From the NCBI GenBank assembly GCA_002205965.3, contig NADL03000675.1, positions 124,001-188,000 of the forward strand: a stretch of 64,000 nt of DNA. Reading direction: 5' to 3'. Under the pieces are notes generated by a model. It did no database searches and was not told the origin of the DNA. It saw only the letters and a program-made list of their open reading frames with translations. Both the position numbers and the translations under genes were made by a program. Below, in pieces: positions 1 to 64,000 of this stretch; position 1 is the stretch's first letter; each line of letters begins with the position of its first letter. The stretch comes from Kappaphycus alvarezii (lineage: Eukaryota > Rhodophyta > Florideophyceae > Gigartinales > Solieriaceae).

Positions 1-1250
1 GAGGTATTGCAGCTACTAAGAGTATAATCAAAGAGTACTTTACCTGGCCTTCTCTCGACCGTGACGTTGACCATTTGGTTCGGAGTTTTTATCACTATAT
101 TGTCACTCGTGCTGGTGATCTAGTTCCGCGCCCTCTTAGACACGCTCTTCATGGAGAACATCCTAATGAGGTTGTAAGTATAGATTTTTTGTATATGGGG
201 CAGGGAGTGGATCATAAGAGATATGTTCCTCCAATCAAAGACGACTTGTTTCGTATGTGTGGCTTTGGCCTACCGCTGATACCACTGCTGAATCTGCTGC
301 TGAAGCTCTCTGTGTATGCATCGGTGTGTTTGGAAGTATCAAGTGGCTCGTAAGCGATCAGGGTTCTCATTTCAAAAACAGACTTGTCAACGAGCTAACG
401 AATGAACTACACACCTAGCATCATTTTACTACCGCTTATTCCCCATGTGCTAACGGAACTGTGGAGAGGTTGTGCAGGGAGTTGCTAAGGGCTTGTCGAG
501 CGTTACTTAGCGAGTAGGAACTTTCCGCCAAGGATTGCTCTGCCATCTGCGAAGATGTTCAGAGCATAATAAACCATGCCCCACTTCGCAGACTGGGACT
601 TAGGGACAAGACTATTTCCGACGTTAATCGCACACTTCTGGAAGTCTTTACTGGTCACAAACCGGTGCGTCCTCTTCTAAGGGCACTCCCCGTCTCTGAT
701 TTTAAACATGCCTCAACTGAAGATGAAGCTCATGCTAGAGCGCTCATGGTTATTTACTAAATACAGGACGCTCCAGTTTCCATGCACAGGGATGTTCATG
801 AAAACAACACTAAATCCCGGCAACGCAGTGTTGAGTCCCACAACCGTAAGTCCAACGTACAGCATTGCAATTTTATGAGGGGTGATTTTGTTCTTGTGCG
901 CCGTGCTCAACCAGGAGGCCACAAGATCCGTTTTATTTGGCAAGGTCCCAGTCGTGTAACGGATGTTAGATCTGAATTTGTCTATGAGATTCAGAATTTA
1001 ATATCAGATAAACGGGAATTGGTTCACATCCGACGTCTTCTTTTGTATAGGGCGGACATGGATGGGAAAGAGCTTTCCTAATCACTTGTTAGGGCTGCAG
1101 AACACTCTGAGCAGAAATACCAGATCATAGAACAGCTCAGAGGTATCAGAGATGTCAATGGTGTAATCCAAGTTTGTGTCGAATGGCAATTATTGCCAGA
1201 TTGAAATGATTTTACTTGGTAACCTTTAGAGCAAGTATATGAAGACCTGC
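1..1250 (+). pseudogene. Ty3/chromovirus-type integrase with C-terminal chromodomain, decayed
   Basis: The plus strand encodes the back half of a Ty3-type pol polyprotein, cut by the left window edge and broken by frameshifts and stops. The integrase catalytic triad is recognisable: VVSIDFLYMG near 169-198 holds the first Asp, LVSDQGSHF near 345-371 the second, and NGTVERL near 452-472 the Glu. Around 870-1060 follows a GPY-type module (FVLVRR, then WQGPSRV). Translating past the stop at 1079-1081 gives a chromodomain-like segment at about 1114-1245 (KYQIIEQLRG, VCVEWQ, FTW, PLEQVYEDL) containing two in-frame stops. In chromoviruses this C-terminal chromodomain steers integration to particular chromatin; here it can only be a fossil. 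I did not find the LTRs. Confidence 0.82.
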
Positions 1251-2240
1251 CGATGACTTCCTGTACACCGCTGGTGACCGCGAATTGAAAAGACCTGCGA
1301 TGGCACAATGTCGTTTTTCTTGAACATGCCCGCTCTTGAACTGAGGCAGGGCCCCGGATACAATGATATCCTTCTCTCTTTCTACCTGCTCAACATAAGA
1401 GGTAGATCGGGACACAGTGATGCCCTATCCAAGCTTTCTCCCTCATCCTAGGCGGAGAGGGAGCAAAGAAGCGCTATGATACAGAACATGCACTGTGCGT
1501 ACTATGCCTTTTACACTCTGTTCAATTACAGCGATCTCGTGAATCACTTGGGAGATCAGGATGGAGGTCGATAGAACCTCTTGACGTCCTGCTCTCGGTA
1601 CTTGTCTATTCTTGGTCGGCCTCAGTTGCAGTCAGGATCTTTGCAGTGACGCGCCTCTTTGGGTGATTAGACTGCTCTCTTTCTTAATAAAGGTCGCCCG
1701 TTGGGTGACGATCTGTACGGCAACGTGACAAGGCATCTCCGTACATTGCCTACAGGGAATCCACTCGGAGCTCTACCCTTTACTCTTGCCCTCCTCTATA
1801 TCCCTTTAACTGTTCCTTTACAATCTCTCTCTATCCAGCCTGAAACCTGCTGTTATTCTACAGGCCTTTTGATCTGTCATGTTTGCTGCATATTGGAGAT
1901 TATGGTCTTCAGGTCCACACGGCACACCCCACTTTACAAATAGGGGGTATTGTACAAATATGCCGCTTCGTGTGAACATCTAATACTATCTTTCCTCTCC
2001 TGCTTTCATCTTCTTCTCTTTCTCCTTCTTCAACCTTTTCGAAACTTCCCCCGCCTCTCCTCAACATCCTAGTTCGGCGAAAGCCAAAAGCGACATTGCA
2101 CGTTCGCCATCCTGGGCTGACATAGATAAAGCGCACATACAATGAAGAGTTGAAACAGTAACTATGGGTGGGGATCTTTTAATTTGTTCAAGCACCTGCA
2201 ACATGCAGAAAGTGGCCTAGACTAGACGGAACGTAAACTC
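1251..2240. other. No gene recognised; degenerate retroelement 3' region
   Basis: About 1 kb lies between the chromodomain remnant and the next coding scrap. All short ORFs overlap on both strands and show no family motif. There is a CT-rich tract at about 1980-2045. The stretch may include the 3' untranslated region or LTR of the chromovirus, but no second LTR copy is visible in the window. Confidence 0.5.
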
Positions 2241-2245
2241 TTTAC

Positions 2246-2641
2246 GTGTTGCAAGGCACGAAAGTGTGCGGAGAGTATTCAGAGATCAACTACGCAGGCA
2301 GGCGGCGGGTGAAAACCTGTCGCCTGCATCACTTGGAGCCTAAACGCAAAGCGAGTAACGAAGTTGCGAAGTTCTTGCTGAGGAGAGGAACCACGACGGG
2401 AAGCAGCGAAGGAAGCGAGGCGTCGGAAGAACCTCTGGCCCTTGTCGCCCAAGGCGCCATAGATATCAAATCCGACGGGGGAATGGAGGATATCGTGTTG
2501 GTGGTAGTAATCGCCATAATGACGCTGTTTCTCGCGCTCTGTGAGTGTCGCGGCAGTGCATGCGGACTAGACTATAATACTGTACATCTGCAGGCGACGG
2601 CTAAACCTTGCACCTACTCGAATAAAAAGGGGCAACCATAA
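2246..2641 (+). pseudogene. Retroelement polyprotein C-terminal fragment with a hydrophobic segment; repeat unit
   Basis: The frame is open from a non-ATG codon. The first part (YSEINYAGRRRVKTCRLHHL) resembles the end of an LTR-retrotransposon integrase, where a beta-rich module closes with an HxxxLxP-like motif (here HHLEP). It is followed by a Ser/Glu-rich linker and one strongly hydrophobic helix of about 20 residues (IVLVVVIAIMTLFLAL), possibly a membrane segment. The first 140 bp recur at 58513-58655, showing that this is dispersed repeat DNA. Assignment to integrase is tentative because only the tail of the domain is present. Confidence 0.5.
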
Positions 2642-2649
2642 GAAAGTTC

Positions 2650-3110
2650 CCACACTTATCCGAGATAAAGACAGAGTGGAAAACGGCCGTATCGCCCGTG
2701 CGGTAGGCCTGGACTGCCAGATCGTGGTCCCGCTCCCCTTGCCAGGCACTGAGCTCCGACCCGTTGACATACTGGTCCACTATACAGCAACCCCCGAAGG
2801 CAATGTGGTCAGCCCGATCGCCTGCGATGTCACTGTTGTCTCTCCGTTCAAGGATGACGTATGGTCAAAGGCGACTCGCGAAGTGGGCGGTTCTGCTGCA
2901 ATTGCGCACCGCAACATTGTGACCAACTTTGAGCGAAAACTGTCACGTCAACTCAGCCCGACCAGGCCCCCAGTTTTGAGTTCCAAACGCTGGCCTTCGA
3001 TTACCTGGGTTCGCCTTCCGCTGCAAACATCCTCGACGTCGAGGATCTCTTGCCGGGCATCGAGAAGTTCGGCACATGCGTTAGCCCACGTGCAGTGTTT
3101 GCCTGCGAAA
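2650..3110 (+). mobile_element. Non-LTR retroelement fragment, RLE endonuclease domain (lineage A)
   Basis: The frame contains the core of a PD-(D/E)XK restriction-like endonuclease: LRPVDILVHY, then about 17 residues, then ACDVTVVSPF. The same order (RPADIL, then DVTV or DIAV followed by PPF) occurs in four other places in this window, so the family is defined internally. The upstream zinc knuckle and reverse transcriptase are missing, so this is a 5'-truncated copy. After about 3100 the sequence becomes AT-rich and non-coding. Confidence 0.7.
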
Positions 3111-3114
3111 TTTC

Positions 3115-3300
3115 GAATACAATCAAATATTCTGTTTTTTGTTTATTTTTGCTTGCTTACAGGGACATCAATATTATCAAAAAATAATGAAAATTCGTTA
3201 ATTTTTTATATGCGATATATTGCATTTAATAAGGCTGTGTTCTATATTTCGAATACGTATTCGATGGGGTTGCTCTTATATTCGATTTTCTAATTCTGTG
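3115..3300. repeat. AT-rich stretch with repeated TTCGAATA motifs
   Basis: The motif ATTTCGAATA and close variants occur at both ends of this AT-rich tract (about 3110-3130 and 3245-3280), with TATGCGATATATTGCAT in the middle. Similar words occur in the short inverted-repeat element at 8221-8347. It may be a relic of the same family of small non-coding elements. Confidence 0.4.
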
Positions 3301-3457
3301 TTTGACCTGGCATACAGTAGCATTTCCCTAAAGGTTTCCTGGATAATTTGCGGAAATCAACCAGAGTAGCCGCAAACCATGATTTGATCAGTCCCCCAAA
3401 TTTCGAACTCTCACTATAGCTTCCTGGTGGGCGCCGGCGTCCAATTGGGCGGCGATT

Positions 3458-3715
3458 TCACGGACGGAGAGTCTGCGAATGGGTTGGGTGACGACGGAGG
3501 AGGGGGTCTGCCGCGGTTGGGGTCGAGATCACGGTCTGAGGTGGGTTCGGGGATGGGGGAGGGGAGATGTGGATCGGGGTCGGGTTTTTGGGGGAAGTTG
3601 TAATGCCGGTGCGGATTGCGGCGATCACGTTGTCGATGAGGTAGGGATCGCTGGAGGTGGCTAGAGAGACGGAGAATTCGACTTCGCCGGTGGGGGTGAC
3701 ATGGATGCGCAACAT
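3458..3715 (-). CDS. Short ORF of unknown function
   Basis: An 85-residue ORF starts at an ATG (3715) directly downstream, on the minus strand, of the G-rich tandem repeat, which would lie in its 5' leader or promoter. The first 40 residues (starting MLRIHVTPTGEVEFSVSLAT) look like ordinary coding sequence. The rest is Pro/Ser/Thr-rich. Another frame of the same strand stays plausible past the stop (RLSVREIAAQLDAGAH), so a frameshift or a missed intron is possible. No family is recognised. Confidence 0.35.
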   Translation of the reverse strand: MLRIHVTPTGEVEFSVSLATSSDPYLIDNVIAAIRTGITTSPKNPTPIHISPPPSPNPPQTVISTPTAADPLLRRHPTHSQTLRP

Positions 3716-3726
3716 GGTTTTGGGGG

Positions 3727-4066
3727 GGTGGGGAGGGAGGAGGGGGGTGTGAGTGTAAGAATGTATGTGTGGTGTGTTTGTTGGTGAATTGGGGGAATTG
3801 GGGGAGGAAGGGGACGGGGGGGCAGTTGGTATAGGGTCAGGGGGTAGAGAGAGGAGGATTTATGGATTGGGGGAGAGAGAAGTTGGGAAGGTGAAGGGGG
3901 GTGGGGAGGGAGGAGGGGGGGTGAGTGTGTGTATGTGTGCGTGGTGTTTTGGCTGGTGAATTGGTTGAATTGGGGGAGGGGGGGACGGGGGGGCGGTTGG
4001 TCCAGGGTCTGGGGGTAGAGAGGGGATATTTTATGAATTGGAGGAGAGGGAGGTGGGGAAGGTGAG
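3727..4066. repeat. G-rich minisatellite, two tandem units of about 170 bp
   Basis: Two consecutive diverged copies share the blocks GTGGGGAGGGAGGAGGGGGG, TGGTGAATTG..GAATTGGGGGAGG, GGGACGGGGGGGC.GTTGGT and AGGGTC.GGGGGTAGAGAG in the same order (about 3727-3897 and 3900-4066). Runs of four or more G are frequent, so the plus strand could form G-quadruplexes. The long Pro/Ser-rich minus-strand ORF across it is a by-product of the composition. Confidence 0.8.
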
Positions 4067-4489
4067 GAATTGACTCGAGGTTTTGTTGGGGCGTGTGTAA
4101 GTGGGTGAGCAGGAGAAAAGAGGGCGACGGCGACTGGGTAATGTTGACTTGAACCGGTAGGGTGTGGAAAGTGCTCAAAGGTAAAAAAGAAGGAGGGGTG
4201 AAGGGAGGGTCCGAAGGCTCGCTTCACGCTCCTACATCGCGCCTCTCTCGATCTTCCGACCAGCTCAGATGCACTCGGCGCACATAGAGTTCTCAGTTTG
4301 TGCGGCGGGTTTCCCACCGCACTTTCCGCTACCGGGGACATCATCAGGTATTTCGCTGAGCAGAGGTACGCTGCCTGTCCAGAAAATGCTTAATCAAGGA
4401 CGGTCACATTCTACTGAGCTCAACTGATGCGGGAGACGTCGAAAGATTCTTCACCGTTTTGCAACATGCTGCGCATTTTAGCGAACATC

Positions 4490-5395
4490 TCATCGGTCTG
4501 GTTCCGTCCCCACCAACGCACCTCCCGCACCACCCACGCCATGCACTACTCCCGCCTCAACCACCGCTTCCGCCCCATCCCCGCTACCCTCCCCAAGCAC
4601 GCTATCCGTCCCCTGATCCAACGCTTTTTGGAGTTGTGTTCTTTTCTTGTATACTCGGGACTGGCGAGGTGTAAATTCAAGATTCTCCAGGGAGTGATAC
4701 AAGCGAAAACAGGGAAATCGTGTGGACGTGCACAGCCCTTCGTTGCATGTATCACATTTGAAACTTGTCGTGTGTCCCCCCATTTTTCGCTTCTGGCCAA
4801 CTTTCGCGCTGCGAGAACAAACAACGCAGAATACGGGCTTTTCAATTCTTGCTTCGTTGTGGGTTAGAGAGCGATTGAGGCATTTGACGGTAGGAGCACC
4901 CATACTGGCTCTTATAGATCGTTTTCTTTTCCTTGTGGGTGCAGGACGGAGACGTTGTGGACTAGGAGCACCTCTTATATTGCTTATGTGAGTATGGGAC
5001 GGAGTAGTTGCCGAAAGCAGCAGTTGATGTCTCACATCTTCAAGAAACTCTGAAAACGGCCTACGACGAAGGAGTAATTTTGCAGATGCTCTGAGCTCAA
5101 ATGTTGGTTTCTCACCTGACCTAGCTAACTCAAGACGTTGAACAAGTTCACCTTTCTTGCAGTAAAGATTCCACGTGCGATAGGAATTAACGATTAGCAT
5201 TGTAAAAAAATTAAACGCAATAACTTGCTGGGATATGAGGCTTGACTGCGGAGTGATTGAGGCAGCCATCATCAACCTGTGGGCTACGTCAACGTTTCCC
5301 ATTGCATAATTCCATCTCATGGCAATAGCAGGGCGCAGTGTAGAACGAGTGGGTCTCCCCGCAAATTCATCCCGTCCTTTCGGTGAACGAACAAA
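4490..5395 (-). pseudogene. PiggyBac-like transposase, C-terminal part with zinc-ribbon
   Basis: Minus-strand reading gives GRPTRSTLRPAIAMRWNYAM followed by GNVDVAHRL, which matches the piggyBac region where the family has a YN-x-x-MGGVD-type signature. It is followed by a hydrophobic stretch (FNFFTMLIVNSY). About 120 residues further on is a cysteine-rich C-terminal module (CVVCSRSAK, then FKCDTCNEGLC, then PCFRLYH), the layout of the zinc-binding tail of PGBD/piggyBac proteins. Two frames must be joined near 5320. The rest of the protein lies upstream at 5535-7764 on the same strand. It is dead as it stands. Confidence 0.7.
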
Positions 5396-5534
5396 GGCCT
5401 TTCAAAGCTGAATACGTTGCAATAATGAATCGCGTTCAAAATAGAAGCCGAAACTTCGAATAGAAGGGGGAATATTCGGTTCCACTGGGCCAGAAGTTAG
5501 TCTCTAGATCTGAAACATACATGTCGATATCTTC

Positions 5535-6512
5535 CTATTCAAACTCAAATAAAACAATGTAAACTATGCTTCGAACTGTTCCGACAACGTATAGACAGTT
5601 CGTTGTGGACATTGTCGTGGCATGCCGCATACATTGCTCAACATGATCCCGCGGCATTCCTAACAATGCGACTTGTCCCTCGTCCTGTCTCAACCTAAAA
5701 AAAATCCTCTGTTCTCCGTACTGCGTCCATTCCTGCAGCAGAACAGCGGCTGCATTGCCGGTCGCCTTGGTTTTGAGTTCAACTAGGCATGGCTTCTGGG
5801 TTGCCTTGACAACTAAAACGCCGTCTTGGCCACCAACCTTTCTAGCATCCGAAAAATCCCCTGATTGACATTCGTAATGCTCTGTATCTGCCATCAGCAG
5901 GTCCCCTTTGCGTTCCAAGCCCGACCTGTAAAAGCTGTAATTTGGTTCGGATGAAGACATTAAATGGCATTCATACTCAACTTTCTTTTGATCTATCAGC
6001 ATGCAAATTGCATCTGGGGATGTTCCCATCCATTGCCGCTGAGATTGTACAATTAAACCAATTTCGTCCAAACAAGAAATACGTATATTTGCTGACGTCT
6101 CTTCTGCGATGAAAGAGGCTAGTTGTGCCAACATTACCGGCTCATTAGCATGCCCTATTTCCATAGTTGCACGAGCAGCCCCTCTCTGAGGTTGCAAAAT
6201 CCATTTCGTGAACACAAGAGCAAATCTCCGATCTAGTGAAGAGAGGTTCTCTATTTGCGATTCAGAGTGCTGGATCAGCATGTCAATCAAGGCTTGTTTG
6301 TTTCCGCTTACGGGGAAGTCGTGCTCCCTCAAGAATCCCTTTAGCTCAACGACACGCAGGCGCTTTAAGGAATCACCCAGTTTAGACCGCTCAGTCTCCG
6401 TGAGTGATCCGCCGGCTTGGGCCAACTCCAGTACATCCAAATAGGGTCCGTTTTCTCTAAACAAGCGACCAACAGTAGACGTAGCAACACCAAGTCCGAT
6501 TAGTAACCATGA
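5535..6512 (-). pseudogene. SAP domain plus YqaJ-like nuclease module within a transposase gene
   Basis: This is the longest open segment of the element (about 310 codons, no ATG at its 5' end; it continues in frame from 6513-7430 across a stop). Near the N-terminus LGDSLKRLRVVELKGFLREH and VSGNKQALIDMLIQ fit a SAP DNA-binding helix-extended loop-helix. Further on, GHANEPVMLAQL, MGTSPDAI and CLVELKTKA follow the order G-x-x-x-E, (S/T)PD, E-x-K of YqaJ-type exonucleases of the PD-(D/E)XK superfamily. It ends with a stop at 5535. It lies between the transposase catalytic region upstream and the piggyBac C-terminus downstream, all on one strand, so it may be part of the same protein. Confidence 0.7.
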
Positions 6513-7764
6513 TTAGCAGTCCTGTCTCAGTGTTAGGGCCAAGAACCGACCATTCGTCCCAAATAGAAGGTTTTGTATCTCATTAAAGTGTACCCTTACC
6601 AGACTCCGAGGATTTTCTTTCCCTGGGCGATGATATGGTGCAGCCACAGCATGCCATTTTTCAAATGTCAGGGATGGTATTGATGTCATCATGGTTACAC
6701 CAGAATTATGTAGACCTCCTTCACGCAAAACCACAGCATAAATTGTTCTTTCACATATATGGACATCCGCCCCAAGGGCGCACTGTGCTCCATCTAGGCA
6801 GAATGGTTTCCCAGAAGTCAAGTAATTATCTATAGTAGTAGCATTTTCTGCCGAAGACATTGGACCCAACCGCTATGGTCCACGTGGGTTGAACTTAGGG
6901 GAATAATTACGGACTGTTGCAATAATATCCGTATTTTTCGATGCCTCACCTTGTCGCTGTTCTATACATGTTGATATAATTCCCTCATAACTGTAACCTC
7001 GATCTAAAAGTATGCATCCAATCAGGACACCATGCTCACGGACGCTGTCAAGTAACTTTCCGATGCATTCCTATAAAGATTCGTCTTGACTCTTGGCCGG
7101 CAAACCGATAGTTATGCCATCATCACTGGTACAGGAGTTGAACTTTACCCCTGAAGCCTCTTTAGAACCCTTCGCAGCAGTAAAACATGTATTCAATCCC
7201 TCAGGAACTCCACTGTCTCGTCCATGAAGATCATCGATTACCACCTCAATGTCCGGCCGAATAAATATACTGTAACTTTCAGTAATCCAAGACTCAAGAG
7301 GACTTAAGTACCTGTTTTTGTCAGATTCGACAATATCTGCGGATCTAAAGTGATCGAAACGGTTTTTTGGGAAGACGCGAAGCCCAAAAAGAATGCTTGA
7401 GAATTTTTCCTTTGACATAATTTTGCGCAAATCATTAAAGTTGGAATCATTTCCACTCTTTCATAATGAGTCATAAACTCTCGCCAAGAAACAGTGTAAC
7501 TAGACAAGCAGAGAGAGTCTGCAAAAAAGCAAAACCATTCCTCTTTGGTGAGATTCTTTTCACCTTCAAATGATCTGTTCTGAGGGCTGAGAAATCCGTG
7601 CTCATTGAGGTAATGTTCCAATAAAATCGTAACGACGGGCCATTAGGTACTACATGTGTCTCCAGAACTCTGTGTATGTGCCTTGCAGATTTTACCACGT
7701 TCCCAAGCTGCGTCATAGATATATAATCATGAGCAAAGTCCATTGATACATCTTTTCTGCACAT
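6513..7764 (-). pseudogene. PiggyBac-like transposase, N-terminal and catalytic region, decayed
   Basis: Three overlapping open frames read in order towards lower coordinates. Recognisable blocks are VVIDDLHGRDSGVPEG and ITIGL (first catalytic Asp region), GCILLDRGYSYEGI (second Asp region, in frame after the stop at 7068-7070) and VTMMTSIPSL (region before the third acidic residue). In-frame stops lie at 7068-7070, near 6890 and at 6513. The two frame changes near 7600 and 7420 both behave like one missing base. The D-D-D assignment follows piggyBac layout and is weaker than the C-terminal evidence. Confidence 0.55.
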
Positions 7765-8220
7765 TGGTATAGCCAGGGGTCAAATCGTCTTCTGTCAGAG
7801 GTATGATCTGTCTCGGCGTTTAGATTTTACACAACGGTGATAACTTTATCGCTTTCGAGAACATGCTGATCGTCAAATAGTTGATTCGATTTTGTGAAAA
7901 AAGGATCGTCTGCCCTTTCTGAGGTATCCATGGAGGGGTACGTTAATATTGTGGCTGGGGAAGGTGGCGTGATCTGAAAAAACAAGGTATGGATAGAGAG
8001 AAGATGATCTCCGCATCACTTTCGTCGCTCTCCTGCACCTCTCCAGGACTGCATGGAAGAAGCGGTAGAAATCATTGAATTTTTATCGCAATGGCGGTTA
8101 TCAATCAGAAGAGCTTGTTGGGCTAACTTGGATCATTATGTGTCGGCTGACAGCGTAAAAATCGTGGCATATGTTACCCACCTATGAGATGTCCACTTGT
8201 TCGGCTGTGGTTGGCTATTT
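7765..8220. other. No gene seen
   Basis: About 450 bp upstream of the piggyBac-like gene. There are no open frames of note and no clear inverted repeat that would mark the element's end. Confidence 0.5.
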
Positions 8221-8347
8221 GACTATATGCGAAATATCGAATTCCAAGACCGCCCAGTTCATTGGCTCAAATTGTTATATGAAATTTTTCGAATATAATT
8301 TTATCTTGTATTTTAAGGGGCGCTAAATTCGAAATATCGCATATAAT
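8221..8347. repeat. Small AT-rich element with imperfect terminal inverted repeats
   Basis: The left end GACTATATGCGAAATATCGAATT (8221-8243) pairs with the right end TAAATTCGAAATATCGCATATAAT (8324-8347) in inverted orientation, with one-base slips. The interior is AT-rich and non-coding. It resembles a very short MITE or a degenerate hairpin. Related words occur at 3115-3300. Confidence 0.55.
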
Positions 8348-8647
8348 CTGCACGTAGGTTAGAGTTATCTGCAAATGCATCCAGAGGCGCGCTAGTTATA
8401 TAATCTGATCGTCCATCGGACTCTATTTTTTCGCGCATGTCGTTGCACATTGGCGACGTGGACCACCCAGTTAGCTAGAAAGAAGTTTAATGCATTCAGT
8501 ATCTACTGGGGACTGCGCACGTTCTAACTATACGGCTAAGATCTAACCGGATGTACCTCGTCGTCCATGCGGGGCTCGGGAAAGGATAAATTGAGCAATG
8601 GATGACCAGAGGGTGCAATCTTAGTTAGCAATAAAGTACAGTTTTAT

Positions 8648-10222
8648 GCAGTGGTGGCAATACAATTTCGACAGTTGGTCTATTTTGAACCACGGCCAAA
8701 AATATTTAAGAAACATTACTGGTTTTCTATGCAGAGGCAAAACTTTTAAAGAGCATTCGGAAACAGAAAACAAAGTTTAAAAGTATTTAATATTTACTGA
8801 GATATGACCATCTGAGCCAAAAAAGCCTGGCAATAAATATAGCTACACTTCGACCGAAACAGCCGTTCAGCGCCAAAAAAACAGACATATGAAGCTAGAA
8901 ACTGGTATATAAACTCGAAACGATCGGTTAAAGGGGCCTTAACAGACAGACATCCGAATCAACTCTCTCAGCTATCCCAAAAAATCCCTCGGAAGCCGCC
9001 CTTAACCCCTTTCGAAAAGGGCCTAATATTCGCCTATCACGCAGAGTGCTGGAGTACATCAGCCATCGCAAGAGAGCTTCGACGATCAAGCGACGTAGTA
9101 AGCCGCTTTTTTAAGGCTCCGAACCAATACGGAGTCAAAAAAAACCCGGCCGCCCACCTAAACTCATTGCGTCTATGAAGCGTCGTGTTATCCGTATCGC
9201 ATCTCGGGGTGAATTGGGGTCCGTTGGCCTGGTGAAATCATTACAGTTTCCTGTTAAGCTGTGCTGCATGCGAATTCTTCTTCGAAAGCAATCGCATTTG
9301 CGCTAAAATCGCATTGCTCGGACGCCGGCGATGAAAGAAAAACATCAACAAGCTCGAGTATCCTGGGCGATGGAAAAGGTGACCTAGAGTGAGTCCAAGT
9401 GGGCAAAAGTCGTCTGGTTCGATGAAAAAAATTCAATATAGATGGACCAGACGGCTTAGCGTACAAATGGCATGACTGGAGGAAAGAGAAGCAGTGGTTT
9501 TCAAAGCGGCAAAATGGGAGGAAAAGTATCATGGTCAGGGCTTGCTTTACGGGCGAAAAAATATCCCCTCTGGTTGTTCTAACCGGAAGACAGGATTATG
9601 TGAAGTACATGAGGACTTCAGAAGATCATCTACTCCCATTTTTTGAAAATTTTCCGGTGCAGTGAGGTTTTATGTAAGATGGTGGGCCTTGTCATCGTTC
9701 TAAGGTAGCCAAAGACTGGCTCTCGGCTAATTATATTTCGCTATTAGAGTGACCTGCGTACTACACTGACCTCAATCCAATCGAGAATCTATGAGGGATT
9801 TTGGTAAGGGAGGTCTACGCGAACCAGCGCCGGTTTAAAAATGTGAATTCGCTTACTGAATGCATTTTAGAGTATGGGAGAATATTGATCTAACACTGTT
9901 GATGAAGCTAACAAAATAGATGCAGAAACGATGTTTTTGTGTTCTACAGGCGAAGGGGAAGAATATTGAGTACTAAAAGTCCAGTTGAGACCCTCTTTTA
10001 GTTGGAAACTCAATATTGTCAGACTAGCTATCTTTACTGCCAGGTATTTTTGACTCAAATGCTTCTATCTCAAGAAATATTAAAGCTTTTTAAACTTCTT
10101 TTTCAGGTTTAGAATGCCATTTAAAAGCCGTTTACATGTACAGAAAAAAAAGAAGTAAAACTTTAATATTTTTCGAGGTGGTTCGGAATACACGAACTGT
10201 TGCATATTTATTGCCACCACTG
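8648..10222 (+). mobile_element. Tc1/mariner-type element with both TIRs
   Basis: The element starts CAGTGGTGGCAATA at 8649 and ends TATTGCCACCACTG at 10222. Beyond that 14 bp the ends stay alignable for about 60 bp (ACAGTT.GT.TATT, then GAACCAC, then AAAAATATT on both sides). A TA follows the right end; on the left the TA lies two bases further out (TATG-CAGTGG). At 1574 bp it is a normal length for the superfamily. It encloses the transposase remnant described separately. Confidence 0.88.
8985..9990 (+). pseudogene. Tc1/mariner transposase, multiply broken
   Basis: Reading the plus strand across frame changes gives an N-terminal HTH (LTPFEKGLIFAYHAECWSTS, then AIARELRRSSDVVSRFF), a linker with GRPPKLI, and the catalytic core: VVWFDEKN (first Asp), PDGLAYKWHDW, then DGGPCHRSKVAKDWL (second acidic region) and YYTDLNPIENL (the DLNPIE-x-x-W signature with the last acidic residue). 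At least five frameshifts or stops break it. The closest relative in the window is the minus-strand copy at 48661-49990. Confidence 0.85.
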
Positions 10223-10544
10223 TATATTTGTGGGTTTACGCCTCTTTAAAATTCAGAATGGATTCAGTAATTTTCTGTAAGCTGTTTTTCAGATATTCGT
10301 TTCAGAATTTTTAGATGCAGAAATAAAAAAGCAATTTACGCTGTGGCCACACGTGAGTATTTCCCCGGAAAGCTTCCGGAGTACGACGGTACCACAGATC
10401 AGTCCCCCAACATGACCGGACCGCCAGCGAGACCACACCCTCGCCAGGGCTTGTAACACAGCCTCAGCGCGCACAAGACTTCTTTTAACCATTGCGAAAA
10501 GACACAGTCAGAACCTACCTTCAGCATTTACTTCATCTTCAATT

Positions 10545-11610
10545 GTGTTCTACATTGCACTTCGAGCAAAATATGCGCAACGTAAAGTGCGACATCAACT
10601 GGAGAGAAGCAATCGTATATCTTTAACCGACTTCTCGTTTAACTTCAATACTTTCAGTGATGCCGTGAGCCTGGCAGAGTTTCGATTTGAGAAAAGCAAT
10701 GTTTTAGGCGTGATCCCAACCCTTTAATGGCCTACAACCAAATACCACACAAGCCGCAATAGATATGCTTGCAATTCATTCTTGTCTACCTGTGTCACTT
10801 TGCGTCGTTTGGGGTACCCGTGTTGCCGGAGAGGTTTGGAAGAACGCTTTGGAAAACATTATTCACAGCTCTCTGAAAATTATTGGGAGGGACTAGAGCA
10901 CTTTCTTGAGTCCCGAAAGCATCTTCTAGTTGGTCATTTGTCATCATAATTCGTGGCCGGGAATGCTGCTCGATATGCGGAAGCAGTTGCAAGGAAAGGG
11001 CAGGCGATGAAGAACTGCATCGGATTTGTAGATGGAACTGTTCTTGGCATTGCGAGGCCAAAGGGCTACGAGAAGCAGCGTGTATGCTACAATGGATGCA
11101 AACGAAAACAAGCTCTCAAGTTCCAGGCCGTTAATAGCCAGGACGGGCTAATGCTTCATTTCTTTGGCCCTATGGAGGGGCGCCGACATGATTGGACTTT
11201 TTACAGAAGAAGCGAGTTGGATGGCATGCTCGCGCAGAGTCTCCTTGTGCACGGAATTCAGTACGCCCTTCATGGAGATTCGGGATATAACTGGAGAGTG
11301 TTCATGGAGATACCGTTCCAGGGAAGCAACCTCTCTTAGGCACAGATTGCGTTCAACAAGGCTATGTCTTCGGCCCATATCACTGGCGAGTAGATTTTCA
11401 AGGAAGTGAAGCTCTACTTTGCAACAGTTGACTTTAAGAGAAAGATGAAGGTGTACGAGTCTCTAGTGGGTATGCTTTATCTTTCTGCCGTGTTATTGTG
11501 CAACATGAGGAATTGTATCCATTAAAACCAAGTAGCCAAGTACTTTAGCTGCAGGCCGCCTGCACTAGAGGAGTACCTTGCACATGAAGACTAAGATAGC
11601 CTGGAGGGGG
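10545..11610 (+). pseudogene. PIF/Harbinger DDE transposase (DDE_Tnp_4 type)
   Basis: The N-terminal part shows LAEFRFEKSNVLGVIPTL and, in another frame, RRLGYPCCRRGLEERFG, the helix-rich region that precedes the catalytic core in Harbinger transposases. The core reads GFVDGTVLGIARP (first Asp), VCYNGCKRKQALKFQ, GPMEGRRHDW, HGDSGYNW (second Asp) and, past a stop, AFNKAMSSAHI with the region expected to hold the Glu. Frames change twice before 10953, and stops lie at 11337-11339 and 11391-11393. It was clearly active once but is now non-functional. Confidence 0.85.
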
Positions 11611-11768
11611 CGAGGACAAAGTCCGCGAATGCGAGCTTGAGAGCTTTAACGCGGACTTCGCTCGGCAAGATTTGGCACCCATCGCTGCAATTCTGCTTTA
11701 GTAACAGGCCCTCCACGGCACGCAAAACCTGGGTTTATCGCTTCTCGGATCTGGGCGATTTTTGTCTC

Positions 11769-12660
11769 TTACCGTTTGTCGAACGCTTCGAGCATCAACT
11801 TAAACTTCTCAAGCTCTAGCTTTTTTGCCTTTTCACGTTCTTCCCGCCTCTCGTTCCTCTCGCGCCCCTTCTCTTCCAGATCCTTCGCGTACCGCTCACG
11901 CTCGAAGTTCAGCTTTTCGCGCTCCAGTTCAACGCGCGCCAGGTCCGCTTCCTTCATGTGCTTAGAGAATCTTTCCATGTCATCGCCCTCTCCAAGTGTC
12001 ACCCTCCTTCTCTTACCCTTCACCTTGTTTCGCGGATAGTCTTCTCCATCGCTGTCGGTTTCGTCGTCACCATCTTTCTTGCGCTTCAACGAGGCTTGGA
12101 CCAGTTCCTTTCCGATGGGTTCCTTCTCGTCATCAGCATCTTTCTTTGCCGCACGCTGCGCTCCTTTCTTCGCGTCAACGTCTTACGCGAGCCTCCCTCA
12201 TCTCCATGAGGAGTTCCTCCATCACTCCGACCTCTCCGCCCACCCCCGATATTCGTTGATTGCGGTTGTCTTCCCGATCGAACTCAAGCTGTATGCATTT
12301 GTACCGGTCCTAGACGCTCTTCCAGGTCACCTTTTGGTTGAACGATGGGCTGGCATTGACAGCTATTGCCACATCCGTGAACTTCTTTCGCGTTTCACCA
12401 AAGGTCGCAACGTGCGCACCAGCGGCAGCAACCTCCCGTAAGATGATAAGGTCTTCTTCTGCTGTGAAACGGGAATGCCGAACTGGCTTTGACGCGCTTC
12501 CGCGAACAAAAGTAGGCACGGTGAGGGCAACAGGACCGGGGGGCGGCGTTGAGTTCGTCGGTTGATGCACAGATGCAGTCACGACCTCGGTCACCTGTTC
12601 TTCATCATGAGCGCTGGCGCCGGAAGCGGCTGGCAGTGGCGGAGACGGAATGGTGGTCAT
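11769..12660 (-). pseudogene. Harbinger-associated Myb/SANT-like protein
   Basis: An ATG at 12660 opens a frame with a Pro/Ala-rich leader, then a Myb/SANT-like helix set (RFTAEEDLIILREVAAAGAH, TRKKFTDVAIAVNA, VTWKSV). The conserved WKSVQDR-type helix is cut by an in-frame TAG at 12310-12312 where CAG would be expected. After it DRYKCIQLEF continues in frame, and a frame change near 12180 leads into a long charged coiled coil (KRKKDGDDETD, later ARVELEREKLNFERERYAKD) that ends at 11769. In this superfamily the Myb/SANT protein delivers the transposase to the element ends. With one nonsense codon and one frameshift it is fairly young. A relative lies at 49994-50850. Confidence 0.75.
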
Positions 12661-12987
12661 GGCGAAATGGTTTTTGGGAACAGCGGCTTGCCGTACCAAG
12701 GCGGTGGGGTGGTGGCATGCAAATAAAACTGAGGCATCCTCTCACTTTTGGCGCGATATCAATGTTAGAGGACACCTCTCCCATCCGTATTGCGCACATT
12801 TGTCCTGAAGGGTATTCACTGAAGTGCCACTTTTCAGCTTTTGTGATCATGCCGGCAAAGCGGAATTCTGGAATGCGAAGCCTTCTGTAATTTTATTTAC
12901 TGAATTTTACAATTTCCATTGCTGAAATCTTGCGGTAAACCCTCTATTGAGCAATCTTGCGACGGTTTCGTTCAGGGCATAATTATT

Positions 12988-13005
12988 GTACAGTACAGTA
13001 CAGTA
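12988..13005. promoter_or_regulatory. TACAGTA tandem array upstream of NLE1
   Basis: GTACAGTACAGTACAGTA is an uninterrupted run of the 5 bp unit ACAGT, lying 222-239 bp before the NLE1 ATG. The same array type occurs upstream of ORC3 and HSCB, which suggests a shared promoter element. No TATA box is evident. Confidence 0.55.
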
Positions 13006-13226
13006 GGCTATCCACTGTAGCACTGCAGCACAGGCGATTGAACGCGATGGTCGCCAACGGTAGTAGCGCCAGTGCAGAGCATAGCGCAAAGCAAAGCGAC
13101 GTGAAAGATCGGTTGACAGACTCTTTCACAAACCAGTACCTTCGGAGTGTACCGAGTCCGTTGGGAACCAGGACGGGAAAGTGAGCTTCCCTCAACTCAT
13201 TGCTGAAGCGGCATCCTACGCTCACC

Positions 13227-14687
13227 ATGGTGGGCGTCGAAGAAGATATGGCAGCCACTACAATTATCCAATTCCAGTCCCCCGAAGGTGATCCCGCCGG
13301 ACCTACCCTCGACGTCCCGCTTTCCTCCAATCCGTCCCAGCTCACCGCGCTTCTTAACGACCTGCTAAAGAATGAAGAGCCTGTTCCCTACGCTTTCTTC
13401 CTTTCTGACACCAGGGAGGAAATTACGAAGACCTTGCTCTCTTCCATGCAAAACGTCGCGGTCTCGTCTGAGAGAGTTGTTTCCGTCACTTTTCAGCCTC
13501 AATCGTTATTCCGTGTTCGTTCTGTTTCTCGCTGCACTAGTTCACTTCCTGGACATTCTGAGGCCATCCTTACCGCTGAATTTTCACCAGACTCTCAGAT
13601 GTTGGCCACCGGTTCGGGGGATACAACCGTGAGATTATGGAACCCGCAGTCACAGCTACCAGACAAAACTCTGAAGGGCCACGCCAACTGGGTGCTAGTG
13701 ATTGCCTTTTCCCCTGATGCAACCAAACTCGCGTCAGCCTCCATGGATGGTTCAGTAAGGGTGTGGGACCCGGCGCGAGGCGAGTTACTTGGACGCCCGC
13801 TGTTGGGCCATAAGAAATGGGTTACATCACTCGCATGGAAGCCATACCATCTAGAGGAACCTTGTCTACGACTGGTGTCAGCATCGAAGGATAACACTTT
13901 GAGGGTGTGGCACACGGGCTCAGGTTCTTGTGCGAAGATTTTGGTGGGGCATACGGCAGCAGTGACGTGCGTAAAATGGTCGGGAGATGGTTTAGTTTAT
14001 TCGGCATCACAAGATAGGACAATTAAGGTTTGGGATGTGGAGCGAGGATGTGCGGTAAGGAGTTTTGGGGCACACGGGCACTGGGTAAATGCAATGGCAT
14101 TGTCCACAGATTACGTCTTGAGATGCGGTGCGTTTCCGATGTTGGATGAGGCAAGAGGATATGTGCCCAAAAAGATGAACAGGGAGGAAGCTCGGGAAAG
14201 ATATGAAAAGGTGAAGAGGACCGGAGTGGGTGGAAAAGAGAGAATGGTGAGTGGTTCCGATGATTTCACTTTGATTTTGTGGGAAGATATTGGGAGGAGT
14301 GGGGAGACACGGGTGCAGCCAAAGGCTCGAATGACTGGGCATCAGCAGCTGGTGAATGATGTGATGTTTAGTCCAGATGGGCTGTACATTGCGTCTGCAA
14401 GTTTTGACAAGAGCATCAGATTGTGGGATGGGACCACAGGGAAGTTTTTGTTCACATTTCGGGGGCATGTGGGCTCAGTATATCGAATAGTTTGGTCAGC
14501 AGATGCACGGATGATGATGAGCGCATCGAGAGACAGCACATGCAAGGTGTGGGAAATTAGGACGAGAAAGCTAAAGGCTGATCTCCCAGGTCATGCAGAT
14601 GAGGTATATACGGTCGACTGGAGTCCGGATGGGAAACGGGCAGCGTCTGGCGGGAAGGACAGAGTAGTAAAAATATGGCACCACTAA
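13227..14687 (+). CDS. NLE1: Notchless/Rsa4 homolog, WD40 ribosome-assembly factor
   Basis: Intact single-exon gene of 486 codons. The frame is open upstream to a TTG at 13200, but the first ATG (13227) sits in a strong CACCATGG context and gives the usual length. Residues 10-95 form the NLE/ubiquitin-like domain (LLKNEEPVPYAFFLSDTREE); eight WD repeats follow from about residue 110 to the C-terminus, each with a GH...(L/V/I)W frame, for example GHANWVLVIAFSPDATKLAS. A characteristic NLE insert with KERMVSGSDDFTLILW precedes the sixth blade. In yeast and animals the ubiquitin-like domain binds the MIDAS domain of the AAA+ ATPase Rea1/Midasin to drive pre-60S maturation in the nucleus. An alternative generic WD40 call is unlikely given the N-terminal domain. 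Confidence 0.95.
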   Translation: MVGVEEDMAATTIIQFQSPEGDPAGPTLDVPLSSNPSQLTALLNDLLKNEEPVPYAFFLSDTREEITKTLLSSMQNVAVSSERVVSVTFQPQSLFRVRSVSRCTSSLPGHSEAILTAEFSPDSQMLATGSGDTTVRLWNPQSQLPDKTLKGHANWVLVIAFSPDATKLASASMDGSVRVWDPARGELLGRPLLGHKKWVTSLAWKPYHLEEPCLRLVSASKDNTLRVWHTGSGSCAKILVGHTAAVTCVKWSGDGLVYSASQDRTIKVWDVERGCAVRSFGAHGHWVNAMALSTDYVLRCGAFPMLDEARGYVPKKMNREEARERYEKVKRTGVGGKERMVSGSDDFTLILWEDIGRSGETRVQPKARMTGHQQLVNDVMFSPDGLYIASASFDKSIRLWDGTTGKFLFTFRGHVGSVYRIVWSADARMMMSASRDSTCKVWEIRTRKLKADLPGHADEVYTVDWSPDGKRAASGGKDRVVKIWHH

Positions 14688-15118
14688 GAAGACCCGTGCC
14701 CCGCATACTGAGCAGGGCATTTCAAAACTCTTTGAGTATCCAAAAAGGAGTTTCTTTCTTTGCTTTAGGAAACATTCCTTCGCCATTGTCAATATTGAGT
14801 ACGCTCTCAATACCCACATGGACTGTGCGCTCAGTGCGGCAGAACTTCCCACCCTGCAAGCCTCGTCCTCGTTGAAACTCAAGAAGCTCCTAACAGATGA
14901 ACGTTGTCATTAACTCGCACACACCTGTACGCAGCAATTAGACCAGCAGACCAAGTCATCTAGTGCTGTGATGCGTATCCCACGGTGAACATTGATTCAA
15001 TCTACCAGAAGCCCCCGGCCAACGATGTCCTCCAAGCCGTCCCGTCAGAAACAATCGGTACTGTACCTCACTTCCAACGACATTTTCTTTCTGCCGCCAC
15101 CGATTTGACATGAGTCGC
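14688..15118. other. Intergenic, convergent 3' ends
   Basis: About 430 bp between NLE1 and the minus-strand gene at 15119. Short ORFs on both strands have no recognisable features. It is expected to hold both 3' untranslated regions. Confidence 0.6.
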
Positions 15119-15691
15119 CTACACCAAGGCATCTGCCAAGCCTCTCTTTCCTTCTCCATCCCCATTGTCCCCTTCCTCGGTATGATCCATGTCTCGATAC
15201 CTGGAGTATATTGCGCTCCCCCTTCTCGTTAATTTTACTGCGAATAATCTCTTCGCACTCCCTGCCGTTTCCGGTCCTTTGCATACCATCTGCACCCTCT
15301 GTTGAACCTTCAGCATTCTTAAGCAATGCTTGAAATGTTTTCTACTTCGAAACAATCCTGATGGTTCCACCTCCCCGTACAGCTTGTCGTAATCCATCAT
15401 ATGTCCTTCATTCTGCAGCAACACATTGGCGATCTGCCTTGTCGGCAACTTGCGCACCCATGTTGGGGCTTGTTGAGCAGCTCGCTGAGCGGCGGCCTGG
15501 GCAGCTTGAGGAATGGCTGATGCCGCAGAGGCGACCGCAGCGCCTGCGGAAGTCGTGGCCATGATGCGAAACGAAGTGAGGGAGAAGTGGAGCGTTTGAG
15601 TTGCAGCGAAATGCGCGGCTGTCTCAGCACGAGACGAGGGCTCATGAAGCGTAGCATTGATCCGTAGGCCCAAGTGACGGACCGCTACCAT
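15119..15691 (-). CDS. Small conserved-looking protein, winged-helix-like, possibly mitochondrial
   Basis: An intact ORF of 190 codons starts at the ATG at 15691; a second in-frame ATG at 15562 would give 147 codons. The longer form begins with an Arg/Ser/Ala-rich, acid-poor leader (MVAVRHLGLRINATL) that could be a mitochondrial presequence. After an Ala/Gln-rich stretch comes a compact folded-looking region (WVRKLPTRQIANVLLQNEGH, MMDYDKLYGEVEPSGLF, RSRKHFKHCLRMLKVQQRVQ, LFAVKLTRRGSAIYSRY) with the helix spacing of a winged-helix domain and a short acidic tail. I do not recognise a family. Mitochondrial ribosome or organelle gene expression would be guesses. It is divergent from eIF3e, sharing a 368 bp promoter region. 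Confidence 0.6.
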   Translation of the reverse strand: MVAVRHLGLRINATLHEPSSRAETAAHFAATQTLHFSLTSFRIMATTSAGAAVASAASAIPQAAQAAAQRAAQQAPTWVRKLPTRQIANVLLQNEGHMMDYDKLYGEVEPSGLFRSRKHFKHCLRMLKVQQRVQMVCKGPETAGSAKRLFAVKLTRRGSAIYSRYRDMDHTEEGDNGDGEGKRGLADALV

Positions 15692-16059
15692 ACTATGTCA
15701 GGAACGGAACTGAATTAAAAAATACTAAAATTTGCCCATCACTTCAATTTTATTTTTATTTTATGCTTTACTGTACATCAGAGTAGGAAATTATTTATCT
15801 TTATATTGTGACCGACTTCTGGACGGTGTCGACGTCGGCATGTCAAAGGACCGTAGCTTGCTTCAGTAACGTTTCCGATTCCAGAGGTGAGGCTAGATTC
15901 CGCTTCATCTCACGCCGGTTGAGAAACAGTCAACAGCAATCTTCTTCGAACTCGTGAACTCCCTGATAAGAGTGTTGTAGACACTCGAGTGCAAGTCCCT
16001 CCCAGCTTCTGAGGTGGCCATAGTCGCCAGAATACGCAAGGTCTGGGCATTCAGCAACT
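15692..16059. promoter_or_regulatory. Divergent promoter region with TTTACTGTACATCA
   Basis: This 368 bp gap separates two divergent ATGs. It holds an AT-rich block (15714-15770) followed by TTTACTGTACATCA at 15768-15781, a single copy of the ACTGTAC motif found upstream of other host genes here. Confidence 0.4.
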
Positions 16060-17421
16060 ATGGAGTATGATCTTACGAGCACCGTCTCGGAGTTCTTGGA
16101 CCGTCACATGGTGATTCCACTTCTCGACTTCATAGGCGGCCATCCAAACATGAATGGTATCTACAGCAACGATGACATTATGAAAGCAAAACTCGATCTG
16201 CTTTCGAATACCGGTATGGTTGATTACGCTATTGAGACACATGTGGACCTCTTCAACACTGACCCCCCGGAAGAACTTGTCACACGTCGCGACAAGGTTA
16301 TCATGGCGCTTCAAGCACTCCAAGAAGATGCCAGTCCACTGTTATCCATTATTGGTGATGATGCGCTAATGGCTGAGCTGTCTGCCGCTAGTTCATTTCA
16401 TTTCGACTTTTTGTCAGAGAATTATGGAGTCACCGTCGAGGTACTCGAGGCCGTTTACGAGTTTGGAAAGTTTCAATTTGATTGCGGAAGCTACGAAGAC
16501 ACAGCCGCGTTGATGCAGGTGTATCGCATGCTCATGAACGGCAAGAATCCAGAGAGGGAGTTCTTCGCGTTATGGGGAAAATTTGCGGCAGATATTCTCA
16601 GCTTGAAATGGGATGCAGCCCTGGAGGACATGAACGCATTGAAAGAGGCTATTGATTCGAACGGGCGCGCTATTTTGCTCAACCCACTGCAACAATTGCA
16701 GCAGCGCACTTGGCTAATCCATTGGAGTCTCTTTGTTTTCTTCAACCATCCAGACGGTCGCAATATTATCACCGATCTTCTCTTCAGTGAGAAGTTTCTG
16801 AACACTATTCAGACTAACTGCCCACACATTTTACGCTACCTCACCACGGCTGTCATCACGAACAAACGCCGCAGGAATGTAATGAAGGACCTCGTCAAGG
16901 TTATTCAGCAAGAGTCATACGCGTACTCCGACCCCATCACGGAGTTTGTGCACTGCCTTTACGTCAATTTTGACTTTGAAGGTGCACAAGACATGCTGCA
17001 GAAATGCGAGGACACTCTTAAGCGAGACTTCTTTCTTGTAAGAACTCTGGATGACTTTTTAGAGGATGCGCGCAGGACCATTTTTGAGACTTACTGTCGA
17101 ATTCATCAAGTTATTGATATAGGGATGCTGGCCAACAAGCTGAACATGGATAAGTACGAGGCAGAAAAGTGGGTGGTCAATTTGATAAGACATGCGAGGC
17201 TGGACGCGAAAATAGACAGCCAAGCGAATCAAGTCATCATGGGAGTGACGGTCCCTAGTATCTACGAGCAAGTTGTAGACAGTACAAAGAATTTGCTTAT
17301 CAGAGGAAGCGCACTTGTTCAGAACTATGATCGACCGCACGGATATAATGCTGGAAACTATCGTGGCGACGATGAAAGAAGGAACAGAAGGGGTGGGAGA
17401 AGAGAGATCAGAGCAAATTAG
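16060..17421 (+). CDS. EIF3E: Translation initiation factor eIF3 subunit e (INT6)
   Basis: Intact single-exon gene of 453 codons, close to the 445 residues of the human protein. The N-terminus (MEYDLTSTVSEFLDRHMVIP, then LLDFI) matches the conserved eIF3e opening, which in animals reads nearly the same. The middle is helical repeat (FHFDFLSENYGVTVEVLEAV). The C-terminal third is the PCI domain with its winged helix (DIGMLANKLNMDKYEAEKWV, then NLIRHARLDAKIDSQANQVI), ending in an Arg/Gly-rich tail (GDDERRNRRGGRREIRAN). The subunit is part of the PCI/MPN octameric core of eIF3, which helps recruit mRNA to the 40S ribosome. The CSN and 26S lid PCI subunits are excluded by the N-terminus. Confidence 0.95.
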   Translation: MEYDLTSTVSEFLDRHMVIPLLDFIGGHPNMNGIYSNDDIMKAKLDLLSNTGMVDYAIETHVDLFNTDPPEELVTRRDKVIMALQALQEDASPLLSIIGDDALMAELSAASSFHFDFLSENYGVTVEVLEAVYEFGKFQFDCGSYEDTAALMQVYRMLMNGKNPEREFFALWGKFAADILSLKWDAALEDMNALKEAIDSNGRAILLNPLQQLQQRTWLIHWSLFVFFNHPDGRNIITDLLFSEKFLNTIQTNCPHILRYLTTAVITNKRRRNVMKDLVKVIQQESYAYSDPITEFVHCLYVNFDFEGAQDMLQKCEDTLKRDFFLVRTLDDFLEDARRTIFETYCRIHQVIDIGMLANKLNMDKYEAEKWVVNLIRHARLDAKIDSQANQVIMGVTVPSIYEQVVDSTKNLLIRGSALVQNYDRPHGYNAGNYRGDDERRNRRGGRREIRAN

Positions 17422-18600
17422 GTTGCTGCGTCATAAGTGAGATCCAATTTCTTTAATTCGTGATTGCGATGCGTGCAGCTTTCGATATGCTTGCAATTCT
17501 ACCCGCAGACAAGAAATGTAGCGGCGAAAGTATTTTGTGTAGTCTACACGCTGCTGACGCGTTAGGAGCGAATGTTTCGATATTGGTCTCGGGAAACGGA
17601 TCTCTGTCCAAGAGCCCCTTTCCTTGTTCTCGGCCGTCAACCTTCGCAAGGATACTTTGTGTATCAGCCTTTAGCGTAGTAGTCCTAGTTGACATTAATT
17701 TCGATGAGGGCCTTGACTATCAAAGAAAAGTGGAGACATTGGACCGAAATGCCCGTTTCTGTGAGACCCTCGTGCTCGCACGGATGCCTTTTATGCGCGA
17801 ACGAGAATGCAAGAGCGGTGGTGTGCGAAACGCGGATCAGGCGATTCGGGTCGCAGCACACCCGCGGCCAGCGATATGTTTCAGAGAGGAATTCGTGCCT
17901 TTCCCAAGCAGGATCCGTATTCAGGTGCACGGATTCACCAAGTCGAAGTCCAGTTGTCAGTTGGTTGCTGGTAAGGGGTCAAATCGTTACGCGAGGCGTA
18001 TGGTTTAGTTTGTAGTATCAGACTCTCTCTCCGCAGGAATCGGAGGGGCGGGCTCGACGAATCGTGCACACGGATGCAGTGACACAGTGAGGATGGAGGC
18101 GAATGCAGGCCAGTGCTGCGAGGATTTGCTCGCGTCCGGACAGTTATTATAGCAGCTAGATGTTGGCATGTAGAGGCTGGGGAGCGGACAGGCGTCGTGG
18201 GGTTCTTTCGGCTCCCTCCGTATTTGTGAAAGTGATGGGGAACGAAACTCGCAGTTAGTGCGTACCGGAGGTGGTGGTTGGCGGCGAGAGCAGTGTGGTC
18301 TTGGGCATTTTGAGGTTGGAGTTCAGTAGGAAACCTGACGTTGCGGATGGTCTTGAGTGCCATCTGCACTGGGTAAGTGCGATGGATCATGGTGGAAGGC
18401 TGGTGTTTCTATTGGCAGTGAGTCAGTCGCAACGGTCGGGGAAGCGTTGACAATCAGACTTGCAGATTAAGGGGGCATTCAACTTCAGCCAGAGGTTATT
18501 GCCGGAGGCTGCACCAACTTTTGGAGAGCATACCGTGTATGGGTAGAGCATGCTACGGGACAGTTGTTCCAACGTTTATAGACATGACATAGTTACGCGC
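17422..18600. other. Intergenic with no confident gene
   Basis: Several overlapping ORFs exist here: 182 codons on plus from a non-ATG start at 17460, 80 codons on minus from an ATG at 17695, and 151 codons on minus at 17935-18390. None shows a domain or compositional sign of coding. The minus ORF at 17453-17695 (beginning MSTRTTTLKADTQSILAKVD) has the most protein-like composition and could be a small gene, but I cannot support it further. Confidence 0.4.
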
Positions 18601-18606
18601 TAGTTC

Positions 18607-19058
18607 TTGTTGCATTCCCGTAGTGTTGCATTCGTGCGTAGTGCTGCATTTGTCCTTTGCACTGTGATCTTGGGTACTGCGTTACTCACTACCTTCGCTG
18701 CGCTCCGTACACCCGCTGACGGGGTTGCACTTTTTCATTCCAAAGCTTTCTCGGTCTGGTTTCAATGCTACTGTCAGGTGTCACTCTCCGCTCCCAAAAC
18801 CCCGTGCCCCAGGAACAGCTGCGTCGAAACCCTAGGCATCTTCGGTGACCACATCATGCACTGCTTGCATGGGCGAGAGCGGGTAGATGGTCACGACTGC
18901 CAGGTCGCAATTCTCACGTCGGACTTGGCAAAGGCCGCTCTGCACCCGGTCATGGAGCCTCGTTTCAATGTTTAGCATTGTGCGAGGCCAGATATCAGGG
19001 CTATAGAGAGTAGTGAAGGGACGAACAGCTTCGATTTTGCATTCGTGGAGCGTACAAT
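18607..19058 (+). mobile_element. R2-like RLE retroelement fragment (lineage B)
   Basis: The reading frame carries a CCHC-type zinc knuckle (CPRNSCVETLGIFGDHIMHC) followed by GRERVDGHD, then after an in-frame stop at 18973-18975 the endonuclease motif RPDIRAIESSEGTNSFDFAF. CCHC plus RPD...D is the C-terminal signature of R2-type non-LTR retrotransposons, which nick the target with a restriction-like enzyme. The reverse transcriptase is missing. The fragment ends at the start of the ORC3 promoter motif array, so it inserted or was trimmed very close to a host promoter. Two longer relatives lie at 58236-60110. Confidence 0.75.
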
Positions 19059-19061
19059 CGC

Positions 19062-19108
19062 ACAGTACAGTACAGTAGTGGACCTCTGGTGTGCATCCTG
19101 TACAGTAT
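19062..19108. promoter_or_regulatory. ACAGT array upstream of ORC3
   Basis: ACAGTACAGTACAGTAG at 19062-19078 and CTGTACAGTATAG at 19098-19110 lie 100-146 bp before the ORC3 ATG. It is the same motif as upstream of NLE1 and HSCB. Confidence 0.55.
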
Positions 19109-19207
19109 AGTGCTGTAAAACTGCAATGCGCGGATTACTCAGTTCAAAATCGCATCTTCAGCACATGCATCTTCCGCAGCCCTTTTGTCGCAACCCAATC
19201 CCCGCCA

Positions 19208-21177
19208 ATGAAGCGCTTCGTTCCCTCTACGACTCATGTATCTTCTGGTATTCGCATCATCCCCAAAAAACCAAGGAAAGGCCCTTCCTCAGCCCATTCG
19301 TCAAACTCCCTTGTCAAGTCTTTCCTGTCTACCTGGGAAAGCTTTAATTCTTCTTTCACCGCCTCTCTTCATGTTCTTCGTTTCAGTTCTCTCCAGTCCA
19401 TCTCCAGTGCCCTTGCCGAAAGCCCGCCTGACAATTCTATCCCAGCTGTATGCGTAACCCTAGGGGCTGCCGCAGCCGCCGGTGACCGCTCCGACATATT
19501 TGATGCCATCCTTGAACACGTTGAAAATTCTATTAGCTCGGCTACTATTCTACGCCTCCAAGCAGCACATCATGCATCCATGCCTGCTGTAACCCAACAA
19601 TGGGAAAATCTCCCTCGCACAACATTTCTTATCGTTGCAGTTGATGACGCCGATTTGTTTCCAGAAGCTGTTATTCGAGATCTGGTTTACATGCTCGGTA
19701 GGAAACGTGAGCAGCGTCGTGTTTCCATGCTCTTGGGCTTTGGAAAGGGCGTTGATACTTTGCATGCCGCTTTGGGAGTACAGGAGGCAACTATGATTGC
19801 CATGACTTCTGTGCGCATGCCCTCAGCAGCCGCATGTTTTGTACAGTTGATCGAAAAAGTATTGGCGGAAAGGGAGTGCCCAATGATGCTGAGTGAGGGA
19901 GTGTATGATTTATTGGAGAGGGAGTTCTTTGAGAGGGAGAGCACGGTGACTGTATTCGTGAGAGGATTGCGAACATTGTTAGCGGCCCATTTTTATCGAT
20001 ACAGACATGCACGGGTGCTGTTGAAATGGGAAAAAAAGGCCAAGAAGGGAATGAGGCTAGATCTCGAATGTATTCAGTTCGTGCAACAAGATGTGAGGTC
20101 CGTGGGGATGGAACTTGCGAAGGAGCACACGGAATTAGATCAAGAAGCTCTCGGAGTGAAAGTGAAGCAATGGCTTAATGAAATGGACAACTGGCGGAGG
20201 AAATGTGCAGTGATCGAGCGTGTTATCTATAAAATTTTGCTGCACCTTGGTGTAGAGGAGTTGCCATGGATGAGAGAGAGGTCATTGAGTACAGATCTAA
20301 GGTTACAGGTATTTCGAGCATTTTTGGTGGTGCGCACAAGGAAGGATCATTATGCTGTGAATACGGAGAAGTTGCACTCAATAATTGGTGATAAGGTGCG
20401 AAGGTTGAGATCCAAGCAGCATTTGACAAATATGATTGAGGTTTTTAAGAAGGTGCTGAAGGATGAGGAGATAGAGCATGATGAGGATCTCGTTGATATA
20501 CATGGCAAGTTGGAAGATCTTGCCGATGTTTTGGAAAATCTAGTGAAGGAGAATACCAAAGTGGGTCAACGGCCAGTGGATAGGGAAACTGACCAACGCC
20601 CTAGGATAAATGCAAAGGGTGGACATGCTGCGAAAGGGCGTAGAAGACGACAACTCGTATCAAGTGCTGCCAATTTGGAGAAGAAGAACTTCCTACAGGA
20701 ACCCCTACAAAAACTGATGTACATATTTAAAGATCTCCTGGACATTACGCCACTGAGTGAACTACCTATGCATGAGTTGTTTCTATTGTGTTGTACCTCA
20801 GATCTGAAGCGGCTGTCTGGAGGACTGGGAGGGGCTGCTGAACCGAGAAATTCGTTTTTCACTGCCGTACGGCATCCGGAGATAATTTCAGAGGAAATTT
20901 CGGATGCGGTCCTACCGGACACCGCAGCGGCATATCGGTTGCTTGCGGAAGGGGACGGATGAAGAACATCTATGACTGGTACAATGGGTTTTCAACCGTT
21001 AAGACTGCCAATGCTGTGCAGCGAGATGACGACGGAAAGTTTAAAGGGTTTGAGGATATCCCGCAAGCAGAACTACAAGCGAGATTTGCAAGGGCTTGCT
21101 CAGAGCTAGAATTCTTAGGTTTGATGAAGTACACCAACAGGAAAGCGGACCACGTGCTTCGTCTAACTTTTGAATAA
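19208..21177 (+). CDS. ORC3: Origin recognition complex subunit 3 (one apparent frameshift)
   Basis: The first ATG is at 19208; upstream codons are open but lack an ATG. The AAA+-like core is recognisable by TTFLIVAVDDADLF (Walker-B-like strand) and VSMLLGFGKGVDTLHAALG, followed by the long helical ORC3 insert. The frame stops at 20960-20962, but the conserved C-terminal winged helix continues in another frame from 20959 (NIYDWYNGF, then ARACSELEFLGLMKYTNRKA and DHVLRLTF), matching animal ORC3. Adding one G to the GGGG run at 20951-20954 restores the family's conserved Gly-Arg-Met just before this region and gives 656 codons (human ORC3 has 711). I infer a missing base, not a split gene. ORC3 is a structural subunit of the replication-origin-binding complex. 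Confidence 0.9.
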
Positions 21178-21855
21178 AGCCTCTGTACCCTCTAGAGGTA
21201 TGTGGGTTCCGAAAGTGACAGCTTTGCGACGGTAAGGAAACTGCCGCAATCCAACTCCTATTGCCTGCCCATAACGCCAGTGTTGTTGTGGAGAATGACA
21301 TTTACCCAGTGGTCCCATTCCTTGCATGCCAACATTCTTTACGAGACTTTCAATCGGGAAATGCTGGGCCTGAGTGCGGGGAATCGTCGAGTCAGTAGTC
21401 TCGGAAACAACATCCAGGAAGGCAGCAGACCATACCACTTGAGGGCGTTCACCTCGGGTGTGTGGTATCATCCTGCGGGATGTGCCCTTGCAACTCATAC
21501 ATCGTCATTACCACAGTGGAATCAAGGTGGGAGAAATGCCTTGAGGATAAGCCCTTTTCAAGTAGCCTTGTTAAATAAGCAACCAGCTAGATTGCAGGTT
21601 TCCAGATGGAATGTTCTCATTCTTTAAGTTGCTGCGTAGATGAGGCCAAACGCAATGGTTCAATCCATCTGCGACATTGCTCAGGACGGAATGATTAGAA
21701 TCACGCCATCATCCGCTGTCATAGCCGAGGAAGCAAAGACAACAAGTAGTCCAGTTTCCACTTCCTCATTAACAAGAACAATCTTCCGCTCTGCACTTCG
21801 TACATCAGCTCTCACAACAATTAGCGGAGAAGAAGATGATACTTACTCATTCCTT
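21178..21855. other. Intergenic, no gene seen
   Basis: About 680 bp between ORC3 and the minus-strand retroelement. ORFs on both strands are short, mostly non-ATG and featureless. Confidence 0.55.
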
Positions 21856-22935
21856 ATCTAGAGTGCGCACCGACTGATCGACTATTCAGTGAATAGCTAA
21901 CTAGAAGGGCCGCGTCGGCCACGTGCAGTGGGGCGCGGGCGATTTGATGGTCATGGCCACAGATGCCCACAAGGCGCAACTGATCGCTGGTAGATGCACA
22001 TGTGGATAGTGGCATCCGAGGTGTGGTTCTTTCTAACAACGCGGAGTACGAACTCCTCGATAAATAACACAGTCTCCGAAGGAGGGGCACCAAGGGAGAC
22101 AAAAACGAGGGGCCGGAATCGAAACCCCGGGTCGCGGGATGGGGGCGCCACGTGCCTTGACAGCTTGTGTTGTAAGTCTTGGACCTTACAGTGGTGCCTG
22201 AGAGCGGCATCCCCACCAGCGACTTGCGTCGTTTTCATGAGGGAGGACTGCTTGAACGGGGGCGTCACAGCAACGTCAAACGCGATGGGCCGGTCCGGGA
22301 GGCCGGCTTCAGGGTCACAGGAGGCTTGCACGAGGAGGATGCCGGCTGGCCTAAAATCCGTACCAGGGACGGGATTCTCGACTTTGAACTCATAATCCAG
22401 GCCAGCGGAGCGGAAAACGTGCGACGCGAACACGTTACGGACGGAGTCGTGGCGGTGAATGCGTCCAAAAACTGAGACGCAGCGGTCTGCGGCATTGCCC
22501 CCGTGGACATGTAGGTCCGGCTGGCAGTGGTGGCATGTCAAGGGCAGCGAATCTGTGTAGACTGGGAGACCGAGGTGCCTGCGCAGCATGATGCTCCAGA
22601 GCTCAGACGGCACCATTTCGTGGTGAGGGCATGCGCTAGCAGGAAAGCGAGGGGCAGTGCTGTGACGAAAGGCTAGGCCGCGTATGCGGCGACGAGTGAC
22701 TTGCACGGGGATGGGTCCATCTATGGGGCATACTACGGAAGAGTGTACCCCATCCCAGCTGCTACTCTGTGCAAGTCACTCGCCGCATAAGCGGCCTGGT
22801 CTCTGGGAAGAGAGTACTCCATCCCAGCTGTTGGAATCCGTAGGTCATCTGCCCAAAACACCTTTGCCTTGGCCTCTTGCTGTCGCCGATTTAGATTGGA
22901 TTGAAGATTGATGTATTCCTCTTTACATTGCAATG
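21856..22935 (-). mobile_element. RLE retroelement 3' end (lineage A)
   Basis: The minus strand encodes the C-terminal part of a non-LTR element. At the upstream edge is LQSNLNRRQQEAKAKVFWAD, also seen in the copy at 31200-33742. Then come a Cys/His knuckle (CHHCQPDLHVHGGNAADRC), RIHRHDSVRN, and the RLE motifs FRPAGILL and AFDVAVTPPF, followed by a conserved tail (FVSLGAPPSETVLFIEEF). It lacks the reverse transcriptase, as expected of 5' truncation. The 3' end sequence at 21857-21900 matches that at 31207-31240, which defines the family's terminus. Confidence 0.78.
22686..22787. repeat. Inverted and tandem repeat inside the RLE element
   Basis: GAGTGACTTGCAC at about 22694-22706 is repeated inverted as GTGCAAGTCACTC at 22768-22780. 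The block containing CATCCCAGCTG appears twice (about 22749 and 22821). This local rearrangement is absent from the sister copy at 31200-33742. Confidence 0.6.
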
Positions 22936-23029
22936 CTCAAGGCAATTGTTAGGGAACGCGGTATGTAGCTTGATGTACAAACCGCTATCCAGCCGCTCAA
23001 ATTGGCTTTAGCGACTCGTCGAAGTAAAC

Positions 23030-23060
23030 GTGTAGCTATTACAAGTTGTAATAGCTACAC
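23030..23060. repeat. Perfect 31 bp palindrome
   Basis: GTGTAGCTATTACAA, a single G, then TTGTAATAGCTACAC: two 15 bp arms with no mismatch. The similarity continues imperfectly for several bases outside. The surrounding sequence has no gene. It could be a hairpin, a cruciform site or a minimal inverted-repeat element. Confidence 0.85.
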
Positions 23061-24190
23061 ATTTATTTGTACACTGCCGCCTTACCGGGGCGGTAAACCA
23101 AGATCTTGATTTCTGATTTGCCGGCAAAAGCTCTTATTTTTTTTGTCCTACGAACCTTTGCATACTTGTGCTAGGGCAATCGCTTACCGCAACTTCATCG
23201 CTAGCGCAGACTTGCTGACCTCCTCTGCCTAAAGCTTACCTTTGCGAAAGCCAACTCCTGCGTCGGCTTACAATGCTGCCGTGCCCGAATGGCCATTTTC
23301 TTGCAACTTTAACAAGAGAGATTTCGTCGCCAATATTTATTGTCATGTTTGAAAACTAGGAGGCCAGCGACACAAGGTGATTCCCTTTGAATGGGAAACG
23401 GCTTTCAGGATAGTTCGAAGCGCTGCACACTCCCTGTCCGATTCCTGTTCATTTGTGTAAAATTTGAAGAAGTGAGTAGCACGAACAAGAGAGTAACCGA
23501 CGAGAAACTCGCATAACGCTTTTGAAAGTGATTCCTGTTTGGAGCAAGCCGAAACGATTGTAGCGATATTCATTGCGATTGAATTGAAAGGTTAAGTGTA
23601 TAGCAGCCTTGTGGATGCAACTTTCTCAGTTCCGTGTCCTGCTTTGCTGCCGATTGGTCCCCGCCCAATCTCTTGAAACCAATTTGTCACTGTTGTCGAG
23701 AAGGCAGCAACGAGAGGCTTACCGAGCGAATGACGCCCGACAATTGGGTCCGTCTTCATGCAAAGTACTCGCCCATAAATGCACCTATAAATATTGCACA
23801 TAACGGTATCGATTATTTTCCGTCGGCGAAGAAAAAGTTCCTGACCATCGGCCAGTGCCGAGGGGCGTGGACCCCTGACATTCCAACGAATGAAGGTTAC
23901 GTAGTTAAGGGCATCGGTGCAACACACACGGACAATGCCGAACTTGGTCATGGTCACTGGCTAGGGCTTGGGTATGATGTAAAATTAAGAATCTAGCTAA
24001 CTGCCTGTTCGAAAAGGCAGTGCAGTTGCGGGCACCTCATTTGCGATAGCGAGGCGATGAAATCGTTCTGACGCTCGGATACTCTTCCCTGACCAGTTTT
24101 CTTGCGCTAACCTTCTCCAACTTCGAATGTTACTCCTCTCATGCGAATTCGGAGATGGCAGCTGGTACAGGAAGTGGCGATCTGAAACCA
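23061..24190. other. No confident gene
   Basis: ORFs of about 120 codons occur on both strands around 23592-23996 and overlap each other. Neither shows a recognisable family. The 3' untranslated region of the CENP-B-like gene lies at the right edge. Confidence 0.45.
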
Positions 24191-25138
24191 TTACAACCTT
24201 CCTCTTTGATGTGCACGTTCTAGCAGTTTGGAAACACGCTCCAATTCCATATCAACAGAGGCTAGAAGGGAATGAGCCTTTGCGTCACTAATCATAGAAC
24301 GATCACCCATTAATGCGCAGATCCCCTCTCGAAAGCTTGCAGCAGCATCTTGATACTTTTTCAGCTGACCCAATTTCTCCTTAACCTCTCTTTCATTATC
24401 CTCCCTTTCCTTCCGCTCCTGTTCTTCTTCCTCCTCTCGATCCATTTCCCGCATTCGAAAGTACTTGTGACGCTCAATGAACTTCTGGGTCCATCCCGCA
24501 CTTGTCCGAAAGCCCTCCAGGACCTGTATCTCCTTGCGCATTTCATTTCTCTTCTTCTCGTCATTCACAAGCCTCATCTGAATCTTCAAACGGTCTACGG
24601 TCTCATCCCGAATCTCACGGGCACGAGTTCGAACAGCATCCATCTTTACATCATCATGGCCCTGTCCACAATGCTCATCCTTCAAAGCGGAATGCAAGGC
24701 CGCCTCCAACGAGGCGAATGGGCTGTCTCTCATGCGCACCTTCTTCCCCACACGGCCGTGACCTGTATCAGCCCTCATAATCTTTCTCGAAGCATTCTTC
24801 CATCCAGTGACGGTTGCCTTGGAGACTCCATAACGATCGGCAACAGCTTTATTACTCCACTTTTTATTTGTCTCGGGTTGCAACTGAGCTACGCCGAATG
24901 TACCATCACTGCGTGCACCCAATAATCGGAGGGCATCCTTCTTATCGGATAACGATACTTGCTTGCGGCCACTTTTTCCAAGGGCGAGGTCCTTTGAGTC
25001 TACGGCAAGTGCAACGCAGTTGATTTCAACTTTGGAATCCGGAGCAACAGGAGATGCGGAGTGTGTGGGATCATGGACTTCGGGAATGGGTAAATCGGTG
25101 GCAACGGGTGCTATGACATCGGCGGCACTAGATTGCAT
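24191..25138 (-). CDS. CENP-B/Psq-type DNA-binding protein without transposase domain
   Basis: An intact 315-codon ORF starts at an ATG. After a Pro/Asp-rich leader, residues 60-115 contain a Psq-like helix-turn-helix (SDKKDALRLLGA, then KKWSNKAVADRYGVSKATVT, then GWKNASRKIM). Residues 130-230 resemble a CENP-B-type HTH (SPFASLEAALHSALKDEH, AVRTRAREIRDETVD, FRTSAGWTQKFIERH). The C-terminal third is a charged coiled coil (MREMDREEEEEQERKERED). The pair of HTH domains is that of CENP-B and of pogo/Tigger transposases, but the DDE nuclease is absent. It is either a domesticated transposon protein or a host chromatin protein. The open, undamaged frame beside a motif-rich promoter favours a real gene. 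Confidence 0.75.
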   Translation of the reverse strand: MQSSAADVIAPVATDLPIPEVHDPTHSASPVAPDSKVEINCVALAVDSKDLALGKSGRKQVSLSDKKDALRLLGARSDGTFGVAQLQPETNKKWSNKAVADRYGVSKATVTGWKNASRKIMRADTGHGRVGKKVRMRDSPFASLEAALHSALKDEHCGQGHDDVKMDAVRTRAREIRDETVDRLKIQMRLVNDEKKRNEMRKEIQVLEGFRTSAGWTQKFIERHKYFRMREMDREEEEEQERKEREDNEREVKEKLGQLKKYQDAAASFREGICALMGDRSMISDAKAHSLLASVDMELERVSKLLERAHQRGRL

Positions 25139-25437
25139 TTCGCATTTGTGTGACCCTGATGAGTACGGAAAACAGATACAGCTCGATTAAACCTCCACAC
25201 GTGCTGCCAGATGTTGAATTGTTTGACAAAGGTCACTTTGTCGTGATGTGTTTCAAACCAACCTTTCTGTTTGCTGCCTCGAGGCGCGTTGACCACGCTG
25301 CCATCAAACGAATCTGCAATGTATTCAATGCCAAAGACTTGAACGACTTTTCACCGGATTGTTTTTTCCCTTTTTTTGCCAGGTCGGTTCACTCCGAACC
25401 GAAAATACCTGCTCGTAGGCGCAGAGTGTATGAAAGT

Positions 25438-25787
25438 GTACAGTAATACGGCGAGTTCCACATACAGTGAACTGCATCCATATTGTCTGACCAATGGCTT
25501 TGATCCAAGTCTCCAACGTATCAAGCAAAAAACAAATCAGATGCCTCAAATCTGAAATCTTAGATAAAATCTCCGACACGAATTCTGTTTTGAAATCTGC
25601 CCGCATGGAAACAGAAAAGGTACAGTAATAATCTGCTTTGCTGTACAATGCACAGTACAGCACTGAACAGGGTGTACACGTGACTGTACAGTACTGTATA
25701 CCGTCTTGTCGATAATGTCGAACATTAAGCCGGTGTGGGTTTCCGCACTGTGTGGCCATATACTGTAATGGTGGAGTCTTACTGTAA
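25438..25787. promoter_or_regulatory. Cluster of TACAGTA/ACTGTA motifs upstream of the CENP-B-like gene
   Basis: At least seven copies occur in 350 bp: GTACAGTAAT (25438), TACAGTAA (25621), CACAGTACAG (25651), ACTGTACAGTACTGTATA (25683-25700, containing the palindrome GTACAGTAC-TGTAC overlapping its neighbour), TACTGTAA (25760) and TACTGTAA (25780). The cluster lies 300-650 bp upstream of the minus-strand ATG at 25138. Confidence 0.5.
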
Positions 25788-26647
25788 ATGAAACTAATCG
25801 TAAGAGTCGATCATTGACATTTGATACGCAGAAACCATCCATCGGGATCAAAGCAGTGCTGCCAAAGTCTTGGTAAGTTTACAATCCAAAAGGCGGAGCG
25901 TTTCATGTGGCACCTCAGGGGAGCTCAAGCGATAGGGCGCTCGTATGACGATTAGGGTTGAGTCAGGTCAAGCGCGGGGAATACCGGGGTGGGCGGCGCG
26001 CGCGTTGCCGGCAACAGTGCAAGAACCAAGAGTCTCGGGTTTCCCCTGGATAGCGTGTCCATGAGAAATCCCGGGAACTAGGCTGTGCAGTGGGTCAGGG
26101 GGAGGTGGCGGGGGAGGCTACTGCGGCTTTGGCCGAGCGAGGGGCACAATGAATCCTGGGCAGAAAACATCGTGCAGTTTCCCCCTGCCGTCACACTTTT
26201 GCAACCGAAGGAATTACAGATTTTGTCTGACTGCACTCCACTAACCGACCACATCTTCCATGCATTAAAATAACCCAAATTTTCCCCTCCACTAATCATG
26301 TCCTCTGCGTTTGACTTGCGCTCCTTAGCATGTGATGTGACTATCGTCTCTCTATTCAAGTTTACCAGCGGTCTACGGATATTATCCATTGAATATGCTC
26401 GCTTTGTCGTAGGCTCCCAATTACAGTAGTTCATACTGTAAGTCCGCTTTAGTCAGTGAGCCGACCTACTGTTAAAGCATGACAAAATCAAACAACGCTA
26501 GTTTACTGTACAAGACCCCACTCTTCAAAAACCGGCTTACAGCTCTATTTACTCGAGTACAGTAACTTTCCTGATCAAATCTGCCATCAACCACCTCCTC
26601 CCACCATCGTCCAACCAGTACTCACTGATCTGTTTCCGGTAACCACA
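25788..26647. promoter_or_regulatory. fabZ upstream region with further ACTGTA motifs
   Basis: No gene is seen in these 860 bp. The stretch 25970-26110 is GC-rich. ACTGTA/TACAGT words occur at 26421-26440 (TTACAGTAGTTCATACTGTAA, an inverted pair), 26504-26511 and 26558-26565; the last is about 85 bp before the fabZ ATG. Confidence 0.45.
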
Positions 26648-27417
26648 ATGCCTTTCGCCTTTGTCTCCGCCCCCCTATTCACGGGAAGCCCTCGCCGTTC
26701 GGAAACCCCGCAAATATGTTCACGCCGTCCGCATTCATATCGGCCACGCTTCCGGGCAGCAATCGATGCATCGGCTCCTACCGCAAATCCTCCTATTACC
26801 GTCTCTGACATGTCCACATCCCCTGCCACCCATCCCACGATTTTCGATGTTGAACAAATCATGAATATTCTTCCTCATCGCTACCCATTTCTACTCATCG
26901 ATCGTGTCATAGCTTACGAACCAAACAAGCGTGCTGTCGCTGTTAAGCAGGTTACAATTAATGAGCCGCACTTTCCTGGGCATTTTCCGAACCGCCCCAT
27001 CATGCCAGGTGTTCTACAAGTGGAGGCCTTGGCACAAACTGGTGGTATCGTTATGTTGCAGCATGATGAAAATCCAATCAAGCAAACAGGTGAAGGCGAC
27101 TTTTTCTTTGGAGGCGTTGATAGCGTGAAATGGCGTAAGCCTGTCGTTCCAGGTGATACCTTGGTAATGGAAATGGTCTGGATAACTTCAAACCCAAGTA
27201 TGGCATCGCCAAGATGATTGGAAAGTACGTTATCACCTCAACATCACATTGTTCTCTATGGCCTAACACTGGATCGAATCTCGCCTCTGTCTCACATCAA
27301 CCTCTCCTTTATGTTGTGTTTTCCTTCCCGAAACCATTGTGCATTTTCAGAGGATACGTCAACGGTCAGCTTGTCGTTGAGGGCGTTTTCACCCTGGTTA
27401 TGGTAGTTAAGAAGTAA
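26648..27417 (+). CDS. fabZ: Plastid 3-hydroxyacyl-ACP dehydratase (one intron, one apparent frameshift)
   Basis: The ATG at 26648 opens a 60-residue Ser/Arg/Pro-rich transit-peptide-like leader with an early Phe (MPFAFVSAPL). The mature enzyme begins near IFDVEQIMNILPHRYPFLLI. Catalytic residues are His112 in PHFPGHFP and Glu126 in VLQVEALAQ. The frame changes once near 27176-27182: GVDSVKWRKPVVPGDTLVME lies before it and KPKYGIAKMIGK after it, consistent with one missing base. A GT-AG intron follows at 27225-27350 (GTACGT ... TTTTCAG), joining IGK to GYVNGQLVVEGVFTLVMVVK and the stop. With one base added the protein has 214 codons. It performs the dehydration step of plastid type II fatty-acid synthesis. 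Confidence 0.93.
27225..27350 (+). other. Spliceosomal intron in fabZ, 126 bp
   Basis: The donor GTACGT follows GGAAA and the acceptor GCATTTTCAG precedes AGGATAC. Removing it joins two blocks that are contiguous in FabZ proteins. Its length is a multiple of three and it contains no in-frame stop, so retention would insert 42 residues rather than truncate the protein. It is the only convincing intron in the window. Confidence 0.85.
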
Positions 27418-28740
27418 CCCACTTCAAGTTTGGTCTCCCTGTCCAAACACCTTTTCTAAAAGCGTAATCAACACATTGACACGCGCCAAGCGCTCACATG
27501 TTCGTAAACGATTTACGTGCTCTTCCTCAGACTCCCAATCGTCCTTGACCTACTCACGTGTACAAACAGCATACATGCATACACAAAACTCACCGAGGTC
27601 AGCAGGGGGACCTACCGGAAGCAACTGGACAATGTCACAGACAACGAACATAACGTACATAGGCCAATCGCGCTATGAAAGCCTTTCGCAGTAACGACCT
27701 CAGGATCGCCGCTGGTTCATTTGACAACGGCCTGCATCATCATGGCATCCGAGAGCGGTATCACAGCGCAGCACAAAACAAAACTTCTGGTTAGTTGTCA
27801 CAAGCGAATAGATGTCTGCGCAAAACTTGTAAAGCCAGCCCCGCAACGACTTACAATGAAAGTACGGAAAGCAAAGCAAACAACCACTCGCAGCAATGCC
27901 CTCGCATAAACTGGCCCAAAACACCTTGGGCTTGATTCCTTCCGCCTTTGCGTTGAGAATTTTCCACGGTTATCTCTAAATCGATTGTGCGTAAGGCATC
28001 CACAATTCGCAAGTGATCCAAATGGAGCACCATTTCCAACGTTGGCAACTGGCCGGCCTCTCGAAACATGATGTCCTGCCATCGTTGTATCGCAACGGGA
28101 CCGGGATCGTTACCGTTATGCTCACGGGAGTATGATAGCAGAGAATGTTGAATATTTTTGAAAGAGAGGAGAAGGCGAGATTGCCATTGGGGTGAGGGCA
28201 GAGATAGGCAGGAGTGTCAGGTAACGAGACACGCGATTGGAGAGGGGCCGCGGGGGTTGGCGGAGAGATTGGATTTAGACGGGAAATGAAAACTTTGGGA
28301 AGGGCGGCGGATTGGTGATGGACGAGTGAGAGATACTCCTCGACAGAAGTAGGAGGCCCGTCGGTGGGTGGGAGATGGTGGGCGGAGACTGGAAACGCCT
28401 TGGTTTTTGGTTTGGCGGGAGCGGGTTAGAATCTTTCAATTGGGTGCGGAACAGGTGATGGGACGTGGAGGTGGGGGCTAGGGGCTTACCGGGCGCGGTT
28501 TGTCTTCATCAGAGCAGTCGGACATGAGAGAACGGATGTTGGTTGAGGGTGACGGGCGCCTACGCCTATGTCATTCGCAGCTTCGGGTTAGGTGCGGATA
28601 TCGTTTGAATTGTGTCAAGTTTGATAAAACTTTCTCAAAACGGTGGATGTCCAGCAATGCAACAAGATCTGTTGTGGACAGTTCTGAATATAACGGTTAT
28701 TCTGTTGCATTATTTTATCACTGCTATACTACGGCCCTCC
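27418..28740. other. No gene seen
   Basis: About 1.3 kb downstream of fabZ. ORFs are short (under 100 codons), overlap on both strands and lack motifs. 28140-28500 is purine-rich on the plus strand. Confidence 0.5.
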
Positions 28741-28744
28741 TTGC

Positions 28745-28980
28745 CGGTCCGAGGGCATCGAACTGCGCCCCTTGGCGATCGACGTTTATGGCCAGATCGA
28801 CATCCTCGGCCTCCAGCTCCTCCAGGACATTGCCAACTGCACCGCCGCTAGGCGGGGAAAGCCTGCCTTCACGGAGTTTCGCGAGCTTCGTACAATGGTG
28901 TCAGCATTCGTGCAGCGGTACACTGGCGTCATGATCAACCAGCGCAAATTCGGCGCGGTTGAACCCCAATAGGTCCAGCC
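28745..28980 (+). repeat. Fragment of an unclassified repeat-borne coding module
   Basis: The plus strand reads IDVYGQIDILGLQLLQDIAN, then RRGKPAFTEFRELRTMVSAF, then VQRYTGVMINQRKFGAVEPQ and a stop. The same order of residues, with about half identical, occurs on the minus strand at 34190-34370. It must belong to a repeated element, but I cannot place the domain; the helical Arg/Gln-rich pattern has no nuclease or zinc motif. Confidence 0.6.
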
Positions 28981-29174
28981 GGGGCCGTACGGTCCCCTCG
29001 TAATGCATTTGAGTAGTAAAAGGTCACAGCATCCGTAATTTGTCGCGCACCGCAACACGCAGAGCTTAGTCACCCAATTCCAACTTAATTTTAAGTACTT
29101 TGCAACGTTGCACATTTGGACTGTACACCAATGATAAAAGGTTAACAAAAGGTCACCATTTCCCTGCTACACTA

Positions 29175-29904
29175 AGGGTTGTTCCAACAAAAGAATTTAT
29201 TGTACGGAGCATAAAAATCATGAATGCTGTCCGACCTGGCATCTGATGATTGGTCATATGTAGTTTGGGGGTAAACCATGTTGTGGGTCTTCCACGAACT
29301 TCTGTGACAGTTTCATAGCAAACGTTTTTTGTATAGAAGCGGCAGATTTGTCTTCACTTCTCCACATTACCACCACATATCCCAACCTCCTTACCGCCAA
29401 CTCCACCATTCTTGGTAGCAAGCGGCCGTCCTACCCTCCCTAACCATGACAGACACGAACAACAACTCTCACCGCACTCCTGAAGAGAGTGCACCCGTGG
29501 AGGTGTTCCGGCAAGCACTGTAGAGAATGAAAGAATACATCGGGGTATGGTGCGCTCTCCACGCCCTTCACCGCCGACCATGAGCAAGAAGAAAGTAGAT
29601 GCTGCTGTCAAAACGCGCCCGTTATGTCTGCGACGTCTAGAGATGACAGCAGCTACGGCATTCACAGTTTTCTTGGATGTCATCTTGTTATCAAGACTGG
29701 TGTGATAACAAGATGAGGAAGAGTATACAATTGTCCAAGCCCCAAATGCGAAGACGATACTCGTATACGATCAATCCGGTACGCCGATGATGATCCTATA
29801 CTGTACAATACAGAAAGTGTTGGAAAGGTTGAAATGGTATGGCATCGCATAAAAAATATTTTTTTTATGCTCCACACAATAAATTTTTTTGTTGGAACGA
29901 CCCT
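29175..29904. mobile_element. Non-autonomous 730 bp element with about 44 bp TIRs
   Basis: The left end AGGGTTGTTCCAACAAAAGA (continuing to about 29218) matches the reverse complement of the right end, which begins AGGGTCGTTCCAACAAAAAA read from 29904. About 40 of 44 positions agree, including ATTTATTGT and GGAGCATAAAAA. A TA lies directly outside the left end and overlaps the last base on the right. The interior has no transposase; its longest ORF (minus, 29354-29683) starts at TTG or GTG-like codons only in part and has no domain. It also contains a 13 bp perfect hairpin at 29681-29715 (CATCTTGTTATCA / TGATAACAAGATG). Confidence 0.85.
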
Positions 29905-30133
29905 AAGGGATCACTGCAAATCAAATTCTGCATCGGTTGATTGAGTTCTGCGTATTGCCGGGCACGACAGAGTACAGACGCCGCACATGTCGACCAAATG
30001 ACGTAGCTAAGCTCCTGATACAAGCGAGTCTTCACTCCTCCAGTAGAGCATCCGCTGCGAGACGCGACAGCTGCCGCGTATTTCTCTATGACCTTGGATG
30101 ATGTCTCAGAAGGTGATCCGAGCGAGTCAAAAG

Positions 30134-31090
30134 CTAGCGGCACAAAACCATCCTAGCCTTGATCGTCTTGGCAGGACCTCGCCAGGAATGGCAGCCATTT
30201 TCGTGGCTAGGTCCCTCTTCTTCCGCTTTTCTGCTGTATTGGCAACGGCTCGGGCTTTCCGTGCTCCTATTGACATATAGCGTCTCCTGGAATGGCGGGG
30301 ATACAGTGATGTCGTAGGCCACTAGGAGAGGGGGCGGGGTGTTCGTTGTGTCAGACCCCGGATGCACCTGAATATCTGCAGGCTGCGCATTGAGTCCAGG
30401 GAGTAGGTACTTAACCTCATATTGGACGCCAACTCCTGCTGCCTTAAATAGCTCTCGCCCGAGTACTTTCACCACTGCTGTGTGTCGGTTGGTTCCCCCG
30501 AGACCTTTGTTACAAAGATCTGCCGCTTGATCTCCTAGGGAATCCATGGGCCTGTTGCACTCCGCGCACCGCAGCGGTGCGGTGTCGTCAAACACGCGAA
30601 CTTCCAGGTGGCGGCGTACCATCACTGGCCACATCTCGTTGGACGTTCGGTTGAGGTTGACCACGGAGGGGTGTGCGGTGAGGAAGGCTCCTGCTTGCGT
30701 TTCCAAATATGCTTGACGGCGGATTCTTCGCCGAATATCTGTTTCTGAATGCGATGCGGGGATAGGGAACCTCGTCCATTCGCCGTCCTTCCAGAACGAC
30801 TTTCCTGCCGACTCGCACCAGGCTCGATACAGAATGTTGTGTGTATTATCGGGCTTGGCAGCAAGGCTGGCTGCTGTCGGTGTTTCCGGAAGACCGCCAA
30901 GTTCATTGGCGAGGGACGTAGGGAGCTGTCGGACAAACTCCCGGAGGTGTGTATCCGCTTCAGTGTATCTTTGCGCACGGTGTTAGTCGTACCAGTCTCA
31001 TCAGGGCATCGCAGCTGCTCGGCATCAATTATGCTCGCAACATATGCTGCGAACTTGAGCGTCGCCACCGGTGTAAAGCCGTGGCCGCCG
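30134..31090 (-). mobile_element. RLE retroelement 3' part (lineage A, second subfamily)
   Basis: Reading minus from 31090, the first block GGHGFTPVATLKFAAYVASI is the conserved segment after the reverse transcriptase thumb. Then follow HPSVVNLNRTSNEMWPVMVR, a knuckle with CAECN and AADLCNKG, TNRHTAVVKVLGRELFKAAG and the nuclease motifs NAQPADIQVH and AYDITVSPPF. Frames change twice. Sequence identity to the 31200 and 21856 copies is low although the order is the same, so this is a different subfamily. Confidence 0.72.
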
Positions 31091-31199
31091 TAGCGGGGAG
31101 GTAATTCTAATATGTCTTAATCAGAGAGATAAATATTTTAGAGGGGATATTTCCTCATTAGATACTGAATGCATTAAATTTCTTTCTACTTTACTTATA

Positions 31200-33742
31200 A
31201 GGAGAGTGTGTACCGACTGAACGACTATTTGCTTAAGAGCGAACTGGACCAAACCGGTCAAATGCAGAGGGGCTCGCGATATGATGGCCGCAGCCAACGA
31301 CGACCACTAGGAGCAACTGATACGCTGATAGATGTGCGGGCGAATAGTAGCGTCCGAGGAGTAGCATTTCCTGACAACACGGGGTATTAACTCTTCGATA
31401 AATATCAGGGTCCGGAGAAGGGGCACTAAGGGATTAAACACCAGGGCCTGGGATCAGAAACACGGGTCGCGGGAGGCCTAGGAGGGGGCACCAGGCGCCT
31501 TGGCAGCTTGTGTTGCAGGTCTTGGACCTTGCGGTGGTGCGTGAGGGCGGCAGCCCCAACAGCGACTTGCTTCGCTTTCGTAAGTGAGGGCTGCTTAAAT
31601 GGGGACGTCAAGGCGACGTCACATGCGATGGGCCGGTCCGGGAGGCCGCCTTAAAGTTCACGGGGGGGTTGCACATGGAGTATGTCGGCTGGCCTAAAGT
31701 CCGTACCAGGGACGAGATTCTCGACTTCGAACTCATAATCCAGGCCAGCGGAGCGGAAAACGTGCCACGCGAGCACGTTGCGGACGGAGTCGTGGCGGTG
31801 AAGTCGTCCAAACTCTGAGACGCAGCGGTCTGCGGCATGATCGCCATGGACATCTAGGCCCTGCTGGCAGTGGTGGTATTTCAAGGGCAACGAGTCTGTG
31901 TAGACTGGGAGACCGAGGTGCCTGCGCAGCATGACGCTCAGGAGTTTCGACGACACCTTCGTCGCAGTGGTGGGATGTGCAAATGGGAAAGCGGCGGCCG
32001 CGCCTGAGGAAAGGCCAGGCCGCGTATGCGATGACGGGTGGCTCCCTATGAGTGGCAGCTGGGACGGGACAACCTCTTTCATAGGTCACCTGCCGAAAAC
32101 ACCTTCATAGGTCACTTGCCGAAGACACCTTTGCCTCGGCCTCTTGCTGCGCCCGATTTAGATGAGATTGAAGATTGACGGGCATGTCGGGAGGGTCAAA
32201 GGCGCCTAAGTCGGTGACGAACGGACCGACTTGGATCCGGCGGACGAAGTTGAACAGAGGCGAGCGTGCCTGGTTGACAAGGAAGGATCTATCGCCACGA
32301 GCGCGTTTCCGAAGTACGGCGACAGAGCGGGGTGTAGAGTAGGCAGCCGTGCGAAAGCGGGCGGGGGCAGCGTCCAGAATAGGGGCACCGACAGCGCCGT
32401 GCAGGTAGGGAGCGATCATGGCGAATCTATGCCCTCCTAGACGGAGGGCGAGATACGCTTGTTCCCAGGCGTCATCCGTTAGGGAGACGTTATGGTGAAC
32501 GACACAAGAGGAACGCTGCAGAGAGTCAAACTCAGCTGCAGGCTCAGCGGCGTGCTAAGGGTCAGCAAGCCGAAACGCGTGAAGCATACGGCATGTCGAG
32601 GCGCATAAGCAGTGCACGTGGAAACGAGCCCGAGGGTCCCGGACCTGTTCCAGCAGCGCCAGGGTGCGGCGGCACCCCTCCACCTTGCTACGCAAGAACG
32701 CCTTGGTAAAGGCAGCGTTACCCAACGGGGCCACGAGCAGCTCAAACCCGTCGCCGGGGCATCCTGAGAGCGGAAACTCGGCCGGGAAGGCCGCGCGGTC
32801 TACCGGCGAAGTGTGTGGCCAGGAGATGGGCGTCTTGTGGTGATTGATGAAAAGACCCTAGGACGGGTCGTAGAGCGCAAGAGACCGCAGGGCTCGCCAT
32901 AGACCGGTGATTGAGCCTATTATTGTGCCGTCATCGGCGTACCACTGATTCAGTACGATACCCTCCTCTTCGGCGACCCGCCGAATGAGCGGCTGGGTCG
33001 TCACCGAGAAAAGCAGCATGCTCGCAGGGTCCCCCCGACGAGTTCCCTGGGCGCTAGAAAGAATCGTCTGCTCGCAATTTGGAACAATGAGCGGGGGTTG
33101 GGAGCGATCGTACACCATATTTGCAAATCGGGCGAGCGATGGTGCACAGGATGGCTGCGTGACCAGCATTGATTGCCTATCAAAACAGTTGAAGGCGTTG
33201 CAGGCATCGATGAGGACGGTGGCAACGTTTCGGTCCGATGAGACTCATTGAAGCATGGTGCGCACGTCGTGGACGATAGCATCCAAGCCAGCCTGAACGC
33301 CATTGGCAGTTTGCAAAGGGACCTAAAAGTCACGGGAGTCGTCAATAGGCGACGGGAGCAGCGTCTTGGTGACCGCGCGCCTGAGGACAGAGCCGACCTC
33401 AATGGGACGGAACTTCCCAGGCTTGGGCTGCCGCGGGAGGAGGGTGGCAGCGGAGAGCAGGGGAAGAACCGAATCGGAGAGGGCTCCGTTTGCTATGCGA
33501 TTGATCAATTTCGTCCATACTCCGATGCCGGTGAGACCGGGCTTGGGGCTACAAGCGGTGTTGGCAAGCAGGTGGAACCACTGCGAGGGCTTCCGGTCCG
33601 GTGTCGTGGCGGTGTCCCGCGGGATGCCACGCGCGGCCTCAGTATGTTCCGAGGGTGGTGGGAGGCGGTCCTCAGGGAGCGGGGCGATAGACAAGCATTT
33701 GGCTATGGATTTTATAGTTTAATAAGGGAAAACGGTATGTGA
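31200..33742 (-). mobile_element. Most complete RLE retroelement: reverse transcriptase plus endonuclease (lineage A)
   Basis: Minus-strand order: RT fingers (LLPRQPKPGKFRPIEVGSVL at about 33430-33370), a palm helix region (33300-33170), the block QGTRRGDPASMLLFSV, the catalytic LNQWYADDGTIIGS (YADD box, about 32950), the C-terminal RT signature with LALRLGGHRFAMIAP (about 32440), the linker NLQSHLNRAQQEAEAK, a Cys/His knuckle region (HHCQQGLDVHGDHAADRC), RLHRHDSVRN, and the RLE motifs near 31700-31420. At least five frame changes break it. The 5' end is not defined beyond 33742. The family is of the R2/R4 architecture (RT then RLE). Confidence 0.82.
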
Positions 33743-34189
33743 CTCAACACGAGAGGGGGATTCTTAGAGCTTAAAACACTCGGAAAAGGTGGCGCAGGAG
33801 AAAATCTCATGAGAGGTGAAGGCCGACCGTTTTGGCACAGGTCCGGCGTTTATGCCGCAAAATGATTTGTATATACGCAAGGGACGTTTATTATTGGAAT
33901 AAAACTGAATGGTTGCTGCGTTCTATTCTACACAATTCGGGCAGAGGTGAAACTGAGCTGTCTAAATCCCCTGATGCTGGAATTTTTCCATGTCTCTATC
34001 GATTATGACGCGAGAAGCTCACGCAGGTGTTGAAGCGGGCCCTTTTCCAGTGTCACCCTGCAGTGGCATGTCAATACTCTGATTGAGAACGAGAGACCTT
34101 TTATTCTCTTAAGATTCAGTGGGGGAGGCGCGCCTGAGCCCCGTCTGGAGGTCAGGTGGTGGGGTATATGGGCGGTTTTCGGTGGTTCA

Positions 34190-34370
34190 GCATAACCGAG
34201 GTTTAATAACAAACAAACGACGAGACACGTGTCTTGAGAGTCCGGAATTCAGAGAGGGGGTGCTTCCCTCGACGATCCCCTACAAAGTTGCCAAGGTCAT
34301 GAAGAGCCTCAAGTCCGGATGCTCCGAGTTGCCCGCAAATATCAAGGAAGAAGTTAATGCATTCACTGAA
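34190..34370 (-). repeat. Second copy of the unclassified coding module
   Basis: The minus frame reads CGQLGASGLEALHDLGNFVG, DRRGKHPLSEFRTLKTRVSS, FVCY, a stop, then TSVMLNHRK, matching the plus-strand copy at 28745-28980 residue for residue in order. It lies 450 bp upstream of the 31200-33742 retroelement on the same strand, so it could be part of that element's N-terminal region. Confidence 0.55.
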
Positions 34371-34553
34371 CGCATTAAACTTCTTTCTTACAGTATATAC
34401 TGTCAATGACGATAGGGTGCTCTGATAGGTCGAGAATGATCGAAATTTAACACTTGGGAATCCTCTTGTTCCAGTCGCAGTTGATCGCATGCGATTGTCG
34501 CAGAAATATGGACACGTTTCAAGGAATCGAAATGTCCGAACCGGAGCAGTGTT

Positions 34554-34653
34554 TTACTGTACGTACAGTAACGTGTACAGGGCTTTTCTAAAGTGTCGAT
34601 TGCTGCGTTTGGAGTTTGGAGCCGTAATGCTGTGCAAGTTGGGTTACAGTAAA
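34554..34653. promoter_or_regulatory. ACTGTA palindrome cluster upstream of the dehydratase gene
   Basis: TTACTGTACGTACAGTAA at 34554-34571 is a perfect 18 bp palindrome built from two inverted copies of the motif. GTGTACAG follows at 34573 and TTACAGTAAA at 34644. They lie 510-610 bp before the first ATG of the coding region, which may have an unrecognised 5' exon in between. Confidence 0.5.
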
Positions 34654-35163
34654 ACTAAAGTGACCTGAACAGCAAGGTCTTACCGCAGCATAGGTACCAA
34701 TGGTTGGTGCGGCCCTTTCTCCAAGTGTTGGATTCTGATTCGCTACATCTTATACTTAAATGGTTTTGTGGTGAGTATTGCTTACGCCCAATGACATGGT
34801 GGTATTTACATTCCGCTCCTGTTTGCATCCCCGTCGATGAAATCATTTCGCTGCTCGCATTGACGAGAACAACGACAAAGCCCTATCACGTAATACACCC
34901 AATTGCCAATTGAACAGTTTTGGTCCATTACTAAACAATCTGCCTGTCCTTCCCAAACCGCCCTTGTCCCGACACCATTCAGTCAATCCAAATCCGCCCC
35001 CTTCCGCACTATCCTACCACCCCTCCTACCACACCGCCGAGACTAACCAACTGCTCATCTCAACCGTCAACCCTGCACCCGTCTCTTTCCCACATACCCG
35101 AATTTCCGTCTTTTCGTCTTCTTCTTCCCTCACACCTCAAACACCCCTTTCCCAATATTCACC

Positions 35164-36063
35164 ATGCGAGTCGCATACCAAGGAGAGCCCGGCGCCTATT
35201 CCGAGCAAGCCACCAAGCAATTCTTCCGCTCCACCCCCGACCTCTCTTTCCTTCCTTGTAGCTCCTTCCAACACGTTTTCGAAGCCCTTCATTCAGGCCT
35301 TGTCGACCGTGCCGCCCTCCCCATAGAAAACTCAGTCGCGGGTACCATCCACGAGAATCTCGACCTTCTTCTTCGTCACAAAGATCTCACCATTGTCGGC
35401 GAACTCGATTTCCATGTGCGTCACTGTCTTCTCGCTCTCAAGGGTACACAACTCAAGGACATCGCCATCGTCAGGTCACATGCCATGGCACTGGCACAGT
35501 GTAAGGGCTACTTGCATGCCAACTATCTGTCATCAGAAGTTGCCTATGATACCGCAGGCTCTGCAAAGATGATTTGCAAGGACGACCTTAGCGATGTTGC
35601 CGCTATTGCCAGTCGTCGCGCGGCTGAAATTTATGACCTCACTATTCTCGCAGAGGGTATTCAAGATGACGATCAAAACTTCACTCGCTTCCTCATCCTC
35701 TCGAAAACTGCTCAACCATATCGACCCGGTACGCCGTGCAAAACCAGTTTGGCCTTCTCGCTGAAAAACGGTCCGGGAAGTTTGTGTCGTGCCCTGAATG
35801 TCTTTGCCATCACCCAGATTGATTTGACCAAAATCGAGAGTCGCCACATTCGCTGCGTCATTAAGGCTTTGCGGGAAGCGGGAGAAAAGCTCGATACTGG
35901 TCATGAGTCCCGGTGGGGTTTTGTGTTTTACGTCGATATTGCTAGACATGTAGAGGAAAAGGCTGTCGCAAGTGCCCTCAACCATTTGCAGGAGATCACC
36001 GAGTTTTACAGAGTGCTAGGCTCGTACCCTGCACATTCTTCGAATGTAAATGCTGGGGACTAA
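35164..36063 (+). CDS. Prephenate/arogenate dehydratase with ACT domain
   Basis: An intact frame of 299 codons starts exactly where the mature enzyme normally begins (MRVAYQGEPGAYSEQATKQF). The catalytic domain covers about residues 1-185 with LPIENSVAGTIHENLDLLLR and the substrate-site motif NFTRFLIL. The C-terminal ACT domain (about 195-285) contains SLKNGPGSLCRALNVF and KIESRHIR, the phenylalanine-binding region. It makes phenylpyruvate or phenylalanine. Algal and plant enzymes are usually plastidic, yet no leader is in frame. A Ser/Pro-rich open frame ending near 35150 (LPKPPLSRHHSVNPNPPPSA) looks like a transit peptide but is in another frame and has no ATG, so an upstream exon or an indel is possible. 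Confidence 0.92.
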   Translation: MRVAYQGEPGAYSEQATKQFFRSTPDLSFLPCSSFQHVFEALHSGLVDRAALPIENSVAGTIHENLDLLLRHKDLTIVGELDFHVRHCLLALKGTQLKDIAIVRSHAMALAQCKGYLHANYLSSEVAYDTAGSAKMICKDDLSDVAAIASRRAAEIYDLTILAEGIQDDDQNFTRFLILSKTAQPYRPGTPCKTSLAFSLKNGPGSLCRALNVFAITQIDLTKIESRHIRCVIKALREAGEKLDTGHESRWGFVFYVDIARHVEEKAVASALNHLQEITEFYRVLGSYPAHSSNVNAGD

Positions 36064-36562
36064 CCTCACAAGATACTGTTAAACTCGCACAAAACTGATT
36101 ACCATGGCAAATCCGCTGACGTCTTTGCAGACGTCAAGCTGCCCACCAAAACTAAATATCAACGGTAAACTTACGTCCACTCTAATTCGAAAATACGTCC
36201 TGGTCAACTGACACCCCGAATGTGAGTTGCGAGCTAAAATGGTTTCTGCCCACCATTTAGCCTTACTCAGCTGCAGACACCTCGACTTTGCACACAATAT
36301 CACATCAGTTCACGCGCAAGGAGGCAATGAATTCGACCAAACGTTCCCACGTTTACATCTTGCTGCGACTCCCTTCGCACCACGGGGCCCAAATCCGCAA
36401 GAAAAACACTATCCCAGCTGCTTGCGCTGGAAGCTGACTAACTGCTAAAGCATACAACTCCAAGCCTAACCCCGTCATGCGTGTCTTCCGCACTGTGTGG
36501 CTAACAATCTCCTCCCGCGAGTCCAACTAAACTACGCAAATCATTATGTTCTCTCATGGATA
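36064..36562. other. Intergenic, convergent 3' ends
   Basis: About 500 bp between the dehydratase and the RRM-R3H gene. No gene or structured repeat is seen. Confidence 0.6.
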
Positions 36563-37996
36563 CTAGTACGGTTGCGAAAATGACGGCGAAAAGGCGGGCA
36601 CGCTCGGATTCAACACTGTATGTGTTGAACCTTTGGTGCCACTTTGATCCTCTTCTTTGTCACCCTGCATATCAGTCCCGGCGATGGGGTTCTCCTCCGC
36701 CGTCACATCCTCATTCACGTCCCCATTTTCACAGACCAAACCGTTTTCAGCGATTTGCACATTCTCCGTTGATTTCGCATTATGTTTTGCACCAACCTTC
36801 CTCGCTCGGGTAGTAAATCCTATAGTGCCATCTGGGCCGATGGGCTGACGAGGAGGCACATACAGCTTGTACGAAGGGGCGCGGATGCCTCCGCCGACCA
36901 TGGCTTCGTTATCCTTATCGGACGGAGTCCCCAATGCAGCTCGTGGCTTGAACCATTTAATGCCCTGGACATTGTCCTTGGAGGGATCGTTCTTCTTCCA
37001 CTCTGGAGGAGTTCGTGAATCTCCGTTCTCCTTGCTTTTTCTCTTCTGTGCTTCCTCCTTCTTCTGATTTGCCTTTATTTTGGCCGTCTCTTTGTCCCAT
37101 TCTTCCTTCCTAGTAGGATCCCTAGTGACATGCAAAACCCGCACGCCATCGTCATTTGCAAGGCTTATATGTCCCAAATCTAGGCCGTTGCAAATCTCAT
37201 GAACCATTCTCCTCTCGTAGGAGGTGAGAGAGGGCTCAAAGACAAGATCCTCAACGACGTCCCCATCTTCAATTGCAAGCTTCGAATACTCCAAAAGCCG
37301 TTTCCGAAACTCCGCTTCCCTTTCCTTGTCGCGCTCTGATCTTTCCTCAAGACGTTTGTGCTCGTCTCCCTTTTTCGCACTACCACGGTTCGCAAAGAAT
37401 GCGGCGCGTTTGTCGACGGCATTACCAGAACCATCAGTCTCAGCAGCGTTGTCCTTCTCATGAGGTTGACGATGGTGGGTGCCGCTGAAGTGCTCAAATT
37501 TCTTGTTGGGCCGCCTCTCGAAGTGATCCTTCTTCTCACGCTCCCCAGGACGAAAACGGCGGTACTCGGCAATAACCTTGCGCTTGTTTATGACCATCTT
37601 ACTCAACTCAGCCAGGGCCGCTGTGGCGTCAGCCACTGTGTTGAAATTTACAAAGGCCATTCCGCGGAAGGTACCTGTCTGCTTGTCATCGATGAGGGTT
37701 ATGCTGACAAACTCGTTGCGACCCTCCGTGACACGGCGAACGACCTCCTCTAACGTGGCCTGGGATATGTTGTAATCCAGGTTTTTGAGGACGACGCTGC
37801 TAGTGGGTTGAGAGGAAGCGTTGTTATGTTTGTTCTTATGATTCCTCGATGAAGATGCCTTTCCATGGTGATTCCATTGACTAGTATGAGGTTGGCCACT
37901 GTTACCGTTCCCATTAGCCATGGACTGAGTTGATGAAGATCGCGCAGAGGCAGTAGCCTCGGGTTGGTCGATCAGGTCCTTCGATGATACAGGCAT
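36563..37996 (-). CDS. RRM and R3H domain RNA-binding protein
   Basis: The frame is open to 38092, but the first ATG is at 37996, giving 477 codons. After a Ser/Asn-rich leader the RRM lies at about residues 65-150, with RNP2 SVVLKNLDYNI and RNP1 FRGMAFVNF. A charged linker follows. The R3H-like domain is at about 250-320 (LTSYERRMVHEICNGLDLGH, then ISLANDDGVRVLHVTRDP) and carries the Arg...His spacing that binds single-stranded nucleic acid. The tail is low-complexity (acidic, Lys-rich). RRM plus R3H proteins are known from fungi and protists, but no specific function can be assigned. It is divergent with HSCB. Confidence 0.85.
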   Translation of the reverse strand: MPVSSKDLIDQPEATASARSSSTQSMANGNGNSGQPHTSQWNHHGKASSSRNHKNKHNNASSQPTSSVVLKNLDYNISQATLEEVVRRVTEGRNEFVSITLIDDKQTGTFRGMAFVNFNTVADATAALAELSKMVINKRKVIAEYRRFRPGEREKKDHFERRPNKKFEHFSGTHHRQPHEKDNAAETDGSGNAVDKRAAFFANRGSAKKGDEHKRLEERSERDKEREAEFRKRLLEYSKLAIEDGDVVEDLVFEPSLTSYERRMVHEICNGLDLGHISLANDDGVRVLHVTRDPTRKEEWDKETAKIKANQKKEEAQKRKSKENGDSRTPPEWKKNDPSKDNVQGIKWFKPRAALGTPSDKDNEAMVGGGIRAPSYKLYVPPRQPIGPDGTIGFTTRARKVGAKHNAKSTENVQIAENGLVCENGDVNEDVTAEENPIAGTDMQGDKEEDQSGTKGSTHTVLNPSVPAFSPSFSQPY

Positions 37997-38809
37997 AGTT
38001 GACAATGGTAAATAAGGTCTGAGCTCCAATGGCGATGGAAATAGGGTTGGCGGGGTTTGTGGTTGCAATCTATTAAGGCCGATATGTGACACGCGAAGTG
38101 GTAGTTGAAGCGAGTGAATTTCGACAAGGTTAAGATAGGCGCAGTTAGAGATGAGAGGCTACCACAGTTAGAATATCACGGGAGTCGAGGGAGCACGATC
38201 TTGCCGATGTGGGTTGTGTGGGAACGCTTGGAAGTTGTCAACCGGGTGAAGGTGGCCAAAGTCGGAGGATAACGGCGAAGGCGGAGGAGGGTGAGTAGGG
38301 ACAGGTGAAGTCGGAAGGCTGCGAAGTGGATTTTATGCAAGTTTCTCAGCTACGCGACACGAAAGAAAAACAGTGACAGGCTGTCTTTCAAATTGTTTCC
38401 ATAGGACCGTTTTCGTTCACCTGCAAGAAGAAATAACAACTTTTGAAAAAACTGGGGACTGTACCATATTCTATCCATAATTTGGTAAATTGAACGCTCA
38501 GCTGTCTCTCGTAATTGGCTACTGTAACCCCTACAGAGCGTCGCAAAATGTCCAATCTTGAAAAAACTGCCGTTTGAATCCGACTGTTTCAGTTTTTAGG
38601 TTTGACGCCCAACCATTCTTGGCCACCCTATCGGTGTCTGGAGCCTCCAGCTCTTTGTACAGTACAGTACAGTACGTACAGTACTGTACTGACCGGTTAA
38701 TTTTTGGTAGACAACACCTCAGTCTGGTGGGATGCGTGACAGGTCTAGCGCTAGCGCTGCCCACTCACTACAGCCAAGCCCTTGCATCGGTTACAACAAA
38801 ACCAATCCA
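37997..38809. promoter_or_regulatory. Shared divergent promoter with a 35 bp ACAGT array
   Basis: The gap separates two divergent host genes. GTACAGTACAGTACAGTACG followed by TACAGTACTGTACTG (38657-38691) is the longest such array in the window and contains the perfect palindrome GTACAGTACTGTAC. A further TACTGTAA lies at 38520. The array is about 120 bp upstream of the HSCB ATG and 660 bp from the RRM-R3H ATG. Confidence 0.6.
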
Positions 38810-39385
38810 ATGCAGCGCTTAACAACCATTCGCTTGTTCCGCAGCCCTCCAAATCGCATTCCATCCCTCTTACGCCCCATTTGCACCACCCAACCGGAAA
38901 ATTTCTACAAACTTCTCAATGTCCCCGAGACCTTCCTTGTTGATGATGCCATTCTCTCCTCCCGTTTCAAATCACTCCAGCGGATTTGGCACCCGGACAA
39001 ATATGGTAGGGCTGATCTCGCCGCCCGCCAGAATGCCGCAAACATGTCAGCTCGTCTCAATCTAGCCTACGAAACCTTGCGTGAGCCTGCTCGTCGTGCA
39101 CAACATCTCCTCAATATCCTCGCTCCCGATCATTCTGCCGCTGAGGTGAACGCTGAATTCCTCATGTGGGTCATGGAAATTCGCGAAAAGACAAATGGTG
39201 CAGGCGGCGATCCATCGATCCTATCTCAATTGCGAACAGAATCTCAGCGCGTGCTGTCTGACTGTCTCACTGCTTTGCGAGATGCTTTCGACGCTGGCGC
39301 CTGGGATCGCGCTGCTGAGGAAGTTGCAAAGTTGCAATACATTCGTCGCATTGAGACAGCCCTTTTGGACGCACAGACTCACTAG
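38810..39385 (+). CDS. HSCB: Mitochondrial iron-sulfur cluster co-chaperone HSCB/Jac1
   Basis: The frame has an upstream ATG at 38732, but the second ATG (38810) starts a typical Arg-rich, acid-free mitochondrial presequence (MQRLTTIRLFRSPPNRIPSL), giving 191 codons. The J domain spans residues 30-105 with the diagnostic HPD at 61-63 (IWHPDKYG). The C-terminal HSCB domain, a three-helix bundle that binds the scaffold ISCU, covers about 110-185 (VLSDCLTALRDAFDAGAWDR). The N-terminal CxxC zinc domain of the animal protein is absent, as in yeast Jac1. It stimulates the mitochondrial Hsp70 during transfer of clusters from ISCU. Confidence 0.92.
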   Translation: MQRLTTIRLFRSPPNRIPSLLRPICTTQPENFYKLLNVPETFLVDDAILSSRFKSLQRIWHPDKYGRADLAARQNAANMSARLNLAYETLREPARRAQHLLNILAPDHSAAEVNAEFLMWVMEIREKTNGAGGDPSILSQLRTESQRVLSDCLTALRDAFDAGAWDRAAEEVAKLQYIRRIETALLDAQTH

Positions 39386-39464
39386 CTCTTACTACGTCTC
39401 CCTCATCTAGTCTCCACCGAAAACAGAGGCGACAGCCTCGATTTTGTTTAACTTCTACCATGAA

Positions 39465-40693
39465 TTACCTACCGTTTCCCTGCAGCAGTTGCAAAGCCTG
39501 CTCCAAATTTGAAATCGCTGTTTTGATATCCTGAAAGTCAAGTGCCGACGCTGCATATTTGGCCAACCTTTGCGCATCTTGTGCTTCCTTAACGCTCGGC
39601 TTGTAACTAGACACTCCTGTCCTTGCCCCTGCTTGCTGGACAACCGGCTTTGGCTCAACCGGTGCAACGGGTGGAGCTGGCTGTACCGGCGCGATAGACT
39701 GAACCGGTTGTGCAGGTTGCACGGGTACAACTGGCTCCACTGGCACCACGGGTTCCACATGCGATAGACTTGGGACGGTTGGCGACGAATCCGCATTGGG
39801 CGATTTCTGCACCACTGGCGTCTCGTACGGTTTGACCTTGGCATTCACAGACTTGAGTGCCTCGGCGTCGAAACCACCAACACGTGGAGGTTCAATCGGA
39901 AGAAGTAAAGAGGGTGGTGCTGGTTGACCAGGAATATCCAATGTTGGGGGGTTATTGGCTGTACCATGAGCAGGCGCTGGAATATCCAACACGGGGTAAA
40001 GAGGGACGGCAGGGTCTGCAGCTGGTTTGAGCGGGGAAGGTGCATCTGCGGAGGGATACTTTGGGGCCGGGGGTAACGGTCCTCGTCACGGGTTAAGGCT
40101 TGTTCATACTCGTATTCCGGTGGCGCGGGTGGCACGTTTGCAGGTGCCTCAGAAGGGGCAGCTTCGGCCTGTTCGGTTTGTTTTTGTGCTTCCTCCTCCT
40201 TTGCACGTGCCTCAGCCTCGCCCGGCGCACCTGGGATCGGACGGCGCCCCTCGCGAAGTGCCTTGGAGATATCGGCAGCTTTCCATCTCGCGTAGTTGAG
40301 ACGTTCAGCAAGGTCCTCTGTTAGTGGAGCGAAAACGGAGCATACTTCTAGAAAACACATAGCGGCGTAAAAACTTCGAGCAGTAGCTTTTGTGGCTTGA
40401 TCAGCACGGTCCTCGTCGTCTGCATGGTCGAAAACGCGGAGGGCAAACTCTTCGACGATTCCTCGATGGGTACCGTTGTCAGGGGGAAGCTGCTTTTTCA
40501 TGACTTCGCATTTTTCAAGGAGGCCCGTGACGAAACGGGTGGCACGCTCGTCCGACGTATCTCGTAGATTGATCGCTTTGGTTAGAGAGTAATAGGAACA
40601 GTAGTAGGCGACAACTGGTTGCTCTGCCTCAACTTCACGAGCTCGAGCCATATACTTGCTGATCGGCTTGAGGGATGGAGGCCACTCCGTCAT
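39465..40693 (-). CDS. VTA1: ESCRT regulator VTA1/LIP5 (one apparent frameshift)
   Basis: The ATG at 40693 starts the tandem MIT-like N-terminal domain (SLKPISKYMARAREVEAEQP, VVAYYCSYYSLTKAINLR, about residues 1-160), where VTA1 binds ESCRT-III. A Pro/Ala/Glu-rich linker follows. The C-terminal VSL domain (VKEAQDAQRLAKYAASALDF, QDIKTAISNLEQALQLL), which activates the VPS4 ATPase, is in a different frame ending at 39465. One additional C in the CCCCC run at about 40070-40075 (minus strand) joins the two frames through YPPAPKYPSADA into a 409-codon protein. Animal VTA1 is about 310 residues; the excess is all linker. I read this as a missing base in the assembly. Confidence 0.9.
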
Positions 40694-41145
40694 GGTGAAG
40701 GGATGAGGGGAAGTAAGGAAGAGAGAGAAGGTGAGGCGGACGCGATTTAGGATTCAAAGGTCAGTTCCAGGGCGAAGGAGGGCAGCGGAGTGGATTGCTT
40801 GAGGATGCTACTCGACTTTAATAAACAGTGGAGAGGGCCGCTGTGTAGATTTGAAGAAAACGCGTTGTCAATTTGGTGAGGAATTTTATGAACTTGGCCC
40901 CACAGACAGTGTTGGGCTGAATTTTTTGCGGTACTGCTGGCGCAAATCCAAGTCATTCCTTACAGCCATGCAAGTGTCATTGCTGGCATTCGTTGACATG
41001 GGCAAAATACTGTGTTGCTGTCTAGCAGACATCAAAACATATCCTCCCGGTGGTGGGGACCGTGCACAAGGTCGAGTTATGCGCTTGGTAAGTGCTGGAC
41101 AGTTTCCGTGATACCGGTTAACGGCACAACGTAACACATTACCAG
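40694..41145. other. VTA1 upstream region
   Basis: 450 bp with no gene. Unlike most host genes here, no TACAGTA array is present. It ends at the truncated 5' end of the L1-like element. Confidence 0.5.
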
Positions 41146-42660
41146 ATGTGCAAAGGAATTCGAGTCGTCACTGCACCAACAAATTCCAGCGAATTACCGC
41201 CCACTTTGCCTCTTATCGCTCTACCCAACGCAATTTGGCTTCCAAAGAAGAATAGACCCCCTCCACGCTCTCATAGCCACGGAAGCAGCCATAAGAAAAG
41301 GGGATCGCTGGCTCGCTGCCCTGGATATGCTCAAGGCCTACGACAGGGTCAACCGTTAACTGCTCTTACACGACTGCGGACGCATGCTCCCCCACGCAGA
41401 AACAGCCATGATAAGAGCATGCCTCGTGCCCCTCACGGTCCGGACAAGAGACGACTGTACCTCTACGACAACGGAAATCCGCCTCGGTCTCACCCAAGGT
41501 TCCCCTCTCTCCCCACTCCTTTTCAATGTCTTTATTAATGGCCTTCCCGACGCCCTGACGGCCATCACGACCTCCCTCTCCCTCCCTCCTCCATGCAAAC
41601 TATTCGCAGACGACTTCCGCCTCCACTCCCACGACCCTTCCCTCCTCCAGACTCTCCTCGACGGATGTCAACGGTGGGCATCGGCCAGACATATGAACTG
41701 GGCACCCAACAAGTGCATAGTAATCTCCCAACACCCGGCCCACCCAGCACTACCACTCACAATCCATTCCATGGCGATCCCTCTCTCCGACAAGGCCCCA
41801 TACCTAGGGATGGCAATCAACCCCCAGGGGATACACTCCCACGCGACCATCATCAGGGCACAACGTACCCTACAAGGCACCCGGTCCCTGTTACACACAA
41901 CGCCCTCACTACTGACATGACCCCCGCCCGTCCTGGCCACCTCCTCCACACCTTCATACGCAGCACGTACCTCTACGGAGCTATCCTGCTGCGCGACCTC
42001 GACGAGCTCCATCGCGCCGACCTCTCCATCCAGCGGCAGCTCTTTGCATCCTACCTCCGCACGAGAGGTACATTCAACACCACCCACCTATCCCGTCTAC
42101 GAGCCGTCCTCCAAATCCCGGACTTCACCAGCCTCCTTCAACGACAAGCCTCCAACTTCCTCTTCACCCTTCAAGCTACCACCAAAACGGGCAAAGGCAA
42201 CCAGAAGTCAACGGCGGCCCGCACAATACAAAACATCACAACCTATGGAACCAACTCGGTTCTCCACAAAACCCTCACCTCCGCATCCCAGACGCACCCA
42301 TCCCACCTCTACACCACCGTCTGGAATACCCGTAACAGCCCCCCATCTCGCCGCCAACGTCGCTTCTCACCCCGACACGCACCCGCCGTAACACAAATCG
42401 GAACAGTCCCATCCTTCCTCACCTCCCCCATCCTCAAGGGGCACCCACGTCGCCTCGCCTTACGCTGGTTCCTACACTAGTTCCCACATCACCCAGTCCC
42501 TACGACAACGCCCCACAGAACCGCTACCAGGACCATGGAACTCCTCCGGAACAACGCCATCTTCGACAGCCAACTTAAACGACTACGGGATGCTATCATT
42601 GTACTATATACTCATCGTTAGCGGCCATTACATTGCACCTCCCTTCTCTCTCTAACCCCA
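41146..42660 (+). mobile_element. L1-like non-LTR reverse transcriptase fragment, 5'-truncated
   Basis: The plus strand encodes RT blocks in order: LYPTQFGFQRRIDPLHALIA, LAALDMLKAYDRVNR (palm Asp), GLTQGSPLSPLLFNVFINGL, and KLFADDFRLHS (the FADD catalytic box), then CHAAR-like NKCIVISQ and a thumb region with PYLGMAI. A stop follows AYDRVNR and frames change twice; the change near 41920 again fits one missing base. The C-terminal part is open to 42480. No RLE motif is seen, which separates it from the other non-LTR families of the window. It belongs to the APE-type L1/jockey group by its RT. Confidence 0.8.
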
Positions 42661-42908
42661 AAGGGCCGCTATGATACACACCAAAGTCCAACCAAACAAG
42701 ATTCTCCGCATGCATTACAGTATTTCACCTGCAAATTACCCTGACAACATAGCCCACTAGGCGGCTATTACTACTAGCTAGTCAGGAGTTTAAATAAATG
42801 TTCACCACATACTTTCATCCTATTCCCAGTACGAATTTTGTTCTTTGAGCAACGCATGGCATCTTGTTTCGGTGAATATGTTTCGTGCCGGTCTGCATTA
42901 CGGCCAAA
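42661..42908. other. Short intergenic gap
   Basis: Between the L1-like fragment and the 3' end of the dioxygenase gene. Nothing is recognised. Confidence 0.5.
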
Positions 42909-43778
42909 TCACAACTCCTGAAACGGAAACGCATCGTCTCTCCTTAGCCAGCATTTCTCCTCAAGACCTCCCTTGACTAAATGTATCGAGTATGCGTGCC
43001 TGCTTTTCTCACTCTCGTTCTTTTCACTCTTATGCACTACGCCCCCATGCAGTACCACCAGGTCCCCCTCCTCGACTTCCAAAGGTACAAAGTCCTCCTC
43101 CTTATAATCGCCCTCCTCTGTCCCCTCAAACATCAACCCACCCTTTCCATCCCGTACAAACCGCCGTCTACCCTTCCCGTCTGTATGACTGCCTCTTACC
43201 GCCCACAAGCACCCATTCTTCACAGTTGCCTCCTCCAACGCCCACCACATTCCCAAACATCCTCCCTCCTGCCCTAATAAAAACGTTTCATCCCGATGCA
43301 CACCTACTTTTCCCCCTACACGCGCCCCTTTCACAATATACATACTTTGCACCAACATGGCCTTGTCATACCCCACCAGGCGTCCCACCTCTTTCACCTT
43401 GTCTGCACGGGAAAACCCTCTAAACACATCATCGAGGTCATGCATTGCATGTCCAATCTTATTCACCGCAGCTTCCTGGTTGCCATCCTCCAGAAAGCAT
43501 GATATAGTCGAAGCAGAGCGGAAAAAGTAGTCATCGTCCATCTTACGTGTCTGTTCTGCCGTCGTAAAGACCGATGCCGCATCGGGAGCCTTCAGAAATT
43601 CCTTGATGATTTCGCGGGCGCGTTGTCGGAGACGGTGTGCTTCTGCGGGAGACGCGAAGGAAGTTAGAACTACGTAGCCATTGGTGTGGAAGAAGTCGGT
43701 GGCCTCCGTGGCGGTTGGAGAGTGGGCCGAGACTTGTGACCAGGGAAAGTAGCCTTGCCGAGAAGTTGGAGGGGTCAT
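42909..43778 (-). CDS. Phytanoyl-CoA dioxygenase family protein (PHYHD1-like)
   Basis: Intact single exon, ATG at 43778, 289 codons, the usual size for PHYHD1. The Fe(II) ligands of the double-stranded beta-helix are His161 and Asp163 (GVHRDETFLL) and His249 (VVLHGGVVHKSEKN). Arg260 in SRHAYSIH is the expected 2-oxoglutarate ligand. CLGMWWALEEATVKNGCLWA and VRGSHTDG are family signatures. It is a non-heme 2-oxoglutarate-dependent oxygenase. PHYHD1 has no settled physiological substrate, so only the chemistry is safe. The C-terminus ends without a peroxisomal SKL-like signal. Confidence 0.9.
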   Translation of the reverse strand: MTPPTSRQGYFPWSQVSAHSPTATEATDFFHTNGYVVLTSFASPAEAHRLRQRAREIIKEFLKAPDAASVFTTAEQTRKMDDDYFFRSASTISCFLEDGNQEAAVNKIGHAMHDLDDVFRGFSRADKVKEVGRLVGYDKAMLVQSMYIVKGARVGGKVGVHRDETFLLGQEGGCLGMWWALEEATVKNGCLWAVRGSHTDGKGRRRFVRDGKGGLMFEGTEEGDYKEEDFVPLEVEEGDLVVLHGGVVHKSEKNESEKSRHAYSIHLVKGGLEEKCWLRRDDAFPFQEL

Positions 43779-44300
43779 TCAAGAGTGGCGGAGTGGACTG
43801 AAGTGCGGGTGGATGAACGATGGGGGGGAGGGGGGAACTGGGACCTTTATTTAAAGATTTAATTGGGTCTGCTCAACAGACACAACCCGGCAAGGGCAAA
43901 TGTTGGCGTGAATCTGAACCCAATTTGAGCTCAAGTGGGGAGGTGGCGGCTTGGACACTATCATACCGTGTCGTCGGGTATTCAATAAAGTAAATTTTCT
44001 AAATTCAGTAAAGTACTGTGGAATACAATAGGGGGACGAATCAGATAACAGGATACTTGGAAGATAATTCGCATTTGGGAAGTTTCTCTCCCTTTCGAGA
44101 GAACATTGGGTTTCATACAATGAGAGTAAGATATACAGCGATCACCAATCAACAGAGAAGAGACAACTACTTTATGACGAATGGAACTATATGCGCAAAT
44201 GCCCTGTCCATTCTACAGCAGGACTCATGTCCGTCTAGCAGAACCCGAGGTCCTGTGTAGTGCGGACTTGTCTTCAAACAATAAAGCGTCATTCTCTCTT
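43779..44300. other. Dioxygenase upstream region
   Basis: About 520 bp without a gene. It contains a G-rich run at 43827-43843 and AGTACTGTGG at 44012, a weak form of the motif seen before other host genes. Confidence 0.4.
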
Positions 44301-44321
44301 CTCTCTCATATACTATCACTT

Positions 44322-45604
44322 TCATCCACGCAATCTAGCAGCATTACACCAGCCCATCCACGTGATCAACACAAACATTCCGCTCAATCGTGCGCTTGCG
44401 TTTTTCCTGTCGGAAGACTGCGCAATCTTGCGCTTCTTAGTAGCCGTTTCTGCAATGTCATTGAGCTTCTTAAGGTAACGAGTACACATCTTTCCATCTC
44501 CATCCCGTAAAGGGTGCCACTTAATATGTAAACTAGTAAGGGCTAGACTTAGTTGAAACAATAGGTCATATTGGTCTTCAGACCATCGATATTTGCATTC
44601 CACAACGTTCCACAAGGTGCCCTGTCGCCCGAAGTAATTCTCAACCAGGACGCGATCATGCGCCTTCGCCTCATTCTCCTTTTTATCTGCCAGGCTTAGC
44701 ACCCCTCCTTGTGGTTTTTTCTTCGGAATAACCGCTCTACACCCTGATTCAATTCCAATGTTGCCTTTGTCTAATAACACAGCCATGATCCATGATGTTC
44801 AGCCGCTCTGTTTCCAATATCTACAATGCACTTTCCTCCTCACTCTTAGCTAATGCATCATCATGCACATGAAGCATATCGCGCATAATATCAATATCGG
44901 AAACCGAACCAGGATAATGGCGGCTCGCAAGAATCGAAATTCCATTTGGCAACAGTGGCATCTCAACTTAAAGCCGTAAAGCTTATGTTTACCCGGAAAA
45001 TACTTCTTAGAGTCCTGCAACGTTCCTCCTGGACGAAACGTTTGCTGAAAAGTAACGTCTGTTATATAACGGCACATTTTGTAGTTTTCAAAGAGGTTGT
45101 TAGAGTCGACCAGCTTTTGCACGGTGTAGCGCTCTCCATACTGCAGAACAAAACGGTTATAGGCAAACTTAGAGATTATCTTGATCATATGACAAACCCG
45201 TTTCTCAAACCTGGACTGCTTCAGCCCAAAAAGGTAAGCCATAAGGTCACATTTTGCTCCATGTTTGAGCACTGCCATTTTCATGAAGAGCAGATCCTTC
45301 GCCTTGGTCGATGATTTCTGTCCCTCCCCTTTTTATAGTGAAGATTGATTTGATTTTCAAACTGATTCCATATTGCACTGAACTCGTTAAGAGTGAAGTT
45401 CGTCATGTCTATGATGGCCTTGTTTCCATTTTCATTGAAGAACCTTTCGATGATTGGGCAATCATTGTCAAATTCCGTTTCTCTCTCATGGAGAATGGGA
45501 ACATCATCATACTCTTCTAAGTCTTCGAGGCGCTGAGCCTGTTGTTCAGCCAGAATGGCCAGGGCAGCAGATGCTTGAGGGCATACTGTTTTGTTTCGAG
45601 GCAT
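44322..45604 (-). pseudogene. IS5/Harbinger-superfamily transposase (DDE_Tnp_4 type)
   Basis: An ATG at 45604 opens the N-terminal region (YDDVPILHERETEFDNDCPI, then MTNFTLNEFSAIWNQFENQI). In a second frame follow LKHGAKCDLMAYLFGLKQSR, the first catalytic Asp in ITDVTFQQTFRPGG with DSKKYFPGKHKLYGFKL, and, in a third frame, AVLLDKGNIGIES (second Asp) with RVLVENYFGR (Glu). The D-D-E order and the PGKHKLYG block are typical. Two frameshifts separate three otherwise open segments. It is a different subfamily from the transposase at 46790-47600. Confidence 0.82.
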
Positions 45605-46240
45605 TTTTGGTCTTGTCGAGGGATTGGTGTACAGTACTGGGTGGGGACGCAGAATACTGGAGTCTATATATTGTCATTATGTCGCTTTTGGCGCAAAGAC
45701 TCTTCAGAACAGGAACTGTTTCGCTTTGAGTGCCGACAAAAGCGTTGTTCCCGCCCAAAATTGGCACTCTCGTTAAAATGGGAAGTCACCACTTCATTTA
45801 AGAATAATCTCGATCTGTTATAGTATCCTTTAGGATCATGAGACGTGCAGTGTGATTTCCAAATATAATAATATGTTCTCACTACTCGTATGTTTCACCC
45901 AAATATAGCTCTACTGAAAAATTGACAATTATCTCCAGGTTCATCCAGTTTTTCCAGGATGCACTACAGAAATCATAAATTACTCGGCGTATGACCAGAA
46001 GCACACTATCTGATCCGTCCGTCTAATACTGGCAGAAAAGATACGACAGGTTGATCTTTTTACCCCATGCCGACCACTTGTACCAATTATTTTGATGCGA
46101 TTTGGAACATAGGCTAACCCATTTTTCAATCATTAAAACATCTCAGTTTTCCCCCGGTTGATCTTTTGAAAACCCCCTTTGAAGGGGGAAAATGTTTGCT
46201 AATTTAATATTTGGAAAATAATGCCATTTCCTGTTTTTTG
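45605..46240. other. No gene seen
   Basis: AT-rich sequence upstream of the transposase, with TGTACAGTACTGG at 45629. No TIR pair could be identified for the neighbouring elements. Confidence 0.45.
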
Positions 46241-46314
46241 AAGGTGTGTTGCAAATAATTTTAGTACATCACATGAGAAAAGGCCTGGAACACGTAAAAA
46301 CGTTTAAACAAACG

Positions 46315-46375
46315 TCTGCGGGTCGATCTATGGTATTTGAAACAGTGAAATATGAAATCGTGAAAAATGGTTATC
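46315..46375 (+). repeat. Left arm of an internal inverted repeat
   Basis: GGTCGATCTATGGTATTTGA followed by A.CAGTG.AATATGAAATCG recurs in inverted orientation at 48546-48603. In both orientations it can encode GRSMVFE(T/A)V(K/E)YEIVK. On the right arm it is preceded by a polypyrimidine tract and CAG. Confidence 0.75.
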
Positions 46376-46789
46376 ACACTAAATTTCAAAGTTTCAATGC
46401 TAGCGTCCGGTCTATGGTTAGCGAAAAGAGAAGTCTGATAAGTCTGAAGTTGACAAAATTTACGCCAAATTTATTTCTCCACGTGAACCACACTGCTCTT
46501 GCCCTTCTAAAAGTTCCTCCCCACTAGGTCAAACGAAATGAGAGAGAAGCCTCTTTAGGTTATCTCCAAGAGAAATTACGTTCTAAGGAGAGTTATTCTT
46601 ACCGAAAACAAGAGAAAAACTACGGCTTTGATTGCGCTGCCATCAATTGTCTTTGTAGTCACGATTCAAGGATCAATGTTATCGAGCAATGGTCGACGGA
46701 ACAGAAAAGTCAATCCTTGAAAACTCTTTTCGTTCCAAGATCATGTCGGGTCTCTTGATCTTCAGTAGTTTAGGCGTCTTTTTCGAATA

Positions 46790-47600
46790 TCAGTGGAAAA
46801 GTGTCACATTTTGTGCCAATATGTCACGCCTTATCTTCGGAAGTATGTAACCAGTGAAGATAGAACGGCTTATACGGCGTCGTTCAAGGTACATTTATGT
46901 ATAACGTTGAGAATGCTGGCAGGTGCAACTTATCTCGACGTTGGGTGGCCGTGCGGTATTCGGCTTGCAACGTTCTATACCATTTTACAGCAGAAGTTGC
47001 AGATATTGGCCATATCTTTACAAAAAATTTCCGTTGCAACCACGGAAGAAGAATTTCGCTACTGCTCAAACCAATTTCGCACTTGCGAAAAAGGCCTATT
47101 GATCGGATTGTAGCTGCACTGAACGGAATTTTCATTTACATAGAACAGCCTAGGCTCGAATAAAACCGGATCCTCGCAGGTAATACAACCGCAAAATTTT
47201 CTATTCTGTATGCGCGCAAGCAGCTGTTGGGGCGAACTAAAAATCACTACTTAATTTCGCCAGTCATGCAGACGGAACGCATGAATCCACCGCATTTCAA
47301 GCCAGTCTCTTTTTGGAGGCATTAAGTCTTAAGAAAATCTCAACTGGGCATCAATTTACGCGGATGATGCGTATAAAAACGTTGGATATATACTGAGTCC
47401 ATAAGGTGGTCTAAGTCTATTGCAGATCAAGGATTACTTAGCTGCTTATTGTCATCCTACCGTATTATGATGAACAAATGTTCAGGATGTTGGTTTCCGG
47501 TTTCGTGATCACTTCTCCGCTTTAATCTTGCCACCAATACTTTGACCTTAATTGTCCCCGCGAACTGCATAATTGCATCATTTATATCACCATTTATAGT
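46790..47600 (+). pseudogene. Second IS5/Harbinger-type transposase, decayed
   Basis: The first open frame gives the N-terminal helical region (ITLRMLAGATYLDVGWPCGI, then RLATFYTILQQKLQIL and TTEEEF). Frame changes lead to PIDRIVAALNGIFIYIEQPR (first Asp replaced or shifted: the family has DGI here and this copy reads NGI), then SHADGTHESTAFQASLFLEA and MFRMLVSGFVI, which correspond to the second Asp and the Glu regions. The NGI change and several stops make it inactive. It pairs with a convergent minus-strand ORF at 47870-48605, a two-gene layout like the element at 10232-12942. Confidence 0.75.
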
Positions 47601-47869
47601 CGGAATGACACCTATTGCAATCAGTTAGATATCTCATAAGGCAAAATTGTGCAAGGTTCTCCCACAGTATGGACACTAGACTATTTGTATACGGATCAGG
47701 ACCTACAATGTTCGAAAAATCGGCAGAGGGAGTATTCGTCGATCCGCGACGAAATCGCCAGTCAACTAAATTTACTCAGGTTACTGCAACCTAGACAAAG
47801 GAGATAGGACGCTTCCATTTGATTAAAGAACTAGAAACAAACAGTTTCCCCTTATTAAAATTTGTACAT

Positions 47870-48605
47870 CATACTATCCGAGAGATCTCTCATAATGTTC
47901 TTCACCAATTTATCAATCACCGCCCGCTCACTCTCGTTCGTGCTGGATTCAAGCATGCTTCGCGCTTGTGCAATTGCAGAGAGGAGATACTACGCTGTTT
48001 AACCTGCACTTTGCCTTCACTCGTTCAGCTTCTTCTGTTTCACTTGATACTTCTTCCGATTGCAGTTTGAGGGCATCCGGGGTCTTCTCGAGATCCACAA
48101 TTTCGATTTCCTTCCGTTCTATTGTTCTCTTATGAGACGATGTCGGCACAGAAACTGATGGGGACACCCCACCCCCAATCCATTCTGCTCTATGCTCATC
48201 TGCCTGTAATAATCTCGTCGCCATCTGCTCGAGATCGGGGTACTGTTTTAAAAAGTAGAAGGCGTACAATATGGAACTTCTACCAAAGGCAAACTCAGGA
48301 AAGCTATCAGGATACTTCTGACCTGAAGCTTCGTATCATGAAACACATGTTCCTTATTCCAACTTGAACACAGCAAACTTCCTTTTAAGCGCTGCATTTT
48401 CGCGACTTTTTGCAGTAGTGTCCTCTACTGAGGACACGATCCTCACATTTCCCTTTTGTGTAAATCCCAGATTTCCCCGAAATGAGTTAAACCTGTAAAT
48501 TACTTCATCGCATTTTATGATACGATAATTTTTCTTATTGGCCACGACCGGTTTCACGATTTCATATTCCACTGCTTCAAATACCATAGATCGACCCTGA
48601 AACAA
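47870..48605 (-). pseudogene. Accessory ORF of the 46-48.6 kb transposon
   Basis: One minus frame runs from a 3' splice-like site (TTTTTTTTTGTTTCAG just above 48604) through GRSMVFEAVEYEIVKPVVAN, two in-frame stops near 48355 and 48330, YPDSFPEFAFGRSSILYAFY, LKQYPDLEQMATRLLQADEH and a charged tail, then by a frame change to SESTNESERAVIDKL-like sequence (actual SSTNESERAVIDKLVKNIM). No known domain is recognised. By position it is the counterpart of the Myb/SANT gene in Harbinger elements. Confidence 0.5.
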
Positions 48606-48660
48606 AAAAAAACTTCAGAAACTTCACTATTTAAGAAAATAAGGGAGGCTTCTGACGAAT

Positions 48661-49995
48661 CAGGTGGCAAATAATATATCCAAACTTCGAAATAAGAGCT
48701 CTACATAGAAAAATAATGCATTATAGGAGCGACCTTAGTAATCTATTATTGTTCCCTTACCTTGGATGATGCTGACACAACGTTTCTGCATAGAAGCCAC
48801 CAGCCTCTGGAGTGCATCATGATCAATGTTTGCCCATGCATTAATTTTGCAATCAATCAAAGATTCAACGCATTCAAACTGCCCTTGGTGAACGTGCAAT
48901 TTCCTCACAAGAATCACCCATGAGTTTTCAATAATAAAAAGTTGTCCTGAATCCAGTTCTCTTGCTACGATAGAACGGTGACAAGGTGCCCTATCCTGCA
49001 TAAATATACATCCTAAAGGGAGATCTTCTGCGATAGAAAGCAAATATTGCTCGAACGTAGAAACGTGCTTGACACCATTCTGCTCTCCCTGTAGAATGAC
49101 CAACGCGGAAAGCTTTTACAGGCGAAACAAGACCATAATATCACAATTCTTTTTCCATTTTTTCTCTTCGAAAAACTTCTTTTTCCCATTGCATATCGTG
49201 CCACTTGAGAGCAAGACCGTCGGGCCGGCAAAATTATTTTTTTTCATCAGAAGATACAAAAATTTCCCATTCGGCTTGGGACAAGGTTACCTTTTCCATT
49301 GCTCAATTCAAACGAACTACCTCATGTCTTGCTTGTATAGCTGGGATGCGCGCAATCCCCTTCTAACGGAGATGTGCCTGTTAGCTAAGCAAGCCGCAAA
49401 CTGAACTTGGTTGCAGTGTAAGCTGCAGCGCTCTCATCAACCCCATGGAGCTCAAAATACCCTTTGATACCTCCCTGATTATGCTCATCTTCATATTCCT
49501 ATTCATTTTGGGCAGGCTTCCAGTCCTTTTTTATTACTCTAGTGTTCATGGCCCTTCTGAAAGCGTTTAGTTACATTTCTGGATCCCCCAAGCTCACTGT
49601 AAATCGCTGAATAACTCCAGAAGTTCGAATGTTGAGCGAGAATTTGGCGTTTTTTTGGAGCAGGATAAAGCCGGCTTTCGAAGATTTTCGAAGGGTGTAG
49701 GGCCATCTTTTGGGTTTAGTTTGGATGAAAGGAATTTTAGACTCCTCTGGGACTGCTCTGAGCTGGTTTTGGCTCCTTCTTTTTGCTTGGATCCGACGCA
49801 AATTACATTCGCCACCAGTTTGTGCAATATTTTTTTGCCATCCGATTTTTTAAGACATTTGTTCATTAGAGAGGTTATGGTATGCGAAAAGCGAAGCTTT
49901 TTTCGTATGAACCACCCCAAAAAAATGATAGATAGCGAAACTGTGCAATCATTTTTATGGTTCACGAATATCGTGTACTGTAATATACTGTAATT
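48661..49995 (-). mobile_element. Tc1/mariner-type element, second copy, decayed
   Basis: The minus strand encodes SSDE followed by PDGLALKWHDM, IVILWSCF, ALVILQGEQNGVKHVSTFEQ, IFMQDRAPCHRSIVAREL (second catalytic Asp) and the C-terminal INAWANIDHDALQRLVASMQ, the closing motif of Tc1 transposases. It shares PDGLA.KWHD with the copy at 8649-10222. A TIR-like end CAGGTGGCAAATAATAT lies at 48661, and GGTTCACGAATA...GTGTACTGT near 49960-49983 resembles the inner TIR of the first copy. Frames change several times. Confidence 0.72.
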
Positions 49996-50850
49996 ATGAC
50001 AATTTGTTCACCCTGGAGTGGTTGTGACGTAGGAGAACGCAAAAGACCCAACCATCCAACTCAACTCTATGCTGTTTCGACCTTCTTCCCGCATCGCCAC
50101 CTCCCCCTTGGCGTTTCCGGCACTCGCTCCTTGCTGCAACCACTCTACAAGAGCCTCCTCTTTTAATACGCCCCCGTCTACACCCCCGACGCGGTCTCCG
50201 CCACCGCATCACCGCTCTTTCCATCAGGTACACAAAACCCCGTATATGTATCGCTGATTTCACTGTCGGGCGTTGCATATTACAATTATCTATTGCCACT
50301 ATTTCATCCTCCAACCTGCGTTTACGTGGGGTTCTTTGGCTTATTGTTGAGTCCCCCGTCTCACCCGAAATTACCTCCGCAGCCAACTATGCTCTACTGT
50401 GACGCTCCAAAGCAGTTCGCTTCACATCATGGCCTGTCGCAACCAAAGTTTCCTCACGTTCGGCAAGTTCCTTCTTCTTTTCCTTTCGACGGGTCTTGTG
50501 TTCATCTTTCTCGAGATTGAGGTCATCCATGAGTCCTTCCACTTCAGAGACCTCCTCAGCAATCCCTGAAGTAGCCTCGTTAGATCTCATAGCAGTACGC
50601 CGCGCAAATAGCATGTTTCGAAACTTGTCCCTTAACGTTTTCAAAGCCGGTTGGGGGTGAATTGGGGATACGTTTTTCAGGAATGTGTCGCGCATTTTCT
50701 GGAACCTCCTGTTGATTTCACCGTTGGGCGCGCAATGAGCTCTATGTTCGCTAATACTTTGCAGAAGCAGAAGCTTATACGTATCCGCAAAAACAAAATT
50801 TCTCGGCTTCGTGGATTAAGAATGAGATGGAACAGCATCGGGGCGCTGAT
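49996..50850 (-). pseudogene. Myb/SANT-like protein related to the Harbinger accessory protein
   Basis: A frame open from about 50825 (no ATG until 50693) reads NFVFADTYKLLLLQSISEHR, AHCAPNGEINRRFQKMRDTF, ALKTLRDKFRNMLFARRTAM, GIAEEVSEVEGLMDDLNLEK and GHDVKRTALERHSRA, then an in-frame TAG at 50387-50389, then protein-like GETGDSTISQRTPRKRRLED. The three-helix start plus long charged tail matches the Myb/SANT-like gene at 11769-12660 in plan. No transposase lies beside it, so it may be a solo remnant or a host gene with a nonsense mutation. Confidence 0.5.
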
Positions 50851-50879
50851 TCGCTGATGTTTGAGGACAGTCGTGAGGG

Positions 50880-51454
50880 GCTTTTCGTGAACATTTCTCT
50901 ACATGGGCGCTCATGACGGTAGAACTACCGGCGTTCGGGGAGTCGTAGCGGAGTGGGGTCGGAGATCGTTGAGAAAAGGAGGCGAAAGGGGGTTAAAGGT
51001 TGGTTTTTGAGTGTTGATTCTGAGGGTGGGCGTGTTGAACACGGGTGGAGCCGGGGCTATTACAGGCTGTTTACTGTGACAGAGTGTATTAATTTTACGG
51101 ATGGGCCACGAAAATGATTTCGTGACCTATCCGCTTGTGTTAGCAGGGTATTTCGTGTTCTGATGTTTTTCCGGCATAGTGTCATACCATTCATACGTGT
51201 GTACGAAAACAACTACGATTTTCGCAAAGCATAATTTCTCAATTTTCTTAAGTATTGAAAATTTGGAAGTTTTCTTTTTTTGTCGTACGTATTTGCAAAC
51301 CTTTCGCACGTACGCCAAGCTTTGTCTCATGTACTTACTTTCCTCGCAAGAGGCCTTGAAAAACCGGCCTGTGGTATCTCATTTGCCACCACTGTATTTG
51401 AAATAAATGTCCGTTTAGGTCATGGAAAACCTCATATTCAGCTACCCGTATGAT
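50880..51454. other. No gene; isolated Tc1-type terminal repeat
   Basis: The only notable feature is TTTGCCACCACTGTATTT at 51380-51397, the same terminal sequence as the right end of the element at 8649-10222, including the flanking TA. No partner end is found nearby, so it is a solo TIR or the end of a lost copy. Confidence 0.5.
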
Positions 51455-51810
51455 TAATAAGGTTGAATGAGTTCTATTTGTGTCTTTTATTTACTCAACG
51501 AGGATCATGCACTCAAGGTGCTCTACTTATACTATTTCAGGCGGAATTCTGGGCTGGTCACCCTCTGCTCTGAAGTCCGTTAGCCCTAACCGGCCGCATT
51601 CATTAGCCCTAGTATCTGTGAACCCGCCATTCCTCTTCTGTGAGTAAATTTGCACCTGCTGTAGATAACAGTAGGCAGATTCAGGGGTACAATGGTTATG
51701 TGCCCTGCTCTCACTGTAACCCTACAAAACAGTTATTCTTAAAAAATCAAACAATACTCCTGTATGTACCCGCGCATGACTCGGTGCTCTCGAACCTACT
51801 GTACTCCACA
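51455..51810 (-). repeat. Copia 3' LTR
   Basis: 356 bp, bounded by TAATAAGGTTGAAT and ACTGTACTCCACA on the plus strand, the same limits as the other LTR. Inside, a GAGGAGGAA purine tract lies just past its inner edge (minus strand, near 51820-51830), a candidate polypurine primer. Confidence 0.9.
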
Positions 51811-51879
51811 CACGTTAAAATTCCTCCTCAACTGCATCCCGAAGTCCAATTCGACTTACCATCTCATTAAATCTGATTC

Positions 51880-53577
51880 TTCCCAACGGTTTGGTCAATA
51901 TGTCTGCCTCGTTCTCCTCCGATGGGATGTACTTGACACTAACTTCTTTACCAGCCACCAAATATCATATACAATGCGCACGGACATCTATATGCTTCGA
52001 GCTTGCAAACGGGGTCTGTTCTGCCTCTTCTAAAGAGATTGCAGAGACATTGTCAGACTTTGGGGAGATAGGGCCCTTCATTGGTACCCTTGCCTCCTCT
52101 AGACATTTCCGAATCCATTCCAAGTTTTGTTCATCAACGGACATGTCACAGTATTCTGCCTCACAAGTAAAGAGAGCTACAGTATTCTGCTTTCCCGCAC
52201 CCCAGTGTACCGTTTCATTCGCAGTCTTAGAGAGGAAACCATTCATCGACTTACGATCCTCAGTGTCAGTAGTATAGTCCGAGTCCACGTACATGAAGAA
52301 CTCTTCTCTTTCAGACTCAAAGGCCAGACCTCATTTCATTTTCCCGCTCAGGTATCGCAGAATGCGTGTAGTGGCCTTAATATAGAAAGAAGTTGTGGCC
52401 TTTTGAAAGCGGGCTAGTATCAGAACGGCCACGAATATTTCCGGGCGAGTGCGAAGTGCCAAGTACAGAAGTAGGCCGATAATTTGCTCAAAGCACTTCT
52501 TATCGACAATGCATTTGTCAGGCTCCGCGTTCAGTCCAGAGAAGAATGACTCCACCATCGGGGTCGGCGCTGGATGGATATTGCCCATTTCAAATTTTCG
52601 CAGGACTCCTTCTGTATATTCTGTCTGGGAACAGTGCACGTGATTCACCTTCCCATCTATACTACGGCTCTATTGCAGACGCAACCCAAGGAACCACTTC
52701 ATGTCGCTATTCTCTCGGATTTTGTAGAACGACTTAAGCTGCTCAAAAGTCCGTTTCCGCTCTTCCAAAGTCTCTGGAAGTATCATCAAATCATCGAAAA
52801 AAACTAAGGTGACGGCAAAAGACGATACACTCTTCACCTGAAAGACAAATGATACGCTCAAGAGCTCTCGGAATCCCATTTTTTAAAGTCATCGCATAAT
52901 TTTTTATGCCATGCAAGATGTGGTCCGTAAGGGGCCTTTTTCAACTTGTACATCCAACAGGGTAATCGGAGCATACCTCGAGCGGACCACACCCACACGT
53001 CCTTCTCCAATACTCCGTTCAAGAAGGCCGTCTATACATCGATTTGGGTAGAAAACCTTCCGAGACAGACAGCAATTTAAAAAAATATGCGAACCAACGA
53101 AAATTGCATGACGGGTGCGTACGTTTCAAATTAATCCTTCCCGAAGCGTTTATGATTGCCGTTTGCGACAATTCGATCCTTGAACCTCTCAACCTGATTA
53201 TGAGGGTCCGTTTTGACTTTGAGGATGATGTGATTTGGCAACAGTTTTGCACTGGAATCAGGAGCTTGCTCCCACGTATCGATCTCTTCGATGGAGTCAA
53301 ACTCATCCTCGATAGTCTTCTTCCATAGCTCCGGCTCGTTGAAAGTGGCTTTTAAGGTCCCTGAGACTGTAGGGTCACCCATCGTCATTATTTCAACGTG
53401 ATCAGAGGTGGCAGCCATGTATGCAGACGTTCCGCTTGGTACATACTTTGAGGGCGGCTTCCGATTACGGCGAGGGTAAAGATGGGTCCGCTTCAAATGC
53501 TCAGTTGTGTTGCCACTGCGAGAACCGTTCATTTCTTCATGGCCCATCTCAATACCTTCAGATATGCTTTCAGCCAT
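51880..53577 (-). pseudogene. Copia reverse transcriptase and RNase H
   Basis: Minus order: the region before RT (LKRTHLYPRRNRKPPSKYVP), the RT opening WKKTIEDEFDSIEEIDTWEQ, the catalytic block VTLVFFDDLMILPETLEERK (the family's YVDD is FFDD here), DMKWFLGLRLQ, then MGNIHPAPTPMVESFFSGLN and CFEQIIGLLLYLALRTRPEI. The RNase H begins MYVDSDYTTDTEDRKSMNGF with CEAEYCDMS and SKHIDVRAHCI. Four or more frame changes separate these blocks. Confidence 0.88.
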
Positions 53578-53879
53578 GTGTTTGTGCCCTTCATCTTCGC
53601 CATCATCATCATTGTTGTTATGATCGCCGTCATGAACACCATCTTAATCATCATAACTATTTTATTTTCCTTGGAGCTCTGTTGAGGCTTCACTTGACGT
53701 GCTACCTTGGCTATGATCCTTCTAATTGTCATCCGGAGACAGCTCTTCGTCCATGAATACCTCGATATTAGCAGCCCTTGGGAACTGTCACTCACCGAAT
53801 GTTACCTGCAGAGACTCCAGGATTGACGGGTTTTCATCCTCCATAGTAACTAGCATTATGTAAACTACGTGATCTATAA

Positions 53880-55400
53880 TTTCGACCATTAATCCTTACC
53901 GAGCTCTAGGTTCTGGTTTTGAACCAGTCGGGAGGCGAAGAAAAAATGCCAGACAGCAAAAACCCGAGTATACTTTAGCGATGGACGCTGACTGTATAAT
54001 ATCTGGAACGGAGGAATGCCAGATGCTGAGTGGGGAACTTTGTTTCGTACGAAGTCCACAAGATGCATTGCAAATGGCCACAAACATAGGGGAAAGTGAG
54101 CCTAGATGAGCATAGATCTCGCAGTATCTACAAGAGTTCGGTTAACCCTTTCCGTAATTGGGTTGGGCTCTGGTGTGTACGGCGGGGAAAACGACTTGGC
54201 CATCTCCCCCACGAAGTCGTAGCGAATATTCTGGTCTTTTTCGCCACTGTCATAGTGCATCTCCTTGTTGATTGCCCATTCTTCGGAAAACTATGATTCA
54301 CTTACAGATTTTACATTCAACTTGCTCATATGTGACCTCGTTGCCCTCCTGAATGCTGAAGAACTCCTTAAACACCGTGGGTGCGTCTCCTTTGCGCACT
54401 ATGAATCCAACAAAAGCATACCTGGAATGTTCATCTTGGAAGGTAGCCACATATTTAAACCCGTCTGGATACGGAGGTTGTAGTGGACCAACAATGTCGG
54501 AGTGTAAGACATCGCCAATATTCTTCGCTAGTCGGAATTTACCTTTGAACGGAAGCTTACGGGCTTTCCTAAATCGACAATATAGGCAAACTGATTCAAT
54601 TTTAACAATAGCAAGAACACCCTGCGTATGCTTGTGAACAATATGAAGATCGCTGCTATTGATGTGAGCCAGCTGGCGATGTCACAGCTCCGCATTGCTC
54701 CCACTAGATGTATTTACGGGTATTTCGTTTGAGACAGTCGCAGTATCGAATTTATTCGGATTGGGAAGCGCATATAATCCACTTGCGGTATCTCAGAAGC
54801 TGTACCCAATAAGAATATCGTTCGTTGGATAACGCAGTACAACACTTATTTTCGGAACTCGGAGAAAATTCCATCGTCTGCCAGCTTCCCGATGGACACA
54901 AGATTGTATCCGAGACCAGGTAGGTGCATTATACAACCGAACAAATGCGTGCTCGAGCTTCACCAGTACATCTCCCATTCTCGAAATGACAACAGTCTAT
55001 TTTTCAGCGAGAGTAACCGTGCGCTTATCGCATTCCTGAATGTATCCCAGAACTAATGAAGCTTCAGAGTGGAACACGTGAGAGGTAGCTCCGCTGTCAA
55101 GATACTTGTTGTAGTCTTTCGGAGGTATAATTGTAGTGTACTCCTCCGTCGTCTGTTTTGTAGTACAGTTGACGGCCCCTGTGAGCTCCACCTTTTTCTT
55201 TTCTTCCCCATTTGAACTACCTGAAGATCTGTTCTGCGGTTGTTCTCAGGCCTCATTTGTCACCATCACACGTTCCTTCATCTTTCCAGTCAACTTATTG
55301 TCAGGGTTGTCCGGGTTCACGTAGCAATTGGTTTCGGTGCGTCCTTTCCTTCCACAGAACTCACATTTTGAAACCTGTCTAGCAGACGAGCTTCCTAGTC
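53880..55400 (-). pseudogene. Copia zinc knuckle, protease and integrase
   Basis: CEFCGRKGRTETNC at about 55330-55380 is a gag knuckle. The protease active site is YLDSGATSHVF (about 55075-55110). The integrase region (about 54720 down to 53890) is heavily disrupted but keeps QLAHINSS-like HHCC surroundings, copia-type spacing and the closing AICNASCGLRTKQ-to-WHSSVPDIIQ stretch. Confidence 0.75.
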
Positions 55401-55570
55401 TTCCGGATTGAAGGTCATTCGCAAAAGCATGAGAAACGGTATCGATGTTAACGGACTCGTCGGAACTGCCACTCTCATCAACTCCTTGTGAGTGCGATGT
55501 CTGTCCGCTTTTTGATTTAAGTCCAAGATTGCGACGATAATTGTACTCTGAGAAACCCTCAGCGTTATAC

Positions 55571-56172
55571 TCATAGATGAGAGTTGTAGAGATATACTCT
55601 CAAGTGATTTCCGCGGCGTCTTTCGTTCGAAAAGCTGCCGCAATAGTTTCCAGTGCACAGGCAGGATCGATGGATGCAAGAAGCAGGAGCCTTGTAAGTT
55701 TCGGGGATCACGGCTTCCTTGCCCATGAACTCAAGTTGGCTGAAGAGAGCAATGTACTCGTCAATGTACTTGGCCATGTCTTTATTGACGTAGCGCATCA
55801 GGAATAATTGTGCCTGCACGGCGATTCTAGACACTGTCCGATTTGATGCGTAGCGAGCGTCGAGAAGCTGGAGCATTCTGGCGGGGTCGTCTTTTTCATT
55901 GGAAATGAAGCGGAGAGGAGAGTTGCCTAGTGCGGAGATGATGATTCCGGAAGCCTTCTCTTGCTTTGATGCGATATTGAGCTTCTCTGCATCGGTAAAT
56001 CTCTCCTTGGCGTCAGAAGTGGCCGGCATCGGGTTCGATACGACTACATTCCAGAGAGCCTTGAATTGCATGCGGCTCGAAGAGGCAAGCGCAGCAGATC
56101 GTAGTTTTCACCCCTCCTCCCATGGAAGCGGAGAATCTTCATAGACTTTCCCGAGTCGTCTGAGTCAGACAT
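55571..56172 (-). pseudogene. Copia gag
   Basis: The ATG at 56172 gives SGKSMKILRFHGRRGENYDL; the frame changes near 56090 into MQFKALWNVVVSNPMPATSD, ASGIIISALGNSPLRFI, ARMLQLLDARYASNRTVSRI and MAKYIDEYIALFSQLEFMGK. This is the UBN2-type capsid of copia elements. The frame change again fits one missing base. Confidence 0.85.
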
Positions 56173-56451
56173 GATGTATTCGGCGATTTTTCTGAGAACG
56201 ACTGTGGGTTGATATAAATGTAGAGATGAACTCAACAGTTTAGCCTCGTGGCAGATGGGTCCTCAACATTTTTACGTCCTGGCAGACAAACTACTCTGTT
56301 TAGAGCCTTCTTGGGCTATTTAGGACAGAACTACACCGTTTATAGTCTTGGTGGACTTTCTTCTGTCTTCTTCGACTGATGGGGACGAAGATCCGGAAGA
56401 GCAAAGTTGATTGTTGACTCGGATAAAGCGTTGATATCCGGGCCCATAACC

Positions 56452-56807
56452 TAATAAGGTTGAATAAGTTTGAGTTGTCTCTTTACTTTACTCAACGAGG
56501 ATCATGCACTCAAGGTGCTCTACTTATACTATTTCAGACGGCATTCTGGGCAAATCACCCTCTGCTCCGAAATCCGTTAGCCCTAACTGGCTGCATTCAC
56601 TAGCCCTAGTATCTGTGAACCCGCCATTCCTCTTCTGTAAGTAAATTTGCAACTACTATAGATAACAGTAGGCAGATTCAGGGGTACAGTGGTTATGTGC
56701 CCTGCTCTCACTGTAAGCTTACAAAACCCTTATTATAATAAAATCAAACAATACTCCTGTGTGTACCCGCTCATAGTTCGGTGCTCTCGGACCTACTGTA
56801 CTCCACA
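56452..56807 (-). repeat. Copia 5' LTR
   Basis: 356 bp, the same length and ends as the LTR at 51455-51810, with scattered substitutions. Just inside it the minus strand reads GGTTATGGGCCCGGATATC, a possible primer-binding site, but it is not the initiator-Met match usual in copia elements. Confidence 0.88.
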
Positions 56808-56899
56808 AACATCAACAATGATGTTTTCTGCGGTTTTTACGCTAGTCAACTACTGTGATTTAGATCGCTTTATGGTATTTTTCTAATATTTAGCTCTTT

Positions 56900-57740
56900 T
56901 TTAATTTTCCTTCAAACTCGAAGTTTGTGGCCCTGAAGACGCCTGTCATACTTACTACTTACGAGGCATTATGTAAACTATGGAATGGCCAGGGCGGACC
57001 ATGAAGAAACAATTAAATTCATTCTCTAGGGCCTCTGATCTTCCATTTTTGACTCTATCGTGGTACTCACGTGAAGGGCCCCTGGATCTGGAGCTAAGTC
57101 CATTCCTTTCAACGGATATAGCGATGTTAACAAGTTCTTCCTCTTCTTCTATGGCAACGAAGTGATGGCCGGGAAGTCCAGTGAAGAGAAGGAATTATCC
57201 CTCCCTGGACACCTAGATGGACCTGCATTTGAGTTCTACTATGATTCCTTCGCAACCCAAGGAGAGCCGATCAAGGATGCCAAGGACAACGGCGTTATCA
57301 ACGAGAAGGTCTTCGAACGTTTCGCTGAGGACTAAATGCCCCAGGACGCCATCCATCAAGCGCTGGAAATCGGTCTCGAAATTGAAGACATGCAGTACTG
57401 AGATCCTTTAAGGAAGCAGAGCGTTTGTACGAGAAGGGTAGTTTTGATAATGTCGCAAGATTCGGGTCACTCCAGACTGCTGCATGCTGACATGAGCATT
57501 TTCAGCAGTTCCTGTCGTTCCGAGTGCCGAAGAATCACGCCGATCTATTGAAGGCTGTAAAGGACTTTCACGTGAATCTGAATGCTTTCTCCGGTTCCAC
57601 GTCTCACATTATGGAAGTACCGCCGGCAAGACTCTTAAACATAGAGGATAAGGTGGATGCCCTTGTCGAACGTACAAAAAGCGTAGATCATGGCACCTTT
57701 CCACAAAGGAAACCCACCTGGATGTAGGAGACACTCCACC
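56900..57740 (+). pseudogene. LTR-retrotransposon gag-like fragment
   Basis: The plus strand reads FNGYSDVNKFFLFFYGNEVM, AGKSSEEKELSLPGHLDGPA, FEFYYDSFA, VFERFAED, then in another frame SFRVPKNHADLLKAVKDFHV and GSTSHIMEVPPARLLNIEDK. The F-x-G-x-x-DV opening and the LPGHLDG-AF-Y block are typical of Ty3-type gag in algae. Two stops and a frameshift break it. Confidence 0.6.
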
Positions 57741-58235
57741 ACGGAGGTAGCCTGGTTTACGCTGTTTCCCAAAAATTGAAACAACACGGTATTTAAAGCA
57801 CTGACCAGAGCCTTCCCAGTAAACTTTGAGGCATCTAACCCACCACTGCGAAATGTATACTTTGCGCACACAACCTTGAAGCACACACCAGTACAGGAGC
57901 AATATCAAATGGCGCTTCCCTCTCCCTCTTGTATCATGCAGCAAACGCGTCACGCGTCTTCAGTCCTCCCGCCGCTTAATTGCGATCACAGGGGTAAACC
58001 TCATGGACCTACCCGCAGGTGATGTTGAAAATATATTCGCAAACTCAAAAGAGGGGGGGACTTGGGGTGCATTACTGATTAGAGATGTAGGACGATTATT
58101 TGCCGAGGCGGGGGGAGCAGATCTGTGTATTGGAGGGTCTGAATAGGAGACAGTCAGGCGGGACCTTCTCATAAGGCAGGTGGAAGACCAGCCGTCACAC
58201 ACGTCGCGTTAGACGAACCCGTCGCCGCAGCGTGT
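57741..58235. other. No gene seen
   Basis: About 500 bp between the gag fragment and the RLE element. Only non-ATG shadow ORFs occur. Confidence 0.45.
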
Positions 58236-59069
58236 CTATGCATGAGGACGGATCGCATCCGCCGGAAGGTCTCCATGGGTCACTCGGCGACATGCCTGGG
58301 CACGTCTGTCAGCACCGCGAATGCCTGGGGATGCCAGCCTCAAAGAGTGGATATTGGCACTGGGATCAGTCGGGACTTGGCAGACGTAGTGATAAACTCT
58401 TGATACCTTCTGAACTTTGACGTTTTCGCGGCGTTCACAGTTATCAAGGGGTTGAAACATCGGGCCGTGTGTTTCAGGTAGAAAATGGATTCACGAGTGC
58501 GGTGGTGGTAAATGTTTATGTGTTGTGCGGAGGGTATTCATAAATTAACTACGGATGCGGGCGGCGGGTGGAACCTGTCGCGCCTGCATTACTTGGAGAC
58601 CAAACGCAAAACGGGTAACGAAGTCGCGGAGCTCCCGTTGAGGGGAGGAACGACGAGTCTAGCGTAGAAGAAGTCTGTCCCTCCGGTGCTCCCTATAGCC
58701 CTGATATCTGGCTTCGTGCGATGTTGGCCATTTGGACGGGCTCCATGACTGGGTGCCCGGGTGCCCGGCGGCCTTTGCCAAGTCCGACGTGAGAATTGTA
58801 ACCTGGCGGTCGTTACGATCGATCCGCTCTCGGCCGTGCAAGCAGTGCTGACCTAAGATGTCCAAGGTTTCTGGGCAGTTGCTCCCGGTGCATGGGATGT
58901 TAGGAGCAAAAAGCGGTACCTGACAGTACTGAAACCAGACCGACAAAGCTTTGGGATCAATGTGTAAACTCATCGCTGCCGCGGCTTTTCTGGATCCCCG
59001 CGCCGCTGCCGGCACGCTTGGCCGCTCTATCTTACCGGTTTCCGTACAAGCGCTCAATACATACGACAA
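58236..59069 (-). mobile_element. R2-like RLE retroelement 3' part (lineage B), with nested insertion
   Basis: Minus order: SVWFQYCQVPLFAPNIPC, a CCHC knuckle (CTGSNCPETLDILGQHCLHG), RIDRNDRQVTILTSDLAKAA, then frame-shifted RPDI-R-AI sequence near 58700. The C-terminal homology (matching FNPLTSLNTAKTSKFRR of the plus copy) resumes at about 58470-58240. Between them, 58513-58655 is a copy of the repeat at 2250-2400, so another element inserted here. Confidence 0.72.
58513..58655 (+). repeat. Dispersed repeat shared with 2250-2400
   Basis: TGTGCGGAG.GTATTCA.A.AT.AACTACG, then GGCGGCGGGTG and CTTGGAG.C.AAACGCAAA.CG.GTAACGAAGT.GCG are shared in order with 2262-2375. It is nested in the minus-strand RLE element. 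Confidence 0.75.
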
Positions 59070-59149
59070 CGCGGTAGTCGCCTATAGAGAGCGCTCCACT
59101 TGTCCGCAATTGAGGTGGTTCCGTTCAGTAACTTTTGCGCTAAGAACCC

Positions 59150-60110
59150 ACCCTGACAAAAGAAACTGACAAACACAATTGACGAGGCGGCACAGGAACG
59201 CTTACCGCTTGGCGACAGTGGGAGACAAGCTTTACTGTCGTCAATGGGCCTCCCCAGTGCTAAACGATGGATATAGTGTGCACTATGTCCGGGCCTTAAC
59301 ACACATCGATGCGAAGGCTTTCTCTGTCTGGTTTCAATGTTACTGTCAACTACCACTCTTCGCTCTAAACACCCTGTGCCCCAAGGGCAAATGCTCGGAC
59401 AAACTCGACATCTTCGGCGTTCACCTCATTCAATGCTTGCACGGACGAGAGAGGATCGACCGCCATGACCGCCAAGTGACAATTCTCACGTCTGACTTAG
59501 CAAAGTTCCTCCCCATTACTATGTCGGCACACCTTTTTGAGTCGATTGTGGTTGTCTGGAAAACTTTATGGTAGATTGAATATATCTTCCAACAGTAAAA
59601 ACTCCCAAAACTTCCCCCTTAGCAAAGGCCGCTCGGCACCCAGTCGTGAAGCCCCGCCCCAACGGCCAACATCGCACGAGGCCGGATATCACCGCCATTG
59701 GAGATGGCAAGGAACGAACTTTTTCGACGTCACATTCGTAAACCCACTTGCCCATTCAAACGCACGGGTCCATTGCTTCAACCCCTTGACATCTTTGAAC
59801 ACCGCGAAAACATCCAAGTTCAGAAGGTATCTACAGTTCATCACCACGAATGCTACGTCCCGACTGATCCCAGTGCCAATATCCACTCTTGGACGGTGGC
59901 ACCCCGACGCATTTTAGGTGGCAAGATACGTGGCCGTTAGAGCCACGGAGACCTTCGGTCAGGTGCGATCTGCCCTCATGCAAAGACATGCTGTGTCGAC
60001 GGTTTATCCAATGCAACATGCCTTACGGCTGGCCTCACGCCTTACGGCTGGCCTCACGCCAGTCCTGTAAGGCCGTCTGCCTCATTCCGTCTCCAATGCT
60101 TAGACCTGCC
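59150..60110 (+). mobile_element. R2-like RLE retroelement 3' part (lineage B)
   Basis: Plus order: FSVWFQCYCQLPLFALNTLC, CCHC knuckle (CPKGKCSDKLDIFGVHLIQC), RIDRHDRQVTILTSDLAKF, an interrupting 80 bp (59510-59610), then the nuclease RPDITAIGDGKE and FFDVTFVNPLAHSNARVHCF, and the C-terminal SRLIPVPISTLGRWHPDAFQ. RPD plus DVTF gives the PD-(D/E)XK core with the Lys in GDGKE. It is in inverted orientation to the copy at 58236-59069 with about 80 bp between the coding starts. A 19 bp tandem duplication (CCTTACGGCTGGCCTCACG twice, 60020-60057) lies in its tail. Confidence 0.78.
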
Positions 60111-61260
60111 CACCACTGCCCGGTACGTAGCCGTTCCACATCCCTAAACTCAAAAGTGTCGAAAGCTATTGAGGTCTACGGCAGGTCTACAAGTTGAAGT
60201 CGAGCAATCAACTCCGATTTAGAGGTTCTGCACTACATTTTTTCTGATCGTAGCTAGCCTACCGGCCAAGAACCGAACAATTCGTCTCCCAGTATGGCAG
60301 CAGGCCTGCTTCAATCTTCAGTTACGCATCTCAGTTCCTCGCGCAATATGAGGCGGTGACTGAAGTATAGGTCGCAGAGTAGGTCGCAGCGTGGGAGAAG
60401 CATGAGTCGCATCAGCAATAGGGTTGTTGGCGGGGGTAGCAGGGTGAGCGGGGTAGGGCAGAGTGTGGCAAGGAGGTTCGCATGGGCGTGGAGGGCTTGG
60501 ACCAAGGCGTAGCGGAAGTATGACGGGACCTCTGAGTGGAAGGTCGGGTTTTGGAGGCATGGGGCCATGTTAACCAGGCAGTGGTGGACGCCTTGGGAGG
60601 CGTGGGTGATGAGGTGCGCAGCGAGTGCAGGAAATGGGGCACTATGTAGCTGGAGGACCGGGAGTTGGAAGGAAAGTAGCGGAGAGGGCACGGATAATGG
60701 CAAGGAGGTAGGGCTTCTGGACATAGATGACAGCCCAGCGGCCCAAGCACGGAATACCGAGGTGGGGCGGTCGATAGTTGTGGGCTACAGCTGCCCCGAT
60801 TAGGAGGATGCGGAAGTATTTCTAGGAGGTGAAGGAGACAGAGTGGTCATTGGATGGGGCAACGGCGGCGGAAGAAATACGGGTTGGACGCAGTTCGGGG
60901 CGACCGACGTGGAGATTGAAGGTGCGGATCTTCCGCAAAGACGCGGACACTGATTGCATTTGGAGGGCGGCGTTGGGGGAGGGGATTGGAGGCAGAAGCG
61001 CTTAGCAAAGCCACTGTGGCGGGTTGTTCGAACAGGGGGTGGTGGCGGGAGACTCCGTGGCTCCGGGGGGAGGGGAAAGGCCCACGGATTACTGTCCAAA
61101 TACTGGCACCATCGACCCCGAAAAATCGCCCGACGTCCGTACCGCACGTGCCTCCCTTCACCCTCCCGAAACTCATGGTTTATGCCAAGGCGCGCACATT
61201 CTGCGAGGATCACCTTTGGGACGCTTAAGCCAACCCCCCCGACCACAGCGCCACGGCGAT
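60111..61260. other. Repeat-derived sequence with no firm assignment
   Basis: GC-rich region with long Pro-rich minus-strand ORFs (60311-60724 and 60800-61393) that look compositional. It adjoins the lineage A fragment downstream and may hold its degraded upstream part, but I see no RT box. Confidence 0.4.
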
Positions 61261-61269
61261 TCACCGACG

Positions 61270-62110
61270 CGCTCGCGGCAACTCCCTTCTCTCCCCTAGC
61301 CCCTCCGCTTTCCGTACTGGCCAACCCTTGGCCACCTCCAAGGCCCGCAACGATTTCTGGCCAGTTATTCGGCGCCGACACTTCGACCTTCACACTTACA
61401 AGGCCCCGGTAGCCCGATCCGATGGCATCATTGCTGTGCCCCGAGGGATCCGTGAGGTAATCACACCTCGATCTGCAAGTCTGGCGCTGGCGTTGTGCAC
61501 TGTGACAACACCATTCAGAGTCTATTCACCAGCCATGTTTTCAAGTCCGCCGCTCTCGCATGTCAACAAGGGGCTCCCTTCCTCCTGGCTGGCACCGCCG
61601 ATCGCCCCGCTGACATTCTCGTCCAGCTCAGCCCCCCCCAATCCATGGTTCGCCTCCCGACAAGCCGACCGACTGCTTATGAAATTACAGTTCGCCCTAT
61701 TTTTGCCTCTGCTACCATGTGACATGCTGCGGAAAAATCCGCCAGTGCCGCTGAGCTCGCTGACGCCTCGAAACTTAAGATGTTTCAGCGGAGAGCGCAC
61801 GACGCACTCTTCCCTGAGGACGCCGAACCGTCCCCCACGTCCAGCAGCACTTTGTCCCGCTCGCATTTGATATCATTTGCGCGTTCTCTGCGCGTTCTCA
61901 ACGTGTCCTTGACGACGACTTTAAACGGATCTCTTTCCGCTCTGCTCGTCGATACTCCGTCGTCAAGGCCCAACTGTCGCAAGAGGTAAGTTTTGCGATT
62001 TAGTCCAGTAACACCGCTGGCGTTCTGTACTAGCCCGCATGGCGTGCCGCGGCGAGAACCAACATCCCCTCCTGGTATTTGTCGCCCAAGAAAGCTCATG
62101 AGAAAGTCGT
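61270..62110 (+). mobile_element. RLE retroelement fragment (lineage A)
   Basis: Plus frames read SKARNDFWPVIRRRHFDLHT, then SLFTSHVFKSAALACQQGAP, then the nuclease motifs ADRPADILVQL and AYEITVRPIF, then SKLKMFQRRAHDALF and a C-terminal LAFDIICAFSARSQRVLDDD. Frames change at least three times. This is the same order as the copies at 21856 and 31200. Confidence 0.7.
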
Positions 62111-62591
62111 AATCCCTGGCATAATTCTGCACTGCTACTACCCCGACCGGCCCCCTCAAAAATTATGCTACAGACCCCCGCTAGTAGACACTATCTAGTC
62201 AACGAAATACGGTAACAGAAAGCATTGGAAAGGCGCATTTACAGTAAAAGACTGTAACCGCGGAGTCAGCCTGCTCAACTTACGTAGAGCATAAAGAATT
62301 CATTTTGTAATTCAAAATATCAGAAATTATCCAACACAGCTGGCTCTTAAATCTCCGAGTGGCATTTTGATTGGTAGGGTTTGTTTGAAGACAAGCCTGC
62401 AATTTCAGATGCATTTGAGGCTCAAGTCTTAAGCTCTTCCATTCCTCGAATTGCTTGCTAAACGTTTATTGATATTCATTAGTGGGTCGCCCGGTATATA
62501 GCACGGTTTTTGACCACTTCGCCGCAGGCTGCGTGAACTCTTTGTCAACAAACTCGCCGCTCCTCCAGAATTTTCTCCTACGATCCTAGTC
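62111..62591. promoter_or_regulatory. Phycoerythrin gamma upstream region with inverted TTACAGT/ACTGTAA pair
   Basis: 480 bp without a gene. TTACAGT-AAAAG-ACTGTAA at 62239-62257 is a perfect inverted pair of the motif, 335-353 bp before the ATG at 62592. Confidence 0.5.
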
Positions 62592-63427
62592 ATGTACGCT
62601 TTTGCACCGTCTACGTTTCTGGGCGCTCCTTCAACACGGCTCACATCGTCCTTCACCGAGGGACGCGCGATTTGCGTGCGTCCTTCGAAAACACCCAGCC
62701 CACGATGGTCCTCCGTATCTCTGTTACTAAGAGGCCAGTCGGAATTGATGCTTCTTTTGGGGGTGTCGGTGTTATACTTGATAAGGCCGATAGCTACATG
62801 GCTGACACTATCCGCCGTCAATACAAGAAAATGGGCAACCCTAGGGGTGTGTATGGTGTACAGTGCACGGAAGGTGGCGTCAAATTCTCTGCTGAGGTAG
62901 CTCGCGTTCGCGCCTTGAACGCGAACTATCGCCAATTGTTGCGCTCTCCATCCAAGAAATATTCAGATTTGTACGAGAACCGCCGGGCCGCTATAGCCGC
63001 CTCCGGTAACTGCCACCATGAAGAAAAGCAGTTTTGCTCTTTCCCCAAATCGACTGCGGCTTACAATCTCGGGAAAAGTGAGGCCGCTGGTACCTGCATC
63101 CGTTACGCTACTCCGGAGACGCTCGAGGAGACTGCCATGTTGCGATACATGGATATCCAACAGAACAATGCAGCCAATCCTTCTGGTGTGTATAACATGT
63201 CTTGCAACGAAGGAGCTGCGAAGGGTCAAGCCGAGGATGTCCGTATCGCCGCTCTAAATGCGGCGTATCGTAACGCCCAGAAGCCCATTGGCCAGCTTCT
63301 GCAAGAAAAGTTCAACCAGCGCAAACAGGGGTACGCGTTTGCTAATGGTTGTAATTATGAGGAAGGGCTAATCAGTGATTACCCGGCGATTGGCGCTGCG
63401 TTCCGCTCCAAAACTTACGGCTTCTAG
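62592..63427 (+). CDS. Phycoerythrin gamma subunit, plastid-targeted (one apparent frameshift)
   Basis: The ATG at 62592 starts MYAFAPSTFLGAPSTRLTSS, a red-algal-type transit peptide with a Phe near the N-terminus. The mature part (VLRISVTKRPVGIDASFGGV) is one frame over; one extra A in the AAAA run near 62688-62691 joins them into 278 codons. The mature protein is an internal duplication: NPRGVYGVQCTEG and NPSGVYNMSCNEG, each followed by R.ALNA.YR, and GNCHHEE and NGCNYEE further on. Cysteines in VQC, GNC, QFC, GTC, MSC and NGC are candidate bilin attachment sites. The gamma subunit sits in the centre of the R-phycoerythrin hexamer, linking and fixing it in the phycobilisome rod on the stromal thylakoid face. 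It is found only in red algae. Confidence 0.92.
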
Positions 63428-64000
63428 GAAGTGACAGTTGGACGGATGCGTGATTTTGTCATGTGAACGTCATCGTGTGCCCTCACCTTGTTAGATGATG
63501 AATTAAGCAAAGTCGAGGGAAGTTTTAGATGTCGAGCTAAACATTTTCATGGGAGAGCGAGGAAAACTTGTAGGGTTTGTGTCCGAAGTACAGTCCGGTT
63601 CTGCGTAGAGACTATTCCGATTTGTGTACGTGTGCCTGAATTCACCATGATAAAGGCTTCTCTCTTCCCTCCCTGCATTGGTAGTGATGAGTTTAGACGA
63701 AAGAGGTGGGCATGGAAGTTCTTCGTTCTCGTGTTGACCAAATTCCTCTCCATGACTAGCGGCGAATGATTTTTCAACCCAAATCTGCCCGCTCAATTAC
63801 CAGAATAATTTTAGGCTTCCCGCTGTGCCGCACAGTACAACGGGCGTATTTGACACGTTTTGTCGTAAGCTACTGTACGACCTCACCAGTCCCGAATGAC
63901 CAACGTGAAATTAGTGCGACTCTATCCCTACGCAGCTCATCCCATGACAAATACCTCACAGTGAGCATCTATATTTGAGAGCAAGGAGGGCCCTTAACAA
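63428..64000. other. Downstream of the gamma gene, with ACAGTAC/ACTGTAC motifs
   Basis: No gene is seen. CACAGTACAA at 63831 and CTACTGTACGAC at 63870 are two further copies of the host-promoter motif; a gene may start beyond the window edge. Confidence 0.4.

Follow-up and report, generated by a model that had tools for sequence, protein, structure and literature searches.

Heat-shock-element-like chains consist of contiguous inverted 5-bp units of alternating orientation and variable length, with GAA/TTC as the half-site, and among other described systems SBP-domain proteins have sites with a GTAC core and bZIP proteins have TTACGTAA sites. To our knowledge, red-algal promoters are little charted. 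The canonical excision footprint of the transposon Sleeping Beauty is described as TAC(A/T)GTA (PMC3432063; PMC4378557), and the ends of Tc1-like elements in a moss are described as CAGT...ACTG with flanking TA (PMC4054914). In the titles and abstract openings of the literature searched, TACWGTA (TACAGTA or TACTGTA) was tied neither to red algae nor to promoters, and chains of footprints were unreported in those of the transposon literature.

In the 64-kb window, the whole stretch of DNA analysed here, TACWGTA occurred 41 times versus 5.2 copies expected under a second-order Markov model, and an unbiased ranking by z-score placed it first among all 7-mers and GTACAGTA first among all 8-mers (26 vs 1.4 expected). 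When upstream sequence was ranked against the rest, TACWGTA was the top 7-mer, and ACAGTA and GTACAGTA, which are nested in or contain it, were the top 6-mer and 8-mer, respectively. The word likewise headed the z-score ranking of 7-mers in 16 further pieces of this genome (L002-L006 and L009-L019). Over 276 kb, 164 copies were counted versus 29.8 expected, and gene-poor DNA was also enriched (86 vs 17.1 expected in L002-L015). Across the 336-Mb genome, the three-unit string had 14,226 matches, longer chains being counted more than once, and its reversed control had none. The enrichment thus held in other parts of the genome, and the observation made in a sequence-only reading of the window is real. 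About 30 of the 164 copies are expected by chance and a few LTR-borne copies are duplicates, but 300 simulated windows contained a mean of 5.05 and a maximum of 11 copies, and the flanks of the sites were mostly unrelated to each other; together with the reversed control, this refutes chance, composition or one repeat family as the origin of the word as a whole, an explanation that we regard as hardly credible. The eIF3e sequence identified the source as a florideophyte (79% to Agarophyton chilense and 77% to Gracilariopsis chorda).

All the motif places named in that reading carried the described sequence when their coordinates were checked. The three-unit chain TACAGTACAGTACAGTA (12989-13005) lay 222-238 bp 5′ of the ATG of NLE1 (13227), and a single TACTGTA (15769-15775) lay between eIF3e and its divergent neighbour (15691, minus strand; 16060, plus strand). 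The ATG of ORC3 (19208) was preceded by a two-unit chain (19066-19077), with CACAGTA, likely a decayed third unit, before it at 19061, and by a single TACAGTA (19101-19107). An HTH-domain gene, previously called CENP-B-like, had six heptamers (25439-25786, including the chain 25687-25698) 304-645 bp 5′ of its start (25138, minus strand), and fabZ had four (26422-26564) 87-223 bp 5′ of its ATG (26648). Four heptamers (34389-34651) lay 516-772 bp upstream of the prephenate dehydratase ORF (35164), including the 18-bp palindrome TTACTGTACGTACAGTAA (34554-34571), which consists of two heptamers 9 bp apart and occurs once genome-wide. The divergent promoter of the RRM-R3H gene and HSCB contained a single TACTGTA (38520-38526) and, 47-71 bp 5′ of the HSCB ATG (38732), five heptamers (38658-38688) forming a three-unit and a two-unit chain separated by a 9 bp step. 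Upstream of the phycoerythrin gamma ORF, the supposed perfect inverted pair at 62239-62257 comprised a full TACAGTA (62240-62246) and an inverted ACTGTAA at 62251, which is only a half copy and no second heptamer.

Of the 41 copies, 24 lay in zones reaching up to 600 bp upstream of 12 starts (5,903 bp in all); these start codons are ORF calls, the prephenate dehydratase and phycoerythrin gamma ORFs possibly having upstream exons. None occurred in the 12,099 bp of coding sequence in the window, and three occurred in 4,962 bp of 3′ sequence (5′ vs 3′, p = 1.7e-4); counted as clusters, 13 of 27 were in the 600-bp upstream zones (binomial p = 2e-7). VTA1 had no copy within 800 bp, as had been claimed, and neither had PhyH, a gene left unmentioned as an exception. 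Copies in transposons, described as scattered, had been understated: 13 copies fell outside the 800-bp upstream zones and coding sequences, and two of these were carried by the LTRs of a copia-like element, one per LTR (left LTR 51455-51813, heptamer 51797-51803; right LTR 56452-56810, identical heptamer 56794-56800), the LTRs being 90% identical.

The claim that the word marks host promoters was thus partly supported: its concentration there held in the window, but the few genes elsewhere gave mixed results. In piece L019, two copies lay 241 and 328 bp 5′ of an ERG4/ERG24 ORF, and four lay 160-244 bp upstream of an ORF start with no Pfam match; in piece L081, a two-unit and a six-unit chain lay 106 and 405 bp, respectively, 5′ of an ORF. 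No copy was present within 990 bp of the ORF-called start of PCNA or in the 1,245 bp preceding the ORF-called start of ELMO in piece L022, though both ORFs may have upstream exons; a two-unit chain in piece L012 was downstream, not upstream, of a hydrolase gene, and the 2 kb examined around a five-unit chain in piece L082 contained no identified gene. These copy-less genes (VTA1, PhyH, PCNA and ELMO) and chain positions, along with the enrichment in gene-poor DNA, count against a regulatory reading. Because of the concentration at promoters in the window and the enrichment in other parts of the genome, a promoter element nevertheless stays the leading reading, as first suggested: we give about even chances to TACWGTA being a regulatory word used in promoter-proximal positions across the genome of this alga, putatively bound by a dimer or multimer.

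The word itself, its strictness, its copy numbers, its chains and, in the window, its upstream bias are observed; that a protein binds it, does so as a dimer and affects transcription is what we infer. In this model, a sequence-specific protein, either dimeric or assembled from a chain of subunits, would recognise inverted TAC/GTA half-sites one base apart and tolerate A or T between them. Most host promoters seen would offer it one to six copies about 50-800 bp from the start codon, overlapping chains with a 5-bp step might provide several registers for alternative or cooperative binding, and the terminal, promoter-bearing regions of LTR retrotransposons would hold the word as well. Since TACWGTA is itself an odd palindrome whose copies can overlap in 5-bp steps to form chains, the arrays, palindromes and inverted pairs distinguished earlier are one phenomenon; binding by a dimer, first proposed from the palindromes, is retained in the model, and the distinction between palindromes and arrays was an artefact of the symmetry of the word. 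Three other candidates were rejected. A longer palindrome as the true site had no clear mean pairing outside the heptamer over 121 sites, with two exceptional sites only. The asymmetric 8-mer K-TACAGTA was dropped because the share of A-centred words preceded by G or T, 27 of 29 single copies in the window, fell to 49 of 80 in other pieces. For RNA genes, none of the 13 pieces searched (L002-L010 and L012-L015) had an Rfam match at the gathering score.

The structure of the chains is harder to reconcile with a binding site. Overlapping units share base pairs and so cannot all be occupied at once, and a binding site predicts neither the exact 5-bp distance found in 18 of 46 close neighbour spacings nor random centres; both count against the regulatory reading. 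Among 55 chains of at least three units (27, 19, 5, 2, 0 and 2 chains of 3, 4, 5, 6, 7 and 8 units, respectively), adjoining central bases were the same in 80 cases and different in 75, so that the choice between A and T looks random; on the listed strand, A was at the centre 123 times and T 87 times, the two eight-unit chains contributing 15 A and 1 T. A neutral, self-expanding palindromic micro-repeat (WGTAC)n tolerated by promoters, in which slippage in 5-bp steps would lengthen a chance heptamer and template switching at GTAC palindromes would flip the centre, would account for chains reaching eight units, for the nearly or fully uniform centres of the two longest and for a case in piece L082, described below, that suggests growth by one unit. 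However, single heptamers are the great majority and are themselves strongly enriched and biased upstream, for which slippage offers no explanation, and the centres are random rather than copied. Slippage, which should yield identical neighbouring units, was thus ruled out as the sole cause, and we consider the micro-repeat in its wider form improbable.

Overlapping 5-bp chains with random centres are better predicted by a rival missed in the sequence-only reading, in which the copies are excision footprints of Tc1/mariner transposons. An element with CAG...CTG ends would enter a TA and leave three bases, giving TA-C(A/T)G-TA; the A·A overhang mismatch would be repaired at random, and reinsertion into the new TA would add 5 bp. 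Open promoter DNA would gather such scars, and selection against frameshifts would purge them from coding DNA. TACWGTA is letter for letter the footprint described for Sleeping Beauty (PMC3432063; PMC4378557), and the heptamer centre in the window was A or T in 41 cases versus another base in 2. Furthermore, the excess of one-mismatch neighbours (169) relative to that of the intact word (138) is near the ratio roughly estimated for neutral decay, and eight of eight flanking pairs were palindromic at 2 of 146 word sites versus none of 14,207 other TAs. A decayed Tc1/mariner-like element (8649-10222) with inverted CAGTGGTGGCAA ends, a Tc3-type HTH remnant, TA on the right flank and TG on the left is a candidate source class.

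Comparisons among repeat copies argue against this origin. Paralogue alignments spanning 59.5 kb contained 17 five-base gaps, none of which was a CWGTA unit. At one TATA site in a short repeat, 3,152 copies were empty and none with any 5-bp insertion was found, though many copies may be too young, and repeat DNA that is young or closed gives such comparisons limited power. The two-unit chain at L082:992 was 5 bp longer than its relatives in L006 and L013 and 4 bp longer than that in L012; these hold letters like TACATTG, TGCAATG and TACAATT at that place, so that the insertion can comprise no more than the second unit; this is the only case in which chain growth may be seen. Relatives were informative at four sites within repeats; there the word differed from them by substitutions, with a one-base gap in one alignment, a pattern that gain and loss of binding sites would be expected to produce. 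Clusters common to the two LTRs of copia elements must predate each copy. The regulatory reading is supported by the LTR-borne copies in the window and by LTR-type elements elsewhere: eight copies lay in ~330 bp behind a copia pol ORF in L007, with nine in its second repeat copy, four in L008 were retained in an inverted copy, and two in L003 in a copy 5.15 kb away. Of the CAGTGGTGGCAA-type end family, the window held a single element plus one additional end flanked by TA, and in L002-L023 no TA-flanked end of this particular family was found. Imprecise forms were weakly in excess (TACTGTTA, 14 vs 5.7; TACAGTGTA, 4 vs 1.9; TACAGCTGTA, 2 vs 0.4). Footprints as such are thus a possible but doubtful origin.

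A combination of the two readings, which we think rather unlikely, is that promoters were built from Tc1/mariner scars: jumping in and out of open promoters would have made footprints the commonest over-represented word, chained at hot spots, and a host factor, possibly derived from a transposase, would have adopted the scars, with LTR elements copying the sites. If the word is regulatory, unrelated genes in one of the major lineages of algae would share a general promoter word, offering a first handle on its factor; if it is a footprint, promoters would here have been rewritten by transposon excision on an unusually large scale.

Among known systems, an operator-like series in the IMG/VR contig L068 combines TACTGTA and TACAGTA halves in inverted repeat, as in the alga, but it is a roughly regular series of AT-rich extended palindromes in a viral contig with no link to the alga. 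The algal chains contain GTAC, as do SBP sites, and a TTAC/GTAA half-site resembling half of a bZIP site; however, single algal copies need not contain GTAC, and an extra base separates the halves. Like heat-shock elements, the chains consist of contiguous 5-bp units of alternating orientation and variable length, but their half-site is TAC/GTA, their units overlap and they accompany unrelated housekeeping genes. The Sleeping Beauty footprint shares all seven letters, including the A/T centre, and would explain the 5-bp chains and the absence from coding sequence; in contrast to it, the algal word showed no clean 5-bp presence and absence between the paralogues compared, concentrates upstream of genes in the window and outnumbers the elements seen.

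The word TACWGTA is an odd palindrome, since TACAGTA and TACTGTA are reverse complements that are unlike only in the middle base, and at every site named in the sequence-only reading the described sequence was present. The window carries 23 copies of TACAGTA and 18 of TACTGTA, along with one C-centred and one G-centred version. Under a second-order Markov model (5.2 expected), TACWGTA ranks first among 7-mers and GTACAGTA first among 8-mers (26 against 1.4 expected); the maximum in 300 simulated windows was 11 heptamers. From the 336,021,096-bp assembly, 14 pieces picked by contig number (L002-L015, 132 kb) contain 86 heptamers against 17.1 expected, the 80 kb flanking the window 37 against 8.5, and all 276 kb 164 against 29.8; across the 276 kb, TACWGTA leads all TA-NNN-TA strings in enrichment by a wide margin (z 24.6, runner-up 5.1). 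The word is therefore a genome-wide feature, present beyond gene promoters too. A viral contig, IMGVR_UViG_3300021400_001201, holds 63 heptamers in 14 kb; at 261-11727, inverted repeats resembling TTTACTGTA-NNG-TACAGTAAA recur every few hundred bp in a long row, which looks like a repressor operator series.

Twelve host genes were called in the window from ORFs and Pfam: an NLE1-like WD40 gene, an unassigned small protein, eIF3e, ORC3, an HTH protein, fabZ, prephenate dehydratase, RRM-R3H, HSCB, VTA1, PhyH, and an ORF without a Pfam match that the sequence-only reading termed phycoerythrin gamma. The fabZ ORF (26648-27217) likely contains an intron or frameshift because it stops short of the FabA profile end, with 109 of 138 positions covered. 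Within 600 bp upstream of the ATGs (5,903 bp) lie 24 of the 41 heptamers, compared with none in 12,099 bp of coding sequence and 17 in the other 45,998 bp; with 800-bp zones, 28 fall inside and 13 in the rest. Ten of the 12 genes have at least one heptamer within 600 bp upstream, and VTA1, reported to lack a clear copy, indeed has none within 800 bp, nor does PhyH. The corresponding 600-bp zones downstream contain three in 4,962 bp (p 1.7e-4 versus upstream). For upstream-versus-rest enrichment, TACWGTA is top among all 7-mers (p 2.3e-17 before correction). All these position tests were run on the window where the word was spotted; ranking every k-mer controls for the choice of word and not for that of the window.

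The few genes outside the window gave a mixed picture. Two heptamers precede an ERG4/ERG24 ORF by 241 and 328 bp, although this ORF may start in an exon further upstream, and others precede the TTG start of an L019 ORF without a Pfam match by 160-244 bp; none lies near the PCNA and ELMO ORFs of L022 within the sequence seen, and in L012 a chain sits behind, not ahead of, a hydrolase gene. Of two contig 1 chains sampled blind to their surroundings, one (six units, L081) is 405 bp ahead of an ORF, and the other (five units, L082) is about 660 bp past the end of a putative copia-type ORF, and the 2 kb seen there includes no identified gene. The proposal of a general promoter element is partly supported: the upstream bias holds in the window, the enrichment extends beyond gene promoters, and the few genes elsewhere are mixed.

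Clusters of heptamers also occupy terminal regions of copia-like elements, and the location of these regions behind pol suggests promoter-bearing U3. Eight lie in about 330 bp behind the L007 pol ORF and nine in the second repeat copy, a cluster that looks to have arisen partly by internal duplication; four in L008 are retained in an inverted copy, two in L003 in a copy 5.15 kb off, and the window element has one per LTR. As read from their letters, the ORFs would be copia pol; the window element is the exception in having a gag match. The L008 terminal region (440-950) is also rich in GTACACGTGTAC-like palindromes with the G-box core CACGTG.

Among nearest-neighbour spacings of up to 60 bp, 18 of 46 are exactly 5 bp, and every other spacing occurs at most four times. 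The three-unit string TACWGTACWGTACWGTA has 14,226 genomic matches, a count to which an n-unit chain contributes n-2, and its reversed control has none genome-wide. In the first 100 listed matches, that is, 55 chains on contig 1 (two with eight units), adjacent centres are the same in 80 cases and different in 75, and 12 chains are uniform against 9.5 expected at random. Elsewhere in the assembly, a repeat word occurs five times without mismatch on contig C3 (29811-80876), at steps of about 12.76 kb (12767, 12762, 12755 and 12758 bp), suggesting a long tandem repeat.

Repeated insertion and excision of a Tc1/mariner-type transposon at one TA would produce such 5-bp-step chains with random centres, and TACWGTA might, rather doubtfully, be the excision scar. 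The window bears a decayed Tc1/mariner-like element (8649-10222) with inverted ends CAGTGGTGGCAA, a right flank of TA, 66-nt arms 79% complementary and a Tc3-type HTH remnant (E 1.8e-5); a lone second TA-CAGTGGTGGCAA end lies at 51394 on the minus strand. One-mismatch neighbours of the word are broadly in excess (750 versus 581), as expected from decaying copies. Flanks palindromic at 8/8 pairs occur at two of 146 heptamer sites, a single copy (L012 941) and a four-unit chain (L002 1183), versus none of 14,207 other TAs. However, in 227 repeat-copy alignments (59,528 columns, from L002-L019 and the window), the 17 five-base gaps include no CWGTA unit, and at four heptamer sites with informative relatives the differences are substitutions. 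A short high-copy repeat containing TTGGAAGATATATCCGATC (L009 4100-4340; relatives in L003, L006, L010, L013, L022 and window 59498-59620) yielded 3,152 matches, with up to three mismatches, to its 24-base piece CTCAAAAAGGGTATACCGACACAG, and no copies carrying a 5-base insertion between the two TAs of its TATA. At a two-unit chain (L082:992), related copies are shorter by 5 bp in L006 and L013 and by 4 bp in L012, the L016 relative aligning too poorly to judge; a 5-bp addition may account for the second unit, and the first seems to have arisen by substitution. These repeat-copy tests lower the probability of excision scars, but the repeats may be too young for such a test or inaccessible to insertion.

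Considering these results, the enrichment of TACWGTA is real, genome-wide and promoter-leaning in the window. We rank first, with moderate confidence, a promoter-proximal regulatory site for a putative binding factor; a neutral palindromic repeat comes third and is improbable. Ranked second and less likely than the regulatory site is the excision reading, for which the word is identical to the canonical scar TAC(A/T)GTA of Sleeping Beauty-type Tc1/mariner elements (PMC3432063, PMC4378557).
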